DNA of 64,000 nt, taken from Bacteroidales bacterium (GTDB lineage: Bacteria > Bacteroidota > Bacteroidia > Bacteroidales > F082). The notes beneath the pieces are model-generated. The model had not been told where the DNA came from. It did no database searches and saw nothing but the letters and a program-made list of their open reading frames with translations. Shown here in pieces: positions 1-64,000 of this stretch. The position numbers were made by a program, and so were the translations under genes. The number at the start of each line of letters is the position of its first letter. Positions within the stretch are counted from its first letter, which is position 1. The stretch lies in the NCBI GenBank assembly GCA_017530365.1, contig JAFXMK010000011.1, positions 1 through 64,000 on the forward strand. The letters run 5' to 3'.

Positions 1-414
1 CTTACATGGCACGCCATTCACAATCTCGGCGAAGTCTTTGCCATACGCCAATACTTTTACGCCAAACTTCATGCAGCAGCCCACAACGGCTTGAGGAGGC
101 AGTTGCGAAGGCAGGTTGATGGCCACATAACCCGCTGAAGTAACGGCAAGAAACATCTCAACCGCTTCAACGGTAGTGTTGTCCAAAATAGCCACCTTAT
201 CTCCCTTTTGCAAACCCAATTCATTCAGCAAGGCCCTTTTACGTGCAATGACATCACAGGTTTGCCTATAGCTCAATGTGTTCTCCGTATCGGACAGGCA
301 AGGCAGGTCGGCCCACTTCTGTTCGATCCAAGTTACAAATTCAGGAAAGGTAGGGATATACTTCAATTGTGCAAGTTCCTCAGCGGGAAGCATGCTTGGA
401 AAATAATTACACAT
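1..414 (-). CDS. Acyl-CoA synthetase (AMP-binding family), N-terminal part
   Basis: The gene reads leftward and runs off the window; 138 codons are visible from an ATG at 414. The visible part has the usual N-terminus of acyl/acetyl-CoA ligases: a stretch about a WIEQKW helix, then a segment resembling the 'tYrel...van.L..lGv.kGDkVai...N..e.v...la....Gav.v.i.p' region (here GLQKGDKVAILDN followed by a GYVAINLPSQLPP stretch). Such enzymes adenylate a fatty or short-chain acid and transfer it to CoA in the cytoplasm. The P-loop-like and A8/A10 motifs lie outside the window, so substrate cannot be judged. It is divergent from the riboswitch-controlled gene at 693. Confidence 0.8.
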   Translation of the reverse strand, partial: MCNYFPSMLPAEELAQLKYIPTFPEFVTWIEQKWADLPCLSDTENTLSYRQTCDVIARKRALLNELGLQKGDKVAILDNTTVEAVEMFLAVTSAGYVAINLPSQLPPQAVVGCCMKFGVKVLAYGKDFAEIVNGVPCK

Positions 415-482
415 AATTGTAGGTTATTTGTTTTATTCAAAAATGAAATTGTAAAAATAGATAATTCCCTCAAAAAAAATAC

Positions 483-490
483 TATTTTTG
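483..490 (+). promoter_or_regulatory. Bacteroidota -7 box (TATTTTTG) before cobalamin riboswitch 1
   Basis: TATTTTTG matches the TAnnTTTG consensus exactly and lies a few bases before the first conserved riboswitch bases, so transcription would begin at the riboswitch 5' edge. No TTG is found at the normal distance upstream, so the -33 element is weak. Confidence 0.5.
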
Positions 491-494
491 CCGT

Positions 495-650
495 CGGATT
501 CGGGTTCTTCACCGAAGATTAATAGGGAATCCTGTGTAAATCAGGAGCTATGCCCGTAGCTGTAAGTTCAGCATGAGTCCGCACACCAAGTCACTGATAT
601 TCGTTATCGGGAAGACGTTGTGGATTTGAACAAGCCAGAAGACCTGCCCG
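495..650 (+). ncRNA. Cobalamin (B12) riboswitch 1
   Basis: Conserved blocks appear in the right order: GGGAATC at 524-530 with the paired CCTG...CAGG arm, the GCCCGTAGCTGTAAG core near 552-566, GAGTCCGC at 575-582, CACTGATAT near 592-600, GGGAAG near 609-614, and the B12 box AGCCAGAAGACCTGCC at 633-648. A GTTTCC/GGGAAC hairpin that could serve as expression platform lies between the B12 box and the start at 693. Known biology: adenosyl- or methylcobalamin binding normally switches such genes off, and in Bacteroidota they control B12 uptake genes. Here the target is a DUF4465 surface protein. Confidence 0.93.
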
Positions 651-692
651 TTTCCGTATTAAATAACTTTCGGGAACAAGAGTTTATCAATT

Positions 693-3600
693 ATGAAAAA
701 GTTTATTTTCCTATGCTTGTCGCTCATCGTAGCGACCATCGCAAATGCCCAGTTTTCGGGCACGTACACCATCAACAACAATGCCTCGCAAAACCCCGAC
801 TACACCACGCTAAGTGCTGCAGCTGCCGCCTTGACAGAACAGGGTGTCTCCGGCCCAGTCCTCTTTGAGATCGCGCCAGGAACCTATGAAGAGTATGTCA
901 CCTTGACGATCATCGACGGAGCTAGCGAGACCAACAGAATCACCTTTAGGGGTATGGGCGCCGACAACCAACAGGTGGTCCTTACAGGCAATGCCGGATA
1001 CACCGACAACGCCATGCTTACCCTCAACGGCACTGACTACGTTACCTTCGAGAACATGACCATCACCTCCACTTCGACCGTCAATGCAGTTCTCGTGAGA
1101 CTGCTCAACGGAAACACTGGTGACCATTTTCACAACCTGCACCTCGTTGGAGCCGTGTCAAATACCAGCCTCGACAACGGCAAAGACCTTGTCTATCGGG
1201 CCAGTGGAGAATGGATCGACCTCAACAACGAATTTGTGGACTGCGACTTCATCAATGGTTACATCGGATTGTACTACCAAGGCCATAACATCTATACGCT
1301 CAACGATGGTCTCTTGGTAGAGAATTGCGTTTTCACCGACCAAGCCTTCAAAGGCGTCTATATCTCTTTCACCGACCACGCCATTGTCCGTGGCAACACG
1401 ATCACCAACCACACCCACGATGTGTTAACCAATTATCACGCTATGGATCTCCTGCGCATCCGTTACAATTGCATCATTGAAAACAATGTGATGAACGTGA
1501 CCCGTAACTCAAACTACGCCACTGTCTTCGAGACACGCCCAGCCATGGGAACGGCCGACGAACCTATCATTATCAGGAACAACATCATCAACTTTGTATG
1601 CAATGTGAATAGCAGCTATTGCATCGATTTGGATGACAACAACAGTGAATACATCTATTTCGTCAACAACACCGTAAAATGCAGCGGCACAAGCAACTGC
1701 GGCAATGTTTTCGTTGAAAAGAACTGGCAGAACATGCATCTATACAACAACCTGCTGGTAAACGAGACGAGCGGTTACGTTTTCCGTTTCCAAAACGCCA
1801 TTGAGAACCGTTTCAGCGACTACAATCGCATCGCTTTCAGCGGAAGTTATGTGGGCAGAGTTGGCACCACAGATTATGCCACCTTGAACGACTGGACAGC
1901 CGCTACAGGCTTCGACACCCATTCGGCACTCTGCACTCCTCAGTTTGTGGGCGACAACGATCTGCACATCACCAGCATCGACGGAATCACCGTGGCGCAT
2001 CCCTTGGACTATGTGACCACCGACATCGACAATGAGCCTCGTTCCACGACTCCCTGTGCCGGCGCCGATGAATATGTACAAGGAGTCAACCTGCCTCCCA
2101 TCGTGGCCAACCCCATCAGCAATGTGGTATTTGAGGTCTATCCTGCTAGCCAGACCATCGATCTGAGCAATACTTTCACGGATCCTGACGACCCCGATGA
2201 AGATATCGTCATCGAATTGGTCTCCAACAGCAACCCCGATCTGGTCAGTGCTGTGCTGAGTAACCGCACCTTGACACTCCAACGTATGCTTTCCGATGGT
2301 GGAAATGCGACCATCACGTTGAGAGCTACCAGCAACGGCCAAATGGTAGAAACCACCTTCTCCGTGTCATGCGTCGCAGAAGACCTTCCTCCTGTAGTGG
2401 CCAATCCTTTGGATCCTATCCACTTTACTGAGTTCCCACAGTCGCTGAACTTCAACCTCACCAACACCTTCGACGATCCCGACAACAACAACGCCTTGAT
2501 CGAGATCAGCGTGCTGTCATGCCCTTCTGAAGTCAACGCCTTGTACAACAGCTTCGTGCTGACCGTCATCCGCAACACCCCGAACGCCTTCACCAACAAA
2601 ACCATGGTGATCCGCGCCACCAGCAACGGCAAACAAGTAGATATGGAAGTCCTGGTGTCAGGTGACGAAGTCGTCATCGGTCTCGGAACAGCCACCTTCG
2701 AAGATGTCACCCTCGGCTCAGCTGGTTATTGGCAAGGTGAAGAAGGCGAAAACGAGATGTTCAGCGGCGGCTGGTACTTCACCAACTATTACTCAAGCTA
2801 TTTCTGGGGTGGCTTCACCGCTTCGAACCACACCGATTTGTCGCAAAGCGGTTTGGATGCCCAATACACGGCAGCGACAGGTGCTGGTTATGACGGATCG
2901 GCGCAATATGCAGTGGCTTACTCCTACGGTGCACAAACCGATGTCCATGCCGCCGACAACAGCGTACAAACCGTATCGGGATGCTACGTTACCAATAATC
3001 TTTGGGCTTATCAGAACATGCTCTATGGCGATGCCACTGCCACGCCATTCGGCGGCACCAGCGGCAATGATCCCGACTGGTTCAAACTCACAGCCACTGG
3101 TAAAAACGCCGGAGGTCAAACTGTCGGAACACTTGACTTCTATCTTGCCGACTACCGCTTCAGCAACCATGACGACGATTACATACTGGACACCTGGGAG
3201 TGGTTCGACCTCAGTCCACTTGGACCGGTGACCAGCATCTCGTTCAGCCTTTCTTCTTCGAAAAACGATAACTACGGCATGGTCACCCCTGCTTATTTCT
3301 GCATGGATGACTTCAACGGCACTAGTCCTGCAACACCCGACCTCCCACCCTATATCGCCAATCCAGTGGAAGACGTCACATTTAATTTGTTCCCACAAAG
3401 CATCGATGTCAACCTCAACGGCGTGGCCTCCGACCCTGATGATGACGACGAAGCCATCGTTTATTCTTTGATCTCCAACTCCAATGAAGCAGCGCTTTCA
3501 GCTACACTCACAGGCAAGACCCTGACGCTCAACCGCCAAGTCAATGAAGATGCTGTCGCGGAACTTACACTGAGAGCCTTCAGCGATGGACAGTCTATCG

Positions 3601-3881
3601 ACTTCAATATCCACGTAGTGATGCATCATTACGTGAATGTCAGCGAGAACCGCAATTCGTTCTCTGTCTATCCCAACCCATCCAACGGACTGATTCACCT
3701 TTCGGCAGATCATCCCACAACGTTCGAATTCCGCGTCCACAATTTGTTGGGTCAGTTGGTCCTTTCAGGGGATGCCCAAGCTGAGGCAACCATTGATTTG
3801 AGTGCCTATCAGAAAGGTATCTATTTCATTTCCATCATGCAAGAAGGGAATATTCACACAGAAAAAATAATAATCAAGTGA
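693..3881 (+). CDS. T9SS-sorted surface protein: beta-helix plus DUF4465 (BtuH-like B12-binding) domain
   Basis: 1062 residues. A signal peptide (MKKFIFLCLSLIVATIANA, cleaved before QF) is followed by a right-handed beta-helix region (about 25-460, Asn/Asp-rich rungs such as 'VENCVF' and 'IRNNIINF'). Next come repeated cadherin/Ig-like modules, each starting 'PP.VANP' (about 470-570, 571-660 and 880-980). Between the second and third module, about 667-872, sits a DUF4465 domain: ATFEDVTL start, GGWYF, WGGFTASNHTD, AVAYSY, VSGCYVTNN, DWFKLTATG, FYLADYR, WEWFDLSPLG and a YFCMDDF end. The C-terminus is a T9SS type A domain (VYPNPSNG ... EKIIIK). DUF4465 proteins of gut Bacteroides (BtuH) bind cobalamin on the cell surface, which fits the riboswitch directly upstream. 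The role in B12 capture is inferred; the beta-helix partner has no assigned role. Confidence 0.88.
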   Translation: MKKFIFLCLSLIVATIANAQFSGTYTINNNASQNPDYTTLSAAAAALTEQGVSGPVLFEIAPGTYEEYVTLTIIDGASETNRITFRGMGADNQQVVLTGNAGYTDNAMLTLNGTDYVTFENMTITSTSTVNAVLVRLLNGNTGDHFHNLHLVGAVSNTSLDNGKDLVYRASGEWIDLNNEFVDCDFINGYIGLYYQGHNIYTLNDGLLVENCVFTDQAFKGVYISFTDHAIVRGNTITNHTHDVLTNYHAMDLLRIRYNCIIENNVMNVTRNSNYATVFETRPAMGTADEPIIIRNNIINFVCNVNSSYCIDLDDNNSEYIYFVNNTVKCSGTSNCGNVFVEKNWQNMHLYNNLLVNETSGYVFRFQNAIENRFSDYNRIAFSGSYVGRVGTTDYATLNDWTAATGFDTHSALCTPQFVGDNDLHITSIDGITVAHPLDYVTTDIDNEPRSTTPCAGADEYVQGVNLPPIVANPISNVVFEVYPASQTIDLSNTFTDPDDPDEDIVIELVSNSNPDLVSAVLSNRTLTLQRMLSDGGNATITLRATSNGQMVETTFSVSCVAEDLPPVVANPLDPIHFTEFPQSLNFNLTNTFDDPDNNNALIEISVLSCPSEVNALYNSFVLTVIRNTPNAFTNKTMVIRATSNGKQVDMEVLVSGDEVVIGLGTATFEDVTLGSAGYWQGEEGENEMFSGGWYFTNYYSSYFWGGFTASNHTDLSQSGLDAQYTAATGAGYDGSAQYAVAYSYGAQTDVHAADNSVQTVSGCYVTNNLWAYQNMLYGDATATPFGGTSGNDPDWFKLTATGKNAGGQTVGTLDFYLADYRFSNHDDDYILDTWEWFDLSPLGPVTSISFSLSSSKNDNYGMVTPAYFCMDDFNGTSPATPDLPPYIANPVEDVTFNLFPQSIDVNLNGVASDPDDDDEAIVYSLISNSNEAALSATLTGKTLTLNRQVNEDAVAELTLRAFSDGQSIDFNIHVVMHHYVNVSENRNSFSVYPNPSNGLIHLSADHPTTFEFRVHNLLGQLVLSGDAQAEATIDLSAYQKGIYFISIMQEGNIHTEKIIIK

Positions 3882-3928
3882 TTAACAATGATTTAGAGAA
3901 GAAGGGAGAAAATAATTCGAAAAAATCA

Positions 3929-3958
3929 TTGCCAAAATGAAAAAAGGTTGTACTTTTG
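3929..3958 (+). promoter_or_regulatory. Promoter of tRNA-Lys
   Basis: TTG at 3929-3931 is followed after 19 nt by TACTTTTG at 3951-3958, a full match to the Bacteroidota sigma-ABfr pattern. The tRNA begins 14 nt after the -7 box. Confidence 0.75.
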
Positions 3959-3972
3959 CAGTCGCAAACGAT

Positions 3973-4045
3973 GCTTCCGTAGCTCAGTTGGTAGAGCACC
4001 TGACTCTTAATCAGGGTGTCCAGGGTTCGACCCCCTGCGGGAGTA
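3973..4045 (+). tRNA. tRNA-Lys (anticodon CTT)
   Basis: A 73-nt cloverleaf: acceptor GCTTCCG/CGGGAGT with a G-T closing pair, D-arm GCTC...GAGC, anticodon stem CCTGA/TCAGG around loop CTCTTAA (anticodon CTT), and T-arm CAGGG-TTCGACC-CCCTG. CCA is not encoded. It has its own promoter and is followed at once by a strong terminator, so it is a single-gene unit. Confidence 0.96.
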
Positions 4046-4050
4046 CAGCC

Positions 4051-4083
4051 AAAAAGCCGTTGGGAATCCAACGGCTTTTTTTG
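4051..4083 (+). terminator. Rho-independent terminator after tRNA-Lys
   Basis: Perfect inverted repeat AAAAAGCCGTTGG / CCAACGGCTTTTT with a GAAT loop, ending in a T-run. The A-run/T-run symmetry means it could also work from the other strand. Confidence 0.9.
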
Positions 4084-4151
4084 TAACCTGTGGTTTTGTC
4101 AAAAAAAATGCCTATTATTGCAACTTCAAACAAATAGCAAACCACTCTATC

Positions 4152-4676
4152 ATGAAAAAAATAGCATTACTGATAGTCTTCGCACTGTTTACATTGATCT
4201 TTGCCATGGGAGACCTTGCACAAGCTCAAATAATTGTAACACCGACTAATCCAGGATCACCATCGTACTCTTCTGATTTAACCAGACAATCTGTTTACAA
4301 GTGCATTGCTACCACCACTTGCACAATCAATGACAAGAACGAGCTGGTCAATTGTGAGCAAAAGGAAGAAATCACAAACTTCGTTATCGATATTACACCT
4401 GATTATGCGACCGTCACCATCGTCAAACCATTAAAAAAACGGAAGTACCAAATCGAGTCTTTCGACATTGAAAAAGCCACTGGCACCTTGGAATTGCAGG
4501 TGTATGACGAGAGTGGCGAATTTATCAAATATGCCACAATCACCATTTTCGGTAGCAATTACCTCATCAGCGTGCAATCCGACCTTGGGTTTGACGAATT
4601 TGACAGTTCTTGGGATTCTGAAACAATCAATTCGAGAATAGGTGGCACCATGGAGATTTACGACATGGAACATTAA
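4152..4676 (+). CDS. Secreted or periplasmic protein of unknown function
   Basis: 174 residues. The N-terminus is a clear signal peptide (MKKIALLIVFALFTLIFA... ending around AQAQ). The mature part has paired cysteines (YKCIATTTCTI and VNCEQ) followed by a beta-rich stretch with alternating charged and hydrophobic residues, such as ITPDYATVTIVKP and KRKYQIESFDI. No family is recognised. It has no T9SS domain and no lipobox. It lies between the tRNA terminator and the permease gene, 19 nt before the latter, so the two could be cotranscribed. The ATG at 4152 gives the signal peptide directly. Confidence 0.7.
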   Translation: MKKIALLIVFALFTLIFAMGDLAQAQIIVTPTNPGSPSYSSDLTRQSVYKCIATTTCTINDKNELVNCEQKEEITNFVIDITPDYATVTIVKPLKKRKYQIESFDIEKATGTLELQVYDESGEFIKYATITIFGSNYLISVQSDLGFDEFDSSWDSETINSRIGGTMEIYDMEH

Positions 4677-4695
4677 CCTCTTACTTTGCCTTGAT

Positions 4696-5880
4696 ATGAA
4701 CCTTTTCACCGGTTCGGGCGTTGGGCCCACCATTTTATATCTAGCCTTATCCATCTTTTTAGGCCTGCTGTTAGGCAAGATCAAGATTGCCAAAATCTCC
4801 TTGGGTATCACTTGGGTGCTCTTTGTAGGCATCGCCTTCAGCGCTTGCGGCATCACGCTTAACTCAGAAATGCTGCATGTCGTCAAAGAGTTCGGCTTGA
4901 TCCTCTTTGTGGTGGCCGTGGGTTTGCAAGTGGGACCAGGCTTTTTCCGTTCCTTTAAAAAAGGCGGCCTGGCCATGAACCTGATGGCCTTGGTCAACGT
5001 GGCTTTGGGTGTGTTGATCACCGTCATCATCGCCAAAGTCGCCCATCAGGACTTGGCCGACATGGCAGGCGTTTATACGGGTGCCATCACAAATACGCCT
5101 GGACTCTCGGCAGCACAGCAGGCTGTCAATGACCTAGGCATCGAAGGAGGCGCCGACCGTCTGGCTGCCGGTTATGCCGTCGCCTATCCCCTCGCCGTGG
5201 TAGGCATGATTGTGAGCTGCATCCTCCTTCGTGCGTTTTGCCGCATCGACCTCAACAAGGAACCTGCCACTGAAAACGCACTGACTCCCAAGTCTGAAAA
5301 GCAGGCCACTCCTATCACACAACGTCATAAGGTGAACCTCATTCCAATCTTCGTGATCATCGCTTTAGGTGTCATTGTGGGGAGCATCCCGATTCCCGTT
5401 GGAATGAAAGCACCCATCAAGCTAGGCTTGGCTGGTGGCCCATTGGTGGTCGCCATCATCGGAGGTTGGCTGGGAGTGAAAAAAGGCTGGTTCAGCACCG
5501 AATTCACCGACAGCCATGGCGTGTGGATGCTCCGCGAGGTGGGCATCGCACTGTTCCTTGCCTGCGTGGGATTGAGCGCCGGAGGACAATTTGTCGCCAC
5601 AGTTCAAGAGCATTATATATGGGTCATTTACGGTGTTATCATTACCATGGTGCCGCCTATCATCGTCACGCTCTTTGGCCGTTTGGTGCTGAAGATGAAC
5701 TATTACACCCTGATGGGCTTCATCGGAGGATCTCACACTGACCCACCCACCTTGGCTTTTGCCAACACCGTGGCACCTGAAGGCTGCAAACTCCCCAATA
5801 TGGGTTACGCCACCGTCTATCCGCTGACCATGTTCTTGCGAATCTTCACAGCGCAGCTGTTGGTGTTATTGGCAGTGTAA
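4696..5880 (+). CDS. AspT/YidE-family permease lacking RCK domains
   Basis: 394 residues from the ATG at 4696; an in-frame ATG at 4642 would overlap the upstream gene and only adds a non-hydrophobic extension. Two homologous membrane halves (about 1-185 and 225-394) each carry the family signature: NTPGLSAAQQA in the first and GGSHTDPPTLAFANT in the second. They are joined by a short hydrophilic loop (about 198-225). AspT, YidE and YbjL relatives exchange amino acids or dicarboxylates such as aspartate/alanine or succinate, and usually have two TrkA_C domains in this loop; here they are missing. The substrate is unknown. The next transcribed element is cobalamin riboswitch 2. Confidence 0.8.
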   Translation: MNLFTGSGVGPTILYLALSIFLGLLLGKIKIAKISLGITWVLFVGIAFSACGITLNSEMLHVVKEFGLILFVVAVGLQVGPGFFRSFKKGGLAMNLMALVNVALGVLITVIIAKVAHQDLADMAGVYTGAITNTPGLSAAQQAVNDLGIEGGADRLAAGYAVAYPLAVVGMIVSCILLRAFCRIDLNKEPATENALTPKSEKQATPITQRHKVNLIPIFVIIALGVIVGSIPIPVGMKAPIKLGLAGGPLVVAIIGGWLGVKKGWFSTEFTDSHGVWMLREVGIALFLACVGLSAGGQFVATVQEHYIWVIYGVIITMVPPIIVTLFGRLVLKMNYYTLMGFIGGSHTDPPTLAFANTVAPEGCKLPNMGYATVYPLTMFLRIFTAQLLVLLAV

Positions 5881-5895
5881 GAACTGCTATTCTAT

Positions 5896-5925
5896 TTGTT
5901 ATTAATCAAAAATACTATATCTTTG
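5896..5925 (+). promoter_or_regulatory. Promoter of cobalamin riboswitch 2 transcript
   Basis: TTG at 5896-5898 (within TTTG), a 19-nt spacer, then TATCTTTG at 5918-5925: a textbook Bacteroidota promoter about 10 nt before the first riboswitch bases. Confidence 0.8.
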
Positions 5926-5935
5926 CACTCGATTT

Positions 5936-6094
5936 GTGGTGTCCGTCACGGACTCAATAGGGAATCGGGTGAGAATCCCGGACAGTTCCCGCTGCTGTGA
6001 TGGCCAATCGCCTGCCACTCTGCCACTGTCTGACGCTCGTCGGATGGGAAGGCGGCAGAAGCGAGGCCTCAGTCAGAAGACCTGCCTCAAGTCA
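5936..6094 (+). ncRNA. Cobalamin (B12) riboswitch 2
   Basis: Conserved blocks in order: GGTGTCC at 5938-5944, GGGAATCGGGTGAGAATCCC at 5960-5979, GACAGTTCCCGCTGCTGTGA core near 5981-6000, GCCACTGTCT near 6022-6031, GGGAAGGCGG near 6046-6055, and the B12 box GTCAGAAGACCTGCC at 6072-6086. It fits the consensus more closely than riboswitch 1. The regulated gene is the CoA-transferase starting at 6228, with a 130-nt leader that contains a nested hairpin. Confidence 0.95.
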
Positions 6095-6179
6095 CGAAAC
6101 AAGGCTTCCGGGAATTGGAGCTGGGATTCTGTATGATAAAGATGTGCCCTTGATTTGGGGATTATCTTCATTTTAACTA

Positions 6180-6222
6180 TTCCAACATTTTTCCCAAAGC
6201 TTTGGAAATGAAACAGTTGGAA
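6180..6222 (+). promoter_or_regulatory. Nested hairpin between riboswitch 2 and its gene
   Basis: An outer stem TTCCAAC (6180-6186) / GTTGGAA (6216-6222) encloses a perfect 12-nt palindrome CCAAAGCTTTGG (6194-6205), ending 5 nt before the ATG at 6228. There is no T-run after it. It sits where a translational expression platform would be, so it may control ribosome access. That role is inferred from position only. Confidence 0.45.
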
Positions 6223-6227
6223 ATAAA

Positions 6228-7544
6228 ATGAAGAAACAGTATCAAGCAGTCACGGCCGAAGAGGCCGTCAAAGTCATCAAGTCGGGCGACCATGTCCACA
6301 TCAGTTCGGTATCGAACGTGCCACAATGTCTCGTCAAAGCATTATGCGACAGAGGCCGCGCCGGTGAACTCAAAAACGTTTACATCCATCACCTACATAC
6401 CGAAGGCGCCGCGCCTTACGTCAACCCAGAGTTTGAAGGCATATTCCAGCACAATGCCTTTTTCGTGGGCGCCAACGTGCGCGAGAGCGTGCAGAAAGGC
6501 TTGGCCGATTATATCCCTGTTTTCCTTGGCGAGACCTCCAAACTCTATCGCGACCGCTACATCAAATGCAATGTGGCAATGATTCAAGTGTGTCCTCCCG
6601 ACAAATTTGGCTACGTGTCGTTGGGATCTTCAGTCGATGCCACCTTGGCCGCCATGGAGAGTGCGGAATTCGTTATCGCTGTGGTCAACAAGCACGTGCC
6701 ACGCACCTTCGGCGATGCGCTAGTTCACATCAGTCGAATCAATATCTTTGTTGAAGACGACACTCCTTTGCTCACCGTTGACATGCCCGAACCCAACGAA
6801 GTGGAGAAAACCATCGGACGCTATTGTGCCGAATTGATCGAAGACGGTGCCTGCCTGCAGATGGGCATAGGCTCCATCCCAAACGCCATTCTGTCGTGCC
6901 TCCACAACCATAAAGACATCGGCATCCATACTGAGATGTTCTCCGATGGCATCCTTCCGCTGGTGAAGGAAGGTGTCATCACGGGTAACAACAAGAAACT
7001 TAATAAAGGAAAGATCGTCTCCACCTTCGTGATGGGCTCGCAGAAAATCTACAATTTCATCGATGGCAACCATGAAGTACTGCTGATGGACGTGGAATAC
7101 ACCAACGATCCTTTCATCATCGCACAACAACCCAAGATGACTTCCATCAACTCGGGTATTCAGATCGACCTGTCGGGACAGGTATGTGCCGACTCATTGG
7201 GCGAACGTATCTATTCCGGCGTAGGCGGACAGATTGACTACGTCTATGGCGCCTCACGTTCCAAAGGCGGCAAGGCCATTATCGCCATGCCTTCCACCAC
7301 GCGCAAGGGCATCAACAAAATCGTGCCAACCCTTGACCTGGGCTCTGGTGCTGTCACCACTCGCAATCACATCCATTGGTTCGTCACCGAATATGGTGCG
7401 GTGAACTTATATGGCCGCTCGTTGCAAGAGAGAGCAAAACTCATCATCTCAGTGGCGCATCCGCAATTCCAAGAGATGCTCGACGAAGCTGCCTTCAAGC
7501 GTTTCGGCTCCCATTTCCATTATTTGTGGAACGTCATCGGATAA
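6228..7544 (+). CDS. Acetyl-CoA hydrolase/CoA-transferase family protein
   Basis: 438 residues, the usual length for family I CoA-transferases of the acetyl-CoA hydrolase/4-hydroxybutyrate CoA-transferase type. The catalytic glutamate is E236 in IHTEMFSDG; the oxyanion/CoA region is seen as GQVCADSLGERIYSGVGGQ, and the C-terminus has VTEYGAVNLYGRSLQERA. These enzymes move CoA between acetyl-, propionyl-, succinyl- or butyryl-CoA and a free acid through a glutamyl-CoA intermediate. Control by a B12 riboswitch is notable because succinate-to-propionate fermentation in this phylum uses B12-dependent methylmalonyl-CoA mutase and ends with a CoA-transferase of this type. The exact substrates cannot be told from sequence. 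Confidence 0.88.
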   Translation: MKKQYQAVTAEEAVKVIKSGDHVHISSVSNVPQCLVKALCDRGRAGELKNVYIHHLHTEGAAPYVNPEFEGIFQHNAFFVGANVRESVQKGLADYIPVFLGETSKLYRDRYIKCNVAMIQVCPPDKFGYVSLGSSVDATLAAMESAEFVIAVVNKHVPRTFGDALVHISRINIFVEDDTPLLTVDMPEPNEVEKTIGRYCAELIEDGACLQMGIGSIPNAILSCLHNHKDIGIHTEMFSDGILPLVKEGVITGNNKKLNKGKIVSTFVMGSQKIYNFIDGNHEVLLMDVEYTNDPFIIAQQPKMTSINSGIQIDLSGQVCADSLGERIYSGVGGQIDYVYGASRSKGGKAIIAMPSTTRKGINKIVPTLDLGSGAVTTRNHIHWFVTEYGAVNLYGRSLQERAKLIISVAHPQFQEMLDEAAFKRFGSHFHYLWNVIG

Positions 7545-7565
7545 AAAATGAACATTTAAAATCTT

Positions 7566-8162
7566 ATGTTTGGAAACATTAATATTGTTGAGATTTTCAG
7601 CTCCTTCATCGTGATGGCTGCCATCATTGACATTTTTGGTTCCATTCCCATCTTCGTCAGCATGAAAGAGCAAAACAAAACCATTAAGGCAGGACAAGCT
7701 TGTCTGATGGCTTTGGGGCTATTTCTGGCATTCTTCTTTGCCGGCGACGCATTGTTAAAACTATTCGGTATTGACACTGCCTCCTTCGCAGTGGCTGGTG
7801 CTTTTGTACTATTCATCTTGGCTGTGGAGATGATTTTAGGTCGCGAAATCATCAAGAATGAAGGTGGCAATAGTGGTGCCAGCATTGTTCCCATCGCTTT
7901 CCCTTTGATTGCCGGTCCCGGAGCACTGACCGCCTTGCTTTCGTTACGAGCCGACTATGCGATGGTAAACATTCTTATTGGTCTGTTGCTTAACATCTTG
8001 TTGGATTATATCGTTATCAGCCAGTTGGATCGAATCAGAAAAATCTTGGGAGAGAATTTGATTTTCATTCTACGTAAGTTTTTTGGCGTTATCCTTTTAG
8101 CAATTTCAGTAAATATGTTTGTAAATAACATTTCAATAATTATAAAACAATTAAACATTTAA
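7566..8162 (+). CDS. MarC family integral membrane protein
   Basis: 198 residues with about six hydrophobic segments. The N-terminus (SSFIVMAAIIDIFGSIPIFVSM) matches the MarC/UPF0056 opening, where the conserved 'dp.g..P.f' is here DIFGSIPIF; later VAGAFVLFILAVEMILG and VPIAFPLIAGPGALTALL are the other conserved blocks. The E. coli namesake was once linked to multiple antibiotic resistance, but this has been withdrawn, and the family has no secure function. It starts 21 nt after the CoA-transferase stop and is probably on the same B12-controlled transcript. Confidence 0.88.
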   Translation: MFGNINIVEIFSSFIVMAAIIDIFGSIPIFVSMKEQNKTIKAGQACLMALGLFLAFFFAGDALLKLFGIDTASFAVAGAFVLFILAVEMILGREIIKNEGGNSGASIVPIAFPLIAGPGALTALLSLRADYAMVNILIGLLLNILLDYIVISQLDRIRKILGENLIFILRKFFGVILLAISVNMFVNNISIIIKQLNI

Positions 8163-8173
8163 ATCATTTTATC

Positions 8174-11100
8174 ATGTTTCACACCCAAACAACAGTAAAA
8201 AAAGCATTATTTCTATTGCTACTGATGGCATTGCTCATGCCATGGCAAGCGAAAGCACAGGAAACTCTGACTGTGTGCGATGGAACGGATGTAAACCAGT
8301 ACATCCCCTTGTATGGCTATTACTTTGACGCCTTTACAAAAGGCGAATGCATCCTTCCTGCAAGCGAATTAACCGATATGGTGGATGGTACAATTACCAG
8401 ACTTACATTCTATGCAAAAACGGTAGCAACCACCAACTCCACCTGGGGAACGGCAAACCAAAAGGTTTTCATTAAAGAAGTAACTGGAACAACCCTCGGA
8501 GGGAGTTTTAGCGGCACAGAAGGAGCAACCATTGTTTTTGATGGCTTGCTGACGATGCCAACGACCTCGACTGATGGGTACACCATTACTTTCACTGAAG
8601 GTTACGTTTACAACGGAGGCAACCTATTAATTGGAATTTACAACGATGCCAAAGGTAAATACAATAAGGTGGAATGGTATGGAACTAGCGGTTTGACTTC
8701 CGGCGTTTCCGCATACGGAAATAATAGCAGTAGCCTTGGTAGTTGCAGCTACACCGCTCAGTCTTTCCTTCCCAAGACCACATTTACCTATGAGCCTGCT
8801 TCAACTGGAGGTTGCGCAAAACCCAAGCAATTCAATGCAAGCGACATTACGGCCCATACCGCAACATTGACTTGGACCGCTGGTGATGATGGCCAGAGCA
8901 ACTGGGATGTGTATGTGACAGAAGATGCCACCATCATTCCTGACGAGAACACCACACCCACATATCAGGTTACAGAATGCTCCAAGGATTTGAGCGGCCT
9001 TACGGCTCAGACCACTTATTATGTCTATGTCCGCGCCGTTTGTGCCGCCGATGACAAGAGCAAATGGGCAAACAAGACTTTCGCCACCACCCGCGAAGCA
9101 CTGACCGTTGACTCAAACAACCCGTATTCCCAAAACTTTGAGACCAGCAACGACTGGGGCTTTGAAAACGGCACCCTAACCAACACCTGGTGCTGGGGCA
9201 GTGCAGTCAACAACGGCGGTGAAAAATCCATGTATGTTTCCAAAGACGGCGGAACTACTTATGAATATGAACATGGCAATACTGCGATTTATGCCTCTAA
9301 ACTGTTCGGTTTTGCCCAAGGTACCTACACTTTCTTCTTCGACTGGAACGCAAAAGGAGAAAGCACCTACGATTACCTTCGCGTGGCCCTGGCTCCCGGC
9401 GATGTTGAATTTACGGCTGGAAACAATTTGTATCCAGGAGTTGGCACCACCACTCTACCCAACAATTGGATAGCCCTTGATGGTGGAAACAAACTCAATC
9501 TGAGCGATGGTTGGCAAACCCAGTCCGCTGAAGCCACCGTTTCAGGCACCTATACCATGGTATTCATTTGGCGTAACGATGGTAGCGGAGGCACCACTAC
9601 CCCGGCAGCCATCGATAACATCAGCATCAGTTACATGACATGCCCAAGGCCAACTGGTTTGACTGCCAGCAACATTACAGGCCGTACAGCCACCCTTTCC
9701 TGGACGGAAAACGGCACTGCCACCAACTGGGTGCTGCAATATGCCACCAACAACGCTTTCACTGAAAACTTCACGGAAACCAATGTCAGCGGAACTGCTT
9801 CAACAGAATTGACAGGGCTTACCCCTGAAACCAAGTATTACACTCGCGTGAAATCGATGCTCGGCACCGACGAAAGCTCATGGAGCGATGTCAAAGACTT
9901 CACTACACTTGCCACTTGCCCAAAACCGACCTTGAGCTATGTCACAAACTCAAACACTGCATATACTGGCAGCGTTTCATGGACAGGAAGCACCGCCGAC
10001 GCTTATGAAGTGGCTTATAGGCCGAAAAACGACTTCGACCCTTCGGACATGACTTTGACAGATGTCACCCGCGTGCAGCTTGAAAACGTAAGTGAATACA
10101 CCTACACGTTGCAAAACCTCTCCCCTGAAACCAAGTATTACATCTATATCCAGGCCAATTGTGGCGCCGAAGACGGAGTGAGTTCATGGAGTAACAGGGT
10201 GACATTCACCACCTTGGCAACATGCTTGGCACCTTCCTATTTGACAGACGAAGAAGTCACTTCAAACTCTGTCTTCCTTAGCTGGACCAAGGGTGCCGAA
10301 GACCAAGATGCATGGCAGTTCCGCTATAAAAAGACATCTGACAGCGAATACACTTACGTCTTGGTGGAAAACAATCCATCCAATTCATATGAACTGACTG
10401 GCTTGGAGCCTGCCACGTCTTATGACGTGAACGTGCGCGCCTGGTGCGGTGGAGACGACTACAGCAAGTGGAGCTTGGCTAATCAAAGCTTGGATAAATC
10501 CATCACCACAGCATGTGCCGAAGTGATGCTGCCATACACCTGCGACTTTGAAGGCGCTTTGGAAACAGGAGGCCATTTCTCTACCTATTCTGTGCCAAAA
10601 TGTTGGAATCGTATCGAAATGCAATATGGCAGCTATTCACCATATACCTATTATCCATACGTTTACTCACAAAGTTCCGATGCCCATGGCGGCACAAAGA
10701 GCCTGCGCATGTACAGGACACCTGATTCGGCAAACCAAACCATTATCTTGCCTGCAATCGACGACAGCTATCAGATGAGCGACCTGCAAATCAGGTTCTG
10801 GGCTAAAGCTGGTTCTTCCAACAACACGCTGTCTGTTGGGATTATGGATGGTGAAAGTTTCACGGAAGTTCAATCAGTCGAAGGTGTCTCCACCTCTTAT
10901 GCCGAGTTCACCGTTCCTTTGACAAGTTATGCTGGAAACGGCAGGAATATTGCCATCAAGTGTGGCTCATCTAGCAGTTATCTGTATTATAATATTGATG
11001 ATGTGACGGTTGAGCTCATCCCAACCTGCTTAATACCTACAGGATTGACCTGCACGGGTGTTGATGTCAATTCCGCTTCGTTTGTCTGGCAACCTGGCAA

Positions 11101-12916
11101 GGACGAGACCGAATGGAACATCCAATACAAAAAAACTTCCGACAGTGAATGGAGCAACCCAATTCATGTCACCGAACTCCCAACCACAGAAAGCCCGTTT
11201 GTTTTGACGGGACTCCAGCGCGGCCTTGAATATGAGGCAAGAATCCAAGCCTATTGCGATGCCGAAGATCAGAGTGAATGGAACTCTATGCCTGTCAGTT
11301 TCACCACCGACTGCGGCGTGTGGCCCATTGATACAGAGAACTCTATGTTTGAAGACTTCAGTGATTCCAATTTCCCACCAGCGTGCTGGAATTGGATTAG
11401 AGTGAACAATTACTATGGTTGGCAATACAGTTCCGGACAATACAATCCGTTGGATCAGCAAGGAACAGCATATAGCTATTGGCCTACAGGCGAGACGTAT
11501 CTCATCTTGCCTCAAATGCATATCAATGGTGCTGCTAAACTCACTTTCGACATGGTATTCTCTGGCGATGGCTCCGGCGAAGAGAGCTCTGTGGTTTTAT
11601 CAACAACAGGTTATGGAAAGCTTGACTTCACCAACACGTTGTGGACTGCTACGGAATTCCCAAAGACAAAAACAACCATTAGCCTCGACTTGTCAGCATA
11701 CAACAATAGTGATATCTACATTGCATTCAAATACAACGGTGTCGGCACCAGCGGCCGCATGTGGTATATCGACAACGTCCAAGTCTATGTGGGAGAAATC
11801 TTCACCAAGGACATCACCGCCTATACCGAGGGCAGCAACGACCGTTACTACCTCATCGCTTCCCCTGTCGGAGAAGTGAATCCCGAGAATGTGTCGAACA
11901 TGTTGGCAAACAACTATGACCTCTACTACTTCGACCAAAGCAAGGAGCTGGAATGGATCAATTATGAGGGAACCGATGGCAACTTCAACCTTATTCCAGG
12001 TAAAGGTTATCTCTATGCCAACAGCGGAAATGTCACATTGAGGTTTGTCGGACAACCTTACAACGGAGACGGACAGATTAGTTTGGACAAGGTTTCTGGA
12101 GCTGAGTTCGAAGGATGGAACCTCATCGGTAATCCTTTCGGAACCAACGCTACATTGGACCTGCCATACTACAGAATGAATGCCGACGGCACTGCGCTTA
12201 ATGCCACTACCGAAACGACAGCTGTCGCTCCCATGGAAGGCGTGTTCGTAATAGCTACAACAGATGACCAAAAGGCTACTTTCACTGCGACACGTATTTC
12301 GCCAAAATCAGTCCCCATGCTCAACATCAATATCAATCGCAACCAAGGCACAACCATTGACAATGCCATCATCCGCTTTGACGAAGGAGGAATCCTGCCC
12401 AAGTTCCAACTCAATCCGAACAGCACCATGATTTATATTCCGGAAAACAGCCAAGACTACGCCATAGTGCGCAGTACAGGAAGCGGTGAACTCCCCGTCA
12501 ACTTCAAGGCAACGAGAAATGGACGCTATTCCATCAGTGTAAACGCCGAAGACGTGGAAGTGAATTACCTGCATCTGATCGACAACCTCACTGGAAACGA
12601 CGTTGACTTATTGGCTTCAGGAAGCTATGAGTTTGAAGCCAAAACGACCGACTACGCTAGCCGATTCAAACTGATGTTCAATGTGAATGAAGACAACTTG
12701 AACAATCAAGACAACTTTGCCTTCTACCACAACGGCGAGATCATCATCAATGGCCAAGGTGCTCTCCGAGTCTTCGACGCTCTCGGCCGCCAACTCTTCA
12801 CAAAGGATCTCTCACCTTTAACCTCTCACCTCTTACCTTTCACCTCCCCCGGTGTGTATGTGATCCAGCTGATTCAAAACAATGAGATCAAGACCCAGAA
12901 GATCGTGATTCCATAA
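8174..12916 (+). CDS. Giant T9SS-sorted surface protein with fibronectin-III and cleaved-adhesin domains
   Basis: 1580 residues. A signal peptide (cleaved near QAKAQ) is followed by a beta-rich domain (30-210) and an alternation of fibronectin type III modules (each with a C.kP....t....t..l.W core, e.g. near 215, 495, 585, 685, 955) and jelly-roll 'cleaved adhesin/MAM-like' modules. The latter are recognised by a Y.qnFE start and an (A/Y).IDN(I/V).(I/V) end, for example NIDDVTVEL and YIDNVQVYV. The C-terminus is a T9SS type A domain ending TQKIVIP. Cleaved-adhesin modules are known from Porphyromonas gingipains and haemagglutinins. The likely role is adhesion on the cell surface. Inside the sorting domain, residues about 1546-1559 are encoded by a heptamer repeat array. 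Confidence 0.88.
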   Translation: MFHTQTTVKKALFLLLLMALLMPWQAKAQETLTVCDGTDVNQYIPLYGYYFDAFTKGECILPASELTDMVDGTITRLTFYAKTVATTNSTWGTANQKVFIKEVTGTTLGGSFSGTEGATIVFDGLLTMPTTSTDGYTITFTEGYVYNGGNLLIGIYNDAKGKYNKVEWYGTSGLTSGVSAYGNNSSSLGSCSYTAQSFLPKTTFTYEPASTGGCAKPKQFNASDITAHTATLTWTAGDDGQSNWDVYVTEDATIIPDENTTPTYQVTECSKDLSGLTAQTTYYVYVRAVCAADDKSKWANKTFATTREALTVDSNNPYSQNFETSNDWGFENGTLTNTWCWGSAVNNGGEKSMYVSKDGGTTYEYEHGNTAIYASKLFGFAQGTYTFFFDWNAKGESTYDYLRVALAPGDVEFTAGNNLYPGVGTTTLPNNWIALDGGNKLNLSDGWQTQSAEATVSGTYTMVFIWRNDGSGGTTTPAAIDNISISYMTCPRPTGLTASNITGRTATLSWTENGTATNWVLQYATNNAFTENFTETNVSGTASTELTGLTPETKYYTRVKSMLGTDESSWSDVKDFTTLATCPKPTLSYVTNSNTAYTGSVSWTGSTADAYEVAYRPKNDFDPSDMTLTDVTRVQLENVSEYTYTLQNLSPETKYYIYIQANCGAEDGVSSWSNRVTFTTLATCLAPSYLTDEEVTSNSVFLSWTKGAEDQDAWQFRYKKTSDSEYTYVLVENNPSNSYELTGLEPATSYDVNVRAWCGGDDYSKWSLANQSLDKSITTACAEVMLPYTCDFEGALETGGHFSTYSVPKCWNRIEMQYGSYSPYTYYPYVYSQSSDAHGGTKSLRMYRTPDSANQTIILPAIDDSYQMSDLQIRFWAKAGSSNNTLSVGIMDGESFTEVQSVEGVSTSYAEFTVPLTSYAGNGRNIAIKCGSSSSYLYYNIDDVTVELIPTCLIPTGLTCTGVDVNSASFVWQPGKDETEWNIQYKKTSDSEWSNPIHVTELPTTESPFVLTGLQRGLEYEARIQAYCDAEDQSEWNSMPVSFTTDCGVWPIDTENSMFEDFSDSNFPPACWNWIRVNNYYGWQYSSGQYNPLDQQGTAYSYWPTGETYLILPQMHINGAAKLTFDMVFSGDGSGEESSVVLSTTGYGKLDFTNTLWTATEFPKTKTTISLDLSAYNNSDIYIAFKYNGVGTSGRMWYIDNVQVYVGEIFTKDITAYTEGSNDRYYLIASPVGEVNPENVSNMLANNYDLYYFDQSKELEWINYEGTDGNFNLIPGKGYLYANSGNVTLRFVGQPYNGDGQISLDKVSGAEFEGWNLIGNPFGTNATLDLPYYRMNADGTALNATTETTAVAPMEGVFVIATTDDQKATFTATRISPKSVPMLNININRNQGTTIDNAIIRFDEGGILPKFQLNPNSTMIYIPENSQDYAIVRSTGSGELPVNFKATRNGRYSISVNAEDVEVNYLHLIDNLTGNDVDLLASGSYEFEAKTTDYASRFKLMFNVNEDNLNNQDNFAFYHNGEIIINGQGALRVFDALGRQLFTKDLSPLTSHLLPFTSPGVYVIQLIQNNEIKTQKIVIP
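12809..12848 (-). repeat. Heptamer array A (AGGTGAG-like), in frame in a T9SS sorting domain
   Basis: Read on the minus strand, the stretch is built of AGGTGAG-, AGGTTAA- and AGGTAAG-like units. On the coding strand it gives the Ser/Thr/Leu/Pro-rich peptide SPLTSHLLPFTS, between the 'LGRQLFTKDL' and 'PGVYVIQL' strands of the C-terminal domain. Confidence 0.75.
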
Positions 12917-12952
12917 GCAACTTCATTCTATATATTTAGTTTTGTGTTTTTT

Positions 12953-12980
12953 GGCCGGCAGCGAGCTGCCGGCCATTTTT
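12953..12980 (+). terminator. Terminator after the giant surface-protein gene
   Basis: Perfect 10-bp stem GGCCGGCAGC / GCTGCCGGCC with a two-base GA spacer at its tip, followed by ATTTTTG; also preceded by a T-run, so it may be bidirectional. Confidence 0.85.
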
Positions 12981-12992
12981 GTCAATAACCCA

Positions 12993-13022
12993 TTGCCTTG
13001 TCAAGAAAAAACACTATTATTG
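12993..13022 (+). promoter_or_regulatory. Promoter of the TerB/Sel1 gene
   Basis: TTG at 12993-12995, a 19-nt spacer and TATTATTG at 13015-13022 (one mismatch to TAnnTTTG). The promoter lies downstream of an in-frame ATG at 12979, which supports the ATG at 13051 as the true start. Confidence 0.6.
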
Positions 13023-13050
13023 CAAAGAACAAACTCAAAAAAACAATAGC

Positions 13051-15534
13051 ATGGCAGCTCCAACACTAAAACAAATCAGGATGATGCATGTCGTCAACCT
13101 GATGTCTATCGCATATACCGACGGCAAGATCTCGGAAGAAGAAAGCAACGCCCTTGGCAACATCGCCGAAAAATGGGAATTGACCGACGAAGAGTTTAAC
13201 GTCTGCGTCGAACATTGGAAACAAACCGACGAAAAAGACATCCCAATCGCCGTGCCTGAGGATGAAGACGAACAGATGGCTTATCTGAAGGACTTTACCC
13301 TTATGATGATGATCGACGGCGAGATCGACGACAATGAGAAGCAATACCTCGCCAACGTCACCGCACAATTCGGATACAACCCCGAAGAAGCGGTGCCGAC
13401 CCTGATCGACATGGTCTATCAAGAATACTTCGCTGAGAATACAGAGGAAGAAGATGACGATGAAGAAGAGGAAGAAAGCTTCTTCCCAACTTCGGACGAA
13501 GATAAAATCGAATCGGCAAAATTCGATCTGGAGTCGAAACACTTCGAAGATGCCTTCGACGGTCTGTTCAAGCTCGCCCTTACCAACCCCGAGGCCTACG
13601 ACTATTTCCATATCCTCCCCGGCATCGACACACGCCTGTTCCGCCTAACGGAAGAACAGTTGGAGCTAGTACAAAAGAAAGCCAAGAAATACGCCGTTGC
13701 ACAATATGTTTTAGGCCGTTATCATCAGGTGGTAAGACCTGAAGAAGACTCCTTGGAAACTGCTGTGGAGCTGCTGAAATCGGCCGCCGACGCAGGGATC
13801 GGCGACGCCCAGTGGGCGTTGGCCACTATGTATCTCTACGGCTACGACGGTCCGGTAGATTATGCTCACTACCAAGAACTCCTCAGTCAGGCCTCCAAAA
13901 ACGGAAGCGCCATGGCCTTACGCCAACGGCTCCTCGACCTGACCAACGGCGAGCATGGCCTTGAAGCCGAACCTAAAAAGGTCATCAGCATCATCACTGA
14001 CTATCTCGAAAGCAACGAAAACAACCCCTCGAAATACCCTTACCTGTATGCCGTGATGGGCGATGCCTACCGCAAGGTCGGCAACAAAGAAAGCGCCAAC
14101 GAATGCTATGAGAAAGCCAGCGACCTAGGATATTTTGAATGTGAAGCCGACAAGTTCCTAAACCACATCGAGGGCCCCGACAAGGATTTTTACCGTGTCA
14201 ACTTCTCCACGCTGCTTGATTTTGGATGTGATGAGAACAACCCATACTGTTTCCTCCAAAGAGGCTTGGAAAGAGCTTATCATTATGCCAAAAAAGATGA
14301 TGAATCTGCCAACATCACCCCAAAACAAATCAAAGAGGATCTGGAGAAAGCCTATGAGTTGGGCCATGGAGAGGCCGCCTATCATCTCGGAAAATACTAC
14401 TACACGGGGGAGTGTGACTTCGAGCAAAATGTCGAAGAGGCTTGGGACTGGTTCGACAGGGCTGTTGAACGTGAAAACGGCGACGCCTACGCTGCCATCG
14501 TCCGCATCATTGATGACGGCCACTATCCCGATGGCGACTTGCCTGACGGTTACAGAGAGATTTGTTTGCTCAACGCCGCGAGACGTGGATCCAAGTTGGC
14601 ACTTGTTCCTCTCATCGAGGCCAATAAATCTGGCATACTCGCTCCTTTTGTCGATGAAATCGAGCAATGCTACGCTCCCATGCTCCACCAAACGGAAGGC
14701 TCCACTAAAATGTCGATGGTCGCCGTCATACACCCCGATGGCACAGCCACGGCTTACAAGCTCGAGAAAGAAGAATGGCTCAAATTGCCGCATCTCATCG
14801 GTGCCAAACGTCTCATGCCACTTAGGGTGGACGGCCTTGAACAGATTGGAAAACAAGCGGGGCTCACCGACCATCTGACAGCTTGGATCGACCTCGACGC
14901 ACCGAGAAAAGGCCTGCTCGTAAACCCCGTAGCAACCAAGTTCTTCGACGGTGTCATCGCAGGCGATATCGCCATCTCATTGGCTGACAAACTCTATGAC
15001 CCCGTTCCTTTCTATGGCCTGGACGAGGCACAGGAAGCGCTCGACGCCTTGGGCGTGACTTTAAAGGAGACCGTCACCGACATCAGTGCTGTCAGCGATG
15101 CCAGACCAGCACAAATGGACTATGGCAAACTCAACCCCAACGCCGACAAAGGTTATCTCGCCAGAATTGAGGCCGATGGCAAAGCCATCATCATGAGCAG
15201 TGGTCTTCAGATGTTCGCCCTCTTTGAGGAAGACATCTACGACCCGGCACGTTTGCAAAAGCTGTACAGCCTCGGTCAACAGCTGGGTCTGAAAGGCCGT
15301 CTCACCGTCTGGACCAACAACGCCGAACTACGCAAGATACTGCTCTTCCCCGGCACCGCTTTCCCGTGTCATAATCCTATTGGAGAGCAGTTCTATCCTG
15401 GCACCGTGGTTGACAACTTCTTCGTCGCCATGGAGGACGAGAGCTACCGCATCATGCTTTTCGAGGACGTAGAAACGCTGAAACAGGTCTGTATTGCCAT
15501 GGGCGTGAAGCCAGAGGATATCACCGTACAATAA
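13051..15534 (+). CDS. TerB-like N-terminus plus Sel1/TPR-like repeats, cytoplasmic
   Basis: 827 residues from 13051. Residues about 5-125 hold one or two TerB/DjlA-type helical units (AYTDGKISEEE and MIDGEIDDNEKQ, each an acidic D.G.I...E turn between helices). A very acidic linker follows (about 130-146), then an alpha-helical repeat region of Sel1/TPR type (for example AQYVLGRYHQ, GDAQWALATMYLYG, GEAAYHLGKYYY) to about 520. The C-terminal 300 residues hold two related alpha/beta units (MVAVIHPDGTATAY... and YLARIEADGKAIIM...), each followed by a GL...LTVW/LTAW strand. No signal peptide is present. TerB domains sense metal or membrane stress in other bacteria; the function here is unknown. 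It converges on rluE with a 14-nt overlap. Confidence 0.75.
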   Translation: MAAPTLKQIRMMHVVNLMSIAYTDGKISEEESNALGNIAEKWELTDEEFNVCVEHWKQTDEKDIPIAVPEDEDEQMAYLKDFTLMMMIDGEIDDNEKQYLANVTAQFGYNPEEAVPTLIDMVYQEYFAENTEEEDDDEEEEESFFPTSDEDKIESAKFDLESKHFEDAFDGLFKLALTNPEAYDYFHILPGIDTRLFRLTEEQLELVQKKAKKYAVAQYVLGRYHQVVRPEEDSLETAVELLKSAADAGIGDAQWALATMYLYGYDGPVDYAHYQELLSQASKNGSAMALRQRLLDLTNGEHGLEAEPKKVISIITDYLESNENNPSKYPYLYAVMGDAYRKVGNKESANECYEKASDLGYFECEADKFLNHIEGPDKDFYRVNFSTLLDFGCDENNPYCFLQRGLERAYHYAKKDDESANITPKQIKEDLEKAYELGHGEAAYHLGKYYYTGECDFEQNVEEAWDWFDRAVERENGDAYAAIVRIIDDGHYPDGDLPDGYREICLLNAARRGSKLALVPLIEANKSGILAPFVDEIEQCYAPMLHQTEGSTKMSMVAVIHPDGTATAYKLEKEEWLKLPHLIGAKRLMPLRVDGLEQIGKQAGLTDHLTAWIDLDAPRKGLLVNPVATKFFDGVIAGDIAISLADKLYDPVPFYGLDEAQEALDALGVTLKETVTDISAVSDARPAQMDYGKLNPNADKGYLARIEADGKAIIMSSGLQMFALFEEDIYDPARLQKLYSLGQQLGLKGRLTVWTNNAELRKILLFPGTAFPCHNPIGEQFYPGTVVDNFFVAMEDESYRIMLFEDVETLKQVCIAMGVKPEDITVQ

Positions 15535-16054
15535 TCCACTCGCCGGGCTTCAAGTCACCAAGTGCGATATCGCCAATCTGCACACGGATGAGGCGCAAAG
15601 TCGGAAAGCCCACTGCTGCCGTCATGTGACGAACTTGTCGGTTTTTGCCTTCGATCAGGGTCATCTTGATCCAGCTGGTCGGGATGGCGGCACGGTAACG
15701 GATGGGCGGCACGCGTTCCCATAAATCATCAGGAGGAACAGCCATTTCGGCCTTACATGGCTTGGTCCGGTAGCCTTTGATGGTCACTCCTTTGGACAAC
15801 TGGCGCAAGGCTTCAGGCGTGATCTGGCCATCCACCTGGACCAAGTAGGTGCGCGGATGTTCGTATTTCGGATCCAGCAGCTTCTTGATCAGCTTCTCCT
15901 CATCGGTAAGCAACAAAGCGCCTTCGCTGTCGTGGTCCAACCGTCCAGCCGCATACACACCGGGAGGAAAACCGAATTCATCCAAGGCACGATGTCCTGC
16001 CTCGGGAGTGAACTGGCTTAACACACCATACGGTTTATTGAACAAGATTACCAT
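15521..16054 (-). CDS. rluE: 23S rRNA pseudouridine synthase, RluE/RsuA type
   Basis: 177 residues with no S4 domain, as in RluE. Motifs: FNKPYGVLSQFT start, catalytic D40 in AAGRLDHDSEGALLL, YLVQVDG, and GKNRQVRHMTAAVGFPTLRLIR. RluE converts a uridine in helix 89 of 23S rRNA to pseudouridine; RsuA/RluB/RluF relatives normally have an S4 domain. The start codon overlaps the apbE stop by one base (TAATG), so translation is probably coupled. The stop lies inside the 3' end of the convergent TerB/Sel1 gene. Confidence 0.88.
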   Translation of the reverse strand: MVILFNKPYGVLSQFTPEAGHRALDEFGFPPGVYAAGRLDHDSEGALLLTDEEKLIKKLLDPKYEHPRTYLVQVDGQITPEALRQLSKGVTIKGYRTKPCKAEMAVPPDDLWERVPPIRYRAAIPTSWIKMTLIEGKNRQVRHMTAAVGFPTLRLIRVQIGDIALGDLKPGEWIIVR

Positions 16055-17052
16055 TAGTCCAAGATTTCAAAACCTTCCGTGGCGAAAGTCTCCAGTTCGC
16101 CTTTGTCGTTCACAAAGATATAATAGGCCTCGACTCCCTCCATGGTCTTGATCAGCTCCAGCGACTTCTCCATGCCCATCACCATGCAGATGGAAGCCAA
16201 GGCATCCGCCCATACTGCGTTCTCGGCCAAGACTGTGACACTGAGTACCTGGTGTTCCACAGGATATCCCGTAGTTGGGTCGATACAATGCGAATATCGC
16301 TTGCCGTCACGCTCCACGTATTTCCGGGTGCTGCCCGAGGTAACCAAGCCCTTGTCGAACAAGGGAACACGGGTCTGCACCACACGCTCATCATCCATAT
16401 TCTCAGCAGGCTTCTCAATGCCCACCACCCAAGGCTTCCCGTCAGGTTTTCCACCTTTGGCCATAATCTCTCCTCCAGTATCCACCAAGTAATGCTTCAC
16501 CCCTTCGCTGTCGAGGTATGATGCAATCCTATCAGAAGTATAGCCTTGTGCCACAGCATTGAAATCGAGTTGCATGGCGAGGTTGTCTTTGATCAGTTTG
16601 CCGTTTTCAATACGGACCTTTCGATAATCCACCAAGGTCTTTAGGCTGTCGATAAGGTGAGAGGTAAGAGATGAGAGGTTAGAGGTTTTAGCACTGAAGC
16701 CCCAGGCGGCTACCAAGGGAGAGATGGTAGGATCGAAATAACCACCAGAAAGCTCAGCTGCTTGCTGGGCAATATTAAAATTATCGATGAAGATCTGGTC
16801 CAATTCGACCTCTTCGTTGCGATTCACCTTACAGATGATCGAGCTGTCCACCCACAGGTTGACCGACAGATCCACCGCATGGAAGATGGAATCGATACCT
16901 TGTTGGAAGTTGCGGCCTTGCTCATCGTAATAGGTAATGGCATAGTACGAGCCTTGGGCAAAGCCCTCAAGATACATTCTCTGAGGCTGTTTCACACATG
17001 ACATCGTCATTGCGAGGAGAAACGACGAAGCAAACCATAAAAACCTTCTCAT
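16054..17052 (-). CDS. apbE: FAD:protein FMN transferase (ApbE), lipoprotein
   Basis: 332 residues. A short signal sequence ends in MTMSC (C19), a weak lipobox typical of ApbE lipoproteins. Family blocks follow: GFAQGSYYAITYYDE, VDLSVNLWVDSS, an LDFNAVAQGYTSDRIASYL block, YLVDTGGEIMAKGGKPDGKPW, VTSGSTRKY, YSHCIDPTTGYPV and WADALASICMVMG. ApbE attaches FMN from FAD to threonines of Nqr/Rnf subunits and other flavoproteins outside the membrane. Residues about 6-16 of the signal are encoded by a dispersed GATTGCTTCG-type repeat, and residues 122-134 by a heptamer array, so this gene has taken in two repeat families. It lies in an operon with 4-nt and 1-nt overlaps. Confidence 0.93.
   Translation of the reverse strand: MRRFLWFASSFLLAMTMSCVKQPQRMYLEGFAQGSYYAITYYDEQGRNFQQGIDSIFHAVDLSVNLWVDSSIICKVNRNEEVELDQIFIDNFNIAQQAAELSGGYFDPTISPLVAAWGFSAKTSNLSSLTSHLIDSLKTLVDYRKVRIENGKLIKDNLAMQLDFNAVAQGYTSDRIASYLDSEGVKHYLVDTGGEIMAKGGKPDGKPWVVGIEKPAENMDDERVVQTRVPLFDKGLVTSGSTRKYVERDGKRYSHCIDPTTGYPVEHQVLSVTVLAENAVWADALASICMVMGMEKSLELIKTMEGVEAYYIFVNDKGELETFATEGFEILD
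16654..16689 (+). repeat. Heptamer array B (AGGTNAG units), in frame in apbE
   Basis: Five 7-nt units in perfect register: AGGTGAG, AGGTAAG, AGATGAG, AGGTTAG, then a decayed AGGTTTT. The apbE coding strand reads the pyrimidine side, giving K-T-S-N-L-S-S-L-T-S-H-L without stops. The peptide lies between the conserved 'PLVAAWGFSA' and 'DSLKTLVDYRKV' blocks, a surface loop in ApbE structures. Confidence 0.85.
17005..17035 (+). repeat. Dispersed repeat, copy A (CGTCATTGCGAG ... CGAAGCAAAC), in apbE signal sequence
   Basis: 31-nt copy of the family that also occurs at 37876-37906 (same long form) and at 21631 and 39252 (27-nt form). The arms GCAAT/ATTGC form an imperfect inverted repeat. Read on the apbE strand it encodes residues about 6-16 of the signal sequence, the hydrophobic core FASSFLLAMT. 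Confidence 0.85.
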
Positions 17053-19427
17053 AATGCAAACGTAATTGAGTATTTAAACGCAAAATTATCAATAGTCTTC
17101 GGAAGAGCGTAGGCGCCATAACGGTAAAACACGCCAGCGCCCATATTCACCAATGGCATACATAGCAGTCCCTTCACAACGAAACCGCTTTCGAAATAGC
17201 CACGTTCCATGGTCGGGAGTCCCCATCCCATGGCCGTCGCAATTGTCAGCTGAGGCTTGAACCACATACTGTTCGTGGGCAACAGCGTGCCTTGGAAGTC
17301 ATGGCTTAAAAACAAGGCCACGAAACGGCTGCAGAAGAACTCGCTCTCGCGCATCGTGGCGAAACTGCCAGGCGAATACAATCCGAATGGCTCGTACGAA
17401 CCCAACATGTTGAAGGTCTCCATCACAGGGCAACTTTCCGAAGCGTATCCTGCCTGCAACAGCACTGACGACTTGCCTCTATAACGCGTTTGGAAGTCTT
17501 TCTCCATCTGGAACTTGAAACGGTCAAAATCGTATTCACCGCCCAAAACACCTTTGAATGAGCGCTGGTAAGAGAGCCATACGATGGGATAATCGGTGCC
17601 TAAAGATTGAATGCCCTTGGTCGTGCTGATAAACCTCTCTTTGTACGCGAATCGCAGTTTTAACTCAGCATTGGCAAAACGTTGGGTTGGCAAGCTATCG
17701 TATGGTGCCAAGTGATAATTCTTGTTATAGACACCTCCTGTCAAGAAAGCCTTGAAATGCCGGGCAAACCGCGTGTTGAAAAACACCTCCGTGGAGTTAC
17801 CGCGTGTCATGACATTCTCATAGAAAGTATAACGATAGGCATTTTCAGAAAGCAGACTAGCTCCTTCGTCGAAACCTCCAAATTCACCCATCGCCCACGA
17901 TTTGTGGTCATAACGGGCACCCAACTCCATCTGTCGTTGGCGGTTGATGAGCCAACTGCCACCAATACCATAGTCGAAATCACGCAGCCGGGTCCAAAAA
18001 CCATTGTATCCACTAAGGCGGAAATGTCTTGAAAAACGATCGTTGGTAGAGAGATGAAGGCCAACATAAAGGCCTCTGAACGCAGAGAGGCGAAGCATGT
18101 TGCCTAGGTTTAGGTCAACAGGGCCAAGACTAACTGACGACTCGTCCATCAGCTTGGTAGTGACGTTCAACACCCGGTCGAAGATGTCGTTCCCCTCCGT
18201 CAAAGAATCAATCAAATGATAAGTGTTCAAAATGCGTTCCGTCAAAGAGTCGATACGATGCTGAGTCCAGAAAGCATCGTCGCGATACCCTGCTTCCTCA
18301 TGCACCATCAGTTCCACTTCCGAGAAAACCCTATCGTCAAGAACAGGATGCAGCATCACACCGGAGATATAACTCTTTCCGACGGCCACCAAGGGGAAAG
18401 AGTAATCACCCGTCGCAATCACAACTTGGGGAACCACCAGATTGGTGTTCAGCTGTTTTGGGAACCAATGCCCTGAAATTTTCTGATACAGTTGCTGGAT
18501 GCTGATGTTGAACATGCCCCCTTGCTGGTCGGGTTCCGCCTTCACGTTCACCACCGCCCACCCGTCAGAGTGAATGGTCATACTGCCTCTCAAGCCATTG
18601 AAAGCGCTTCCTTTCATGGGATGAAACGAGATCACATAGAGTGAGTCGGCACCTCCTGCAGGCGACACTGATTCCAAGTTGAAGAAATAATGGCTTTTGC
18701 TGTTGCGGCTGATAGGGTTGACATAATCCGTTCCTGCGATGCTCACCATTTGGTCATAGAAGCTGGAGCTCTGCATCTTATTGGCGAGATATACCACTTG
18801 GGGGTCTTTGGAGCCCGACATCTTGGTGCCCAGCACATTTTGCCGCAACTGGTTCGGCGAGCGGAACAGCACCTCCGAATAAGTCTCCATGATCATCAGG
18901 TCGCTTTTTTTCAACAGGCTGTCGAACCTTGCCATTAAGGCGTCATTCAACAGCGTGTCTTTGATCTTTCCAAAGTTACTGCTGTCGATGGTGAAGACCA
19001 TTTGATCGTAGATATTGTAGCGATAAGAATCCAGCGAGTTGGGATTGTTTTCTTTGCGATGCGCCATCACACTATCGATGATGCGATGGGCAGGGTTTTC
19101 CCCTGCCTCGACGGTCACCTCACCCAACTGAAATGCCTTGGGTTGAAGGGCGACATTCATGCGCTTGTCACTAGCTTCCAACTTCACCTCCAAGGTTTCA
19201 TACCCCAGGCAGGAGAATTTCAAGCTGCGAATAGGTTCCTGAGCGTCTATCAGGTATTTCCCGTCAATATCGCTCATACCGCCATATTGACCATCATTCA
19301 CGACGACGTTGACAAAAGCCAAAGGCTGACGGTTTTGAGCATCGGTAATTTTTCCGGAAACAGCTTGATGCTGAGCAAACAAGCCAAGTGTCAAGAAACA
19401 AAACAAGATCGACAGCAGCGGTCTCAT
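17049..19427 (-). CDS. DUF5686 outer-membrane protein with carboxypeptidase-like regulatory domain
   Basis: 792 residues. A signal peptide ending LFAQ is followed by a CarboxypepD_reg-like beta-sandwich (about 22-105: SGKITDAQNRQPLAFVNVVV, GMSDIDGKYLI, FSCLGYETLEV). The large remainder has alternating beta-strands and matches DUF5686 in layout, ending in a FAL aromatic terminus as outer-membrane barrels do. The architecture recalls TonB-dependent receptors but there is no plug. DUF5686 is a Bacteroidota-specific family of unknown function. It overlaps the ftsB-like gene upstream and apbE downstream by 4 nt each (ATGA), so the operon is translationally coupled. Confidence 0.85.
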   Translation of the reverse strand: MRPLLSILFCFLTLGLFAQHQAVSGKITDAQNRQPLAFVNVVVNDGQYGGMSDIDGKYLIDAQEPIRSLKFSCLGYETLEVKLEASDKRMNVALQPKAFQLGEVTVEAGENPAHRIIDSVMAHRKENNPNSLDSYRYNIYDQMVFTIDSSNFGKIKDTLLNDALMARFDSLLKKSDLMIMETYSEVLFRSPNQLRQNVLGTKMSGSKDPQVVYLANKMQSSSFYDQMVSIAGTDYVNPISRNSKSHYFFNLESVSPAGGADSLYVISFHPMKGSAFNGLRGSMTIHSDGWAVVNVKAEPDQQGGMFNISIQQLYQKISGHWFPKQLNTNLVVPQVVIATGDYSFPLVAVGKSYISGVMLHPVLDDRVFSEVELMVHEEAGYRDDAFWTQHRIDSLTERILNTYHLIDSLTEGNDIFDRVLNVTTKLMDESSVSLGPVDLNLGNMLRLSAFRGLYVGLHLSTNDRFSRHFRLSGYNGFWTRLRDFDYGIGGSWLINRQRQMELGARYDHKSWAMGEFGGFDEGASLLSENAYRYTFYENVMTRGNSTEVFFNTRFARHFKAFLTGGVYNKNYHLAPYDSLPTQRFANAELKLRFAYKERFISTTKGIQSLGTDYPIVWLSYQRSFKGVLGGEYDFDRFKFQMEKDFQTRYRGKSSVLLQAGYASESCPVMETFNMLGSYEPFGLYSPGSFATMRESEFFCSRFVALFLSHDFQGTLLPTNSMWFKPQLTIATAMGWGLPTMERGYFESGFVVKGLLCMPLVNMGAGVFYRYGAYALPKTIDNFAFKYSITFAL

Positions 19428-19720
19428 TCTTCATCTGCGATTTTATAGACCACCTCGTTGTCGCGTTTCATGTAATACTTCTCGCGGGCGATCTGTTCCA
19501 TGCCTTCAGGATCTTCGGTCACCATTTGCAATGAATCCTTATAAAGGGCAATGTGTGATTGCAAATGCTCAATCTCCTCCTCTTGTTCTTTCAACTCGCG
19601 ATGCAGGTTGATCTGCTTACGAATGTTGAATTGGTCAAAGAAAAGGATCACCAGCACAAACACCACAGTGGCAATCACATAGCGGTTCGTGAGTTTGCTT
19701 ACGATTCTTCTGAAGTTCAT
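19424..19720 (-). CDS. Septum formation initiator family protein (FtsB/DivIC-like)
   Basis: 98 residues: a short basic cytoplasmic start (MNFRRIVSKLTNRY), one transmembrane helix (about 15-32, VIATVVFVLVILFF), then a coiled coil (NIRKQINLHRELKEQEEEIEHLQSHIALYKDSL) and the family's end block (PEGMEQIAREKYYMKRDNEVVY). FtsB/DivIC proteins form the FtsQLB/DivIB-FtsL complex that activates septal peptidoglycan synthesis. It is the first gene of a four-gene run with DUF5686, apbE and rluE. Confidence 0.9.
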   Translation of the reverse strand: MNFRRIVSKLTNRYVIATVVFVLVILFFDQFNIRKQINLHRELKEQEEEIEHLQSHIALYKDSLQMVTEDPEGMEQIAREKYYMKRDNEVVYKIADEE

Positions 19721-19806
19721 GACGCGTTAAAATAGATTTGCAAAAGTACAAATTTTGAAAGATAAAATGTATTTTTGCTGACAGAAAACGATCAACAAAA
19801 AATATC

Positions 19807-20181
19807 ATGAAAAAAGCCATCGCCACCACCAAGGCTCCAGGTGCCATCGGACCATACAGCCAAGCCATCGCAGCCAACGGAATGTTATTCATCTCCGGCC
19901 AACTCCCTATCGATCCTGCCACGGGTGTCATGCCTGAAGGCATCACGGAACAAGCCGAACAATGCATGAAGAATCTGGGAGCCATCCTCAATGAGGCTGG
20001 TTGCACCTTCGACAACGTTGTGAAATCCACCTGCTTGCTTGCCGACATGAGCTATTTCGGCGACATGAACGCCGTGTATGGCAAATACTTCAAGGGTGAC
20101 TGCCCGGCACGTGCCGCCTTTGCAGTGAAAGAACTGCCCAAGAAGGCGCTGGTGGAAATCGAGATGATCGCCGCGCTTTAA
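19807..20181 (+). CDS. ridA: RidA family enamine/imine deaminase
   Basis: 124 residues, standard length. Motifs: IATTKAPGAIGPYSQAI start, FISGQLPIDPATG, a QAEQCMKNLGAILNEAG helix, VVKSTCLLADMSYF, and CPARAAFAVKELPKKALVEIEMIA with the active-site arginine R102. RidA hydrolyses reactive 2-aminoacrylate and related imines made by PLP enzymes. It is a single gene between the ftsB-like operon and the amidase; the 1-nt gap to the convergent amidase stop leaves no space for a terminator. Confidence 0.95.
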   Translation: MKKAIATTKAPGAIGPYSQAIAANGMLFISGQLPIDPATGVMPEGITEQAEQCMKNLGAILNEAGCTFDNVVKSTCLLADMSYFGDMNAVYGKYFKGDCPARAAFAVKELPKKALVEIEMIAAL

Positions 20182-20182
20182 C

Positions 20183-21373
20183 TTATTTCTTGAGTGCGTT
20201 TTCCGCTTCCTTGATGGTTGCCCTCTCTCCATTGATGAAGGCTACCACGAAGGCGTCGCTGAATCCCATATTACGGATTTCAGCCTGACGAGCCATGGCT
20301 TCCTGTTTCGTCGTGAAATCACCTGAAACATAGCGATAGGCGCCATTATAGAAATACTCGCCCACCTCAGAGACCTTGGCGAAGGCCTTGTCCGTCACCG
20401 GAACTTTGGTATCGCGGGAAGCGAACTGTACCTTGAAGGAAACCTTCGTTTTGAGGATTGGCTCAACCTCGGAAGGTGCTTCGGGCTTCACTTCAGGTTT
20501 GACTTCTGGTTTTTCCTCAGAGACCGTCACGGGAGCCTCAATTGGCTTTGGCTCCTCAACGGGTGTCGTCGCAACAGTATTGGAGTTCTCCCCTTCATAG
20601 CTCTCCTTGAAGTCACGGAAAGCCCTGTAAATGGCTGAAGCCATGTAACTCTGACCGCTCTCAGAAGCCAGGAAACGCTCCTCTGCGGCATTGCTGATGA
20701 AGCCCAACTCGATGAGGATGCTGGGCATGGCCGTCTTCCAAAGCACCAGGAATCCTGCCTGCTGCACGCCACGATCCTTGCGACCGACACGTTTTGTAAA
20801 CTGCTCCTGTACTTTGCCAGCCAGCTGCAGGCTCTGGTCCAGATATTCCTTTTGGAAAAGCGACAAGGCGATATAGGCTTCTGGACTGCTCAAATCGAAG
20901 TTGCCATATTGCTCATCGGCATCCTCCTCGTACAAGATAGATGAGTTCTCTTTCTTTGCCACTTCGAGATTGGCTGCATTCTTGTGTTCTCCCAGCACAA
21001 AGGTCTCGGCTCCCGTAGCTGAAGCGTTCTTCTTCCCGGCGGAATTGCAGTGAATGGAGATGAAGACATCGGCATTGTTACGGTTGGCGATCTGGGCACG
21101 TTCATTCAACCCGATGAAGACATCGCGTTCACGAGTATAGATCACCTTCACATCGGGAAGGTTCTTCTTGATGTAATCGCCCACCAACAACGCGACCGTC
21201 AAATTCAAGTCCTTCTCCTTGCTGATGGCACCCAAGGCGCCTGTATCTCTTCCGCCGTGACCGGGATCGATGACGACAGTGGAAATCTTCTCTCCGCGTT
21301 GAGCCGATAAGGCCAAAGGGAAAAGAAAAGCCATGAAAAGAATACCAAATTTCAAATAGTTTCGTTGAGACAT
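20183..21373 (-). CDS. N-acetylmuramoyl-L-alanine amidase (Amidase_3) with SPOR-like C-terminus
   Basis: 396 residues from the ATG at 21373; an upstream GTG at 21397 falls inside the -7 box and is rejected. A signal peptide ends near LALSAQ. The amidase domain (about 27-265) shows zinc-site blocks VVIDPGHGGRDTGA and FISIHCNSA, and the ILIELGFISNAAE glutamate block. A Pro/Glu/Val-rich linker (about 270-315) leads to a SPOR-like domain (VSFKVQFASRD ... FVVAFINGERATI). These enzymes remove stem peptides from peptidoglycan, and SPOR domains bind denuded glycan at the division site. Its 5' end is divergent from lptD with overlapping promoters. Confidence 0.93.
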   Translation of the reverse strand: MSQRNYLKFGILFMAFLFPLALSAQRGEKISTVVIDPGHGGRDTGALGAISKEKDLNLTVALLVGDYIKKNLPDVKVIYTRERDVFIGLNERAQIANRNNADVFISIHCNSAGKKNASATGAETFVLGEHKNAANLEVAKKENSSILYEEDADEQYGNFDLSSPEAYIALSLFQKEYLDQSLQLAGKVQEQFTKRVGRKDRGVQQAGFLVLWKTAMPSILIELGFISNAAEERFLASESGQSYMASAIYRAFRDFKESYEGENSNTVATTPVEEPKPIEAPVTVSEEKPEVKPEVKPEAPSEVEPILKTKVSFKVQFASRDTKVPVTDKAFAKVSEVGEYFYNGAYRYVSGDFTTKQEAMARQAEIRNMGFSDAFVVAFINGERATIKEAENALKK

Positions 21374-21385
21374 AGTCAAAATTCT

Positions 21386-21393
21386 TAATTTTG
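21386..21393 (+). promoter_or_regulatory. -7 box of lptD (TAATTTTG)
   Basis: Exact TAnnTTTG match, with TTG at 21365-21367 giving an 18-nt spacer. A transcript would start near 21400, leaving about 20 nt of leader before the TTG start at 21420. Confidence 0.6.
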
Positions 21394-21396
21394 GCA

Positions 21397-21404
21397 CAAA
21401 AATA
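21397..21404 (-). promoter_or_regulatory. -7 box of the amidase gene (TATTTTTG, minus strand)
   Basis: The minus strand reads TATTTTTG from 21404 to 21397, 4 nt from the lptD -7 box. Transcription would begin around 21390, upstream of the ATG at 21373. The two promoters face away from each other and overlap, so polymerases would compete. Confidence 0.55.
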
Positions 21405-21419
21405 ATTGATTTTCCGTAG

Positions 21420-24281
21420 TTGAAACGAGCAGTACCACATATTTATTTGATTTTTACGACAATATTTTTGTCGCTGCTGCTCGTTTTGACAATGCATTCA
21501 TGCAAAACACCCGCCTCGGTGGTTGAGGAGAAGCACCCCGAACCCAAACCTGAGATCGATACGCTTTGGCTTGAACCCATCGGGGAAGCCATCGACACGA
21601 ACGTCATGATGAGTGATGCTGACAGTAGCGGATTGCTTCGCTTAGCTCGCAATGACGTGACAGATTCCATTCGTCCACAAAACGACTCCATCATTCGGAC
21701 CAAAAAAACTTTCACCCCACCAAAACAGAAAAAAGACAGCCCTTTCGAAGTCAAGGTAATCCGCACTGCCGTTGACTCCGTCATCCAAAACGTGAAAGAA
21801 AAGGTGATCCATTACTATGGCAACGCTGTTGTGAAATACGACGACATCACTTTGGAAGCCAACTACCTGAAATTCGATCTCAACACCAACATCGTCACGG
21901 CGGCAGGCCTCCCCGACTCCACAGGAAAGATCCAAGGCTCACCCAAGTTCACGCAAGGCGAGACCAAGTTTGAAGCGGCTGAAATGTCCTATAACTTCCA
22001 GACCAAGAAAGGCATCATCCACAAAGTGTGGACAGAGGAAAGTGGCGGCTATATCCACGGCGAGAAGATCAAACGGATGGACGACAACACCATCAACATC
22101 AAGTCGGGAGGCTTCACCACCTGCAATCTCAAGGACCATCCGCATTATCAATTCCGTTTCAACAAAGCCAAGATCATCCCTGACAACATGATCGTCACCG
22201 GTCCGGTGTATGTCACCATCATGGACGTGCCATTACCCATCGGTCTGCCATTTGCCATGTTCCCCAACACCAAAGGACAGAAATCGGGAATCATCGTCCC
22301 CACCTACGGCGAATCGGCCAACCGCGGCTTCTATCTCGAGAACGGAGGCTATTACTGGGCCATCAACGAACACTACGATTTCCAGCTGCTGGGCGACATC
22401 TACACAAGAGGCAGCTGGGCCATCAAGCCCACTTTCCGATACAACCAACGGTACAAGCACAACGGATCGTTGGCCTTGGGCTTCGCAGTCAACAAGATTG
22501 GCGACGAAGGTGCTGCTGACTACAACAAAAGCACCGACTTCAAAGTGAAGTGGACCCACAAGCAAGACCCTAAAGCCCATCCGCGGCACAGCTTCTCTGC
22601 CGATGTAAACATCATCAGTTCGAACTTCAACAAATACAACGCCACCACTTCCAACGAATACCTGAGCAACACCTTCAAAAGCAGCGTCGCCTACCAAACC
22701 AACTTCGGCGGAAAGGTGTTTCTTACCCTCAACGCCAGCCATAGCCAGAATACATTGACCAAGCAAGTCACCGTCTCCCTTCCTGAGATGACCTTGACGG
22801 TCAACCGCATCTATCCTTTCCAGAAACTCGGAAAGCCTGGCAAGAAACGCTGGTACAAAGATCTGAACGTCAACTACACGATGAATGCCAAAAACTACAT
22901 CTCTGGCATCGACACCCTGCTCTTTCCCAGCGGATGGTCCGAGAACCTGTCATGGTGGTTCAACAACCTTCAGAAATATACCCAAAACGGCATCAAGCAC
23001 ACCCTCCCGATCAACCTCCCCGTCAAGCTGTTCAAGCATTTTACTTGGACCACTTCCTTCACGCTCAACGACTACATGTACTTCAGCCGCACAGAGCGTC
23101 AGTGGTTGCAGGCTGACAGCATCCTGAAGATCGACACCATCAGAGGATTCCGCAACCTCGTTGATTTCAACGTGTCAAGCAACATCACCACCAAGATCTA
23201 CGGCATGGTCAACTTCAGGAAAGGTCCCATCCGCGCCATCCGTCATGTGTTCACACCTACCATCGGATTCAGCTACCGTCCCGACTTCAGCGACCCAAAG
23301 TGGAACGTGTATAACACTTACATCGACGCCAACGGCGAAGTCCAGACCTATAACATGTTCATGAATGCATTGTATGGCACCCCATCGCAAAACCGTTCGG
23401 GCATGCTTACCTACAGCTTCAACAACACGTTGGACATGAAGGTGCCTTCGAAATCCGACACCATCACGGGCATGAAAAAAGTAGTGCTGCTCGAATCACT
23501 GGGCTTCTCTGGCAACTACGATCTTACAAAGGATTCCCTCAATTTCTCTTACATGTCGGTGAGTGCCCGAACCACACTGTTCAAGAAACTGAAGGTGACT
23601 TACTCCAGCGTTTGGGATCCGTATGTCATCGATTCTTTGGGGAAACGCGTTAACCGTTTTGAGATCGTAGAAAACCAACGCCTATTCCACAAAAACAGCT
23701 CTGCATGGAACTTCAGCCTCAGCTGGTCGCTCAGCCAAAACGACTTGAAGAAGTGGAAAAAGGAGGACGGACAGTTAAAAACGGAAAACGGGAAACGAAA
23801 AAAAAGGAACGGAGAGCCTTCGGAATTCAGTTTCCAAGATGAGATCACCCGAAGAGCCAACGGCAGTGAATTCGTCACCGAAGGAGAGCTCGACGACATT
23901 TTGGGCAATCCCAAATCCTACATAGACTGGAACACCCCATGGTCTCTGACCTTGAGTTACAACCTGCGCCATTCTTCCAACCTGACCTACGCTGCCTTCA
24001 TGGGCATCGCCACCAACCAAGTAGTACAGACCCTGACGATCAACGGCGATGTCAGCCTTTCCCCGAAATGGAAGGTAAGCTTCTCCACAGGATGGGACTT
24101 CACCAACCACGGACTTTCCTATACTTCGCTCAACGTCTATCGCGACCTCCATTGTTGGGAGATGCGCTTCAACTGGATCCCCATCGGCAACTACAAAAGC
24201 TGGAACTTCACCATCAACGTGAAGGCACAAGCGTTGCAGGACCTGAAGCTGACAAAGAAGAAAGACTATAGGGACAATTGA
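21420..24281 (+). CDS. lptD: LPS-assembly outer-membrane protein LptD, Bacteroidota type
   Basis: 953 residues. The only start that keeps the basic-hydrophobic signal (MKRAVPHIYLIFTTIFL...) is TTG at 21420, as an in-frame TAG lies just upstream; the next ATG at 21491 would delete the signal. An N-terminal OstA/LptA-like beta-jellyroll (about 120-250: YGNAVVKYDDITLEANYL, GETKFEAAEMSYNF, GGYIHGEKI) leads to the LptD barrel (VPLPIGLPFAMFPN, SGIIVPTYGES, then many amphipathic strands to the end). The protein inserts lipopolysaccharide in the outer leaflet. Residues 71-80 come from a dispersed 27-nt repeat, and 786-798 (K-T-E-N-G-K-R-K-K) from a heptamer array; both lie in variable loops. The TGA stop abuts array C. 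Confidence 0.92.
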   Translation: MKRAVPHIYLIFTTIFLSLLLVLTMHSCKTPASVVEEKHPEPKPEIDTLWLEPIGEAIDTNVMMSDADSSGLLRLARNDVTDSIRPQNDSIIRTKKTFTPPKQKKDSPFEVKVIRTAVDSVIQNVKEKVIHYYGNAVVKYDDITLEANYLKFDLNTNIVTAAGLPDSTGKIQGSPKFTQGETKFEAAEMSYNFQTKKGIIHKVWTEESGGYIHGEKIKRMDDNTINIKSGGFTTCNLKDHPHYQFRFNKAKIIPDNMIVTGPVYVTIMDVPLPIGLPFAMFPNTKGQKSGIIVPTYGESANRGFYLENGGYYWAINEHYDFQLLGDIYTRGSWAIKPTFRYNQRYKHNGSLALGFAVNKIGDEGAADYNKSTDFKVKWTHKQDPKAHPRHSFSADVNIISSNFNKYNATTSNEYLSNTFKSSVAYQTNFGGKVFLTLNASHSQNTLTKQVTVSLPEMTLTVNRIYPFQKLGKPGKKRWYKDLNVNYTMNAKNYISGIDTLLFPSGWSENLSWWFNNLQKYTQNGIKHTLPINLPVKLFKHFTWTTSFTLNDYMYFSRTERQWLQADSILKIDTIRGFRNLVDFNVSSNITTKIYGMVNFRKGPIRAIRHVFTPTIGFSYRPDFSDPKWNVYNTYIDANGEVQTYNMFMNALYGTPSQNRSGMLTYSFNNTLDMKVPSKSDTITGMKKVVLLESLGFSGNYDLTKDSLNFSYMSVSARTTLFKKLKVTYSSVWDPYVIDSLGKRVNRFEIVENQRLFHKNSSAWNFSLSWSLSQNDLKKWKKEDGQLKTENGKRKKRNGEPSEFSFQDEITRRANGSEFVTEGELDDILGNPKSYIDWNTPWSLTLSYNLRHSSNLTYAAFMGIATNQVVQTLTINGDVSLSPKWKVSFSTGWDFTNHGLSYTSLNVYRDLHCWEMRFNWIPIGNYKSWNFTINVKAQALQDLKLTKKKDYRDN
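21631..21657 (+). repeat. Dispersed repeat, copy D (short form), in lptD
   Basis: 27-nt copy, GATTGCTTCG arm at the left and CGCAATGACG at the right around a CTTAGCT centre. It encodes 'GLLRLARNDV' in the low-complexity region between the LptD signal and the OstA-like domain. The nearest relative is the copy at 39252-39278, which differs by one base in the centre. Confidence 0.85.
23779..23812 (+). repeat. Heptamer array (AAACGGA type), in frame in lptD
   Basis: Units AAACGGA, AAACGGG, AAACGAA, then decayed AAAAAAG and GAACGGA, in perfect 7-nt register. It is translated as the lysine-rich stretch TENGKRKKRNGE in a periplasmic or surface loop of the barrel. Confidence 0.75.
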
Positions 24282-24307
24282 GTTAGGAGTAAGAAGTAAG
24301 AATAAAA
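24280..24307 (+). repeat. Heptamer array C (GAGTTAG type) between lptD and the next gene
   Basis: Four units, GAGTTAG, GAGTAAG, AAGTAAG and AATAAAA, starting within the lptD stop codon (TGA 24279-24281) and filling most of the gap to the start at 24316. Confidence 0.85.
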
Positions 24308-24315
24308 CAAATGTT

Positions 24316-25068
24316 ATGAGAAAACTATTAATGCTTTTGATCTTGATGACCTTAGGATGGGGAGTGAGGGCACAATGCCCTCTCAATACTGCGGAGGACT
24401 TTACCGCCACGGATGTGCATGGCAAAACGATCCATTTGTTCGATATCCTCGACGGTGGACAGTACGTGTTGATCGATTTTTTCTTCACCACTTGTGGCGG
24501 ATGCATTCAAACTGCACCTTATTTTGTTGAATCTTATGCCTTGCTTGGCTGTAATCAACACGAAGTGTTTTATGTGGAGATCGATGAAGGCGACAACGAG
24601 ACGGCCTGTCTTAACTGGGTCAACCGTTTTGGAGTGGAATACCCAACCATCAGCGGTAACTCGGGAGGCACCGATATCTGTATCCAGTATGGTATCCAAT
24701 CCTTCCCCACCACTATTCTCATCGCGCCCGACCGCTCCATTGTGATTAAAGACCTCTGGCCCATCAACAACGCCCAATTCATCATTTCAAGACTCGAGGC
24801 ATTCGGCATAGAACAACATGAATGTACCACCGACATTAGTGAGCCTTCCACCTCCCTGCTGAGCATTTTCCCCAACCCTGCCAATGAGAACGTGACTCTC
24901 AAAGGTGAATACATCGGCTCAGTGAACGTCTTTAATGTCCTCGGCCAAAAAATCGAGGAACACATCATGAAAGATAACGAACTGAACATCAACACCGCCA
25001 ACTACGAGAACGGTATATATTTCATTAAATCTGATGAACAGGTCTTTCGTTTTGTAATAACCCATTAA
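24316..25068 (+). CDS. Secreted thioredoxin-like protein with T9SS sorting domain
   Basis: 250 residues. Signal peptide (cleaved after GVRA), then an AhpC/TlpA-type thioredoxin fold: 'DFTATDVHGKTIHLFDIL', redox motif F-F-T-T-C-G-G-C near residue 60, and 'YGIQSFPTTILIAPD' with the cis-proline. After a 'TDISEPSTSLLSI' linker comes a T9SS type A domain (FPNPANENVTLKG, FNVLGQKI, GIYFI, VFRFVITH). A dithiol CxxC protein put on the cell surface by T9SS would act on extracellular disulfides, which is an inference. The alternative ATG at 24311 is followed by a stop after two codons. It lies in the same transcript as the next gene (gap of 1 nt). Confidence 0.85.
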   Translation: MRKLLMLLILMTLGWGVRAQCPLNTAEDFTATDVHGKTIHLFDILDGGQYVLIDFFFTTCGGCIQTAPYFVESYALLGCNQHEVFYVEIDEGDNETACLNWVNRFGVEYPTISGNSGGTDICIQYGIQSFPTTILIAPDRSIVIKDLWPINNAQFIISRLEAFGIEQHECTTDISEPSTSLLSIFPNPANENVTLKGEYIGSVNVFNVLGQKIEEHIMKDNELNINTANYENGIYFIKSDEQVFRFVITH

Positions 25069-25069
25069 T

Positions 25070-26245
25070 ATGAAAATCAACATCCTACGCTCCTCTTTCC
25101 AAACCGACGAATTCGTTTGGAATGAATATGCCGAGCTGATTGATCGGTTGAAAAATGAATTTCAAGCTGAAATACAAATCAACGGCAATGAATTGTCAAA
25201 TTATGTAATGATCGCCACCGGAGGGGTGGAAAACCTTTTCAAAACACTATTCACCGGCAAAGGTCCAGTAAACTTGATTGCCGATGGCAGAAACAATTCC
25301 CTAGCTGCCGCTCTGGAGATTTTGACTTGGTTGGGGGAGCAAGATGTTGAGGGACGGATTCTACATGGGACGAACAACGAGATTGTTTCGGCCTTGGCAG
25401 AAACGGTGTGCACACCGTCTTTACAGGGACGAATCGGGCTGTTTGGCGAGCCCTCGGATTGGCTCATCGCCAGCGGAGTGGATCGCGATTACCTGCTGGA
25501 ACATTTCGGCGTGGAAACCATTGACATCGACCTGCAGCGATTGATTGATGGCATCAAAGCAGTACCGCAAGCCGAGGCTGTGAAAGTGGCTCAAGCCATC
25601 GTGAAACGGTCTCTGGATACCATCGAACCATCTTGTGCCGATATGGTGGAAGCCGCTAAGGCCTATATTGCCATCAAGAAGATCTGCCAAGAGGAGCGCC
25701 TCGATGCCATGACCATCCGCTGTTTCGACATCGTGAATACTTGCGGTACCACGAGTTGTCTGGCTCTCGCCTTGCTCAACGACGAAGGCATCGTGGCCGG
25801 CTGCGAAGGCGACATGCAAACCCTGATGAGCATGTTTCTGGTTAAACGCCTCTGCGGTGCTGAAGCCTTTATGGCGAACCCTTCACAGCTTACTGACAAA
25901 ACCACCATGCTCGCCCACTGCACCATCCCGCTCAAGATGTGCGACGACATCACCATCCGCTCCCATTTCGAGTCGGGCATCGGCGTGGCCATCCAAGGCG
26001 TCCTACCCACGACCGACTACACCATCTTCAAATGGGGCGGACCAAAGCTAGACCGCTATTTCGTAACAGAAGCCCAAGCCGTCGAGACACCTTACAGCAA
26101 CCATTTCTGCCGCACACAGATCACTTTGAATGTAGATTTGAGACCTTATTTGCTGCACAATTCCATTGGAAATCACCATGTGATTATTAAGGGAAAACAT
26201 GCTGAGCAACTTAAGCGGTATATGGACGAGTTCGTCATTTTCTAA
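25070..26245 (+). CDS. L-fucose/L-arabinose isomerase-like protein
   Basis: 391 residues, shorter than classical fucose isomerase (about 590). The C-terminal half carries the family's metal-site region: CEGDMQTLMSMFLVKRL with E246 and D248, preceded by NTCGTTSCLALALLNDEGI and followed by LAHCTIP and an HFESGIGVAIQGVLP block that resembles the C-terminal beta-barrel. The N-terminal half is an alpha/beta domain (LFGEPSDWLIASGVD matches the 'iG.ps.w.i' stretch of FucI-like proteins). No signal peptide, so it is cytoplasmic. The likely role is a ketose/aldose isomerisation, but substrate is unknown. It converges on the histidine kinase with an 11-nt overlap. Confidence 0.72.
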   Translation: MKINILRSSFQTDEFVWNEYAELIDRLKNEFQAEIQINGNELSNYVMIATGGVENLFKTLFTGKGPVNLIADGRNNSLAAALEILTWLGEQDVEGRILHGTNNEIVSALAETVCTPSLQGRIGLFGEPSDWLIASGVDRDYLLEHFGVETIDIDLQRLIDGIKAVPQAEAVKVAQAIVKRSLDTIEPSCADMVEAAKAYIAIKKICQEERLDAMTIRCFDIVNTCGTTSCLALALLNDEGIVAGCEGDMQTLMSMFLVKRLCGAEAFMANPSQLTDKTTMLAHCTIPLKMCDDITIRSHFESGIGVAIQGVLPTTDYTIFKWGGPKLDRYFVTEAQAVETPYSNHFCRTQITLNVDLRPYLLHNSIGNHHVIIKGKHAEQLKRYMDEFVIF

Positions 26246-27737
26246 GAACAATCCTAAACGTCGTACCTTGTCCAACAACTGACGACTTCACGAAGATCTT
26301 GCCCTTGTGGTATTCCTCGATGATACGTTTGGCCAATGAGAGACCCAAGCCCCAGCCGCGTTTCTTGCTTGTATAGCCCGGGTTAAACACCTGCTTGATT
26401 TGTGATTTTGAGATGCCTTTACCAGTATCACTCAAGTCGATAAGGACCTCGTCGGCCCCCTCGGTCAATTCCAAAGTGATCTTGCCGTGGTCGCCCATGG
26501 CATCAACGGCATTCTTGGTTAGGTTTTCCAGCACCCAACGGAAAAGAGATGGCACCAAGGGAAGCACCAACGATTCCGTAGGCAGCTGAATGTCGAACTC
26601 AAACTTCTTGGAAAAACGATGTTGGAGGTAATCCATGGTATCCTTGATCACAGGGATGATGTCCGTTGGCTCCAAGGTAGGCACCGAGCCGATCTTTGAA
26701 AAACGGTCCGTCACCACCTGCAATCGGTCAATATCTTTTTCCATCTCCTCAGTACCGGCAAACGGTACTTCCTGCATCTTCAGCAATTCCACCCAACCCA
26801 TGAGCGATGAAATAGGCGTACCTAACTGATGTGCTGTCTCCTTGGCCATACCAGCCCACACCTGATTCTGTTCCGAACGACGTGCCCAGCTGAAGAGCAG
26901 ATAGGCTATCAGGAGATAGAGTCCGACCACAATGAACTGGATGATGGGAAAGTACTTCATCTGTTCCACCAAATCGGTGGTACGATAATAGATCTTGGCT
27001 TGTCCCGTGTTCATGAAATCGATTTCCAACGGATCGTTCTCCTCGCGCATTACCTCCAACTGACGATTCACGTAATCCGCATTTCGCATCATGACAGAAT
27101 CCAAGTTGCCATAGCTGAGAATCTTGGTGGCATCCGCATTCGTGATGATCACGGGAGCCCCAACCGCATTCAAAGTGATTTCTTCCAAAAAATGGTCTAT
27201 CATATCCTCCAACACTGCCTTCAACTCCGTATAGATCAAAGATTCATTGTAATATAGCCATTGCACCTGACCGAACCCAGGATTGATCTTGATGGGTGCA
27301 AACTTTGAATATGCCTCTCGAAGATCTGCATCAAACAGTTTCTTGTCTTTCTGATCATCAGGAAGATTATTGGAAAAGATGATATTCCCTGCATCATCAG
27401 TGATGATCAACGGAATACTGATATTGCTTTTGATGATCTCCAGATAGATGCCAGTATTTTCGTTCGAGGAGAAGTCAAGCACCTGTCTATAGGCATGAGC
27501 CAACAAGTCCACACGCTTCTTTTCCTGCTCGCTGACCTTGGAGAAGAAGTCTTCCGTTGACTTCATCATGATCGCATGCTGCTCCATGGCCGCTGCCCAC
27601 ATCCTCACCTGGTTGATCTCCTGCTCAGCGATAGACTTTACCAAATGGTTGGTGTACCACAGTGAAGCCCCCACAATAAGGAGTGCCACTATGGCAAGAG
27701 CCCATTTCCAACGTTTTTTATTTGTGTAGAGGTTCAT
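26235..27737 (-). CDS. Membrane sensor histidine kinase
   Basis: 500 residues from the ATG at 27737; the ORF opens 10 codons earlier, but a -7 box TAACTTTG lies there (27763-27756). Two transmembrane helices (about 10-30 and 222-244) flank a sensor domain with PAS/Cache-like features ([22 protein letters not shown]). The HisKA-like box is '[17 protein letters not shown]' with phospho-acceptor H303; the ATPase domain has [11 protein letters not shown] (N-box), LSDTGKGIS (G1) and [17 protein letters not shown] (G2). No response regulator gene is adjacent, so its partner is elsewhere. It is convergent with the isomerase-like gene and divergent from leuS. Confidence 0.93.
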
Positions 27738-27755
27738 TTGTTGATTTTTATAACG

Positions 27756-27763
27756 CAAAGTTA
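27756..27763 (-). promoter_or_regulatory. -7 box of the histidine-kinase gene (TAACTTTG)
   Basis: Exact TAnnTTTG match on the minus strand, 19 nt before the ATG at 27737. It decides the start: an ATG at 27767 would lie upstream of the transcription start. Confidence 0.6.
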
Positions 27764-27774
27764 GCAAAATATTG

Positions 27775-27782
27775 TATTTTTG
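27775..27782 (+). promoter_or_regulatory. -7 box of leuS (TATTTTTG)
   Basis: Exact TAnnTTTG match 30 nt before the leuS ATG at 27812, back to back with the histidine kinase box 12 nt away. Confidence 0.55.
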
Positions 27783-27811
27783 CAGGTTATTCTGAAAAAA
27801 ACAAACACCCT

Positions 27812-30952
<3,141 letters not shown>

Positions 30953-31010
30953 AATCGGAGTTTTTGCGGAATTAAACCGATTGTGTTCCAAACATAGGAT
31001 ACAGTTGGTT

Positions 31011-31685
31011 TCAGCCCAGCAAATCTACCGCATTGCCGACGATTTCCCGATGCATCGATTCCTCCAAAGCGTCAAAATCTGCTTTCAAGACCTGTCGTTT
31101 GAAATTTCCATCCTCCAAAAGGCAGATTTCGTCGCAGGTTTGGGTCAAAGTTGTATAGATGTGCGAAGACATGATGACGGTCTTGCCTCTTTGTTTCAAG
31201 GCCTTGATGAGGTCGAAAACCAGTACACTGCTTTGGAAATCGATGCCGTTGAAAGGCTCGTCCAAGATATAATAAGGCACGTCTTGTAACAATATGGCGA
31301 ACAAAGCCAATTTCTTTTTCATGCCAGTGGAATAAGTTGAAACATAATCATTTAAGGGCAATTCAAAGATGTTTTTAGAGGCTATGTTGTCAATCTTTTG
31401 GTTGCGGGCGTTGCAGACAAACCGCACGTATTCCATGCCCGTCATCAACTTGTAGAAAAACAGTTCGGTCGGCAGATACCCGATGTAATTCTTCAATGGG
31501 CGATGCTCCGAAACAATCTCCCCATGGCAGGATTCAAGCCCCGTCAGGCAGCGGAACAAGGTCGTCTTTCCCGAACCGTTTTTCCCCACAATACCATAAA
31601 CCTTATTGTTTTCAAAGGTAAACGACAAACGGTCCAAGACAATATGGGAACCAAGGGATTTTGATATTTCAACAAGTTGAATCAC
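31011..31685 (-). CDS. ABC transporter ATP-binding protein
   Basis: 224 residues from a GTG at 31685 that overlaps the permease stop (GTGA). Walker A is GIVGKNGSGKTTLF, the signature is a degenerate YSTGMKKKLAL, Walker B is YYILDEPFNGID, and the H-loop is MSSH. The Q-loop region reads GYLPTELFFY. It resembles ATPases of ABC-2 type exporters such as those of the antibiotic-export class. Partner is the membrane protein directly upstream. The reading frame stays open upstream through the permease gene, but that extension shows no domain and is not used. Confidence 0.88.
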   Translation of the reverse strand: MIQLVEISKSLGSHIVLDRLSFTFENNKVYGIVGKNGSGKTTLFRCLTGLESCHGEIVSEHRPLKNYIGYLPTELFFYKLMTGMEYVRFVCNARNQKIDNIASKNIFELPLNDYVSTYSTGMKKKLALFAILLQDVPYYILDEPFNGIDFQSSVLVFDLIKALKQRGKTVIMSSHIYTTLTQTCDEICLLEDGNFKRQVLKADFDALEESMHREIVGNAVDLLG

Positions 31686-32632
31686 AAGTAGTTGTTTAGG
31701 TTCTTTTGGGCTTTGCCGAACAAATAGAAAACCAAGGGAATCGGAAGGAGAACAAGCGGAGGATAGACGGGACAAATCACGCAGGCGGTGAGCAATAATC
31801 CATCGCCGATGTTGAATTGTTTTGGAAACTCGGTGTATTTCAGCAAGATAGTAATAGCCAGATTCATGAAACCCATCAAAACAGCCAGCAGAAGAAAGCC
31901 GATGAGTTTCGGGAAAAAGAACGACAGCGTGACGATGGGTACGACAACCAATGAAAATGCGTAAACGAAAGCGGTTTTCAGTTTCAGAAAAAGGAACTGT
32001 TTTGGTGTGTCGGTGTGCATCCAAACATAGTATTCTGGCTCCATTTGGGAATAATAGCCCAAGCAAATGATAAAGACGGCATACACCGAGACAATGCCCA
32101 AGTTGAAGTTGTCGTGGATGACGGCCATCAGCACTACATAATAGAGAAACAGAATCAATGGAAAACTGACGCGAAAACCTATTGCGAACTCGAAAGGCCT
32201 TTTTGAAAACGGTGTGGGTAAGGCTGGAAGGTTCATTCTTTTTCGGTTCCAATTAGCGGTAATGCCCCTAAAAAAAGCGATGATGAGTAAACCCAATGCC
32301 AAAAGGAACTGCCTGCGAATCAGCAGTACAAGGCTGAAAGGGAGAACGAGCAACAGGTTTTCAACCGTTCGGAGAAGGAGAAACTCGCGCTTGGAATAGC
32401 AAATTTTCAGGAACTCGTTGCGTCCATCGCTGCGAAAAGGATTCATGGCAAGCACTCCGGCAGCGAAGTAAAGCCATGGGAAATAAGTCTTTTGCGGCCA
32501 AAGTACCGCTGGCAACACCATCACCACCAAGGCCAAAAGCGCGTATCCAACCACAGGAGGCAGCCCGAAATGTCTGATGCTTCTTGAAAACAATTTGAAT
32601 TGCCAAGAAAAGTAATGCTGGATTATTTCCAC
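31682..32632 (-). CDS. ABC-2-like membrane permease
   Basis: 316 residues with about eight hydrophobic segments (for example VVGYALLALVVMVLPAVLW, LLVLPFSLVLLI, FPLILFLYYVVLMAVI, LIGFLLLAVLMGFMNLAITI). No soluble domain is present. No specific family is recognised, but the 4-nt overlap with the ATPase gene shows it is its membrane partner. The substrate is unknown. The gene starts about 200 nt from the fucosidase 3' end. Confidence 0.75.
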   Translation of the reverse strand: MEIIQHYFSWQFKLFSRSIRHFGLPPVVGYALLALVVMVLPAVLWPQKTYFPWLYFAAGVLAMNPFRSDGRNEFLKICYSKREFLLLRTVENLLLVLPFSLVLLIRRQFLLALGLLIIAFFRGITANWNRKRMNLPALPTPFSKRPFEFAIGFRVSFPLILFLYYVVLMAVIHDNFNLGIVSVYAVFIICLGYYSQMEPEYYVWMHTDTPKQFLFLKLKTAFVYAFSLVVVPIVTLSFFFPKLIGFLLLAVLMGFMNLAITILLKYTEFPKQFNIGDGLLLTACVICPVYPPLVLLPIPLVFYLFGKAQKNLNNYL

Positions 32633-32784
32633 AACCGATAGAATTATATGCTTTTAACGCAAAAGGGGTTGCCTTTATTGCAAAAGCGTCAATAATCCCA
32701 ATAACCCATCCCAAAATGCCAAAGCGGGATGATGTTTTTTCAAATCGAGGAAATCTTCCCTCACTTTTTGCAAAAATCGCGGAA

Positions 32785-32838
32785 TTATTTCTTCGTTTTC
32801 ATCTCAAACACCACCGCGTGTGGCATCTCGAAATCGTT
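32785..32838 (-). pseudogene. Relic of a second fucosidase 3' end
   Basis: Just after the fucosidase stop, the minus strand reads NDFEMPHAVVFEMKTKK then TAA. This repeats the gene's own end (NDYLFEMPHAVVFEMRRGK) with matching DNA (32797-32838 against 32878-32920) but in a different frame relative to the intact gene. It is best read as the surviving tail of a tandem paralogue removed by recombination. The remaining part of the 32633-32836 gap shows no gene or RNA I can support. Confidence 0.7.
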
Positions 32839-34303
32839 AATATCGTTGTGGGGTAATCACCGCTTTACCACGGCGCATCTCGAACACTACCGCATGAGGC
32901 ATCTCGAACAGATAATCGTTTGGGATTTCGATTTGATAGGTAGGGCTGTAATAGTCTAGGTCTTTTGAACCGCTTTTGAGGCTCAAAGTAGCTGTTTTGT
33001 TGCTTCCCAGAATCTTGATTTTTCCTGTTTTTAATTCGGGCATTCCTTTGGAATCGAACCAATACAAGTTGGGCACTGGGCTTTCCTGTTCATCCAAGAG
33101 GAAAATAGCATAAACCTTGTCGCCCTTTTGCGTGAAACGGAACTTGCCGTAGGCGTATGGATAGATAGGACGTGTACCATAGATGGCTTCACCGTTCACC
33201 TTCATCCACTCGCCGATCTCCTTCATGCGGAGCAGGGCCGTGTCGGGTAAGTTGCCATCGGCATCAGGACCCACATTAAGGAGAAAGTTGCCGCCTTTGG
33301 CCACGATGTCGCAAAGCAGATGGATGAGTTTGTTGGTGCTTTTATAGGTGTCGGTGGAGACATACGACCACGAGTTGCCCATCGGCATGCAGGTTTCCCA
33401 AGGATAAGGCAAAAGGCTGTCGGGCACTTGTTGCTCAGGCGTCTGATAGTTTTCGTATTTGCCGCCCACCGAGCGATCTACAATGATAAGGTCAGGGTTG
33501 TTTTCACGGGCAATGGAGGCCACCGTGGGCATGTCAATATCCTGAATATAGCCTTGGCAACCGAGCCAAGGACGCGTCTCTTCGTTCACGCTCCACTCAG
33601 GGCGAACCCAGCCACCGTCGAGCCAAAGGATGTCGATGTCACCATAGTTATGGGTAATCTCGCGAATCTGCCGATGCGTGAATTGCTTGTATTTCTCAAA
33701 ACGCTCCGGCATGACCATTGGGTCGTAGTTGACGTTACGGTCGGGGGTGGCCCATTCGTGCGCCCAGTAATCATCGCAGTGCCAATCGGGTTTTGAAAAG
33801 TAGAGGCCTGTCCAAAAGCCCTTTTCGCGGAAGGCTTTCACCACTTCGCCAGTGACATCAGCTTTAGGATTGGATGAAAACGGGCATGAAGGATCGACAG
33901 TGGAATAGGTGGTTTCTTTCGTATCAAACATACAGAAACCGTCGTGGTGTTTGGTGGTGAAGACCACGTATTTCATTCCAGCATCGAAAGCGGCTTGAGC
34001 CCATTTCGAAGGGTCAAAACTCTTGGGATTGAAAGTTTTGTTAAGGTTTTGGTAATCGGTTTTGTATTTGTAATAGTCGGCACCATCACGGTTGATCCAT
34101 GGCTCATTACATATCGACCACGACTCAACCACTTCCCATTGGGAGTACATGCCCCAGTGCATCATGAAGCCAAACTTCAGGTCCTGCCACTGGCTGATAC
34201 GGTTGGTGATGACGGGGTCAGTTTCGGGAAGTTGGTCATCAGTTTGCGCGAAGGCCATCATGCATACAAGGCACAAAAGCACGGTGAAAAAGCGTTTCTT
34301 CAT
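32837..34303 (-). CDS. Alpha-L-fucosidase (GH29)
   Basis: 488 residues from 34303, which gives the signal peptide MKKRFFTVLLCLVCMMAFAQ; the frame opens 31 codons earlier but a -7 box TACCTTTG (34332-34325) lies between. GH29 blocks: FGFMMHWGMYSQW, KYVVFTTKHHDGFCMFDT, GLYFSKPDWH, and the nucleophile region DILWLDGGW with D229; 'GGNFLLNVGPDADG' follows. The enzyme removes terminal alpha-L-fucose from glycans in the periplasm or outside. Host mucin or plant xyloglucan are possible sources. No SusC/SusD pair is nearby, so it is not in a classical polysaccharide utilisation locus. A C-terminal beta-sandwich ends in VITPQRY. Confidence 0.95.
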   Translation of the reverse strand: MKKRFFTVLLCLVCMMAFAQTDDQLPETDPVITNRISQWQDLKFGFMMHWGMYSQWEVVESWSICNEPWINRDGADYYKYKTDYQNLNKTFNPKSFDPSKWAQAAFDAGMKYVVFTTKHHDGFCMFDTKETTYSTVDPSCPFSSNPKADVTGEVVKAFREKGFWTGLYFSKPDWHCDDYWAHEWATPDRNVNYDPMVMPERFEKYKQFTHRQIREITHNYGDIDILWLDGGWVRPEWSVNEETRPWLGCQGYIQDIDMPTVASIARENNPDLIIVDRSVGGKYENYQTPEQQVPDSLLPYPWETCMPMGNSWSYVSTDTYKSTNKLIHLLCDIVAKGGNFLLNVGPDADGNLPDTALLRMKEIGEWMKVNGEAIYGTRPIYPYAYGKFRFTQKGDKVYAIFLLDEQESPVPNLYWFDSKGMPELKTGKIKILGSNKTATLSLKSGSKDLDYYSPTYQIEIPNDYLFEMPHAVVFEMRRGKAVITPQRY

Positions 34304-34324
34304 AGAAGGATATTTTTTGCTGTG

Positions 34325-34332
34325 CAAAGGTA
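34325..34332 (-). promoter_or_regulatory. -7 box of the fucosidase gene (TACCTTTG)
   Basis: Exact TAnnTTTG on the minus strand, 22 nt before the ATG at 34303. It is back to back with the lipoprotein gene's -7 box at 34374-34381. Confidence 0.6.
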
Positions 34333-34373
34333 GAGAAATAATCCTCCTTTTCCTTCTAAAACCAAAAAAGATG

Positions 34374-34381
34374 TATTTTTG
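34374..34381 (+). promoter_or_regulatory. -7 box of the repeat lipoprotein gene (TATTTTTG)
   Basis: Exact TAnnTTTG 22 nt before the ATG at 34403. It supports this ATG over one at 34379, which lies within the box. Confidence 0.6.
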
Positions 34382-34402
34382 TTTCCGACAAAACATAGAC
34401 TA

Positions 34403-36265
34403 ATGAAAAATATTATTAGAGTATTAGCCTTGTTGCTGTTCGTCGGCACAGTGACACTCACACAACAGGGATGCCTTTGGCTGTTTAGCGACAGCGAGGA
34501 TGAAAACGGCAATTCCTCAGCCCCTAACAGCAATACCGGACAGTCAATCATCTTTTCCGATTGCTCAATCGAGACGAACTCAAAGGACGACAATGGAAAC
34601 CCCAGAATGGTGTACCACTTCACGGCGGAATTGTCAGGGATGAAGGAACAGGGCATCCAGATGGTCATGTCCGTTGAGTCGCCCAAAGGCACCCCATATA
34701 CATACATTGACGAGGAAGGAGACGAGATCATAGTGAGGGCGAAAAAAGACTTCCAAAACAAGAACCAAACTGACAGCTTCAGCCTCAAAAACAAAATTGT
34801 CGGGATAGAGAATAGCAAACTCCACCTCAAAGAGGGAGAAAACACCTTCTATGTGCGTCTTACTGCCTACGATGAAGACACCCATGCCGAGATCGGGTCG
34901 TCGCCTTACATGGCGGTCACCATAACAGGTAAAGGAGATTCCGAACCCTCGGTAACCTTTTCCCAGTGCAACCTTGAACATAACGTGATGTATAACGACA
35001 AAAAAATGCTCAAATACAGTTATGTAGCAAACGTTCGAGGAGTCAAGGGGCACGATATCCAATTTACAATGACTGTTGAATGTCCCAAGGGGACTTTTCA
35101 TTACGGAAATGATGGAAAAGTCTTGGAGTCCAAAAGCAAAACACTTACTGCTTCCTATGACAACACCAAATTCGAAAAATGGCAAGGGATTTACAATGAT
35201 AATCTCAATCCATTGCCCGGGAAAAACACTTATTACGTCCGTATAACCGCCAAAGATTTGACGACGGGGAAGACATTGGGAGAATCGGACTATTTGACTT
35301 ATACTCAGACAGGAAGTTCCAATAATAAAAATAGTAGTAACAATAACAATAAAAACAACAACAACAATTCTTCGTCTAACAAACAGTCTTCCAGCGGACC
35401 CTCAGTAACCTTTTCCCAGTGCAACCTTGAACATAACGTGATCCATAACGACAGAAAAATGCTCAAATGCAATTATATAGCAAATGTTCAAGGCGTCAAG
35501 GGGCACGAAATCCAATTTACAATGACTATTGAATGTCCCAAAGGGACACTCATTTACGGGAAGGATGGAAAAGTCTTGGAGGCCAAAAGCAAAACACTTA
35601 CTGCTTCCTATGAAAACACCAAATTCGACAAATGGCAAGGGATTTACAATGATAACCTCAACCCATTCCCTGGGAAAAACACTTATTACGTCCGCATAAC
35701 CGCAAAAGATTTGACGACGGGGAAGACACTGGGAAAATCGGACTATTTGACTTATACTCAAACAGGAAGCTCAAACTCCAATAACAATTCCAATAAAAAG
35801 TCCAATGCTTCATACAGCCCTTCAACTTCGTTGCAAAAAGGCTATTATTACATCCACATTGCCAAAGACCCGAACTATTGTATTGAGGTGAAGAACGGCG
35901 TCGCGAACAGCGGGCAGAACATTCAACTCCAACGTTCTGACGGATCCGCTGCACAACAATGGTATTTTGAACCCAACAATGATGGATCCTACTACATCCG
36001 ATCGCGCTTGAACCACGACTATGTCCTGGATGCAAAAGGCGGAATTGCCGCTGATGGCACGAATCTCCAATTGTACCGTTTCAATGGCACAGCTGCCCAA
36101 AGATGGTACTTTGAACAGTGCTCCCAAGAACTCTATTACATCCACTCTGCGCTTAATGACAACTATGTGATTGATTTAGAACGGGCCAACGTCCAAAATG
36201 GCGCCAATATCGAGATCTATCATAGCAAGAAGAACGCAGCCCAGCGATGGAAAATTAACAAATAA
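34403..36265 (+). CDS. Lipoprotein with three tandem domains and C-terminal ricin-type lectin
   Basis: 620 residues from 34403. Lipoprotein signal ending LTQQGC (C24). Three copies of one beta-sandwich domain follow: a diverged copy (about 45-180, IIFSDCSIETNS), and two nearly identical ones (about 182-303 and 333-457), each starting SVTFSQCNLEHNV and ending GESDYLTYTQTG or GKSDYLTYTQTG. The last two are joined by an Asn/Ser/Lys low-complexity linker (about 304-332). The C-terminal part (about 475-620) is a ricin B/CBM13 beta-trefoil with three QxW repeats: AAQQWYF, AAQRWYF, AAQRWKI. Likely an outer-membrane surface lipoprotein that binds glycans; the role of the repeated domain is unknown. 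Confidence 0.85.
   Translation: MKNIIRVLALLLFVGTVTLTQQGCLWLFSDSEDENGNSSAPNSNTGQSIIFSDCSIETNSKDDNGNPRMVYHFTAELSGMKEQGIQMVMSVESPKGTPYTYIDEEGDEIIVRAKKDFQNKNQTDSFSLKNKIVGIENSKLHLKEGENTFYVRLTAYDEDTHAEIGSSPYMAVTITGKGDSEPSVTFSQCNLEHNVMYNDKKMLKYSYVANVRGVKGHDIQFTMTVECPKGTFHYGNDGKVLESKSKTLTASYDNTKFEKWQGIYNDNLNPLPGKNTYYVRITAKDLTTGKTLGESDYLTYTQTGSSNNKNSSNNNNKNNNNNSSSNKQSSSGPSVTFSQCNLEHNVIHNDRKMLKCNYIANVQGVKGHEIQFTMTIECPKGTLIYGKDGKVLEAKSKTLTASYENTKFDKWQGIYNDNLNPFPGKNTYYVRITAKDLTTGKTLGKSDYLTYTQTGSSNSNNNSNKKSNASYSPSTSLQKGYYYIHIAKDPNYCIEVKNGVANSGQNIQLQRSDGSAAQQWYFEPNNDGSYYIRSRLNHDYVLDAKGGIAADGTNLQLYRFNGTAAQRWYFEQCSQELYYIHSALNDNYVIDLERANVQNGANIEIYHSKKNAAQRWKINK
34946..35320 (+). repeat. Direct repeat unit 1 in the lipoprotein gene
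   Basis: About 375 nt nearly identical to 35399-35773, from CCCTCGGTAACCTTTTCC to ACTCAGACAGGAAG. Most differences are scattered single bases, implying a recent duplication or ongoing gene conversion. Confidence 0.9.
35399..35773 (+). repeat. Direct repeat unit 2 in the lipoprotein gene
   Basis: Second copy of the 375-nt unit, separated from the first by a 78-nt Asn/Ser/Lys-coding linker rich in AAT/AAC/AGT. The offset between copies is 453 nt (151 codons), so unit gain or loss would keep the frame. Confidence 0.9.
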
Positions 36266-36266
36266 A

Positions 36267-36302
36267 AACCACGATCACAGGTCTCCCTGTCAATCGTGGT
36301 TT
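36267..36302 (+). terminator. Bidirectional terminator between convergent genes
   Basis: Inverted repeat AACCACGAT.ACAGG / CCTGT..ATCGTGGTT with a TCTC loop and small internal mismatch, A-run before and TTAT after. It separates the lipoprotein gene (+) from the zeta-type operon (-). Confidence 0.75.
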
Positions 36303-36323
36303 ATCAAGAAGATGGAGTGCTTT

Positions 36324-36521
36324 TTATGCACCCATCATGGTTTTGACATCTTTAGCTCTTACAGTATAGATGCGACCTTTTTCGTCGCAGAAACACATGG
36401 TGCCATTATGGCGGCTACGCATGATCACGAGGCGGCGGAACGACAAGTCAAGACCGGTCATCAGCTGCTTGGTCAATTCTGACACCTCATTCTTTTTAGC
36501 ATTTACTTTTACTGTTGTCAT
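36324..36521 (-). CDS. Small protein coupled to a zeta-toxin-like kinase
   Basis: 65 residues: basic N-terminus (MTTVKVNAKKNEVSELTKQL), central FRRLVIMRSRHNGTMCF, and a small beta C-terminus (DEKGRIYTVRAKDVKTM). No family recognised. Its ATG overlaps the kinase TGA (ATGA), which argues strongly that it is a real gene translated with it. It may be an antitoxin or modulator of the kinase. If so the gene order is toxin first, the reverse of the usual epsilon-zeta order. Function is inferred from position only. Confidence 0.65.
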   Translation of the reverse strand: MTTVKVNAKKNEVSELTKQLMTGLDLSFRRLVIMRSRHNGTMCFCDEKGRIYTVRAKDVKTMMGA

Positions 36522-37084
36522 ATCTGTCTGATCAATTTAAATTTTTCTTCATTATAAACTTTCACGACATCATGCGTGCTGCCTTCGGCCACTACCTCGC
36601 GAGGCACAACCGAATTGTCGATGAGGATGAAATAATCCACCACCGGCAGGTACAACTTAAACAAATTCCGTACCCCAGCGGTATAGCGGCGCCTGACAAT
36701 ATGTTCTTCCACATTGTGGCCACCGTTTTTGACGCGTTCCGCAACACGTTGCAGCGCCAGTTCAGGACTTTGTAACCAGAAATAAATCAGCTTGATGTCA
36801 TAACCCTTTTCTTGGGCTTTTTGAACGAGAGCATGGTACGATTTCGTAGCCAAGGTGGTTTCGATGGCGAAATCTTCGTCGAGAGAGATCAGTTTCTTGA
36901 TTCGGGATAACATGAGCCTAGCGGCAGTGATCTTGGCACTGTCGGGATTGAGCGGATTCAGACCCTTCGCCATCTCGTCACAATTGACGAATTCACGGCA
37001 TTGCAGTGTCTCTGGCAATACCGTCATCGACGCGGTGGTCTTACCTGCCCCGTTACAGCCTGATATGATATACAGGTTAGGCAT
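36518..37084 (-). CDS. Zeta-toxin-like P-loop kinase
   Basis: 188 residues. Walker A is ISGCNGAGKTTASM; further zeta-like landmarks are FVNCDEMAKGLNP (sugar-nucleotide/acid site), FAIETTLATKSY, YDIKLIYFWLQSPELALQRVAERVKNGGHNVEEHIVRRRY (lid arginines) and the end 'YFILIDNS'. Zeta/PezT toxins phosphorylate UDP-N-acetylglucosamine and block peptidoglycan synthesis; chromosomal relatives of this short type are common in Bacteroidota and not all are toxins. No epsilon antitoxin is upstream; the coupled 65-residue gene downstream is the only candidate partner. Confidence 0.85.
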   Translation of the reverse strand: MPNLYIISGCNGAGKTTASMTVLPETLQCREFVNCDEMAKGLNPLNPDSAKITAARLMLSRIKKLISLDEDFAIETTLATKSYHALVQKAQEKGYDIKLIYFWLQSPELALQRVAERVKNGGHNVEEHIVRRRYTAGVRNLFKLYLPVVDYFILIDNSVVPREVVAEGSTHDVVKVYNEEKFKLIRQI

Positions 37085-37117
37085 GAAATAAAAAACTCTC
37101 TCTCGTTTTCAAAAAAG

Positions 37118-37191
37118 TCGGGATGACAAGATTCGAACTTGCGGCCTCTTCGTCCCGAACGAAGCGCGCTACCGGGCTGCGCTACATCCCG
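37118..37191 (-). tRNA. tRNA-Pro (anticodon CGG)
   Basis: 74-nt cloverleaf on the minus strand: acceptor CGGGATG/CATCCCG, D-arm GCGC...GCGC with AGCCCGGTA loop, anticodon stem CTTCG/CGAAG around TTCGGGA (anticodon CGG), and T-arm with GTTCGAATC. Discriminator A; CCA is not encoded. Confidence 0.95.
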
Positions 37192-37205
37192 AAACTTTCA
37201 GAATG

Positions 37206-37237
37206 CAAAAATACAACATTTTTGGAAAAGCAAACAA
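37206..37237 (-). promoter_or_regulatory. Promoter of tRNA-Pro
   Basis: Minus strand TATTTTTG (37213-37206), preceded after 21 nt by TTG (37237-37235). The -7 box is 15 nt from the tRNA 5' end, the same spacing as at tRNA-Lys. Confidence 0.6.
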
Positions 37238-37264
37238 AAAATTATCAACAAAACATCGCCATCG

Positions 37265-37834
37265 TTAATAACTCATCACGCCCAAATGCTCCAACAAGAT
37301 CTTTAATCCTATCAGGATCAGGATAATACCACCAAGAATTCCAGCAGATTTCTCAAACTTGGAACCGAATACATTTCCAATCTTGACACCTAACACCGAA
37401 AAGAGGAAGGTGGTGACACCTATGATGAATACCGACGACCATATTTTCACCTGGATACAGGCGAAGGAAATGCCTACCGCCAAGGCATCGATACTGGTGG
37501 CGATGGCGAGAAGCAACATGGTTTTGAAGTCCAAGGAATTGTCGTCTGGTACGTCATTCTTTTTAGAGAGCGCTTCTCGGATCATGTTGGCACCAATCAA
37601 GAAAAGCAACCCAAAGGCAATCCAATGGTCAACCGCAGTGATGTACCGCTCAAACTGGGAGCCGAGGAAATACCCTATCAAAGGCATCAGGGCTTGGAAC
37701 AAGCCAAACCAAAGTCCGCAGGTCAAGGCCATCTTCCACGAAAACTTCTTGGTGGTCAACCCTTTGCAGATCGAAACCGAAAAAGCGTCCATCGACAAAC
37801 CGATGCCAATCAGGAGAATTTCAACGAAACTCAT
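37265..37834 (-). CDS. mntP: Manganese efflux pump MntP
   Basis: 189 residues from 37834; the frame stays open 63 codons further, but that part includes a -7 box (37865-37858) and a dispersed repeat. Six hydrophobic segments in two halves, each with the family's acidic signature: [14 protein letters not shown] and [14 protein letters not shown]. MntP exports Mn2+ across the inner membrane. No yybP-ykoY riboswitch is seen in the short 112-nt upstream region, which also holds the divergent Omp85-like promoter. Confidence 0.93.
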
Positions 37835-37857
37835 TTTTTCAACTTGTTTTTGAGATG

Positions 37858-37865
37858 CAAAAATA
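37858..37865 (-). promoter_or_regulatory. -7 box of mntP (TATTTTTG)
   Basis: Exact match on the minus strand, 24 nt before the ATG at 37834. It sits between the gene and the dispersed repeat at 37876-37906, which therefore occupies the -33 zone of this promoter. Confidence 0.55.
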
Positions 37866-37875
37866 GCGTTTTTTA

Positions 37876-37906
37876 CGTCATTGCGAGGAGGAACGACGAA
37901 GCAATC
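37876..37906 (+). repeat. Dispersed repeat, copy B (long form), between mntP and Omp85-like gene
   Basis: 31-nt copy with CGTCATTGCGAG left arm and CGAAGCAATC right arm, almost identical to the one in apbE at 17005. It lies between two divergent -7 boxes, where both -33 elements would be. Confidence 0.85.
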
Positions 37907-37917
37907 CATTTTTATTC

Positions 37918-37925
37918 TATCTTTG
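37918..37925 (+). promoter_or_regulatory. -7 box of the Omp85-like gene (TATCTTTG)
   Basis: Exact TAnnTTTG match 22 nt before the ATG at 37947. No TTG lies at the normal distance because the dispersed repeat fills that region. Confidence 0.55.
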
Positions 37926-37946
37926 CCATGATAAAAATCACCGAAC

Positions 37947-39248
37947 ATGAAAAAACAACTTCTTATCGCTCTAGCGCTGCTCCTCTCGGTCAGCGCCTTC
38001 TCACAGAGAAAAGAAATCATCAAGAAAGGCTGGAACTTCGGTCCGCTGCCTGTGGTGGGTTATGATGCCGACTTGGGCTTCCAGTACGGTTTATGTTGCG
38101 ACATCTTCAATTATGGTGACGGCTCACGCTATCCGCGCTACAACTACAAGTTCAATGTGGAGGCTTCGCGCTATACCAAGGGTTCAGGCGTGTTCCGCTT
38201 CTACAGCGACATGCCCTACGTGTTGGACGACACCAAACTCTTCTTCGACGTGACCTATTTCTACGCCAAGAAATACGAGTTCTTCGGCTTCAACGGCTTC
38301 GAAGCCAGCACCTTTGACCCGTACCTCGATTTCGAGAAAGACGGCTACCACTTTATCAACCGCAACCAGTTCCGCTTCGTGGGTAGTATGCAAAGGCCTT
38401 TCTTCGACGTACCCAACCTCTATTGGACCGCAGGCTTGGCTTACTACAACACCAAAGTCAACCGTATCAACATGGAGGGCTATGAAGACCAAGTGACGCT
38501 GTATGAGAACTATGTGAACACCGGCATCATCAAGGAAGACGAAGCCCATGGCGGCAACACCACCCAAATCCGTCTCGGCATGGTTTACGACAGCCGCGAT
38601 CACAACAGCGATCCCACTAGGGGCATCTACGCAGAAGCCACTTTGGTCGGCGCTCCCGACCTTATCGACCGCAAGGGCTACGGCAATCTGTCCTACACCT
38701 TCTTGTGGCGCCAATACATTCCTCTTTATCAAGACAAGCTCACATTGGCTTACCGTTTGGGTGCCCAAAACCGCATCGCGGGAAAGACCCCTTGGTACAT
38801 GATCAACAACCTGAACACCATGTTCTTCCAAAAGATGTACACCGAAGGTCTGGGCGGTGCCGTCACCATGCGTGGCGTGAACCGTAATGGCGTCCTCGGG
38901 GAAGGTTTCGCCTTTGCCAACGTGGAACTACGCTGGCGTATCATTGGCTTCCAGTTCATCAACCAGAACTGGCAAGTGGCTTTGAATCCCTTCTTCGATG
39001 CAGGTATTGTGACCCAAAAGTTCCGTGAGACCGAGCTGATGAACGCTGACAACGGCGGCATTATCCTCCACGACAACGCCTTCGACAGCTATAGCGGCGA
39101 AAGCGAGAATATCCACACCAGCGCGGGCTTAGGACTCAAGCTCATCATGAACCGCAACCTCATCGTTTCAGTCGATATGGGCAAAGCCCTCGACAAACGC
39201 GACGGACAAAAACTGAAGACCTTTATCGGGTTCAACTATATCTTCTAA
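37947..39248 (+). CDS. Omp85-superfamily outer-membrane barrel without POTRA domains
   Basis: 433 residues. Signal peptide ending SAFSQ, then directly a barrel: GYDADLGFQYG, FYSDMPYVLDDTKLFFDV, LGMVYDSRDHNSDPTRGIYAEA (the Omp85 'D.RD....P..G' strand), GAVTMRGVNRNGVLGEGFAFANVELRWRI (the conserved RG motif and following strand) and a C-terminal FIGFNYIF. BamA and TamA have N-terminal POTRA domains, absent here, so it is one of the short 'surface antigen D15-like' proteins whose role is unknown; lipid or protein insertion are possible. Confidence 0.88.
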   Translation: MKKQLLIALALLLSVSAFSQRKEIIKKGWNFGPLPVVGYDADLGFQYGLCCDIFNYGDGSRYPRYNYKFNVEASRYTKGSGVFRFYSDMPYVLDDTKLFFDVTYFYAKKYEFFGFNGFEASTFDPYLDFEKDGYHFINRNQFRFVGSMQRPFFDVPNLYWTAGLAYYNTKVNRINMEGYEDQVTLYENYVNTGIIKEDEAHGGNTTQIRLGMVYDSRDHNSDPTRGIYAEATLVGAPDLIDRKGYGNLSYTFLWRQYIPLYQDKLTLAYRLGAQNRIAGKTPWYMINNLNTMFFQKMYTEGLGGAVTMRGVNRNGVLGEGFAFANVELRWRIIGFQFINQNWQVALNPFFDAGIVTQKFRETELMNADNGGIILHDNAFDSYSGESENIHTSAGLGLKLIMNRNLIVSVDMGKALDKRDGQKLKTFIGFNYIF

Positions 39249-39251
39249 ATA

Positions 39252-39278
39252 GATTGCTTCGCTAAGCTCGCAATGACG
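39252..39278 (+). repeat. Dispersed repeat, copy C (short form), beside a terminator
   Basis: 27-nt copy with GATTGCTTCG and CGCAATGACG arms around CTAAGCT. It begins 4 nt after the Omp85-like stop codon and overlaps the first two bases of the terminator stem. Confidence 0.85.
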
Positions 39279-39320
39279 AATCAAAAAAGGAGCGCCGTTT
39301 GACGCTCCTTTTTTGATTCG
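39277..39320 (+). terminator. Strong bidirectional terminator
   Basis: Perfect 18-bp stem CGAATCAAAAAAGGAGCG / CGCTCCTTTTTTGATTCG with an 8-nt loop CCGTTTGA. It serves the Omp85-like gene on the plus strand and the T9SS protein gene (ends 39353) on the minus strand. Confidence 0.9.
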
Positions 39321-39352
39321 AACTAACTTCGTTCAATTCGTAAAATTCGCCG

Positions 39353-41194
39353 TTATTCCTTCACGAACTTCGTCGTATGTCCAGCAACGGTAACGGCATA
39401 GATACCCGGCACAAGGCCAGTGAGATCAAGTTGTCCCTCGTAACGTTGTTCAAGCACCATGCGTCCGATATTGTCGTAAACGCGAACCAGCTCACTTTCC
39501 ACACCTTCAAGATGGAGTGTGTTCCCTGCAGGATTTGGCCATAGCGACAAGCCTCCCGTTTGTTCTGCGACTCCAGTGGGAGACACATAGAAGTCGATGG
39601 TATAAGCTCGATACAGGCCACCCGTAACTATACCGCCAAATTCACTGTCCCAAAAATCCGTTGATCCATTGATGTAAACCGTCAAATTGGGATCGAAGCT
39701 GTAGCCTGATTCAGGTTCAAAAATAAATTCCATATAATACGAACAATTCTCATTGTTGAAAACATCGCTTGCTGACATGATAATTGCATCCTCCATCGCA
39801 GGATCATAACAAACCCAACGAGCCTGGTAGAAGGAATAGTGCGCATCAGCCGGAACGTTGACCGTCATGTCAGGATGGGCACCCCAGACGGGAACTGTGA
39901 AGCCTTCCACATAGACGTTATGGATCGTCGGCGAAGGATCTGAAACATGGAAATCGCGGGTGACAACTTGGATCGAAGAACCTGACCAGTCGGCGTGAAC
40001 TTCGATGATATCAGGATCGGCATTGATCCAAAATCTCAAATCATCAGCAAAATAGGAATGCTCGTCCGTGATGTTAACCAAGAACCACATATAATAATCG
40101 GCTTCCTCATCATCGAACACATCGCTTGACGACATTTCCGTTGATTCCCCGCCTTTATCCTTATACCATTTTACCTCACTGACGTTATAATTATAAGTAC
40201 TAGCCAACTCCAAGCTGCCGTCAGGATGTGCTCCCCAAACAGGAGCAGTAAAACCGGTCAGCGCTATATCATCAACAGCATTCAAACCAAAGGTGACATC
40301 ATCAACAAAAAAGCCGTCGCCGTAAGGATCGTTGGAACCATCCTTGGTGTATTCCCATGTGAAGGTGTGGGAGCCAGCTGTAACATAATAGCGGTAGTTT
40401 TCATGGCCGTCCGTTTGTCCTTTATCCATCACCACCGAGCCGTCAACGCGGAAACGGCAGTGGTCATAAATTGTACCTGAACTGCTTTCTTCTCCACGAC
40501 ACCAACCCCAATAGTAAACATAGCCATCGTGGGAATAATTGTAAGTGGCCTCAATGGAAGAAGTGGAATTCGGTATTCCGGCATTACCGCTCTTCATTTC
40601 ATAATCACCATAGGACGGGTCGTTGACGACCAACCAGGGATAGGTCCCGCTGTTGTTAAAGGCATACTCACTGAAATCACCGTTACTAAAAGAAATACGT
40701 TTCATGTTTGGATTAAACATGATTTCATCAACCAAAAAGGCATCAACTCCGGAGCTCCCGCTACCGTCCTTAACATACTCCCACTTGAAAGTATGGTTGC
40801 CAGCGTTGACATTGTACTTATATTGTCGATAGTAATCCCCGCCATCAGTAGAAGCAGACATTTTAAGCACACCGTCAATATAAAACTTGCAAACATCGCC
40901 CGAAGAGGGCTTGCAATATGCCGTGAAAAACATCATACCTGCATTAGGATAATTGTAAGTAATCTCAATAGTGGAAGTTGAGTTGTTCACCCCCTGGTTA
41001 CCGCTCATCATACGATAGACATTGTAGTCGGATGAATAGTAAGAATTGGTAACCACCCAAGGATAAGTCCCGTTATTGATCACAGGATACTGATTGAATT
41101 CTCCTGTCTCAAAATCGACTCGGACATAAGCACTGGCAACGCCGGCAAAAGCAAGCAGCATCGCCGTCATCATAATTCGTAAAAGTTTTTTCAT
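39353..41194 (-). CDS. T9SS-sorted surface protein with two pairs of internal repeats
   Basis: 613 residues. Signal peptide ending GVASA. Residues about 25-165 and 168-305 are two copies of a jelly-roll-like domain (start FE/NG.F..Y...NNGTYPW, then MKSGN.G..NSTS.IE.TYNY, Y.V.AG.HTF.WEY.KDGS, FLVDEI or FFVDDV). Residues about 312-420 and 428-530 are two copies of a second domain, each opening GFTAPVWGAHPD or GFTVPVWGAHPD. A T9SS type A domain ends the protein (LSLWPNPAGN ... TTKFVKE). The first module type resembles carbohydrate-binding jelly rolls but has no certain family. About 90 nt between stop and the next gene hold the terminator; upstream no clear promoter is found. Confidence 0.82.
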   Translation of the reverse strand: MKKLLRIMMTAMLLAFAGVASAYVRVDFETGEFNQYPVINNGTYPWVVTNSYYSSDYNVYRMMSGNQGVNNSTSTIEITYNYPNAGMMFFTAYCKPSSGDVCKFYIDGVLKMSASTDGGDYYRQYKYNVNAGNHTFKWEYVKDGSGSSGVDAFLVDEIMFNPNMKRISFSNGDFSEYAFNNSGTYPWLVVNDPSYGDYEMKSGNAGIPNSTSSIEATYNYSHDGYVYYWGWCRGEESSSGTIYDHCRFRVDGSVVMDKGQTDGHENYRYYVTAGSHTFTWEYTKDGSNDPYGDGFFVDDVTFGLNAVDDIALTGFTAPVWGAHPDGSLELASTYNYNVSEVKWYKDKGGESTEMSSSDVFDDEEADYYMWFLVNITDEHSYFADDLRFWINADPDIIEVHADWSGSSIQVVTRDFHVSDPSPTIHNVYVEGFTVPVWGAHPDMTVNVPADAHYSFYQARWVCYDPAMEDAIIMSASDVFNNENCSYYMEFIFEPESGYSFDPNLTVYINGSTDFWDSEFGGIVTGGLYRAYTIDFYVSPTGVAEQTGGLSLWPNPAGNTLHLEGVESELVRVYDNIGRMVLEQRYEGQLDLTGLVPGIYAVTVAGHTTKFVKE

Positions 41195-41285
41195 AATGAT
41201 TAGATTTTAGGGTTAAACACTCTAATATTTTTACAATTATTAAGCCCAAAATACTATAATAATTCGAAATCCACAAGCTTCGCTA

Positions 41286-42575
41286 CTAATAAAGCCACAG
41301 ATTCAACTCCTCATAAGCTTTACGGAGCTTGCCTTTGAAGGTCCAGCGGATGTCCGAAATCATGCGGCGGACCAGCTCCTGATAGTCGTACCAGAACAAA
41401 TAGGAATACGACAAAGCGACCGTTCCGACTAAGGCCCAGTACCACGGCAGGTTGCAGAACAAGGCAACGGTACCACCGATGAACACCAGAGGAAAAATCA
41501 ACAGCTTGCCGCCAAAGCACACCGTGTTGCCCCAAGCTTTATCCTTCAGCTTCGACTTCACAATCAAAGTCGGAATCCAAACGATGGCATTGATTACCGT
41601 CGAAGCCAAGAAATACGGCAACCCTATGATGGCGACCAACAGTTTCCAGAGGGAATTCAACAAGGGACGTTTTTTAGCCGTAGAAGTAACAGAGATCTTT
41701 TGCCGCACACGTTCTTTTGCGAAGTCCATCACCTTGACGAACAGGTTCTTGGCCTCTTCGGGATGGGACTCCTTGAACTGCTCGATCTTCTCCACGGTAG
41801 CACGGTTACGAAGCATCTTCTTGTACAAGCCGCCTGCCCGTTTCTCGTTTTTCATTTTCACCATCTCCCAGATGGCATCGTAGTCCTCGTCATCGGGGAT
41901 GTAAGTAATCAGCTTGGAGATCCGCTCAGAGAGCATGCCACGGAGCTGGTTCATCAGCACGGCCTCATTTTCTTCCGTGCTGTTCTTGATGAAATCCGTC
42001 ACATTGATGGGCTCGCCGAAGTTTACCATGCAGGTGGAACGGAAACGGAAATAGTCGCCGTACTCAATGCCGACCGGGACCAGATAAACAGGTCTGTCCT
42101 CACCGAACTCGCGGTTGGAGTCCATGGCGATGTGAAAGATGCCTTTGCTGAGCTGCAGCAGCGAGTGTTTCGTGCGGTGACGACCTTCGGGGAACATGTA
42201 AAGCCCCACACCGTCATGCACCACATCGACCGCTTGCTCCATCGAATCAGTATTGTTGCGCACTGCTGCCACGCCGTTGCGAATCCGGAACAAGGGAAGG
42301 ATGCGGGTGAACCGCAGTATCTTGGCCACAGTAGGATTGGCGAAAATATCACCACGAGCCATGAACACCTTCTTGTGACGACTCGTAGCCAACACCACCA
42401 ATGCATCCATCAGCGTGTTGCTGTGGTTGATGCCAAAGATCATCGCCCCTTTCTTGGGAAAGTTTTCCCTTCCGTGCACCTCGAAACGTCGGTACGAATG
42501 ACGAGTGTTGAAATCAACCCACGGACGCAGGGCTGAATATAGTCGGTCGTTATCTTGGATTTTCTTCTTAACCAT
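41286..42575 (-). CDS. Membrane 1-acyl-glycerophosphate acyltransferase-like protein (PlsC family)
   Basis: 429 residues from 42575; upstream codons in frame are coding shadow of the divergent gene. The acyltransferase domain (about 30-250) has an H-x5-D catalytic box NHSNTLMDA (H51, D57), the spacing found in Gpt2/Sct1-like enzymes and not the usual H-x4-D. It also has GDIFANPTVAKILRFTRILPLFRI and FPEGRH. Two or three hydrophobic helices near the C-terminus (about 330-410) anchor it. Expected role is transfer of acyl groups to glycerol-3-phosphate or lysophospholipid, but lipid substrate is not certain. Confidence 0.85.
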   Translation of the reverse strand: MVKKKIQDNDRLYSALRPWVDFNTRHSYRRFEVHGRENFPKKGAMIFGINHSNTLMDALVVLATSRHKKVFMARGDIFANPTVAKILRFTRILPLFRIRNGVAAVRNNTDSMEQAVDVVHDGVGLYMFPEGRHRTKHSLLQLSKGIFHIAMDSNREFGEDRPVYLVPVGIEYGDYFRFRSTCMVNFGEPINVTDFIKNSTEENEAVLMNQLRGMLSERISKLITYIPDDEDYDAIWEMVKMKNEKRAGGLYKKMLRNRATVEKIEQFKESHPEEAKNLFVKVMDFAKERVRQKISVTSTAKKRPLLNSLWKLLVAIIGLPYFLASTVINAIVWIPTLIVKSKLKDKAWGNTVCFGGKLLIFPLVFIGGTVALFCNLPWYWALVGTVALSYSYLFWYDYQELVRRMISDIRWTFKGKLRKAYEELNLWLY

Positions 42576-42592
42576 ATTACACCATAAAGAAG

Positions 42593-42621
42593 TTGCGAAA
42601 ATAAGAAATTTTTTATCTTTG
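42593..42621 (+). promoter_or_regulatory. Promoter of the lytic transglycosylase gene
   Basis: TTG at 42593-42595, 18-nt spacer, TATCTTTG at 42614-42621 (exact -7 match), 19 nt before the ATG at 42640. It confirms that start over an upstream in-frame ATG at 42505. Confidence 0.7.
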
Positions 42622-42639
42622 TCAACAAATTTACACAGA

Positions 42640-43686
42640 ATGAAGTGTTTTGAACGTTTCTTTTGGTGGTTGTTTTGCCTTCTTTTTGCAGTTTCATGCG
42701 ATGAAATCAAGGTACCTGAACCTGAACCTGAGGTCATTGAAGTACCCGAAGACACCTTGTCTGTTTTGGAGCACATCCAAGACAGGGGTATGGTCCGAGC
42801 AGTCACCGACAAACGCCATGTCAACTACCGCCTTCTGGAGGGTCATCCTGCGGGATTCCAATTCGACTTGTTAGACGACTTCACCGAAGCCCTTGATTTG
42901 GATCTCTCTTTGTCGGTAAACGACAGCCTCCTCGAGTGTTATCAGCTGTTGAAAGACGGCGTGATCGACATCTTTGCCGGCGAAATCGACAGCCTATGCA
43001 TCGACAGCAGCCTTTGTTACAGGATGATTGAATTGCCAGTAGAACAAGACCGTTTGTTCGCTTGGGTCACCTGCATCATGGACGGCGACACCAGTCTCAC
43101 TTCCGTCATCGATCTGTGGATGGACGACTACAAGAGCAGCGACCTCAGGAAGTGCTATTACCGCTATTACAACGGCAAGAGCATCCGGAACGACTCTTCC
43201 TTCAGGGCCATGTCGCACATCTCCCAATACGACAACCTGATCAAAGCGGAGGCCAAACGAATGGGTTGGGATTGGCGGCTGCTTGCTTCCATCATCTATC
43301 AGGAATCCCATTTCAAACTCGATTTGGAAAGCGAGCAGGGCGCATACGGCCTGATGCAGCTGATGCCCGTGACCATGGACAAATACGGCATCGACTATGA
43401 CTCGTCGGTGGAAGAGCAGCTGGAGGCAGGCGGCAAACTGTTGCTCCACTTCGACCAAAACCTTCCGGCAAGCATATCCGACACCCTCGAACGCGAGAAG
43501 TTCATGCTTGCCTGCTACAACGCGGGGATGGGCCATGTGCTCGAATCGCGCCTCGCCGCTGAGAAACACGGGAAAGACCCCAATCTTTGGACCGATAACG
43601 TCGAGTTCTTCGGCCCAAAACAGACCTATTATTTTGTCAAGGAAGTAACCAAACGGTATTCACATTATAAAGCATTGATCGAATGA
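42640..43686 (+). CDS. MltF-like lytic transglycosylase lipoprotein
   Basis: 348 residues. A lipoprotein signal ends FAVSC (C20), followed by a Glu/Pro linker. Residues about 45-170 look like a shortened solute-binding (SBP_bac_3) domain (MVRAVTDKRHVNYRLLEGHPAGFQFDLLDDFTEAL), and 205-345 is an SLT/goose-lysozyme-type domain: IKAEAKRMGWDWRLLASIIYQESHF with catalytic E222, EQGAYGLMQLMPVT, and MLACYNAGMGHV. Such enzymes cut peptidoglycan with formation of 1,6-anhydro-muramic acid. The SBP domain is smaller than in E. coli MltF. The last four bases overlap the next gene (ATGA). Confidence 0.92.
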   Translation: MKCFERFFWWLFCLLFAVSCDEIKVPEPEPEVIEVPEDTLSVLEHIQDRGMVRAVTDKRHVNYRLLEGHPAGFQFDLLDDFTEALDLDLSLSVNDSLLECYQLLKDGVIDIFAGEIDSLCIDSSLCYRMIELPVEQDRLFAWVTCIMDGDTSLTSVIDLWMDDYKSSDLRKCYYRYYNGKSIRNDSSFRAMSHISQYDNLIKAEAKRMGWDWRLLASIIYQESHFKLDLESEQGAYGLMQLMPVTMDKYGIDYDSSVEEQLEAGGKLLLHFDQNLPASISDTLEREKFMLACYNAGMGHVLESRLAAEKHGKDPNLWTDNVEFFGPKQTYYFVKEVTKRYSHYKALIE

Positions 43687-44330
43687 AAAAGCACCTGTTT
43701 TTATTGATAGCAGCAGCCCTTTTATCTCTTGGCTGCCTGACATCTCATGCCCAATCCTTCGATGGCGGCTTGATGGCTGGCATTGTAACCTCACAAATCG
43801 ATGGTGATGGCTATTCTGGTTTCCATCAAATCGGCTTGACGGCAGGCGCCTTCGGCCGCATCCCCACCGATGGACCTTCCTCGTGGCAGATGGAGCTGAA
43901 GTATTCCCTCTTTGGTGCTCATTCAGACGTAAAAGAAGTGGATTTGGGAATGAACCCTATGGACATCCGTTTGCATTATATTGAGCTTCCCATCATGTTC
44001 AGATACGACCTTTCCCAGCTCAACATTAGCGGAAAATCATTGGATTTCATTACATTAGAGATTGGCTTAAGCGGCGACTTCCTTGTGAAGGGGACGCAAT
44101 CCGCCAACCACGAGAACCATTTCGACAACCCTTCTTGGCTGTTCTTTTCCGTCACAGGGAACGTCGGTGTACAGTTCGACATCAACGATCGGCTGGGGAT
44201 CAACATCCGATCCATGTATTCACTGACACCTTGTCGCCTGCATCCCGAAGTGCCGGTCTTCTCTTTCCGACACTACTATAACTCTGCTTTGCAGGCAACG
44301 GTGGTTTACACCATCTTACATGCCAATTAG
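43683..44330 (+). CDS. PorT-like outer-membrane beta-barrel protein
   Basis: 215 residues. Signal peptide ending SHAQ. The mature protein is a small barrel of amphipathic strands: FDGGLMAGIVTSQIDGDGYSG, IGLTAGAFGRI, WQMELKYSLFG, LHYIELPIMFRYDL, FFSVTGNVGVQFDIND and ATVVYTILHAN. The layout is that of the PorT/OMP_b-brl_2 group in Bacteroidota. It is translationally coupled to the transglycosylase gene, so it may help that enzyme at the outer membrane, but this is only suggested by context. It converges on the next barrel gene with a 4-nt overlap. Confidence 0.82.
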   Translation: MKKHLFLLIAAALLSLGCLTSHAQSFDGGLMAGIVTSQIDGDGYSGFHQIGLTAGAFGRIPTDGPSSWQMELKYSLFGAHSDVKEVDLGMNPMDIRLHYIELPIMFRYDLSQLNISGKSLDFITLEIGLSGDFLVKGTQSANHENHFDNPSWLFFSVTGNVGVQFDINDRLGINIRSMYSLTPCRLHPEVPVFSFRHYYNSALQATVVYTILHAN

Positions 44331-45001
44331 AACGGAGCGAAGGTAAGACCTACCGACAAAGGATGGATGACGGGGGCATCCTGGCCAACTTCAAACACAG
44401 GAACCAACTGATAAGCGCAGAACAGACTCACCCATTTATAGCCGACACGCAGGGTGGCTGAATAGGCGAATTTCTCCACATTGTTGATATAGGACAGCTT
44501 CTCGTGAATCCTGTCTCCATCTTCGTTGTTGCCGACGAACTTGGTCTTGGCGTTCACCAGATAACCCACTTTGAAACCCAAACCGATCTTCCAGGCGTTA
44601 TTGATACGGAAACGGATTTCAATCGGAATGTCAATATAGTTGCAGTTTACCTTATATCTTTTGAAACCGTCCACGCCGCGGTATTGAACAATCCTCAAGG
44701 TGTCGGAGGCACTATAAGGATTCATGATCCTGCTGTATGAGAAATAGTTATGACCCGTGTAGCCCAAGCCGATGCCAATGGTATGGTGTTTACTCTCTCC
44801 CAAAGGAAAATTGTAAGTCAATGCACAGCTGAAGCCTTGGTTCAGCATACGGGCATCCCAGTTATCGGAAGTGACCAGTTGAAAGTCGTTGAAAATGTCA
44901 AAGCCTAGGGTGACTTTGTTGTCGGTCTTGTTGGCGATAAGCTGAGCAAAAGCGCCTGTGGACAGCAGCATAGCTGCCAATGTGATAAGAACTCTCTTCA
45001 T
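44327..45001 (-). CDS. Outer-membrane beta-barrel protein (OMP_b-brl type)
   Basis: 224 residues from the ATG at 45001, which gives signal peptide MKRVLITLAAMLLSTGAFAQ; the ORF opens 35 codons earlier but includes the -7 box. Barrel strands: KVTLGFDIFNDFQLV, FSCALTYNFPLG, IGIGLGYTGHNYFS, YIDIPIEIRFRI, IGLGFKVGYLV, FAYSATLRVGYKWVSLFCAYQLVPVF and LSVGLTFAPF. Function is unknown. Coding ends 4 nt inside the convergent PorT-like gene. Confidence 0.8.
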   Translation of the reverse strand: MKRVLITLAAMLLSTGAFAQLIANKTDNKVTLGFDIFNDFQLVTSDNWDARMLNQGFSCALTYNFPLGESKHHTIGIGLGYTGHNYFSYSRIMNPYSASDTLRIVQYRGVDGFKRYKVNCNYIDIPIEIRFRINNAWKIGLGFKVGYLVNAKTKFVGNNEDGDRIHEKLSYINNVEKFAYSATLRVGYKWVSLFCAYQLVPVFEVGQDAPVIHPLSVGLTFAPF

Positions 45002-45023
45002 AATTAGTGTTTGGTAGAAATGA

Positions 45024-45031
45024 CAAAAATA
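45024..45031 (-). promoter_or_regulatory. -7 box of the OMP gene at 45001 (TATTTTTG)
   Basis: Exact TAnnTTTG on the minus strand, 23 nt before the ATG at 45001. It lies inside the gap before, and slightly overlaps, the 3' end of the next minus-strand gene (stop at 45042). Confidence 0.55.
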
Positions 45032-45041
45032 GGAATTATTT

Positions 45042-45506
45042 TCAAATGACCGACAATTTGCTTGAAATTTGAGTGCGTTTGTCGAGCAAGGCGTCAATTT
45101 CCTCATCCGTAAGGTCGGGATTTCTCAATTGTTCGTCAATAGTCTCAAGCAGCGAGCGGTTACGGGCGGTCTCATCGGAGACGTCTTTGAGTTGCTCCTC
45201 ACGTTGGCTCACGATTTCCTCAGGAGAAATTCTCTCCACCTCATCGAGATCATAAGCCTCATCTCCCAACTGTTCGCGGAGCTGTTGCACAATGGTGGAA
45301 ATCATCATTTTGGTGACAGGATCCACCTTGTACATATCGATATTGATCTTATCCTTGACATCGTCAAACTGCGCCATGAAGGCCTTGAGCTGCTCAACCT
45401 GATGGGGGTCAACACCAGGAAGGTCATTCAGGTTTTCCTTTTCGATCAAGCGTTTGAACAACTTGAACAGATCTTCCAATTCCTTTCTAAAATTCTCGTC
45501 TTCCAT
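45042..45506 (-). CDS. Acidic helical protein of unknown function
   Basis: 154 residues, no signal or membrane segment. Almost wholly helical and charged: MEDENFRKELEDLFKLFKRLIEKENL, QVEQLKAFMAQFDDVKDKI, ISTIVQQLREQLGDEAYDLDEV, EEIVSQREEQLKDV, and an end 'LTDEEIDALLDKRTQISSKLSVI'. It could be a coiled-coil adaptor. No family recognised. It has no close neighbour partner; the divergent gene is the enoyl-CoA hydratase. Confidence 0.7.
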   Translation of the reverse strand: MEDENFRKELEDLFKLFKRLIEKENLNDLPGVDPHQVEQLKAFMAQFDDVKDKINIDMYKVDPVTKMMISTIVQQLREQLGDEAYDLDEVERISPEEIVSQREEQLKDVSDETARNRSLLETIDEQLRNPDLTDEEIDALLDKRTQISSKLSVI

Positions 45507-45604
45507 AATCGTGATTTTTCAATCATCTGAACAAATAATGTGCAAAGGAAAATATTTTTTCTGAAACAGAGGGGTTTTATGACAAAATTTCCGATTTTTG
45601 CGAT

Positions 45605-46411
45605 ATGGATTTCAAGACCATCAAAATACAACTAGGGGAAAGCATGGCTTGGGTCAATTTTGACCGCCCCGAGGTGCGCAATGCGCTGAATCCAGAGATG
45701 ATTCGCGAGCTCACCGAAGCTATCGATTGGTTGAACAGCCGCGACGACATCCGTGTCATCATCCTGAAAGGCAACGGGAAGTCGTTCTGTGCTGGTGCTG
45801 ACTTGGCCTACATGAAGGAAATGGCCAATTTCGGCCACGCCCAGAACCTGGCTGATGCCGAGCGACTCTCCAAGCTGTTCCGCAGCATCTATTTCTGCAA
45901 CAAGGCTGTCATCGCGGTGGTGCACGGCGCCTGCATCGGCGGTGCCAATGGCATTATCGCTGCCTCCGATATTGTGATTGCCGAGACCGGAACCAAGTTC
46001 GCCTTCTCAGAGGTGCGCCTAGGCATCACGCCAGCTACCATCTCGCCTTTTGTGGTACAGCGGATTGGCAACACCGCCGCCAAGGAGCTGATGCTCACTG
46101 GCCGCGTCTTCACCGCTGCTGAGGCCAAGGATTTCAAACTGGTGAACGTCGTTGTCGATGAGGCCGCCTTGATTGAGACAGAGCGGCAGTACATCGAGCA
46201 CTTCATGCATGCCTCTCCCGATGCCGTTGCCGAATGCAAGAATCTGTTGCGTTTGGTAAGTAACACCAGCGACCCTTACGCCTCTGTTTTTTACGAAACC
46301 TCCGCGCTCATCGCCAGCCAACGTATCTCAAAGGCCGGACAAGAAGGCATGGCGGCGTTTTTTGAGAAGAGGAAGCCCGAGTGGGATATTTCGAGCGACT
46401 ACTCAGATTGA
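45605..46411 (+). CDS. Enoyl-CoA hydratase/isomerase family, possibly methylglutaconyl-CoA hydratase
   Basis: 268 residues, standard crotonase length. Motifs: AWVNFDRPEVRNALNPEMI, oxyanion-hole pair NGKSFCAGADLAYMKEM and HGACIGGANGIIAASDIVIA, FAFSEVRLGITPATISPFVVQRIG (acidic catalytic region). The sequence type is close to LiuC-like methylglutaconyl-CoA hydratases in the leucine pathway, and the window also holds a carboxylase subunit and acyl-CoA dehydrogenase of kinds used there, but 2.3 kb away and in other transcripts. The substrate stays open. The 3' end overlaps the convergent hypothetical gene by 13 nt. Confidence 0.87.
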   Translation: MDFKTIKIQLGESMAWVNFDRPEVRNALNPEMIRELTEAIDWLNSRDDIRVIILKGNGKSFCAGADLAYMKEMANFGHAQNLADAERLSKLFRSIYFCNKAVIAVVHGACIGGANGIIAASDIVIAETGTKFAFSEVRLGITPATISPFVVQRIGNTAAKELMLTGRVFTAAEAKDFKLVNVVVDEAALIETERQYIEHFMHASPDAVAECKNLLRLVSNTSDPYASVFYETSALIASQRISKAGQEGMAAFFEKRKPEWDISSDYSD

Positions 46412-46866
46412 TATCGGAATCGTTCCACCACTTTGCCAGAACGGTCGATGGCACCAAAGAGGTTTATTTCATGATCACCCGTCATTCCATAGCCATTACT
46501 GTCAGCATAATAACGCCCTTCTGGATTGATCATCCACATCACTTTAGCCACGCCGTTATGATAATGGAATATCCAGAATGGGAAACAGCAGAGCCGGTAT
46601 TGGACGCGCGCCACCACCTTGGTCGGAAGATTCTTCAGCGTCTCCCAATCGATATCGTCTTCGGTGACTATTAACAATTGTTCGTTCCGATCTGCAACCT
46701 CGATAACTTGCTGCCGCTGGTGATCCACAAGGAAGCGAGGCTTCCAGTAACCAGAGATCACCTCTTTAACCAGCGTCATCTGTTCGCCTAAATCCTCCGT
46801 ATCGAAGGGATAGGATTGGTACTTGGGGTCGCTGAGGGTAAGGTAGAGTTCCAATGTGTTTTTCAC
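46399..46866 (-). CDS. Conserved-looking protein of unknown function
   Basis: 155 residues, no signal peptide. Mixed alpha/beta with a notable aromatic core (RVQYRLCCFPFWIFHYHNGVAKVMWMINPEGRYYADSNGYGM) and an end 'NLFGAIDRSGKVVERFRYQSE'. No family recognised. It is followed upstream by the secreted protein at 46868-47728 with a gap of one base, so it is probably cotranscribed with it. It converges with the hydratase gene. Confidence 0.6.
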   Translation of the reverse strand: MKNTLELYLTLSDPKYQSYPFDTEDLGEQMTLVKEVISGYWKPRFLVDHQRQQVIEVADRNEQLLIVTEDDIDWETLKNLPTKVVARVQYRLCCFPFWIFHYHNGVAKVMWMINPEGRYYADSNGYGMTGDHEINLFGAIDRSGKVVERFRYQSE

Positions 46867-46867
46867 A

Positions 46868-47728
46868 TTAAAACATGCTACTAAATGAAAGCATTAAACT
46901 ATTCAATCTAGTATGAACATCGGGTATGTTGAAATAATCATAACTATCGAATTCATACCGTATCGAAACGAGACTAGTGCCCCTTTTATAACCCAATGCG
47001 GCGATGCCTCTAAGCCCATCATTGACAGCCGTATTGCCCATTTGTATAGGATCGTTATAAGTAAGATTCTTTACATAAGAGACACCACCTTCTAATACGA
47101 TATTCCATCCTTTTCGGCGTTCAAAATGATTCCCCAACAAAAGCCAATTCACAGTGGCAGACGGAACAATGCCAGACGTCCTATGTAATCCCATCAGCTC
47201 GCCCTCCGTTACACATAAGCCTCTCCATTCATAACCCAATGTGAACTTTGCCCCAAAAGGAATGACATACGAGCGCCAGCCTAATGAATATCCAACAGAA
47301 CAATTATAATTATGCTTGAAATCTCCAAATAATAAACAGCGCCACCAATCTGGTCCTTGCATGGCAATACTGCCATCCGCATTACTCATTGACCACTTGG
47401 GCAGATGAATATCATACATAGGAGAAACGTGCATCCATCTATCATATTTTGAACTTTCCGCTAGAACTTCTTTAGCAAACTCTTCATTGAGAAAATCTTC
47501 AGCATTAATATCCTTCCCTTGTTTATAAGCTTCTTCTCCCTCTCTAGCACCTTCTTTTGCACCTGCAATACTATAGGGAATCACATTAAATAGTCCAGCA
47601 AAAGCAGGAAGAAGCACGGAATTGCCTCTGACTTCAAATTGGCCGTAAAACAAATTGTGCTTGTTCTGGCCCACTAAAACTAAAGGGAAGCATAATGCCA
47701 ATGTAAAAAATACAAACAACTTTTTCAT
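46868..47728 (-). CDS. Secreted outer-membrane-like protein, AT-rich cluster
   Basis: 286 residues. Signal peptide ending VLVGQ. Mature part begins NLFYGQFEVRGNSVLLPAFAGLFNVIPYSI, has a charged stretch GAKEGAREGEEAYKQGKD, and then beta-rich segments (YNCSVGYSLGWRSYVIPFGAKFTLGYEWRGL, GWNIVLEGGVSYVKNL, RGTSLVSIRYEFDSYDYFNI) that end in the aromatic LMLSFSSMF, typical of outer-membrane barrels. Base composition is more AT-rich than in neighbouring genes. No specific family recognised. Confidence 0.7.
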   Translation of the reverse strand: MKKLFVFFTLALCFPLVLVGQNKHNLFYGQFEVRGNSVLLPAFAGLFNVIPYSIAGAKEGAREGEEAYKQGKDINAEDFLNEEFAKEVLAESSKYDRWMHVSPMYDIHLPKWSMSNADGSIAMQGPDWWRCLLFGDFKHNYNCSVGYSLGWRSYVIPFGAKFTLGYEWRGLCVTEGELMGLHRTSGIVPSATVNWLLLGNHFERRKGWNIVLEGGVSYVKNLTYNDPIQMGNTAVNDGLRGIAALGYKRGTSLVSIRYEFDSYDYFNIPDVHTRLNSLMLSFSSMF

Positions 47729-47773
47729 AATTAAATATATTTGATAGTTATACTTTTTATTCTCAACTCTTTA

Positions 47774-48592
47774 TCACTTATTTGTGCTGTTGGTATTATT
47801 ATCGATAGGACTAATAAACAACACATTATTTGGATTGGCTGGACGCAGAATATGGAAACCGTCCCCTTCCCAATCACTATTTGAGAGCGCATTTGTTATT
47901 TCTTTTGGAATATATGGCTCGCTTTTGTTAATAAAGATGGCAGGTTCCAAATATTTCATTTTACAAATTCCAGAAATCCCTTCATCATTTTTTTCGTCGT
48001 AACAATCATAATTACCCAAATAATACCTGCATTTTGGCCGTATTACCAAAGGTCCAAAAAAATCTGAAACCACCGAAGAATCATCATAATAATAGAATCT
48101 CTGATTGATATCTGTTTGTAAAGCAACCCCAACCGAAATAACCTTATACGTTCCAGCTGGTATTAGGAAAACAATATTATTATGATAACCCGAAGATTTA
48201 AAATACTTTGAATCATATTGTTCATGCGTCTCAACATTCTCCAATTTGATAGCGAATGCAGCTTTAGCATGAGACAATTGCCCTATCGAACCTATTACAT
48301 CTTTCACTAAGTGTTCTACTAGCATTGAATTAGTCCTAGTTTGAGTTTGATAAGGGTCATCATACTCAACTGGAGCAGGATCATCCTCCTCACGTTCGAG
48401 TTTAGGTTCCTTGGGTTTAGGTTCATCTACTCCCACTCCTCTTGCCACTCCCCTGCCTGTAACAAATAAAATGGCAACATCGGAATCATGAGGTTCTCTA
48501 ATAATTTTAGTCGAACTGCAAGAGGCGGAAATAAACATGATCCAAGCAGCGAATATAATCAACAATAGATTCTTATGTTTAATCATTCTCAA
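47774..48592 (-). CDS. Lipoprotein of unknown function, AT-rich cluster
   Basis: 272 residues (MRMIKHKN start; the ATG two codons later is also possible). Lipoprotein signal ends FISASC (C24). The mature part includes a Glu/Pro/Lys linker (EPKPKEPKLEREEDDPAPVEYDD), then a fold with GYHNNIVFLIPAGTYKVISVGVALQTD and RYYLGNYDCYDEKND, that looks like a small beta-sandwich of a carboxypeptidase-regulatory kind, though the family is uncertain. It is AT-rich like the gene downstream, and the two are probably a pair (45-nt gap). Confidence 0.68.
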   Translation of the reverse strand: MRMIKHKNLLLIIFAAWIMFISASCSSTKIIREPHDSDVAILFVTGRGVARGVGVDEPKPKEPKLEREEDDPAPVEYDDPYQTQTRTNSMLVEHLVKDVIGSIGQLSHAKAAFAIKLENVETHEQYDSKYFKSSGYHNNIVFLIPAGTYKVISVGVALQTDINQRFYYYDDSSVVSDFFGPLVIRPKCRYYLGNYDCYDEKNDEGISGICKMKYLEPAIFINKSEPYIPKEITNALSNSDWEGDGFHILRPANPNNVLFISPIDNNTNSTNK

Positions 48593-48672
48593 AGGATTTA
48601 GACTTGACTCTGCAAAGATATGAATTATTTAAACTAAAGTATGAAAGATACAGATAATTGTATGAAGTTACC

Positions 48673-48701
48673 TTGAAAGTCATAAAAATAAATTACTTTT
48701 G
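48673..48701 (+). promoter_or_regulatory. Promoter of the biotin carboxylase gene
   Basis: TTG at 48673-48675, 18-nt spacer, TACTTTTG at 48694-48701 (exact). An ATG at 48703 is too close to be translated from this transcript, so the ATG at 48721 is preferred. Confidence 0.7.
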
Positions 48702-48720
48702 CATGAAGAAAGAGAAAGTA

Positions 48721-50748
48721 ATGAATACCAAAAAAATCAATAAAATCCTAATTGCTAACCGAGGGGAGATTGCTGTGCGCATTATCCGCACCTTGAGACG
48801 GCTTCACATCGAGAGTGTGGCGGTGTTTGCCGACAACGATGCCGAAGCGTTGCACCGTAGGCTCGCCGACGAGGCCTATCCCCTGGGAAATGGCAGTCTC
48901 AAGGACACCTATCTCAACATACAGAAGATCATCGACGCCGCTTTGGATGCTGGTGTCGATGCCATTCACCCAGGCTATGGTTTCCTCTCAGAGAATCCCG
49001 ATTTCGCTGAAGCCTGCGCCGCAAACAACCTCATCTTCATCGGTCCCGATGCCGACACCATGCGGCTCATGGGCAACAAGATCGCTGCAAGGAAGGTTGC
49101 CATCGAAAATGACATCCCCGTCACCTTCGGCCTTACGGGCAGCTTAGAGGATATCATGGTCAAGGCCGACACACTACCCTACCCGGTTCTCATCAAGGCA
49201 GCAGCAGGCGGTGGCGGCAAAGGCATGCATATAGTCAGAAAGAAAGACGATCTCAAAGACGAACTGGAACGCGCTTCCCGAGAAGCAGAGAAATACTTCG
49301 GCGACGGCACAGTCTTCGTGGAGCAATATATCGAAAACCCGCGCCATATCGAAGTGCAGATTCTCGCCGATCATCACGGCAACATCATACACCTTTATGA
49401 GCGCGAATGCACCATCCAACGGCGTTACCAGAAGATCATCGAGGAGTCGCCCTCTCCCACTTTGACCGAAGAGAAACGGCAACAGCTGCTGGCCACTGCC
49501 GTGAAGCTCTGTAAAGGCATCGGCTACAAAAACGCCGGCACCGTGGAGTTCATCGTGGATCAAGACCTGAACTTCTATTTCTTGGAAGTGAACACACGCA
49601 TCCAAGTGGAACATCCCGTTACCGAGATGCGCACTGGCATCGACATTGTGGAGGAACAGATCCGCATCGCACGCGGCAAGGAGATGGGCTGGACACAAGA
49701 TATGATCCAAGCCCAGGGACATGCCATTGAGATGCGCGTCTATGCCGAAGATCCCGAAAACGGCTTCCTGCCTACTCCTGGAAAAGTGACGGCATACCAT
49801 GAGCCACAGGTCAGAGGTGCCCGTGTCGATAGCAGCATCGATGGTCCCTGCACCATCAGCGAAGCCTACGATCCCATGATCGCCAAGCTCATCTGCCATG
49901 GCAAGACCCGCCAAGCTGCCATTGAGACAGCGCAACATGCCCTGAAAGAGTTCATCATACAAGGCTTGACCACCAACAAAGCCTACCTTTGGGAAGTCAT
50001 CAAAAACCAGGATTTTGTTGACAACAAGATCGACACTTCCTTCTGTGCCTCCCATCAAGAAGCACTCATAGAGGCCTTAAATGATAGTCGCAACAATTTA
50101 AACATCAATGATATAGCAGTGTCATTCCTGCTTTATGACTTCTGCAAAAAACGCTTTGAACATCAAATTGAAAACGTTTGGGAAGACATCGGCTTTTGGC
50201 GTTTCCACAGTCACTTCACCGTTGACGTGGAAGGCCAAAAGATTCCTGTCCATATCACACATTGGGAAGCGGAAAGCGGAAAGTTGAAAGTGGAAAGTCC
50301 CCCCTCTGACCCCTCACCTCTAACCTCTCACTTCTCCGCTGAACTCATCGGACACAATGGACACCAGCTGAAGATCATGATTAACGGAAAGAATGAAGTT
50401 GTCTATTGTTCCGTCAATGATGAGCAGAAAACCATCGTGAACTTCCGTGGACTGAACTTCAGTTGTTTCCGAACCGACCAGCTCAACGATACCCTCGACT
50501 ATTCTTGCAAAGAGAATGTGAACGACAAATCGACCTTGATCTCGCCCATGCCTGGCAAGGTGGTGAAGATCAACGTAAAGGAAGGCGACGAGGTAAATGC
50601 AGGTACGGTAATGATTGTGGTGGAGGCCATGAAGATGGAAAACAATATCGTCGCCACTGCCAAAGCCAAGGTAAAACGCATTTTGGTCACTGAAGGTGAG
50701 ATGGTGGACAATAAGATGCAACTTATAGAGTTAGAAGAAAGAAGTTAG
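48721..50748 (+). CDS. Biotin carboxylase plus biotin-carrier subunit of an acyl-CoA carboxylase
   Basis: 675 residues. Biotin carboxylase domain (about 1-450): KILIANRGEIAVRIIRTLR, HPGYGFLSENPDFAEAC, ATP-grasp VLIKAAAGGGGKGMHIVR, EQYIENPRHIEVQILAD, LEVNTRIQVEHPVTEM. A middle BT-like region follows (450-600) and a biotinyl domain ends the protein (SPMPGKVVKINVKEGD, VEAMKMENNI with K638). This one-chain layout is that of 3-methylcrotonyl-CoA and propionyl-CoA carboxylase alpha subunits. No carboxyltransferase beta subunit is in the window. Residues about 515-540 come from two opposed heptamer arrays, and the last residues (ELEERS) and stop from another. It is probably cotranscribed with the acyl-CoA dehydrogenase. 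Confidence 0.9.
   Translation: MNTKKINKILIANRGEIAVRIIRTLRRLHIESVAVFADNDAEALHRRLADEAYPLGNGSLKDTYLNIQKIIDAALDAGVDAIHPGYGFLSENPDFAEACAANNLIFIGPDADTMRLMGNKIAARKVAIENDIPVTFGLTGSLEDIMVKADTLPYPVLIKAAAGGGGKGMHIVRKKDDLKDELERASREAEKYFGDGTVFVEQYIENPRHIEVQILADHHGNIIHLYERECTIQRRYQKIIEESPSPTLTEEKRQQLLATAVKLCKGIGYKNAGTVEFIVDQDLNFYFLEVNTRIQVEHPVTEMRTGIDIVEEQIRIARGKEMGWTQDMIQAQGHAIEMRVYAEDPENGFLPTPGKVTAYHEPQVRGARVDSSIDGPCTISEAYDPMIAKLICHGKTRQAAIETAQHALKEFIIQGLTTNKAYLWEVIKNQDFVDNKIDTSFCASHQEALIEALNDSRNNLNINDIAVSFLLYDFCKKRFEHQIENVWEDIGFWRFHSHFTVDVEGQKIPVHITHWEAESGKLKVESPPSDPSPLTSHFSAELIGHNGHQLKIMINGKNEVVYCSVNDEQKTIVNFRGLNFSCFRTDQLNDTLDYSCKENVNDKSTLISPMPGKVVKINVKEGDEVNAGTVMIVVEAMKMENNIVATAKAKVKRILVTEGEMVDNKMQLIELEERS
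50265..50338 (+). repeat. Two opposed heptamer arrays inside the biotin carboxylase gene
   Basis: 50271-50298 is four GGAAAGT-like units (purine on the coding strand), followed at 50310-50338 by ACCTCTA/ACCTCTC-like units (pyrimidine on the coding strand, so AGGTTAG-type on the other). The encoded peptide (A-E-S-G-K-L-K-V-E-S-P-P then P-S-P-L-T-S-H) lies in the region linking carboxylase and biotin domains. Confidence 0.8.
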
Positions 50749-50762
50749 AAGCAAGAAGTAAG
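50728..50762 (+). repeat. Heptamer array D (GAGTTAG/AAGTTAG type) at the end of the biotin carboxylase gene
   Basis: Five units: GAGTTAG, AAGAAAG, AAGTTAG, AAGCAAG, AAGTAAG. The first two and the start of the third encode the last residues, and the TAG inside the third unit (50746-50748) is the stop codon. The array ends 3 nt before the next ATG at 50766. Confidence 0.88.
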
Positions 50763-50765
50763 AAT

Positions 50766-51908
50766 ATGAACTTTGATTTAACAAAAGAACAAGAAGCCTT
50801 GCGGCAGAAGGTAAGAGATTTCGCCGAGGCAGAAGTGAAACCTGTAGCCCGTTACAACGACGAGCACCAGCATTTCGACACTGAACTGACTCTCAAGATG
50901 GGTGAGCTAGGCCTGTTAGGCATGACCGTACCGAAAGAATATGGCGGTCAGGGATTGGATAACCTCAGCTATATCATCGCCGTGGAAGAACTCGCTCGTG
51001 TGGATGGCTCCACCGCAGCCACCATTGCTGCCGACAACTCGTTGGGCATCGGTCCCATCAAAGACTACGGCACTGAGGAGCAGAAACGAAAGTATCTGCC
51101 CCAACTCTGCAAAAATAAGCTCTGGGGCTTCGGACTGACAGAAGAGGACGCTGGCAGTGACTCGCGTGGCACCAAGACCACGGCCAAGCTCGAAGGCGAC
51201 ACCTGGCTGCTCAACGGCACCAAGATCTTCATCACCAACAGCGCTACGCCGATCACCTTAGGCACGAGCGTACAAGCCGTCTCTGGCGAAAAGGACGGCA
51301 AGCCCCAGTTCACCGCCTTGCTGGTTGAGAACTCCGTCCCAGGATTCACACAGACCCCGATGGATGACAAGATGATGTGGCGTGCCTCGAACACTGGCAA
51401 ACTCGTGTTTGACAACGTAAGGTTGCCCAGGGAGTGCATCTTGGGTGAGCCAGGGGAAGGCTCCCACATGATGTTGGCCACTCTCGACTCCGGACGTCTC
51501 TCCATCGCTGCCATGGGCCTCGGCTGTGCCCAAGGCGCCTACGAGATGGCGCTCGCATACTCCAAGAAACGCGTCCAGTTCGGCAAACCCGTTTGCAAGT
51601 TCCAAGCAGTGGCCTTCAAACTCGCCGACATGGCCATGAAAGTCGAAGCAGCACGCAACCTGCTGTACCATGCCTGCTGGCTGAAAGACCAGCACCGTCC
51701 CTTCGGCAAGGAAGCCGCCATGGCCAAGCTCTATTGCTCCGAAGTCGCCGCCGAAGTGTGCGACAACGCCGTGCAAGTGATGGGTGGACATGGACTCCTC
51801 AAAGAGTTCGACATGGAACGCTTCTACCGCGATCAACGCATCCTTCAAATCGGAGAAGGCACTTCCGAGATCCTGAGACTGGTTATTTCTAGAGCAATTG
51901 GATGTTAA
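50766..51908 (+). CDS. Acyl-CoA dehydrogenase
   Basis: 380 residues, standard for short/medium-chain acyl-CoA dehydrogenases. N-terminal helices (FDLTKEQEALRQKVRDFAEAEVKPVA), GLLGMTVPKEYGG, FGLTEEDAGSDSRGTKTTA (FAD-binding), middle beta-domain (LNGTKIFITNSATP), and the C-terminal helical domain with FYRDQRILQIGEGTSEILR where E364 is the likely catalytic base. It oxidises an acyl-CoA at C2-C3 and gives electrons to an electron-transfer flavoprotein. Isovaleryl-, butyryl- or other short-chain CoA could be the substrate. It follows the carboxylase gene by 17 nt. Confidence 0.93.
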   Translation: MNFDLTKEQEALRQKVRDFAEAEVKPVARYNDEHQHFDTELTLKMGELGLLGMTVPKEYGGQGLDNLSYIIAVEELARVDGSTAATIAADNSLGIGPIKDYGTEEQKRKYLPQLCKNKLWGFGLTEEDAGSDSRGTKTTAKLEGDTWLLNGTKIFITNSATPITLGTSVQAVSGEKDGKPQFTALLVENSVPGFTQTPMDDKMMWRASNTGKLVFDNVRLPRECILGEPGEGSHMMLATLDSGRLSIAAMGLGCAQGAYEMALAYSKKRVQFGKPVCKFQAVAFKLADMAMKVEAARNLLYHACWLKDQHRPFGKEAAMAKLYCSEVAAEVCDNAVQVMGGHGLLKEFDMERFYRDQRILQIGEGTSEILRLVISRAIGC

Positions 51909-51909
51909 G

Positions 51910-51937
51910 GAGTGAGGAGTTAGAAGTTAGGAGTAAT
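51910..51937 (+). repeat. Heptamer array E (GAGTTAG type) after the acyl-CoA dehydrogenase gene
   Basis: Units GAGTGAG, GAGTTAG, AAGTTAG, GAGTAAT, starting 2 nt after the TAA stop (51906-51908) and ending 16 nt before the next start at 51954. Confidence 0.85.
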
Positions 51938-51953
51938 TAAAAAGATTAACAAA

Positions 51954-52964
51954 ATGAAGTACCTCAACATTTTAGCAGTTATACTGATCTGCTACAGCCT
52001 CTTTGCTGCATTTTACAACAACACCATCGTCAAAAACGAGCAAAGCAGGGGCAAAAATCCCAAGAAAATGTCCAACAGCATCTTGCTTTGGCTTATTCCC
52101 GTCATCTTTCTTGCCGTCACCAGATTCCTCACTATCATCCCTGCCCAGGAATGTGGTGTCGTCATCACCCCAAGTGGCGTGAAACAACAGACCTACCACA
52201 CCGGATGGCACCTCATCCTGCCTTGGTACACGGTTCAAACCATGGACAAGACCGAACAGGTATATACCTGCGCCAAGCGCACCAGTGTCAACCGAAGCGA
52301 CCCGGAATACAAATCTTATAAGGCTGAGGCCACCCAGTCGGAAACCGTTTGGACTCCCACTATCGATGGTATTAAGATGGGCTTCGACATCAGCGCTTCA
52401 TGGCGTATCGATCCCGAATATGCTTGGTGGATCTACGATAATGTTTCAGAGACCGATGGCAAGGAAAACGGCCGTTTCTATTGGTTGGAAGAGAATGTGA
52501 TCAAGCCAAAATTGAAATCCGCGTTGGCTTTGACCACCAGCAAATACACCCCTATCCAGGTATATAGCACCAGCCGCGAAGAAATACAGTCATTCGTACT
52601 CGAAAGGATGAAAAAAGACATTCTGTCGTACCATCTCATCCTTGACCAGATCGACATCCGCGAAGTGTATTACAACAGCGATTACGAGACCGCTATTAAC
52701 CAGAAAAAACTCGAGGAGCAGAAAGCCCTTACACTCTCAGAGGTCACCAAGCAAAAAGAAGAGCTGAAGAAACAAGCTGAGATCGAGAAAGACATCCAGA
52801 TCCTCAACGCTGAAGGTGAAGCTGAAGCCCTGAAAATCAAAGGCGCCTCCGTTTCCAGCAATCCCAAGATCGTCCAACTCGAATGGATCAACAAGTGGGA
52901 TGGCAAACTGCCCGAAATCATGACCGGCGACGGCAATGGCCTGTTACTCAACCTCGAAAAATGA
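51954..52964 (+). CDS. SPFH/prohibitin-family membrane protein
   Basis: 336 residues. Two hydrophobic helices (about 4-20 and 43-62), then an SPFH (band 7) domain: IIPAQECGVVITPSGVKQQTYHTGWHLILPWYTV, GIKMGFDISASWRIDPE, and the helix ending DYETAINQKKLEEQKALTLSEVTKQKEELKKQ (coiled coil). The tail AEGEAEALKIKGASVSSNP is typical for prohibitin/stomatin C-termini. Such proteins form large membrane rings and affect protease or membrane organisation. No NfeD or HflK/C partner gene is adjacent. It may be translated from the carboxylase-dehydrogenase transcript. Confidence 0.9.
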   Translation: MKYLNILAVILICYSLFAAFYNNTIVKNEQSRGKNPKKMSNSILLWLIPVIFLAVTRFLTIIPAQECGVVITPSGVKQQTYHTGWHLILPWYTVQTMDKTEQVYTCAKRTSVNRSDPEYKSYKAEATQSETVWTPTIDGIKMGFDISASWRIDPEYAWWIYDNVSETDGKENGRFYWLEENVIKPKLKSALALTTSKYTPIQVYSTSREEIQSFVLERMKKDILSYHLILDQIDIREVYYNSDYETAINQKKLEEQKALTLSEVTKQKEELKKQAEIEKDIQILNAEGEAEALKIKGASVSSNPKIVQLEWINKWDGKLPEIMTGDGNGLLLNLEK

Positions 52965-52994
52965 ACCTAGGAAACCAGCAAACTATAAGGTATC

Positions 52995-55900
52995 ATGAAA
53001 CGTATTTTACCACTAATTCTGCTATTGGCACTCAGCATGTTCGCTGAAGCCGCACCACTAAAAAACATTCCTGTCCGCCTCACACAACCCGACGGAAAAG
53101 TCATCAACTGTTTCGCTTCTGGTGACGAGTTTTACAACTACCTCCACGATGCCAACGGTTTCACTATTTTGGAAAATGAAAACGGCTACTATTGCTATGC
53201 CATCAAAGATCGCCAAGAAAAAGTCGTTGCTTCCAACTATGTTGTGGGCAGCGTAGATCCAGCTTCAGTAGGTTTGCAGCCATACGCAAAGATCTCTGAA
53301 AATGAATACTATGCAATAAGAAAAGAAAGAGAGCAGCACATCAAGAGGCCGCAGATGAAAAACGGCCGTGAGCTCAACCATGGTCTTTACAACAACTTGG
53401 TGGTCTTTATCCGTTTTGCTGGCGACACCTACCACACCACGCCAGCTTCTACAGTCCAAGAAATGTTTAATGGTGATGACTACGAGTCAAACTCACTGCA
53501 CAACTACTATCATCGCACCTCCTATAATCAAATTGACTTGTGGTCACACTTGTTTCCACAACCCGATGGGGAGACCGTTCTATCATACGAGGACATTCAT
53601 CCCAAGCAATACTACCAACCATACAGCCCTGTTCACAATCCCATTGGTTACCAAGAAGATCAACGTACTGAACGCGAGTTCTCACTGCTGGAACGAGCTA
53701 TCAATTACATCGAAGACATGGTGCCGACCTCGCTTGATTTAGATTATAATAGTGATGGCTTGGTGGACAACGTGGTGTTTGTATGCAAAGGTGAGACTGG
53801 CGAATGGAACTCCTTATTGTGGCCTCACCGTTGGGCATTGTTCGACCGCGATGTAAGGCTTCACGGCTTACAGGTTTGGGATTTCAACTTGCAACTGGAA
53901 CAAGGAGGCTATTTCAACGTCAGCACCCTTTGCCATGAAATGTTTCACTCCTTAGGCGCTCCTGATCTTTATCACTACAGTGAAGGCATCGACCCGGTGG
54001 GGCCATGGGACTTGATGTGTGGCACCACTGAGCCACCGCAACAGACCAGCAGCTACATGAAATACAAATACGGCAACTGGTTAGATGAGATTCCCGTCAT
54101 CAATCCAGAGGATCCCGATGCATTCGGTACTTACGAATTGGAAGCTGTATCTTGGGAAGGAGGCCGCCGCAATGGTTATTTGATTCCCACAGGCTACCCC
54201 GATCAATTCTTTTTCATCGAATACCGCAACAAACACAATATCTTCGAAAGTGAAATACCTGGTAGTGGCTTGCTGATTTATCGCATTGATACCCGGTTTG
54301 ATGGCAACGCTTCATGGAACGGCTATGATTATTTCGACGAAGTTTATTTATTTCGCCCAGGCGGAACACCCACTGAGGTTGGTGATATCAACCACGCATT
54401 TTTCAATGGTATCGGCTCAAGAACAGCGTTCAACAATGACACTTACCCCTATCCTTTCCTTAACCAGTATTCCTCCTTCAATTGGCCATATACCATTGCC
54501 GACATAAGGAAAGTAGGCGACAGAATGTGTTTTGACTTGCGGCCTTACGAAGGTGAATCCAGCGGACCTGTTTTAGAGAACTTCACTGCCCACGTCAACA
54601 GCTTGGAACATCAGGTGGAACTCTCTTGGAACACTAATCCAGATGCCGATTATTATAAAATTTATTGCGATGGCCAGAGCATTTCCGAGAACATCGTTGA
54701 CACCACCTTCATCTATCCCTATACTGAAGCCGGCTACGGATACCATGAATTTAGCGTGCTTTATGTGAGCGGAGGAACGCAACAGATCCATCACGCGCCA
54801 GCCTATTCATGGGCTATCCTAGGCAACTATGAGACCATCGACCTTACCATTACCAGTGACTCACCGTACGGCACCAAGGGCGGTGAGTTGGAATTGACCT
54901 TCTACAATTCCGTCATGAAGTCCCAGTATTTCACTGTTTACGAAGGCTCATCCAAAGAAGCAGAAATACACATACCCGCCAACACCGAGATCTCCTTTGT
55001 TTGGCATCCCGGCTTCGATTCCGACAGCCAAGGCATCCACGTAGAGGCTAACCACCGCAGCACAAACAGACAAGGCATTATTTTCAGCATTGACGATCCG
55101 GCTTCCGGCACCATTGCCACCTATACGACAAGCAACGACGGTTTGGGGTTCATGGCACCGCTACAACTTACAGCCAACAACGAAAATGGCAGCATACACC
55201 TGCGATGGAGAATGTCCGCAGAAAACAATCGATTTGCCATATTCCGTGATGGATTTAGAGTTCCTTCAGAAGTCACGGGATACGACTATGTTGATGACCA
55301 ACTCACGCGGTCGGGCGCTTATCGCTATCATGTGGAAAGTCTTGTTGGAGAGACTACTTCATGGCATCCTGAAAACCAAGTGAACGGCTCGGTGATGACA
55401 TGGTATTGCGAGCCTCCACAACACCTCCAAGGGACTCACCACACTACGTATAACGACCTGCAATGGGAGGCTCCTCAGTTTGTTGGACACGGAATGCTAG
55501 CCTTTGATGACAACGTTAGCATCAATGGCATCAATTCTGACAACTACGAGTGGGGTATTAAGATAGAACCGGAACAGCTTGTCATCTTTGATGGACATCC
55601 GCTTTCGCACATTGAATTATTCGATTGTTCGTCAGGTAATTACACCTTTAAGATTTACAATGGCGAGAAGACCAACAGCAGCACACTTATCCACACTCAG
55701 CAACATGAGATGACGGGATCCAAAGAAATGGTCCGCTTCGCACTTGACCAAGAGATCCCCTTCGACTCCTCTTTGCCGTTGTGGATCACCGCTAAAGCCC
55801 AAGGGGTGAATTTCTCCTGCTGCAAGTCAGTAAACAACCCCAACAGTTGTCTCGTCAAGATTGGTTCCACATGGGAACCTATCACCGACTACTATTTTGA

Positions 55901-56378
55901 TTTCTCTTGGCTGCTGCGCGCCTACACTACCACTAACAATACTAACCACGACTTCACTTATAACCTTTACTGGGGCGAGGAGGAATGCAGCGAACAACAA
56001 ATGGTACTTGGTCAAACTACACTACCTTCAAATCACACCTCACATGAAACTATAGGCAATGTGAGATACCAAGTCACTGCACTATGGAACGGCAAAGAAA
56101 CAGGTTTCTCTAGCCCAGTTTTCTTAGGTCCCAGCGTAGAAGTAAACGAAGAAACTGCGTTATCCGACAATAGTTTTGCTTTCTTTAATAACGAAGATAT
56201 CATCATCAACATTGATAATGATGCAACGTTGCAAATAATTGACATGACTGGACGTATCATAGTAACACATAGGAACGTTGCCCATACCCTCTCCACAAAC
56301 GGAATGGCACCAGGCATTTATGTACTACGTCTAATCAGCGGCGACGATGTAAAAACCCAGAAAATCGTTATAAGGTAA
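52995..56378 (+). CDS. M6-like metalloprotease with T9SS sorting domain
   Basis: 1127 residues. Signal peptide ending FAEA. A propeptide-like region (20-120: VRLTQPDGKVINCFASGDEFYNYLHDANGFTIL) is typical of M6 family proteases. The catalytic domain has LVVFIRFAGD and zinc motif LCHEMFHSLGAPDLYH, with H314, E315, H318 and a third ligand in the HxxGxxD pattern; WDLMCG follows. Fibronectin-III and jelly-roll modules lie at about 520-1040 and a T9SS type A domain (FAFFNNEDIIIN ... VKTQKIVIR) at the end. The enzyme would be a secreted endopeptidase; substrate unknown. It has no heptamer arrays. Confidence 0.88.
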   Translation: MKRILPLILLLALSMFAEAAPLKNIPVRLTQPDGKVINCFASGDEFYNYLHDANGFTILENENGYYCYAIKDRQEKVVASNYVVGSVDPASVGLQPYAKISENEYYAIRKEREQHIKRPQMKNGRELNHGLYNNLVVFIRFAGDTYHTTPASTVQEMFNGDDYESNSLHNYYHRTSYNQIDLWSHLFPQPDGETVLSYEDIHPKQYYQPYSPVHNPIGYQEDQRTEREFSLLERAINYIEDMVPTSLDLDYNSDGLVDNVVFVCKGETGEWNSLLWPHRWALFDRDVRLHGLQVWDFNLQLEQGGYFNVSTLCHEMFHSLGAPDLYHYSEGIDPVGPWDLMCGTTEPPQQTSSYMKYKYGNWLDEIPVINPEDPDAFGTYELEAVSWEGGRRNGYLIPTGYPDQFFFIEYRNKHNIFESEIPGSGLLIYRIDTRFDGNASWNGYDYFDEVYLFRPGGTPTEVGDINHAFFNGIGSRTAFNNDTYPYPFLNQYSSFNWPYTIADIRKVGDRMCFDLRPYEGESSGPVLENFTAHVNSLEHQVELSWNTNPDADYYKIYCDGQSISENIVDTTFIYPYTEAGYGYHEFSVLYVSGGTQQIHHAPAYSWAILGNYETIDLTITSDSPYGTKGGELELTFYNSVMKSQYFTVYEGSSKEAEIHIPANTEISFVWHPGFDSDSQGIHVEANHRSTNRQGIIFSIDDPASGTIATYTTSNDGLGFMAPLQLTANNENGSIHLRWRMSAENNRFAIFRDGFRVPSEVTGYDYVDDQLTRSGAYRYHVESLVGETTSWHPENQVNGSVMTWYCEPPQHLQGTHHTTYNDLQWEAPQFVGHGMLAFDDNVSINGINSDNYEWGIKIEPEQLVIFDGHPLSHIELFDCSSGNYTFKIYNGEKTNSSTLIHTQQHEMTGSKEMVRFALDQEIPFDSSLPLWITAKAQGVNFSCCKSVNNPNSCLVKIGSTWEPITDYYFDFSWLLRAYTTTNNTNHDFTYNLYWGEEECSEQQMVLGQTTLPSNHTSHETIGNVRYQVTALWNGKETGFSSPVFLGPSVEVNEETALSDNSFAFFNNEDIIINIDNDATLQIIDMTGRIIVTHRNVAHTLSTNGMAPGIYVLRLISGDDVKTQKIVIR

Positions 56379-56389
56379 ATATAATTTTG

Positions 56390-56397
56390 TATCTTTG
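56390..56397 (+). promoter_or_regulatory. -7 box of ileS (TATCTTTG)
   Basis: Exact TAnnTTTG match 24 nt before the ATG at 56421. No good -33 TTG. It lies in the 42-nt gap after the protease gene, so ileS is separately transcribed. Confidence 0.6.
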
Positions 56398-56420
56398 CGG
56401 CTTTAATTCAAGCCAGCAAG

Positions 56421-59400
56421 ATGAAGCAGAATTACAAAGAGTATAAGCAGCTGAATCTCACCGAGACAGCCAATGAAATCCGCAAATACTGGGAAGATAA
56501 CGACACCTTCCAAAAGAGTCTCGACAACCGTGACAAGGATAATGCCTTCGTGTTCTTCGAAGGTCCGCCGAGTGCCAACGGCACCCCTGGCATCCACCAT
56601 GTGATGGCCCGTTCCATCAAGGACGTGGTATGCCGCTACCAGACCTTGAAAGGCAAACACGTGGTACGCAAAGCCGGCTGGGACACCCACGGCCTGCCTG
56701 TGGAACTCGGCGTAGAAAAGAAACTCGGCATCACCAAGGAAGACATCGGCAAGAAGATTAGCGTCGATGACTACAACCGTGCCTGCCGCGAGGAAGTGAT
56801 GAAATACAAGGATATGTGGGACGACCTCACCCGTAAGATGGGCTATTGGGTCAACCTCAACGATCCTTACATTACCTTCACCAACGACTACATCGAAACC
56901 TTGTGGTTCCTGCTGAAAGACCTCTACAACAAAGGCCTGCTCTATAAAGGCTACACCATCCAGCCCTATTCACCTGCCGCTGGCACCGGACTCAGCTCCC
57001 ACGAACTGAACATGCCGGGCTGCTACCGCGACGTGAAGGATTTGACATGCGTGGCGCTGTTTAAGTTAGGAGTTAGGAGTGAGGAGTTAGGAGTAGGAGA
57101 AAGTCTTACCACTTACGCGATTGCATGGACGACCACACCTTGGACTTTGCCAAGCAATACGGCTTTGTGCGTTGGTCCCAATATTGACTATGTGCTGCTG
57201 AAGACCATGCACCCCTACACTGAGGAGCCTTGCTACATCTTGATGGCCAAAGCCTTGGTAGGCACCATGTTCAAGGAAGCCCCTGAGATTGTCAAGGAGT
57301 TCAAAGGAAGCGATTTGGTCGGTATTGAATATGAGCAACTCGTCCCATGGGTCAACCCAGGTGAAGGCGCCTTCCGCATCATCCCTGGCGACTATGTTAC
57401 CACCGAAGATGGTACGGGCATCGTCCATATCGCTCCGACCTTTGGCGCTGACGATAAACGCGTTGCCGCCGCCGCAGGCATCCCGCCTTTGCAGATGATC
57501 GACAAGGACGGCAAAGCCCAACCGATGGTAGATCGTACTGGCAAATTCTGGCGTATTGAGGACCTGGATCCTGAGTTTGTCAAGAACTGCATGGACGTGG
57601 AAGCCTACCGCCCCTACGCCGGACAGTTCGTCAAGAACGCCTACGATCCTACCAAGACCGAGAAGGACAAGAGCCTCGACGTTGACATCGTGATGCTCCT
57701 CAAGGAACAAGGCAAGCTCTTCAAGAGTGAGAAACATGTCCACAACTACCCACACTGCTGGCGCACCGACAAACCCGTGCTCTATTATCCCCTCGACAGC
57801 TGGTTCATCAAGACCACGGCCCTGAAAGACCGTATGATCGAGCTTAACAAGACCATCAACTGGAAGCCTGAAGCCACCGGCAGCGGTCGTTTCGGCAACT
57901 GGCTCGAGAACCTGGTGGACTGGAACCTCTCCCGTTCTCGCTACTGGGGCACTCCGTTGCCTATTTGGCGCACTGAGGACGGCAAGGAAGAGATCTGCAT
58001 CGGCAGTGTCGAAGAGCTCCGCAACGAGATCGAAAAATCCATCAAGGCAGGATTCATGACCTCGAATCCATACGCTTCAGAAGACTACACCAAGTTCGAC
58101 CTGCATAGACCGTATATCGATGGCGTCATCCTCTGCTCCGCTAGCGGCAAGAAGATGTTCCGTGAGCCTGATTTGATTGACGTGTGGTTCGACAGCGGTG
58201 CCATGCCGTATGCCCAATACCACTACATGGGCAAGGAAGGTCAGCTAGGCAAGGATGTGTTTCCAGCAGATTTCATCGCCGAAGGCGTCGACCAAACACG
58301 TGGCTGGTTCTTCACTCTACATGCCATCGCCACAATGTGCTTCGACAGTGTGGCTTACAAGAACGTCATCTCCAATGGCTTGGTGCTCGACAAAAACGGC
58401 AACAAGATGTCGAAACGTCTGGGCAATGCCGTTGACCCCTTCGGTGCCATCGAGAAATATGGTGCCGATGCCGTGCGTTGGTACATGATCACCAACTCCC
58501 AGCCTTGGGACAACCTGAAATTCGACGAGGCCGGTGTTGACGAAGTGCGCCGTAAGTTCTTCGGAACACTCTATAACACTTACGCCTTCTTTGCACTGTA
58601 TGCTAACATCGACAAGTTCGACTATAAGGAAGCCAATCTGCCATACGCCGAGCGTCCCGAGATCGACCGATGGATCCTGTCGGAGTTGAACTCCCTGATA
58701 CTCACCGTTGACGAAGCCTATAACGACTACGAGCCCACCCGTGCCGGTCGCGCCATTGCCGACTTCGTGGATGCCCACCTCAGCAACTGGTACGTGCGTC
58801 TCTCACGACGTCGTTTCTGGAGAAGCGATGATGACAAGGACAAGCTCTCTGCCTATCAGACCCTTTACACCTGCTTGGAGACCGTGGCTCGTCTCAGCTC
58901 TCCGATAGCACCGTTCTTCAGCGAGCAGCTCTACCGCGACCTCAACAACGCCACTGGCAAAAATGCCGCCGAGTCCGTACATCTTACCGACTTCCCGGTA
59001 GCCGACAACAAGCTCATCGACAAGGCATTGGAGGAACGCATGGAAGCCGCACAGCTGATTTCTTCGCTGGTGCTCTCACTGCGTAAGAAAGCCAACATCC
59101 GCGTACGTCAGCCTCTGTCGAAGATCATGATCCCCGTGGCCAACGAAGAGATGAAGGCGCAGCTTGAGAAGATCTCCCACCTCATCATGAGTGAGGTCAA
59201 CATCAAAGGCATCGAGTTCCTTGCCCCCGACAACAACATTCTGGTGAAGAACGTGAAGCCCAACTTCAAGACCTTGGGCAGGAAGTATGGCAAACAGATG
59301 AAACAGATCCAGAACTATTTCGCCAACATGAGCCAAGACGAGATCCATGCCTACGAAAAGAGCAACGGCACCCACTTGGAGGTGGATGGCGTCGATGTTG

Positions 59401-59774
59401 AGCTGACCCTTGAAGACGCTCTGATCTCCACCCAAGACATTCCAGGCTGGGCTGTCACGTCACAGGACAACTACACCGTCGCTTTGGACATGACCATCAC
59501 CGAAGACCTCTTCAACGAAGGCCTCGCCCGTGAAATCGTCAACCGCATCCAGACCTTGCGTAAGAACTCAGGCTTGGAAGTTACCGACCGGATTGAGGTA
59601 TTCATCGAGAAGAACGAAAAGATTGAACCCGCCGTCAAAGTATTCAGCAGCTACATCTGCGCTGAGACGTTGGCCACCGCCATCCAAATCGTCGATAAAC
59701 TCGAAGGCGATGTCTTGGAAGACGAACTTACCGAGAATGTCAAGGTCAGGATGAAGATTCAAAAAAACAATTAA
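56421..59774 (+). CDS. ileS: Isoleucyl-tRNA synthetase
   Basis: 1117 residues. HIGH region EGPPSANGTPGIHHVMARS, editing-domain T-rich motif WTTTPWTLPSN, GTGIVHIAPTFGADD, WNLSRSRYWGTPLPIW, KMSKS variant NKMSKRLGN, anticodon-binding domain (SNWYVRLSRRRFWRS) and C-terminal extension (EIVNRIQTLRKNSGLEVTDRIEVFIE). It is of the long type common in this phylum. Residues about 215-229 (KLGVRSEELGVGE) are encoded by five heptamer units just before the editing motif. This loop is of variable sequence in relatives, so function should be kept. Confidence 0.97.
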   Translation: MKQNYKEYKQLNLTETANEIRKYWEDNDTFQKSLDNRDKDNAFVFFEGPPSANGTPGIHHVMARSIKDVVCRYQTLKGKHVVRKAGWDTHGLPVELGVEKKLGITKEDIGKKISVDDYNRACREEVMKYKDMWDDLTRKMGYWVNLNDPYITFTNDYIETLWFLLKDLYNKGLLYKGYTIQPYSPAAGTGLSSHELNMPGCYRDVKDLTCVALFKLGVRSEELGVGESLTTYAIAWTTTPWTLPSNTALCVGPNIDYVLLKTMHPYTEEPCYILMAKALVGTMFKEAPEIVKEFKGSDLVGIEYEQLVPWVNPGEGAFRIIPGDYVTTEDGTGIVHIAPTFGADDKRVAAAAGIPPLQMIDKDGKAQPMVDRTGKFWRIEDLDPEFVKNCMDVEAYRPYAGQFVKNAYDPTKTEKDKSLDVDIVMLLKEQGKLFKSEKHVHNYPHCWRTDKPVLYYPLDSWFIKTTALKDRMIELNKTINWKPEATGSGRFGNWLENLVDWNLSRSRYWGTPLPIWRTEDGKEEICIGSVEELRNEIEKSIKAGFMTSNPYASEDYTKFDLHRPYIDGVILCSASGKKMFREPDLIDVWFDSGAMPYAQYHYMGKEGQLGKDVFPADFIAEGVDQTRGWFFTLHAIATMCFDSVAYKNVISNGLVLDKNGNKMSKRLGNAVDPFGAIEKYGADAVRWYMITNSQPWDNLKFDEAGVDEVRRKFFGTLYNTYAFFALYANIDKFDYKEANLPYAERPEIDRWILSELNSLILTVDEAYNDYEPTRAGRAIADFVDAHLSNWYVRLSRRRFWRSDDDKDKLSAYQTLYTCLETVARLSSPIAPFFSEQLYRDLNNATGKNAAESVHLTDFPVADNKLIDKALEERMEAAQLISSLVLSLRKKANIRVRQPLSKIMIPVANEEMKAQLEKISHLIMSEVNIKGIEFLAPDNNILVKNVKPNFKTLGRKYGKQMKQIQNYFANMSQDEIHAYEKSNGTHLEVDGVDVELTLEDALISTQDIPGWAVTSQDNYTVALDMTITEDLFNEGLAREIVNRIQTLRKNSGLEVTDRIEVFIEKNEKIEPAVKVFSSYICAETLATAIQIVDKLEGDVLEDELTENVKVRMKIQKNN
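57063..57097 (+). repeat. Heptamer array F (GAGTTAG type), in frame in ileS
   Basis: Units AAGTTAG, GAGTTAG, GAGTGAG, GAGTTAG, GAGTAGG. Each unit shifts the frame by one, so a TAG falls in frame once in three units. At exactly that position (third unit, 57077-57083) the T is replaced by G, giving AGT GAG instead of AGT TAG. Confidence 0.9.
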
Positions 59775-59833
59775 TAAATTGTTGGTGTAAGGATTTTTTT
59801 GTATTTTAGCACTTTCGTAGGACCTAAAATAAA

Positions 59834-60238
59834 ATGGTTATGGAAGAGAAGATCAAAGTTACTCCTACTGTGCGGTATTCCGACGAGGAGTTAGAGGAGT
59901 TTAAGGAATTGATCCTGCAGAAACTTCAACAGGCACGCGAAAACCTCGCGCTGCTCAGTGAAAATATTGCCGGCGGTGAAAACAGCACTGACGACACCGC
60001 TCCGACGTTCAAGATCTTGGAAGAAGGCTACTCCGTATCACAAAAAGAGGAGAACGCCAAACTGGCCGCTCGCACCGAGAAATACATCCAGAATCTGGAG
60101 TTTGCCTTGATGCGTATCGAGAACAAGACATACGGCGTCTGCCGTGCCACCGGCAAGTTGATTCCTAAGGAAAGACTGCGCTGTGTCCCCACCACGACGA
60201 TCTGTCTTGACGCTAAAATGAAGGAAAAGAAAAAGTGA
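59834..60238 (+). CDS. TraR/DksA-family protein with degenerate zinc finger
   Basis: 134 residues (MVMEEK start; an ATG two codons later is also possible). N-terminal coiled coil (DEELEEFKELILQKLQQARENLALLSENI), a C-terminal YGVCRATGKLIPKERLRCVP block that matches the DksA zinc finger, but two of the four cysteines are changed (C-x-x-T at the first pair and C-L-D-A at the second), so zinc is probably not bound in the usual way. This degeneracy is common in Bacteroidota. DksA-type proteins act on RNA polymerase with ppGpp. It precedes lspA with a 4-nt overlap (GTGA). Confidence 0.87.
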   Translation: MVMEEKIKVTPTVRYSDEELEEFKELILQKLQQARENLALLSENIAGGENSTDDTAPTFKILEEGYSVSQKEENAKLAARTEKYIQNLEFALMRIENKTYGVCRATGKLIPKERLRCVPTTTICLDAKMKEKKK

Positions 60239-60825
60239 CGAAGACAAAACGCAAGGGCCTGGTTGGCTCTTTCATCATCATTCTCGCTGTGTTGGTAATC
60301 GACCAGATCCTCAAGATCTGGGTCAAGACACACATGGAGCTTGGCCAAGAGATTCCTGTCCTGGGCAACTGGTTCAAGTTGCTTTTCGTCGAGAATCCCG
60401 GCATGGCTTTCGGCTGGATGGGAGGTGGAGGCGCCATGAAAGCCTTTTTGAGCATTTTTAGGATTGTTGCCGTCGTGGCACTATTCTATCTTTTGTTCCG
60501 CCTTTCCAAGAAGAACACCAAGTTCGGTGTGATGTTCGGCATCGCCCTCATCACAGCAGGCGCCATGGGCAACATCATTGACAGCGTGTTTTATGGCGAA
60601 GTCTTCCACTATGCGGGATGGCTTCATGGCAAGGTGGTCGATATGCTGTATTTTCCCATCATCGACATCGCTCGGGAAGACAACAGCTGGCTGCCCAACT
60701 TCTTCTTTGGGCCCGATGGACATTTCATCTTTTTCAGACCCATCTTCAATTTCGCCGACGCCGCCATTACGGTGGGCGTGTTTTACATGATCCTCTTCCA
60801 GTGGAAGTGGATGAAGAGTTTATAG
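60235..60825 (+). CDS. lspA: Lipoprotein signal peptidase LspA
   Basis: 196 residues from a GTG at 60235 that overlaps the upstream TGA (GTGA). Four transmembrane helices. Catalytic aspartates D116 (AMGNIIDSVFYG) and D175 (IFNFADAAITVGV); conserved VENPGMAFG region. It cuts prolipoprotein signal peptides before the lipid-modified Cys. The gene is longer than E. coli's (164) because of an extra loop of about 30 residues (GEVFHYAGWLHGKVVDMLYFP ... FGPDGHFIFFRPI), as is usual in this phylum. Several substrates (apbE, the lipoprotein at 34403 and others) are in the window. Confidence 0.96.
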   Translation: MTKTKRKGLVGSFIIILAVLVIDQILKIWVKTHMELGQEIPVLGNWFKLLFVENPGMAFGWMGGGGAMKAFLSIFRIVAVVALFYLLFRLSKKNTKFGVMFGIALITAGAMGNIIDSVFYGEVFHYAGWLHGKVVDMLYFPIIDIAREDNSWLPNFFFGPDGHFIFFRPIFNFADAAITVGVFYMILFQWKWMKSL

Positions 60826-60857
60826 ATAAAAGATAAGAGATAAAAGATAAAAGTTAT
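60823..60857 (+). repeat. Heptamer array G (GATAAAA type) between lspA and gpmA
   Basis: Units TAGATAA, AAGATAA, GAGATAA, AAGATAA and AAGTTAT. The first starts on the TAG stop of lspA (60823-60825) and the last runs into the gpmA start at 60856, so the array occupies the whole gap. Confidence 0.9.
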
Positions 60858-61599
60858 GAAGAAACTCATTTTAATCAGACATGGCGAGAGCCAATGGAAT
60901 AAGCTCAACCTGTTCACTGGATGGACCAATGTAGATCTTTCCGAAAAAGGCATTCAGGAAGCCATTGAAGCCGGCAAGGTGTTGAAAGATAACGGCTACA
61001 AACCAGAGATCTGCTTCACCTCGTACCTGAAAAGAGCCATCAAGACTTTGAACTATGTCCTTGACACCATGGACATGGACTGGCTGCCGGTTTACAAGAC
61101 CTGGCGTCTGAACGAGAAGTCGTACGGACAGTTGCAAGGCCTTGACAAGAAGATGACCGCCGAGAAATACGGCGACGAGCAGGTGCGCTTATGGCGCCGT
61201 GCCTTCGACGTGCGCCCTCCAGCGTTGGACATGAACGACCCCAAGAGTCCCCGTATGGATCCCCGCTATGCAGAACTTACCGACGACCAGATTCCGTTGA
61301 CCGAAGCACTCTGCGACACCATCGAACGTGTGATGCCCTATTACAAGGACCATATCATGAAAGCCTTCGAGACCCATGACGAAGTGATGGTAGTTGCCCA
61401 CGGCAACAGCCTCCGCGGCGTCGTGAAAGTGCTCAAGAACATGTCAAACGACGAGATCATCGCCTTCAATATCCCTACTGGAATCCCTTATATCTTTGAG
61501 TTCGACGACAACATGAACCTGACGAAGGACTTCTTCCTGGGCGATCCCGAGAAAGTCGCAGCACTGATGGCAGCAGTGGCTAATCAGGGGAAGAAATAA
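60856..61599 (+). CDS. gpmA: 2,3-bisphosphoglycerate-dependent phosphoglycerate mutase
   Basis: 247 residues, standard. Active-site motifs: LIRHGESQWN with H9, the FTGWTNVDLSEKG stretch, SYLKRAIKTL, RLNEKSYGQLQGLDK, and VVAHGNSLRG with H182. It interconverts 3- and 2-phosphoglycerate in glycolysis. Both flanks are occupied by GATAAAA-type heptamer arrays (60823-60857 and 61600-61634). Confidence 0.97.
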   Translation: MKKLILIRHGESQWNKLNLFTGWTNVDLSEKGIQEAIEAGKVLKDNGYKPEICFTSYLKRAIKTLNYVLDTMDMDWLPVYKTWRLNEKSYGQLQGLDKKMTAEKYGDEQVRLWRRAFDVRPPALDMNDPKSPRMDPRYAELTDDQIPLTEALCDTIERVMPYYKDHIMKAFETHDEVMVVAHGNSLRGVVKVLKNMSNDEIIAFNIPTGIPYIFEFDDNMNLTKDFFLGDPEKVAALMAAVANQGKK

Positions 61600-61634
61600 G
61601 AGATAAAAGATAAAAGATAAGAGATAAAAGATAA
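61600..61634 (+). repeat. Heptamer array H (GATAAAA type) after gpmA
   Basis: Five units in exact register, GAGATAA, AAGATAA, AAGATAA, GAGATAA, AAGATAA. It begins directly after the TAA stop (61597-61599) and ends 3 nt before the next ATG at 61638. It is nearly the same as array G, implying spread within this locus. Confidence 0.92.
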
Positions 61635-61637
61635 AAC

Positions 61638-62339
61638 ATGACTAGGTGGATCATTCCTGATATTCATGGATGCGCCAAGACACTCAAGACCTTGCTTGAG
61701 AACATGTTGAAAATCAACAAGGACGATGAGTTGTTCTTCCTCGGCGACTACATCGACCGCGGCCCCAACAGCAAAGAGGTCCTCGATTATCTCATGAACT
61801 TACAGGAAAGCGGACAAAACATGCATTGCCTCAGAGGAAACCATGAGGAATACTGCATACAAGTCTGGGAGGCCGACCAAAGCTTTCATCTCTTCAAGTC
61901 AGATCGACAAAAACTGTGGGAAAGCGTAGGTGCCACCGAGACCTACAAGAGCTTCGGTGGCAAACGCCCCCGCGACATTCCAGAATCCTACATCGAGTGG
62001 ATGCGGCATCTCGACTACTACTACGAGTTGGAAGACTACATCCTGGTGCACGCCGGCATGAACTTCAAAGCCGACAATCCATTCGAGGACTTCCACAGCA
62101 TGGTCTCGGTAAGGAATTTCAAGGTGGACTTCAGCAAGACCGACGGGCGAAAGATCATCCACGGTCACATCCCTGTCGATTACAGCTTCATCGACTTTGT
62201 CATCAACAACCCAAAAGGCCACGACTTCATCGCATTGGACAATGGCGTGTTCTACAACGACAAGCCCGGCATGGGCAACCTTATGGCTTTCAATCCCGAT
62301 ACCAACCAGCTGATGGCGCAGTCCAACATGGACATGTAA
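61638..62339 (+). CDS. PPP-family metallophosphatase
   Basis: 233 residues. Metal-site motifs: WIIPDIHGCAKTL (a PDIHG variant of GDxHG), FFLGDYIDRGPNSKEVLDYL, CLRGNHEEYC, and YILVHAGMNF and IIHGHIPV histidines. It resembles bacterial PPP phosphatases (PrpA/Ppp-like) that dephosphorylate proteins or nucleotide polyphosphates. Substrate unknown. Its stop directly adjoins the stop of the convergent surface-protein gene with no gap. Confidence 0.92.
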   Translation: MTRWIIPDIHGCAKTLKTLLENMLKINKDDELFFLGDYIDRGPNSKEVLDYLMNLQESGQNMHCLRGNHEEYCIQVWEADQSFHLFKSDRQKLWESVGATETYKSFGGKRPRDIPESYIEWMRHLDYYYELEDYILVHAGMNFKADNPFEDFHSMVSVRNFKVDFSKTDGRKIIHGHIPVDYSFIDFVINNPKGHDFIALDNGVFYNDKPGMGNLMAFNPDTNQLMAQSNMDM

Positions 62340-64000
62340 TCATCGGGAGGCCACCACCACTGCCTGTTTATATTTCTTTACCATTCCATCCAAATGGAAC
62401 ACTTCGGCAACCATGACATAGAGGCCGAGCGGGACAGGTTGATCTCGTTCATCCAAGCCGTTCCAAACGAAACTTCCTGTTTGGGAGATTAGCTCTCCTT
62501 TGACCAGATGCCGAATCATCTGGCCTTCGACGTTGAAAACATAGACATTCATCGTGCAACCCGCCTCCTCAAAAGCATAGTTGACCAAACAGCTGTCATC
62601 CATGCCATCTCCATCAGGTGAAAACACCTTGGGTTCAACCTTTATCACATCTTCTTCAGGATCATTTTGCGGCACCGCCATCATAGAATTCTCATAACCA
62701 GGCGTACCAAAATGAACGGCTTCTACAGCCGAATGCCAATTGTCGGACTGGTCAGAGGGCGCATCCCAAGATACCCGTTCCAAGGACACCCCTTTAGTCT
62801 CCTTCAGCAAGGGATAATGCATCTTTTCAGAAAACGACATCTGATCCACAACCACCCCTTGACGGCTCATCAACAAGGCCGTTCCTCCGGCATTGACATA
62901 CGATGGAAACGAAGCCATATCGAAAAAATTCCCAGTACCGCAACCATATTGTTGTCCTACCGTATAGCCATCCGTTGAAAGCAACACATAGCTGTGCGGC
63001 ATGAAAAGGAACATGTCGGCCGTGATCTCTTTCAACACGGTATCCGCTGGATTCGGGAAGCTCTCTTTGATGCCCCCTAGTTTCAATTCACTCAAATCAA
63101 AAGTCTTGTCGGAATGGTTATACAACTCCACATAATCCACTCCCGGACTGATGGGGTCAAACAAGATCTCGTTGATAAGCACCTCGCCTGGACCTATTGC
63201 ATTAGGGATGCCAAAACGCACGCGCGTATCAGAAGCTATTGGCTGGCCGCTACAGCTCTCCAAGCCGTTCATCACCAAAGTATAAACCAATCCCTCCTGA
63301 AAGTCATAGTCAAACAGCAATTCCACCGAGGTTGAGTTCACAGGATTGCAGATCACCTCAGTGGGCAGTAGGCCAAGGTCTTCCACTCGATAATGCGCCC
63401 TATCTGCAAGGCTTGCTCGGTCCATTTGCTGATCAAACCAAAGCAACACCATGTTGTCGTCCAACACACTTACCCTCGAAATCTGAGGTGCTATCTCATT
63501 AGGCGCATTGATGGAATTCTCACGCCCAGGCGTCCCACCTGAAACATCATTCGAGGCCGACCAATTTACTGTACCAGCACAAGGGTTGAACGGGTCGATC
63601 TGCTCCAATGACCAACCGCCGTTTCTCTTGTCGGCATCGTGATACCAAGTGTCGTTGAATGACACTTCAGAAATCAGCATTTCATCAGGAGAAAACAACC
63701 TCAACGTGGCACCAGCGTTGGCGATTGAGAAACTCGAAAAGCTGCATGTGACGCCAAAGGCGGACAATTCACCAACCGCATCGTCCTTACATAAGATCAG
63801 ATAGCCTAAAGGCGCTATTTGAAGGGAAGAGAAGGTCTTGGTCGTCGTACCAATGCTCAAAGACCAATCTTTTAAGTCAACGGGCAGCTGCGTGGTGTTG
63901 AATAGCTCCACATATTCCCATTCCGGCAGGCCTACCACAGGGCTCGGATCAGCCATGATCTCGTTGATCACCACATCATTTTCCGAAGCCTTATAGATGC
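62340..64000 (-). CDS. Surface protein with lamin-tail domains, 5' end outside the window
   Basis: At least 553 residues; the frame stays open to the window edge (visible start ...YKASENDVVINEIMADP). Two lamin-tail (LTD) domains are seen: INEIMADPSPVVGLPEWEYVELFN at about the visible start, and LINEILFDPISPGVDYVELYN further on. They are separated by an Ig-like module (SRVSVLDDNMVLLWFD ... MNGLESCSGQPI). The end is a FlgD/gliding-motility C-terminal-like domain (KVFSPDGDGMDD, FVWNGLDERDQPVPLGLYVMVAEVF), used by many Bacteroidota as a surface-export domain (T9SS type B or FlgD-Ig). LTD domains in bacteria are often linked to secreted nucleases or calcium-binding proteins; none is visible here. 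Confidence 0.85.
   Translation of the reverse strand, partial: IYKASENDVVINEIMADPSPVVGLPEWEYVELFNTTQLPVDLKDWSLSIGTTTKTFSSLQIAPLGYLILCKDDAVGELSAFGVTCSFSSFSIANAGATLRLFSPDEMLISEVSFNDTWYHDADKRNGGWSLEQIDPFNPCAGTVNWSASNDVSGGTPGRENSINAPNEIAPQISRVSVLDDNMVLLWFDQQMDRASLADRAHYRVEDLGLLPTEVICNPVNSTSVELLFDYDFQEGLVYTLVMNGLESCSGQPIASDTRVRFGIPNAIGPGEVLINEILFDPISPGVDYVELYNHSDKTFDLSELKLGGIKESFPNPADTVLKEITADMFLFMPHSYVLLSTDGYTVGQQYGCGTGNFFDMASFPSYVNAGGTALLMSRQGVVVDQMSFSEKMHYPLLKETKGVSLERVSWDAPSDQSDNWHSAVEAVHFGTPGYENSMMAVPQNDPEEDVIKVEPKVFSPDGDGMDDSCLVNYAFEEAGCTMNVYVFNVEGQMIRHLVKGELISQTGSFVWNGLDERDQPVPLGLYVMVAEVFHLDGMVKKYKQAVVVASR

Follow-up and report, generated by a model that had tools for sequence, protein, structure and literature searches.

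Do the purine-rich tandem arrays spread over the 64,000-nt stretch of DNA analysed here (the window) belong to an active heptamer repeat system, as originally predicted, and how do such arrays come to occupy their sites?

Heptamer arrays in the window and across the host genome

At each of the 11 predicted places, or next to it, TRF returned rows of period 7 (Table 1). The 60-nt stretches around them reached best lag-7 scores of 16–19/21 (11/11 arrays), whereas control stretches elsewhere in the window (n = 3863) averaged 7.3 and never exceeded 14, which bore out the eleven arrays; a stricter detector (at least 17/21) retained seven arrays in the window. Codon shuffling, the null model suggested at the outset, removed the 7-nt period in 4/5 array-holding genes. 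The partial exception was the gene with the array at 23779, the weakest of the set, whose codon-shuffled copies also showed lag-7 matches (mean 0.42 per copy at a score of at least 15/21); a codon-usage artefact is therefore ruled out, weakly so for 23779. The array at 24280 comprises only about three units. The strict local uniformity claimed for the arrays held for the 7-nt period, not for the units, where variation often falls in the same one or two columns. Likewise, the units are mostly purine-rich, with YNRRRRR fitting 159/206 (orthologous G000 and G034 arrays were counted in each genome, here and in the 162-array, AARAGAT 13/14 and AGGAGTN-end counts below), but their orientation is mixed in the coding sites.

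Table 1. Positions, orientation and gene context of array sites in the window
Feature	Positions	Strand	Context
ARAGGTN-type array	12809..12846	purines on minus strand	near 3' end of fn3-domain ORF 8174-12916 (Pfam)
AGAGGTN array	16655..16687	+	antisense inside ApbE-like gene 16054-17052(-)
AAAACGG array, imperfect	23778..23812	+	inside LptD-like gene 21420-24281
Short AGTNAGR array	24280..24306	+	gap, LptD-like gene to ORF 24316-25068
AAAGTGG array	50264..50298	+	inside biotin-carboxylase type gene 48658-50748
AGAGGTG array	50303..50336	- (purines on minus strand)	4 nt past the 50264..50298 array, opposite orientation (inverted pair)
AAGAAGN array	50729..50765	+	end of 48658-50748 to start codon of acyl-CoA dehydrogenase gene 50766-51908; contains the stop codon of 48658-50748
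AGGAGTN array	51906..51936	+	gap ahead of Band-7 gene 51954-52964
AGGAGTN array	57060..57097	+	in frame, loop of isoleucyl-tRNA synthetase (IleRS by TIGR00392; 56421-59774); encodes KLGVRSEELGVGES
Array-free allele (QLGKDV)	58230..58260 (approximate)	+	second IleRS loop, from cross-genome comparison
AARAGAT array	60820..60859	+	fills gap, lspA-like gene 60235-60825 to phosphoglycerate mutase 60856-61599
AARAGAT array	61591..61641	+	between phosphoglycerate mutase and ORF 61638-62339

Across 451 kb sampled from the host genome (G000), 60 lag-7 arrays were found, a density that leans high because contigs C8, C9 and C22 were picked for matches to one pattern; most of the genus stretches used also lie around an array-holding gene. 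Other lags from 4 to 13 gave at most 7 arrays each, lag 14, the double of 7, gave 37, and the shuffled sample gave no lag-7 array. The tandem 7-nt unit is thus far above both chance and other unit lengths, as in heptameric simple sequence repeats. The control set consisted of 20 genomes of other families, one represented by a stretch of 422 bases, five others by less than 8 kb and G050 by a stretch taken around a pattern match. The host group is one of uncultured gut bacteria.

The proposed check of whether units group by genome or by locus revealed clustering by genome (0/2000 permutations). Overlapping AARAGAT matches numbered 76 in G000, 93 in G034, 74 in G020, 80 in G023 and 47 in G060, compared with 0 in G004, G013, G062 and G010, 4 in G061 and 1 in G075. 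One unit family is common in five genomes but close to missing in several of their neighbours on a tree that is built from one gene and has some unsupported nodes.

Arrays at orthologous and at unrelated sites

Comparison of orthologous loci revealed the anticipated gain, loss and exchange of units, but in the closest pair, G000 and G034, 29/35 mapped arrays keep their unit (pairs with unclear flanks, 82 over all ordered pairs, were left out of this mapping), so exchange is not fast. More distant relatives often hold another unit or none at the mapped sites. The array at 12809 has a similar counterpart in G034. At the ApbE-like site, G020 and G023 have AACGGAG arrays in the opposite orientation and G075 has none. 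G020 is array-free in the 24280 gap (stop, 2 nt, ATG), has a different, hairpin-like sequence in place of 50729..50765, and a short AGATAAA stretch in the 51906 gap. G000 and G034 have the identical array in each of three adjacent gaps; there, the relatives that could be mapped are array-free or hold other units, except that G023 has AARAGAT over two units in one of the gaps. Retention of the same arrays with substitutions only, which had been named as the outcome contrary to an active system, was not found, as orthologs differ in unit or presence. The presence of different repeats at the same spots in related species suggests that repeat blocks are copied and exchanged.

The same pattern was observed within essential genes. 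Across 11 genomes, the IleRS and MurE loops hold different cassettes, or no cassette, between flanks that hardly vary, and the frame is kept in every case. The IleRS array loop is 9 residues longer than that of the solved IleRS 8c8w, and in the second IleRS loop G034 has a 39-nt AGAGGTG array with purines antisense, other species having other units. Frame-keeping lengths were found in 39/39 sequences at four coding sites, array-free ones included, so phase variation is rejected for these sites.

Identical arrays also occur at separate places. An exact 29-mer, lying at 60825–60853 within the 60820 array, was present at five places in G000, five in G034 and one in G023 in the sequence sampled, copy numbers to be read with the fact that the stretches were partly chosen for pattern matches. 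Among the G000 copies, 9/10 pairs of flanks were without similarity; three of the five fall in a 4.3-kb span, and the sequence downstream of two of the three is 70% alike over 110 nt, so that perhaps only four are independent. With at least four unrelated flanks, the five-place array is not explained by slippage in place alone. The order of variant units pointed the same way: A-G-A was found in 9/16 three-unit arrays of G000 and 12/20 of G020 (0/5000 shuffles each), and in 7/14 when the three neighbouring G000 copies were counted once, a value that 23/5000 full shuffles reached. In addition, G000 AGGAGTN runs end in A in 16/28 cases, compared with 0/55 internal units. Mobility, as inferred originally, thus gains support from identical arrays at unrelated loci and not from machinery, target duplication or a carried flank: no inverted termini were seen on the arrays by eye, the TTA that borders some AARAGAT copies on either side is indistinguishable from pre-existing sequence, and a domain search limited to reverse transcriptase found two such domains in G000.

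From these observations we lean towards multi-family, STRR-like heptamer repeats that evolve by site-to-site copying combined with 7-nt slippage and are filtered by selection. Microsatellite evolution in place, in which purine-rich heptamers slip, drift and homogenise within an array with no site-to-site copying, is a less probable though serious alternative. It accords with the over-representation of heptanucleotides in many bacteria, for which polymerase slippage has been proposed (PMC4679880, PMC4692102), and with the frequent 7- or 14-nt differences in length between orthologous arrays; gap lengths were multiples of 7 in 15/35 cases inside arrays, weak as proof of slippage since flanks also showed such multiples (7/22). 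Growth in place is also favoured by the IleRS loop, where several species have a first unit resembling AGTTGAA and the G013 allele, with hardly any array, already reads AAGTTGAAAGG, a possible seed. Flank identity of ~80% would also correspond to large synonymous divergence, so changes at two or three positions of a unit need not mean replacement. However, evolution in place predicts neither the same 29-nt array between unrelated flanks, nor genome-specific bursts of one family, nor shared terminal units, nor the three-base unit change at 61591, where G034 has AACTGCT/AACTGCC units between flanks 95–98% identical to those of G000.

Placement, orientation and a proposed mechanism

The predicted placement in stop-to-start gaps or gene loops was confirmed by the site table and by counts over six genomes, made with a simple longest-ORF caller that covers 94% of the G000 sample. 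By these counts 98/162 arrays lie between ORFs and 64/162 inside them by midpoint, 44 of the latter more than 90 nt from either ORF end. The arrays are thus dispersed over the genome and over-represented between genes, again as in heptameric simple sequence repeats. Selection for a binding or leader motif, with a trans-acting factor or the ribosome favouring heptamers before start codons and the factor differing per genome, could account for the purine-sense orientation of 49/62 co-directional gap arrays and for the gap-sense orientation of AARAGAT arrays (13/14 with orthologs counted per genome, and 15/26 fetched loci, partly the same ones, with ORFs from the same simple caller); a post-transcriptional role has been proposed for TAACTGA arrays (MacGregor, 2015, PMC4679880). 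Members of other families, however, are also found antisense, within coding sequence and in convergent gaps, and identical 29-mers are not produced by selection on its own, which makes this explanation improbable. Avoidance of stop codons, inspected by eye, was not adopted as the sole cause of the orientation. An artefact of metagenome assembly or codon usage is largely refuted and deserves hardly any credence, for although the relatives named were assembled from metagenomes and many searched genomes are incomplete, separate genomes show the same sites and arrays, the period is lost in four of five codon-shuffled genes, and reversed-pattern controls for two patterns gave zero or nearly zero matches.

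Under the copying-and-slippage reading, arrays, some with matching unit order and 3' end, would spread by copying to unrelated sites within their own genome, as the identical copies suggest. Arrays would gain or lose 7-nt units in place, as strand slippage predicts and the length differences indicate. An array may also give way to one from a different family, the site staying and the unit changing as seen between species, presumably through ectopic conversion, loss followed by new insertion, or partly drift. Selection would then retain arrays where they are harmless or useful, in stop-to-start gaps (mostly with mRNA-sense purines) and in in-frame protein loops, and certain families would burst in certain species. 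Gap arrays are possible leaders or translation-coupling spacers. More tentatively, and we consider this less likely than not, a resident process might write fixed-end heptamer arrays in trans, from one site to many; tolerant sites, including the essential-enzyme loops of IleRS and MurE, would serve as docking places where cassettes are exchanged, one family sweeping one species and another its sister species.

Relation to known repeats

The predicted resemblance to cyanobacterial STRRs, which are dispersed short heptamer arrays with several units per genome, holds: the present arrays share these properties, form a heptamer system in gaps and loops, and have units that cluster by genome, although the units and the phylum differ. 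Rickettsia palindromic elements similarly lie in frame within conserved proteins, but they are palindromic and longer, unlike these short heptamer tandems. Contingency-locus simple sequence repeats, which underlie phase variation, also shift in copy number by whole units, whereas the units here are imperfect and the examined coding sites stay in frame.

The statement that no equivalent had been described in Bacteroidota was too strong. TAACTGA direct repeats occur in marine Beggiatoaceae, some Cyanobacteria and five Bacteroidetes, and one of these Bacteroidetes has its arrays mostly upstream of start codons; in the main genome of that study related heptamers are reported to be rarely or never repeated (MacGregor, 2015, PMC4679880). 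Our arrays partly resemble those repeats in that many gap arrays, not the coding or convergent ones, lie directly upstream of start codons in forward orientation, and in that some are coding (PMC4679880). One G000 array (C9:40542) and its G034 ortholog even have the unit TAACTGA and end at ATG. In contrast to the published case, TAACTGA is here a minor family among many, the consensus of 1/60 G000 arrays. GGGAATC and GGGGA(C/T)T repeats are known from Xanthomonas and Nostoc (Rehm et al., 2015, PMC4692102), a source that also mentions three Calothrix heptanucleotides. Likenesses to the Rehm heptamers are retention in place between two species (83%) with differing lengths, and the occurrence of inverted pairs (PMC4692102). 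Here, unlike there, many unit families coexist, units change at a site, and arrays are often inside ORFs (64/162). The quadruplex idea is not transferable, since GGG is absent from 58/60 G000 consensus units (only AGTGGGG, 2/60 arrays, has one); with a tract of at least three G per unit (as in GGGNATC, GGGGAYT) lacking in nearly all units, G-quadruplexes are not a general explanation.

Earlier reports of heptamer repeats, from cyanobacteria, Xanthomonas, Beggiatoaceae and some Bacteroidetes, leave their origin and role open (PMC4692102, PMC4679880). A genus in which many species carry several unit families, with sites retained while units change, makes both testable by strain comparison: the origin as slippage in place or copying, the role as leader, linker or none. 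Among close relatives of this bacterium, unrelated short peptides occupy the same loops of essential enzymes.

Seven-nucleotide period and its distribution

Period-7 rows were found by TRF at all eleven places in the window where the original prediction had put heptamer arrays (see table). The lag-7 score, counted as matches out of 21 between bases 7 nt apart, was 16–19 at each place, with a maximum of 14 over 3863 other window stretches. At three thresholds the window contained 6, 4 and 3 lag-7 arrays, and none appeared at any of them in dinucleotide shuffles of the window (n = 20). In a 451-kb sample of the host genome, 60 arrays were detected at lag 7 (≥17 of 21) and at most 7 at each other lag from 4 to 13; three shuffles of this sample gave no lag-7 arrays. 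The 37 arrays at lag 14 are explained by 14 being double of 7. Lag 8 was the second commonest repeat length in this sample (7 arrays), with several octamers, for example AACTGAAC. Codon shuffling abolished the period in four of five coding genes, with partial retention in the gene bearing the array at 23779.

Beyond the host, stretches totalling 392 kb from 20 further genomes of the genus yielded 44 lag-7 arrays, versus no more than 5 at any other lag in the 4–13 range. In 291 kb of stretches from 20 genomes belonging to other families of the order, lag 7 gave 3 arrays and lag 10 gave 8. For loci surrounding one gene in named genomes, the nearer 50 loci (577 kb) held 49 lag-7 arrays (next, lag 11 with 8) and the farther 30 loci (323 kb) held 11 (next, lag 8 with 9); these density samples are biased towards array-rich places. 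The host is an uncultured Bacteroidales, and for one protein encoded in the window many of the named relatives are from ruminant guts. Three copies of AGTTRRR were present in 54 of 395 Bacteroidota genomes and 36 of 171 genera, which indicates that heptamer arrays occur sporadically across the phylum and densely in a few lineages. G430, from another family of the order, is a second dense lineage, its 59 matches exceeding the 27 of the host; the reversed control, itself a purine-rich heptamer and hence not empty, gave 50 and 11, respectively.

The nearest described systems are those of Rehm 2015 (PMC4692102) and MacGregor 2015 (PMC4679880). Among the matches listed, the open-access library searched held no account of heptamer arrays in the genus, nor of coding loops that exchange units. 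TAACTGA, a unit known from Beggiatoaceae and Cyanobacteria, is arrayed in the host and in its closest relative, G034.

Coordinates of arrays and associated features
Feature	Genome	Position	Remark
Heptamer arrays (eleven)	window	12809, 16654, 23779, 24280, 50271, 50310, 50728, 51910, 57063, 60823, 61600	
TAACTGA array	host	C9:40542-40579 (L157)	abutting ATG
TAACTGA array	G034	C13:28152-28208	abutting ATG
Inverted pair	window	50264-50336	purine array, pyrimidine array close behind
Inverted pair	host	C22:77645-77734	as above
Inverted pair	G020	C8:70109	as above
Hairpin-like sequence	G020	ortholog of window 50729-50765	short, by eye; at a site with heptamer arrays in relatives
Hairpin-like sequence	G034	ortholog of host C22:14279	as above
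Hairpin-like sequence	G060	ortholog of window 57060-57097	as above; in frame in IleRS, SPPAPLLEGEG
Octamer arrays	host	C22:113547, 121353, 128787; C9:21718	TCAGTTAT / AACTGAAC type
Reverse transcriptase domain	host	C3:54751-55380 (L238)	PF00078
Reverse transcriptase domain	host	C19:45369-45962 (L239)	PF00078

Unit families and placement

Across 26 sampled genomes of the genus, YNRRRRR, in some rotation and strand, was matched by 159 of 206 arrays, versus 27.6% of random genomic heptamers. The commonest host units (n = 60) were AGGAGTT (9), AGGAGTG (7), AAGAAGT (7), AGAGGTT (4), AAAAGAT (4) and AGTTGGC (3), and the position after the pyrimidine was, by inspection, a frequent site of within-array variation. 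Units group by genome, though many recur across several genomes: pairs at most one base apart made up 18.3% within and 10.7% between genomes (18.0% and 9.0% with G034 left out), and 0 of 2000 permutations was as high in either case.

Placement was scored for 162 arrays from six genomes, with ORF membership decided by the array midpoint. The 64 arrays in ORFs were split evenly between sense and antisense (32 each); 15 lay within 16 nt of the ORF 3' end, and for 44 the distance to either end exceeded 90 nt. The remaining 98 lay in co-directional (62), convergent (24), divergent (9) or unclassed (3) gaps. In co-directional gaps 49 arrays were purine-sense, with purines on the mRNA sense strand, and 13 antisense, and in 55 of the 62 the array started from 25 nt before to 10 nt after the upstream ORF end. 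Retention of arrays in gaps in the sense orientation fits tolerance or a putative leader function. Placement varies by unit family. AARAGAT arrays were gap-sense in 13 of 14 cases (1 divergent), and ARAGGTN arrays in ORFs were antisense in 10 of 10. Loci fetched by pattern, which overlap in part with the six-genome set, gave 15 gap-sense, 3 gap-antisense, 2 convergent, 2 divergent, 1 ORF and 3 contig-edge placements for AARAGAT (n = 26); 13 of 21 AGAGGTK loci were in ORFs, all 13 antisense. The inverted purine/pyrimidine pairs could form hairpins.

Unit differences at orthologous sites

Mapped from the host to G034, 35 arrays (5 ambiguous ones left out) kept the unit in 29 cases, with one two-base change, one change of at least three bases and 4 absences; the reverse mapping of 30 arrays (8 left out) gave 22, 3, 2 and 3. 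From the host to G020, with flank identity of about 83%, 14 arrays (5 left out) kept the unit in 7 cases, kept it flipped in 1, and differed by two bases in 2 and by at least three in 4, with no absences; the reverse (14 mapped, 5 left out) gave 4 kept, 2 two-base changes, 4 larger changes and 4 absences. Random array pairs from different genomes differed by a mean of 2.67 bases, so orthologous units two or more bases apart are hardly closer than unrelated arrays; in-place drift is a possible alternative source of such differences at this divergence. Array lengths in the host and G034 commonly differed by 7 or 14 nt. At one of the two sites flanking the phosphoglycerate mutase gene (61591), the window has AARAGAT units versus AACTGCT/AACTGCC in G034, with flanks 95–98% identical; CTGCTAACTGCTAA matched 11 times in G034 and never in a search of five further genomes, the host not included. 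Five relatives carry about 1.1–1.2 kb extra in the interval from the lspA-like gene to phosphoglycerate mutase, which in the window holds the array alone (60820-60859).

Four coding sites were compared as protein alignments, and frame was kept in 39 of 39 sequences, array-free ones included. In IleRS (identified by TIGR00392) the array loop lies between FKL and (Y/F)AIAWTTTPWTLPSN and exceeds its counterpart in a solved IleRS by 9 residues. It contains AGGAGTN units in the host and G034, AGTTGAG/AGTTTAG in G020 and G075, AACTGAA/AACGGAA plus an inverted array in G023, AGTGGAA plus inverted in G061, AGTTAAA/AGTGAAA plus inverted in G062, AGTGGAA plus AACTGCC in G010 and a hairpin-like sequence in G060, and just a few residues in G013 and G004. 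The G013 allele, AAGTTGAAAGG, has the look of a seed for the first unit of several of the arrays, a point in favour of in-place growth at this loop. In another IleRS loop G034 carries an AGAGGTG array, and the host, G004, G013 and G060 are array-free. A MurE loop (NF001126 and TIGR01085 above cut-offs) carries, across 11 genomes, AACTGCC-type, AACTCCC, AACGGAA plus inverted, AGTGGAA or CAACTCT units, or none. At the fourth site, G023 alone among six genomes has an array.

Slippage in place and proposed copying between sites

Matches to GATAARAGATAARAGAT, overlapping ones counted, numbered 76 in the host, 93 in G034, 74 in G020, 80 in G023 and 47 in G060, and 0 in G004, G013, G062 and G010, 1 in G075 and 4 in G061. 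It was present in 21 of 60 genomes of the genus, the highest after the top five being G073 (12). A single-gene tree placed G004 as sister to G020 and G061/G062 as sister to G023 (support 0.98–0.99); the positions of G013 (0.57) and of G010/G075 beside the host and G034 (0) were unsupported. AGAGGTK was likewise uneven (79 in G034, 21 in the host; 9 of 60 genomes). One AARAGAT array is common to seven genomes and is therefore old.

The exact 29-mer GATAAAAGATAAGAGATAAAAGATAAAAG occurred, in the DNA sampled, at five places in the host, five in G034 and one in G023. Three of the host places lie within 4.3 kb, and flanks were without similarity in 9 of 10 pairs; the remaining pair, both among the three neighbours, was 70% identical over 110 nt downstream and may have arisen by gene duplication. 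In all three of these neighbouring gaps the array is common to the host and G034. In the other mapped genomes (1 to 5 of ten unmapped, by gap) the same gaps hold, by eye, AATTTAG, AACGGAG, AAAGGTG, AGTGAAA, other units or none, the exception being the third gap, where G023 has a stretch of two AARAGAT units. Three-unit arrays had the variant-unit order A-G-A in 9 of 16 cases in the host and 12 of 20 in G020 (0 of 5000 shuffles each); the host excess was weaker with the three neighbours counted as one (23 of 5000). In the host 16 of 28 AGGAGTN runs ended in A, and in G034 12 of 19 did; internal units had A in 0 of 55 and 0 of 40, and A was the next base after lone AGGAGT words in 37 of 216 and 39 of 157 instances.

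In-place slippage explains the changes in copy number and some of the unit drift. It offers no ready explanation for multi-variant arrays that are identical at places with unrelated flanks, for terminal units held in common or for bursts specific to a species. Copying between sites would account for these three features. Ectopic conversion between arrays in register and insertion of array copies are candidate routes for such copying, and both would fit.
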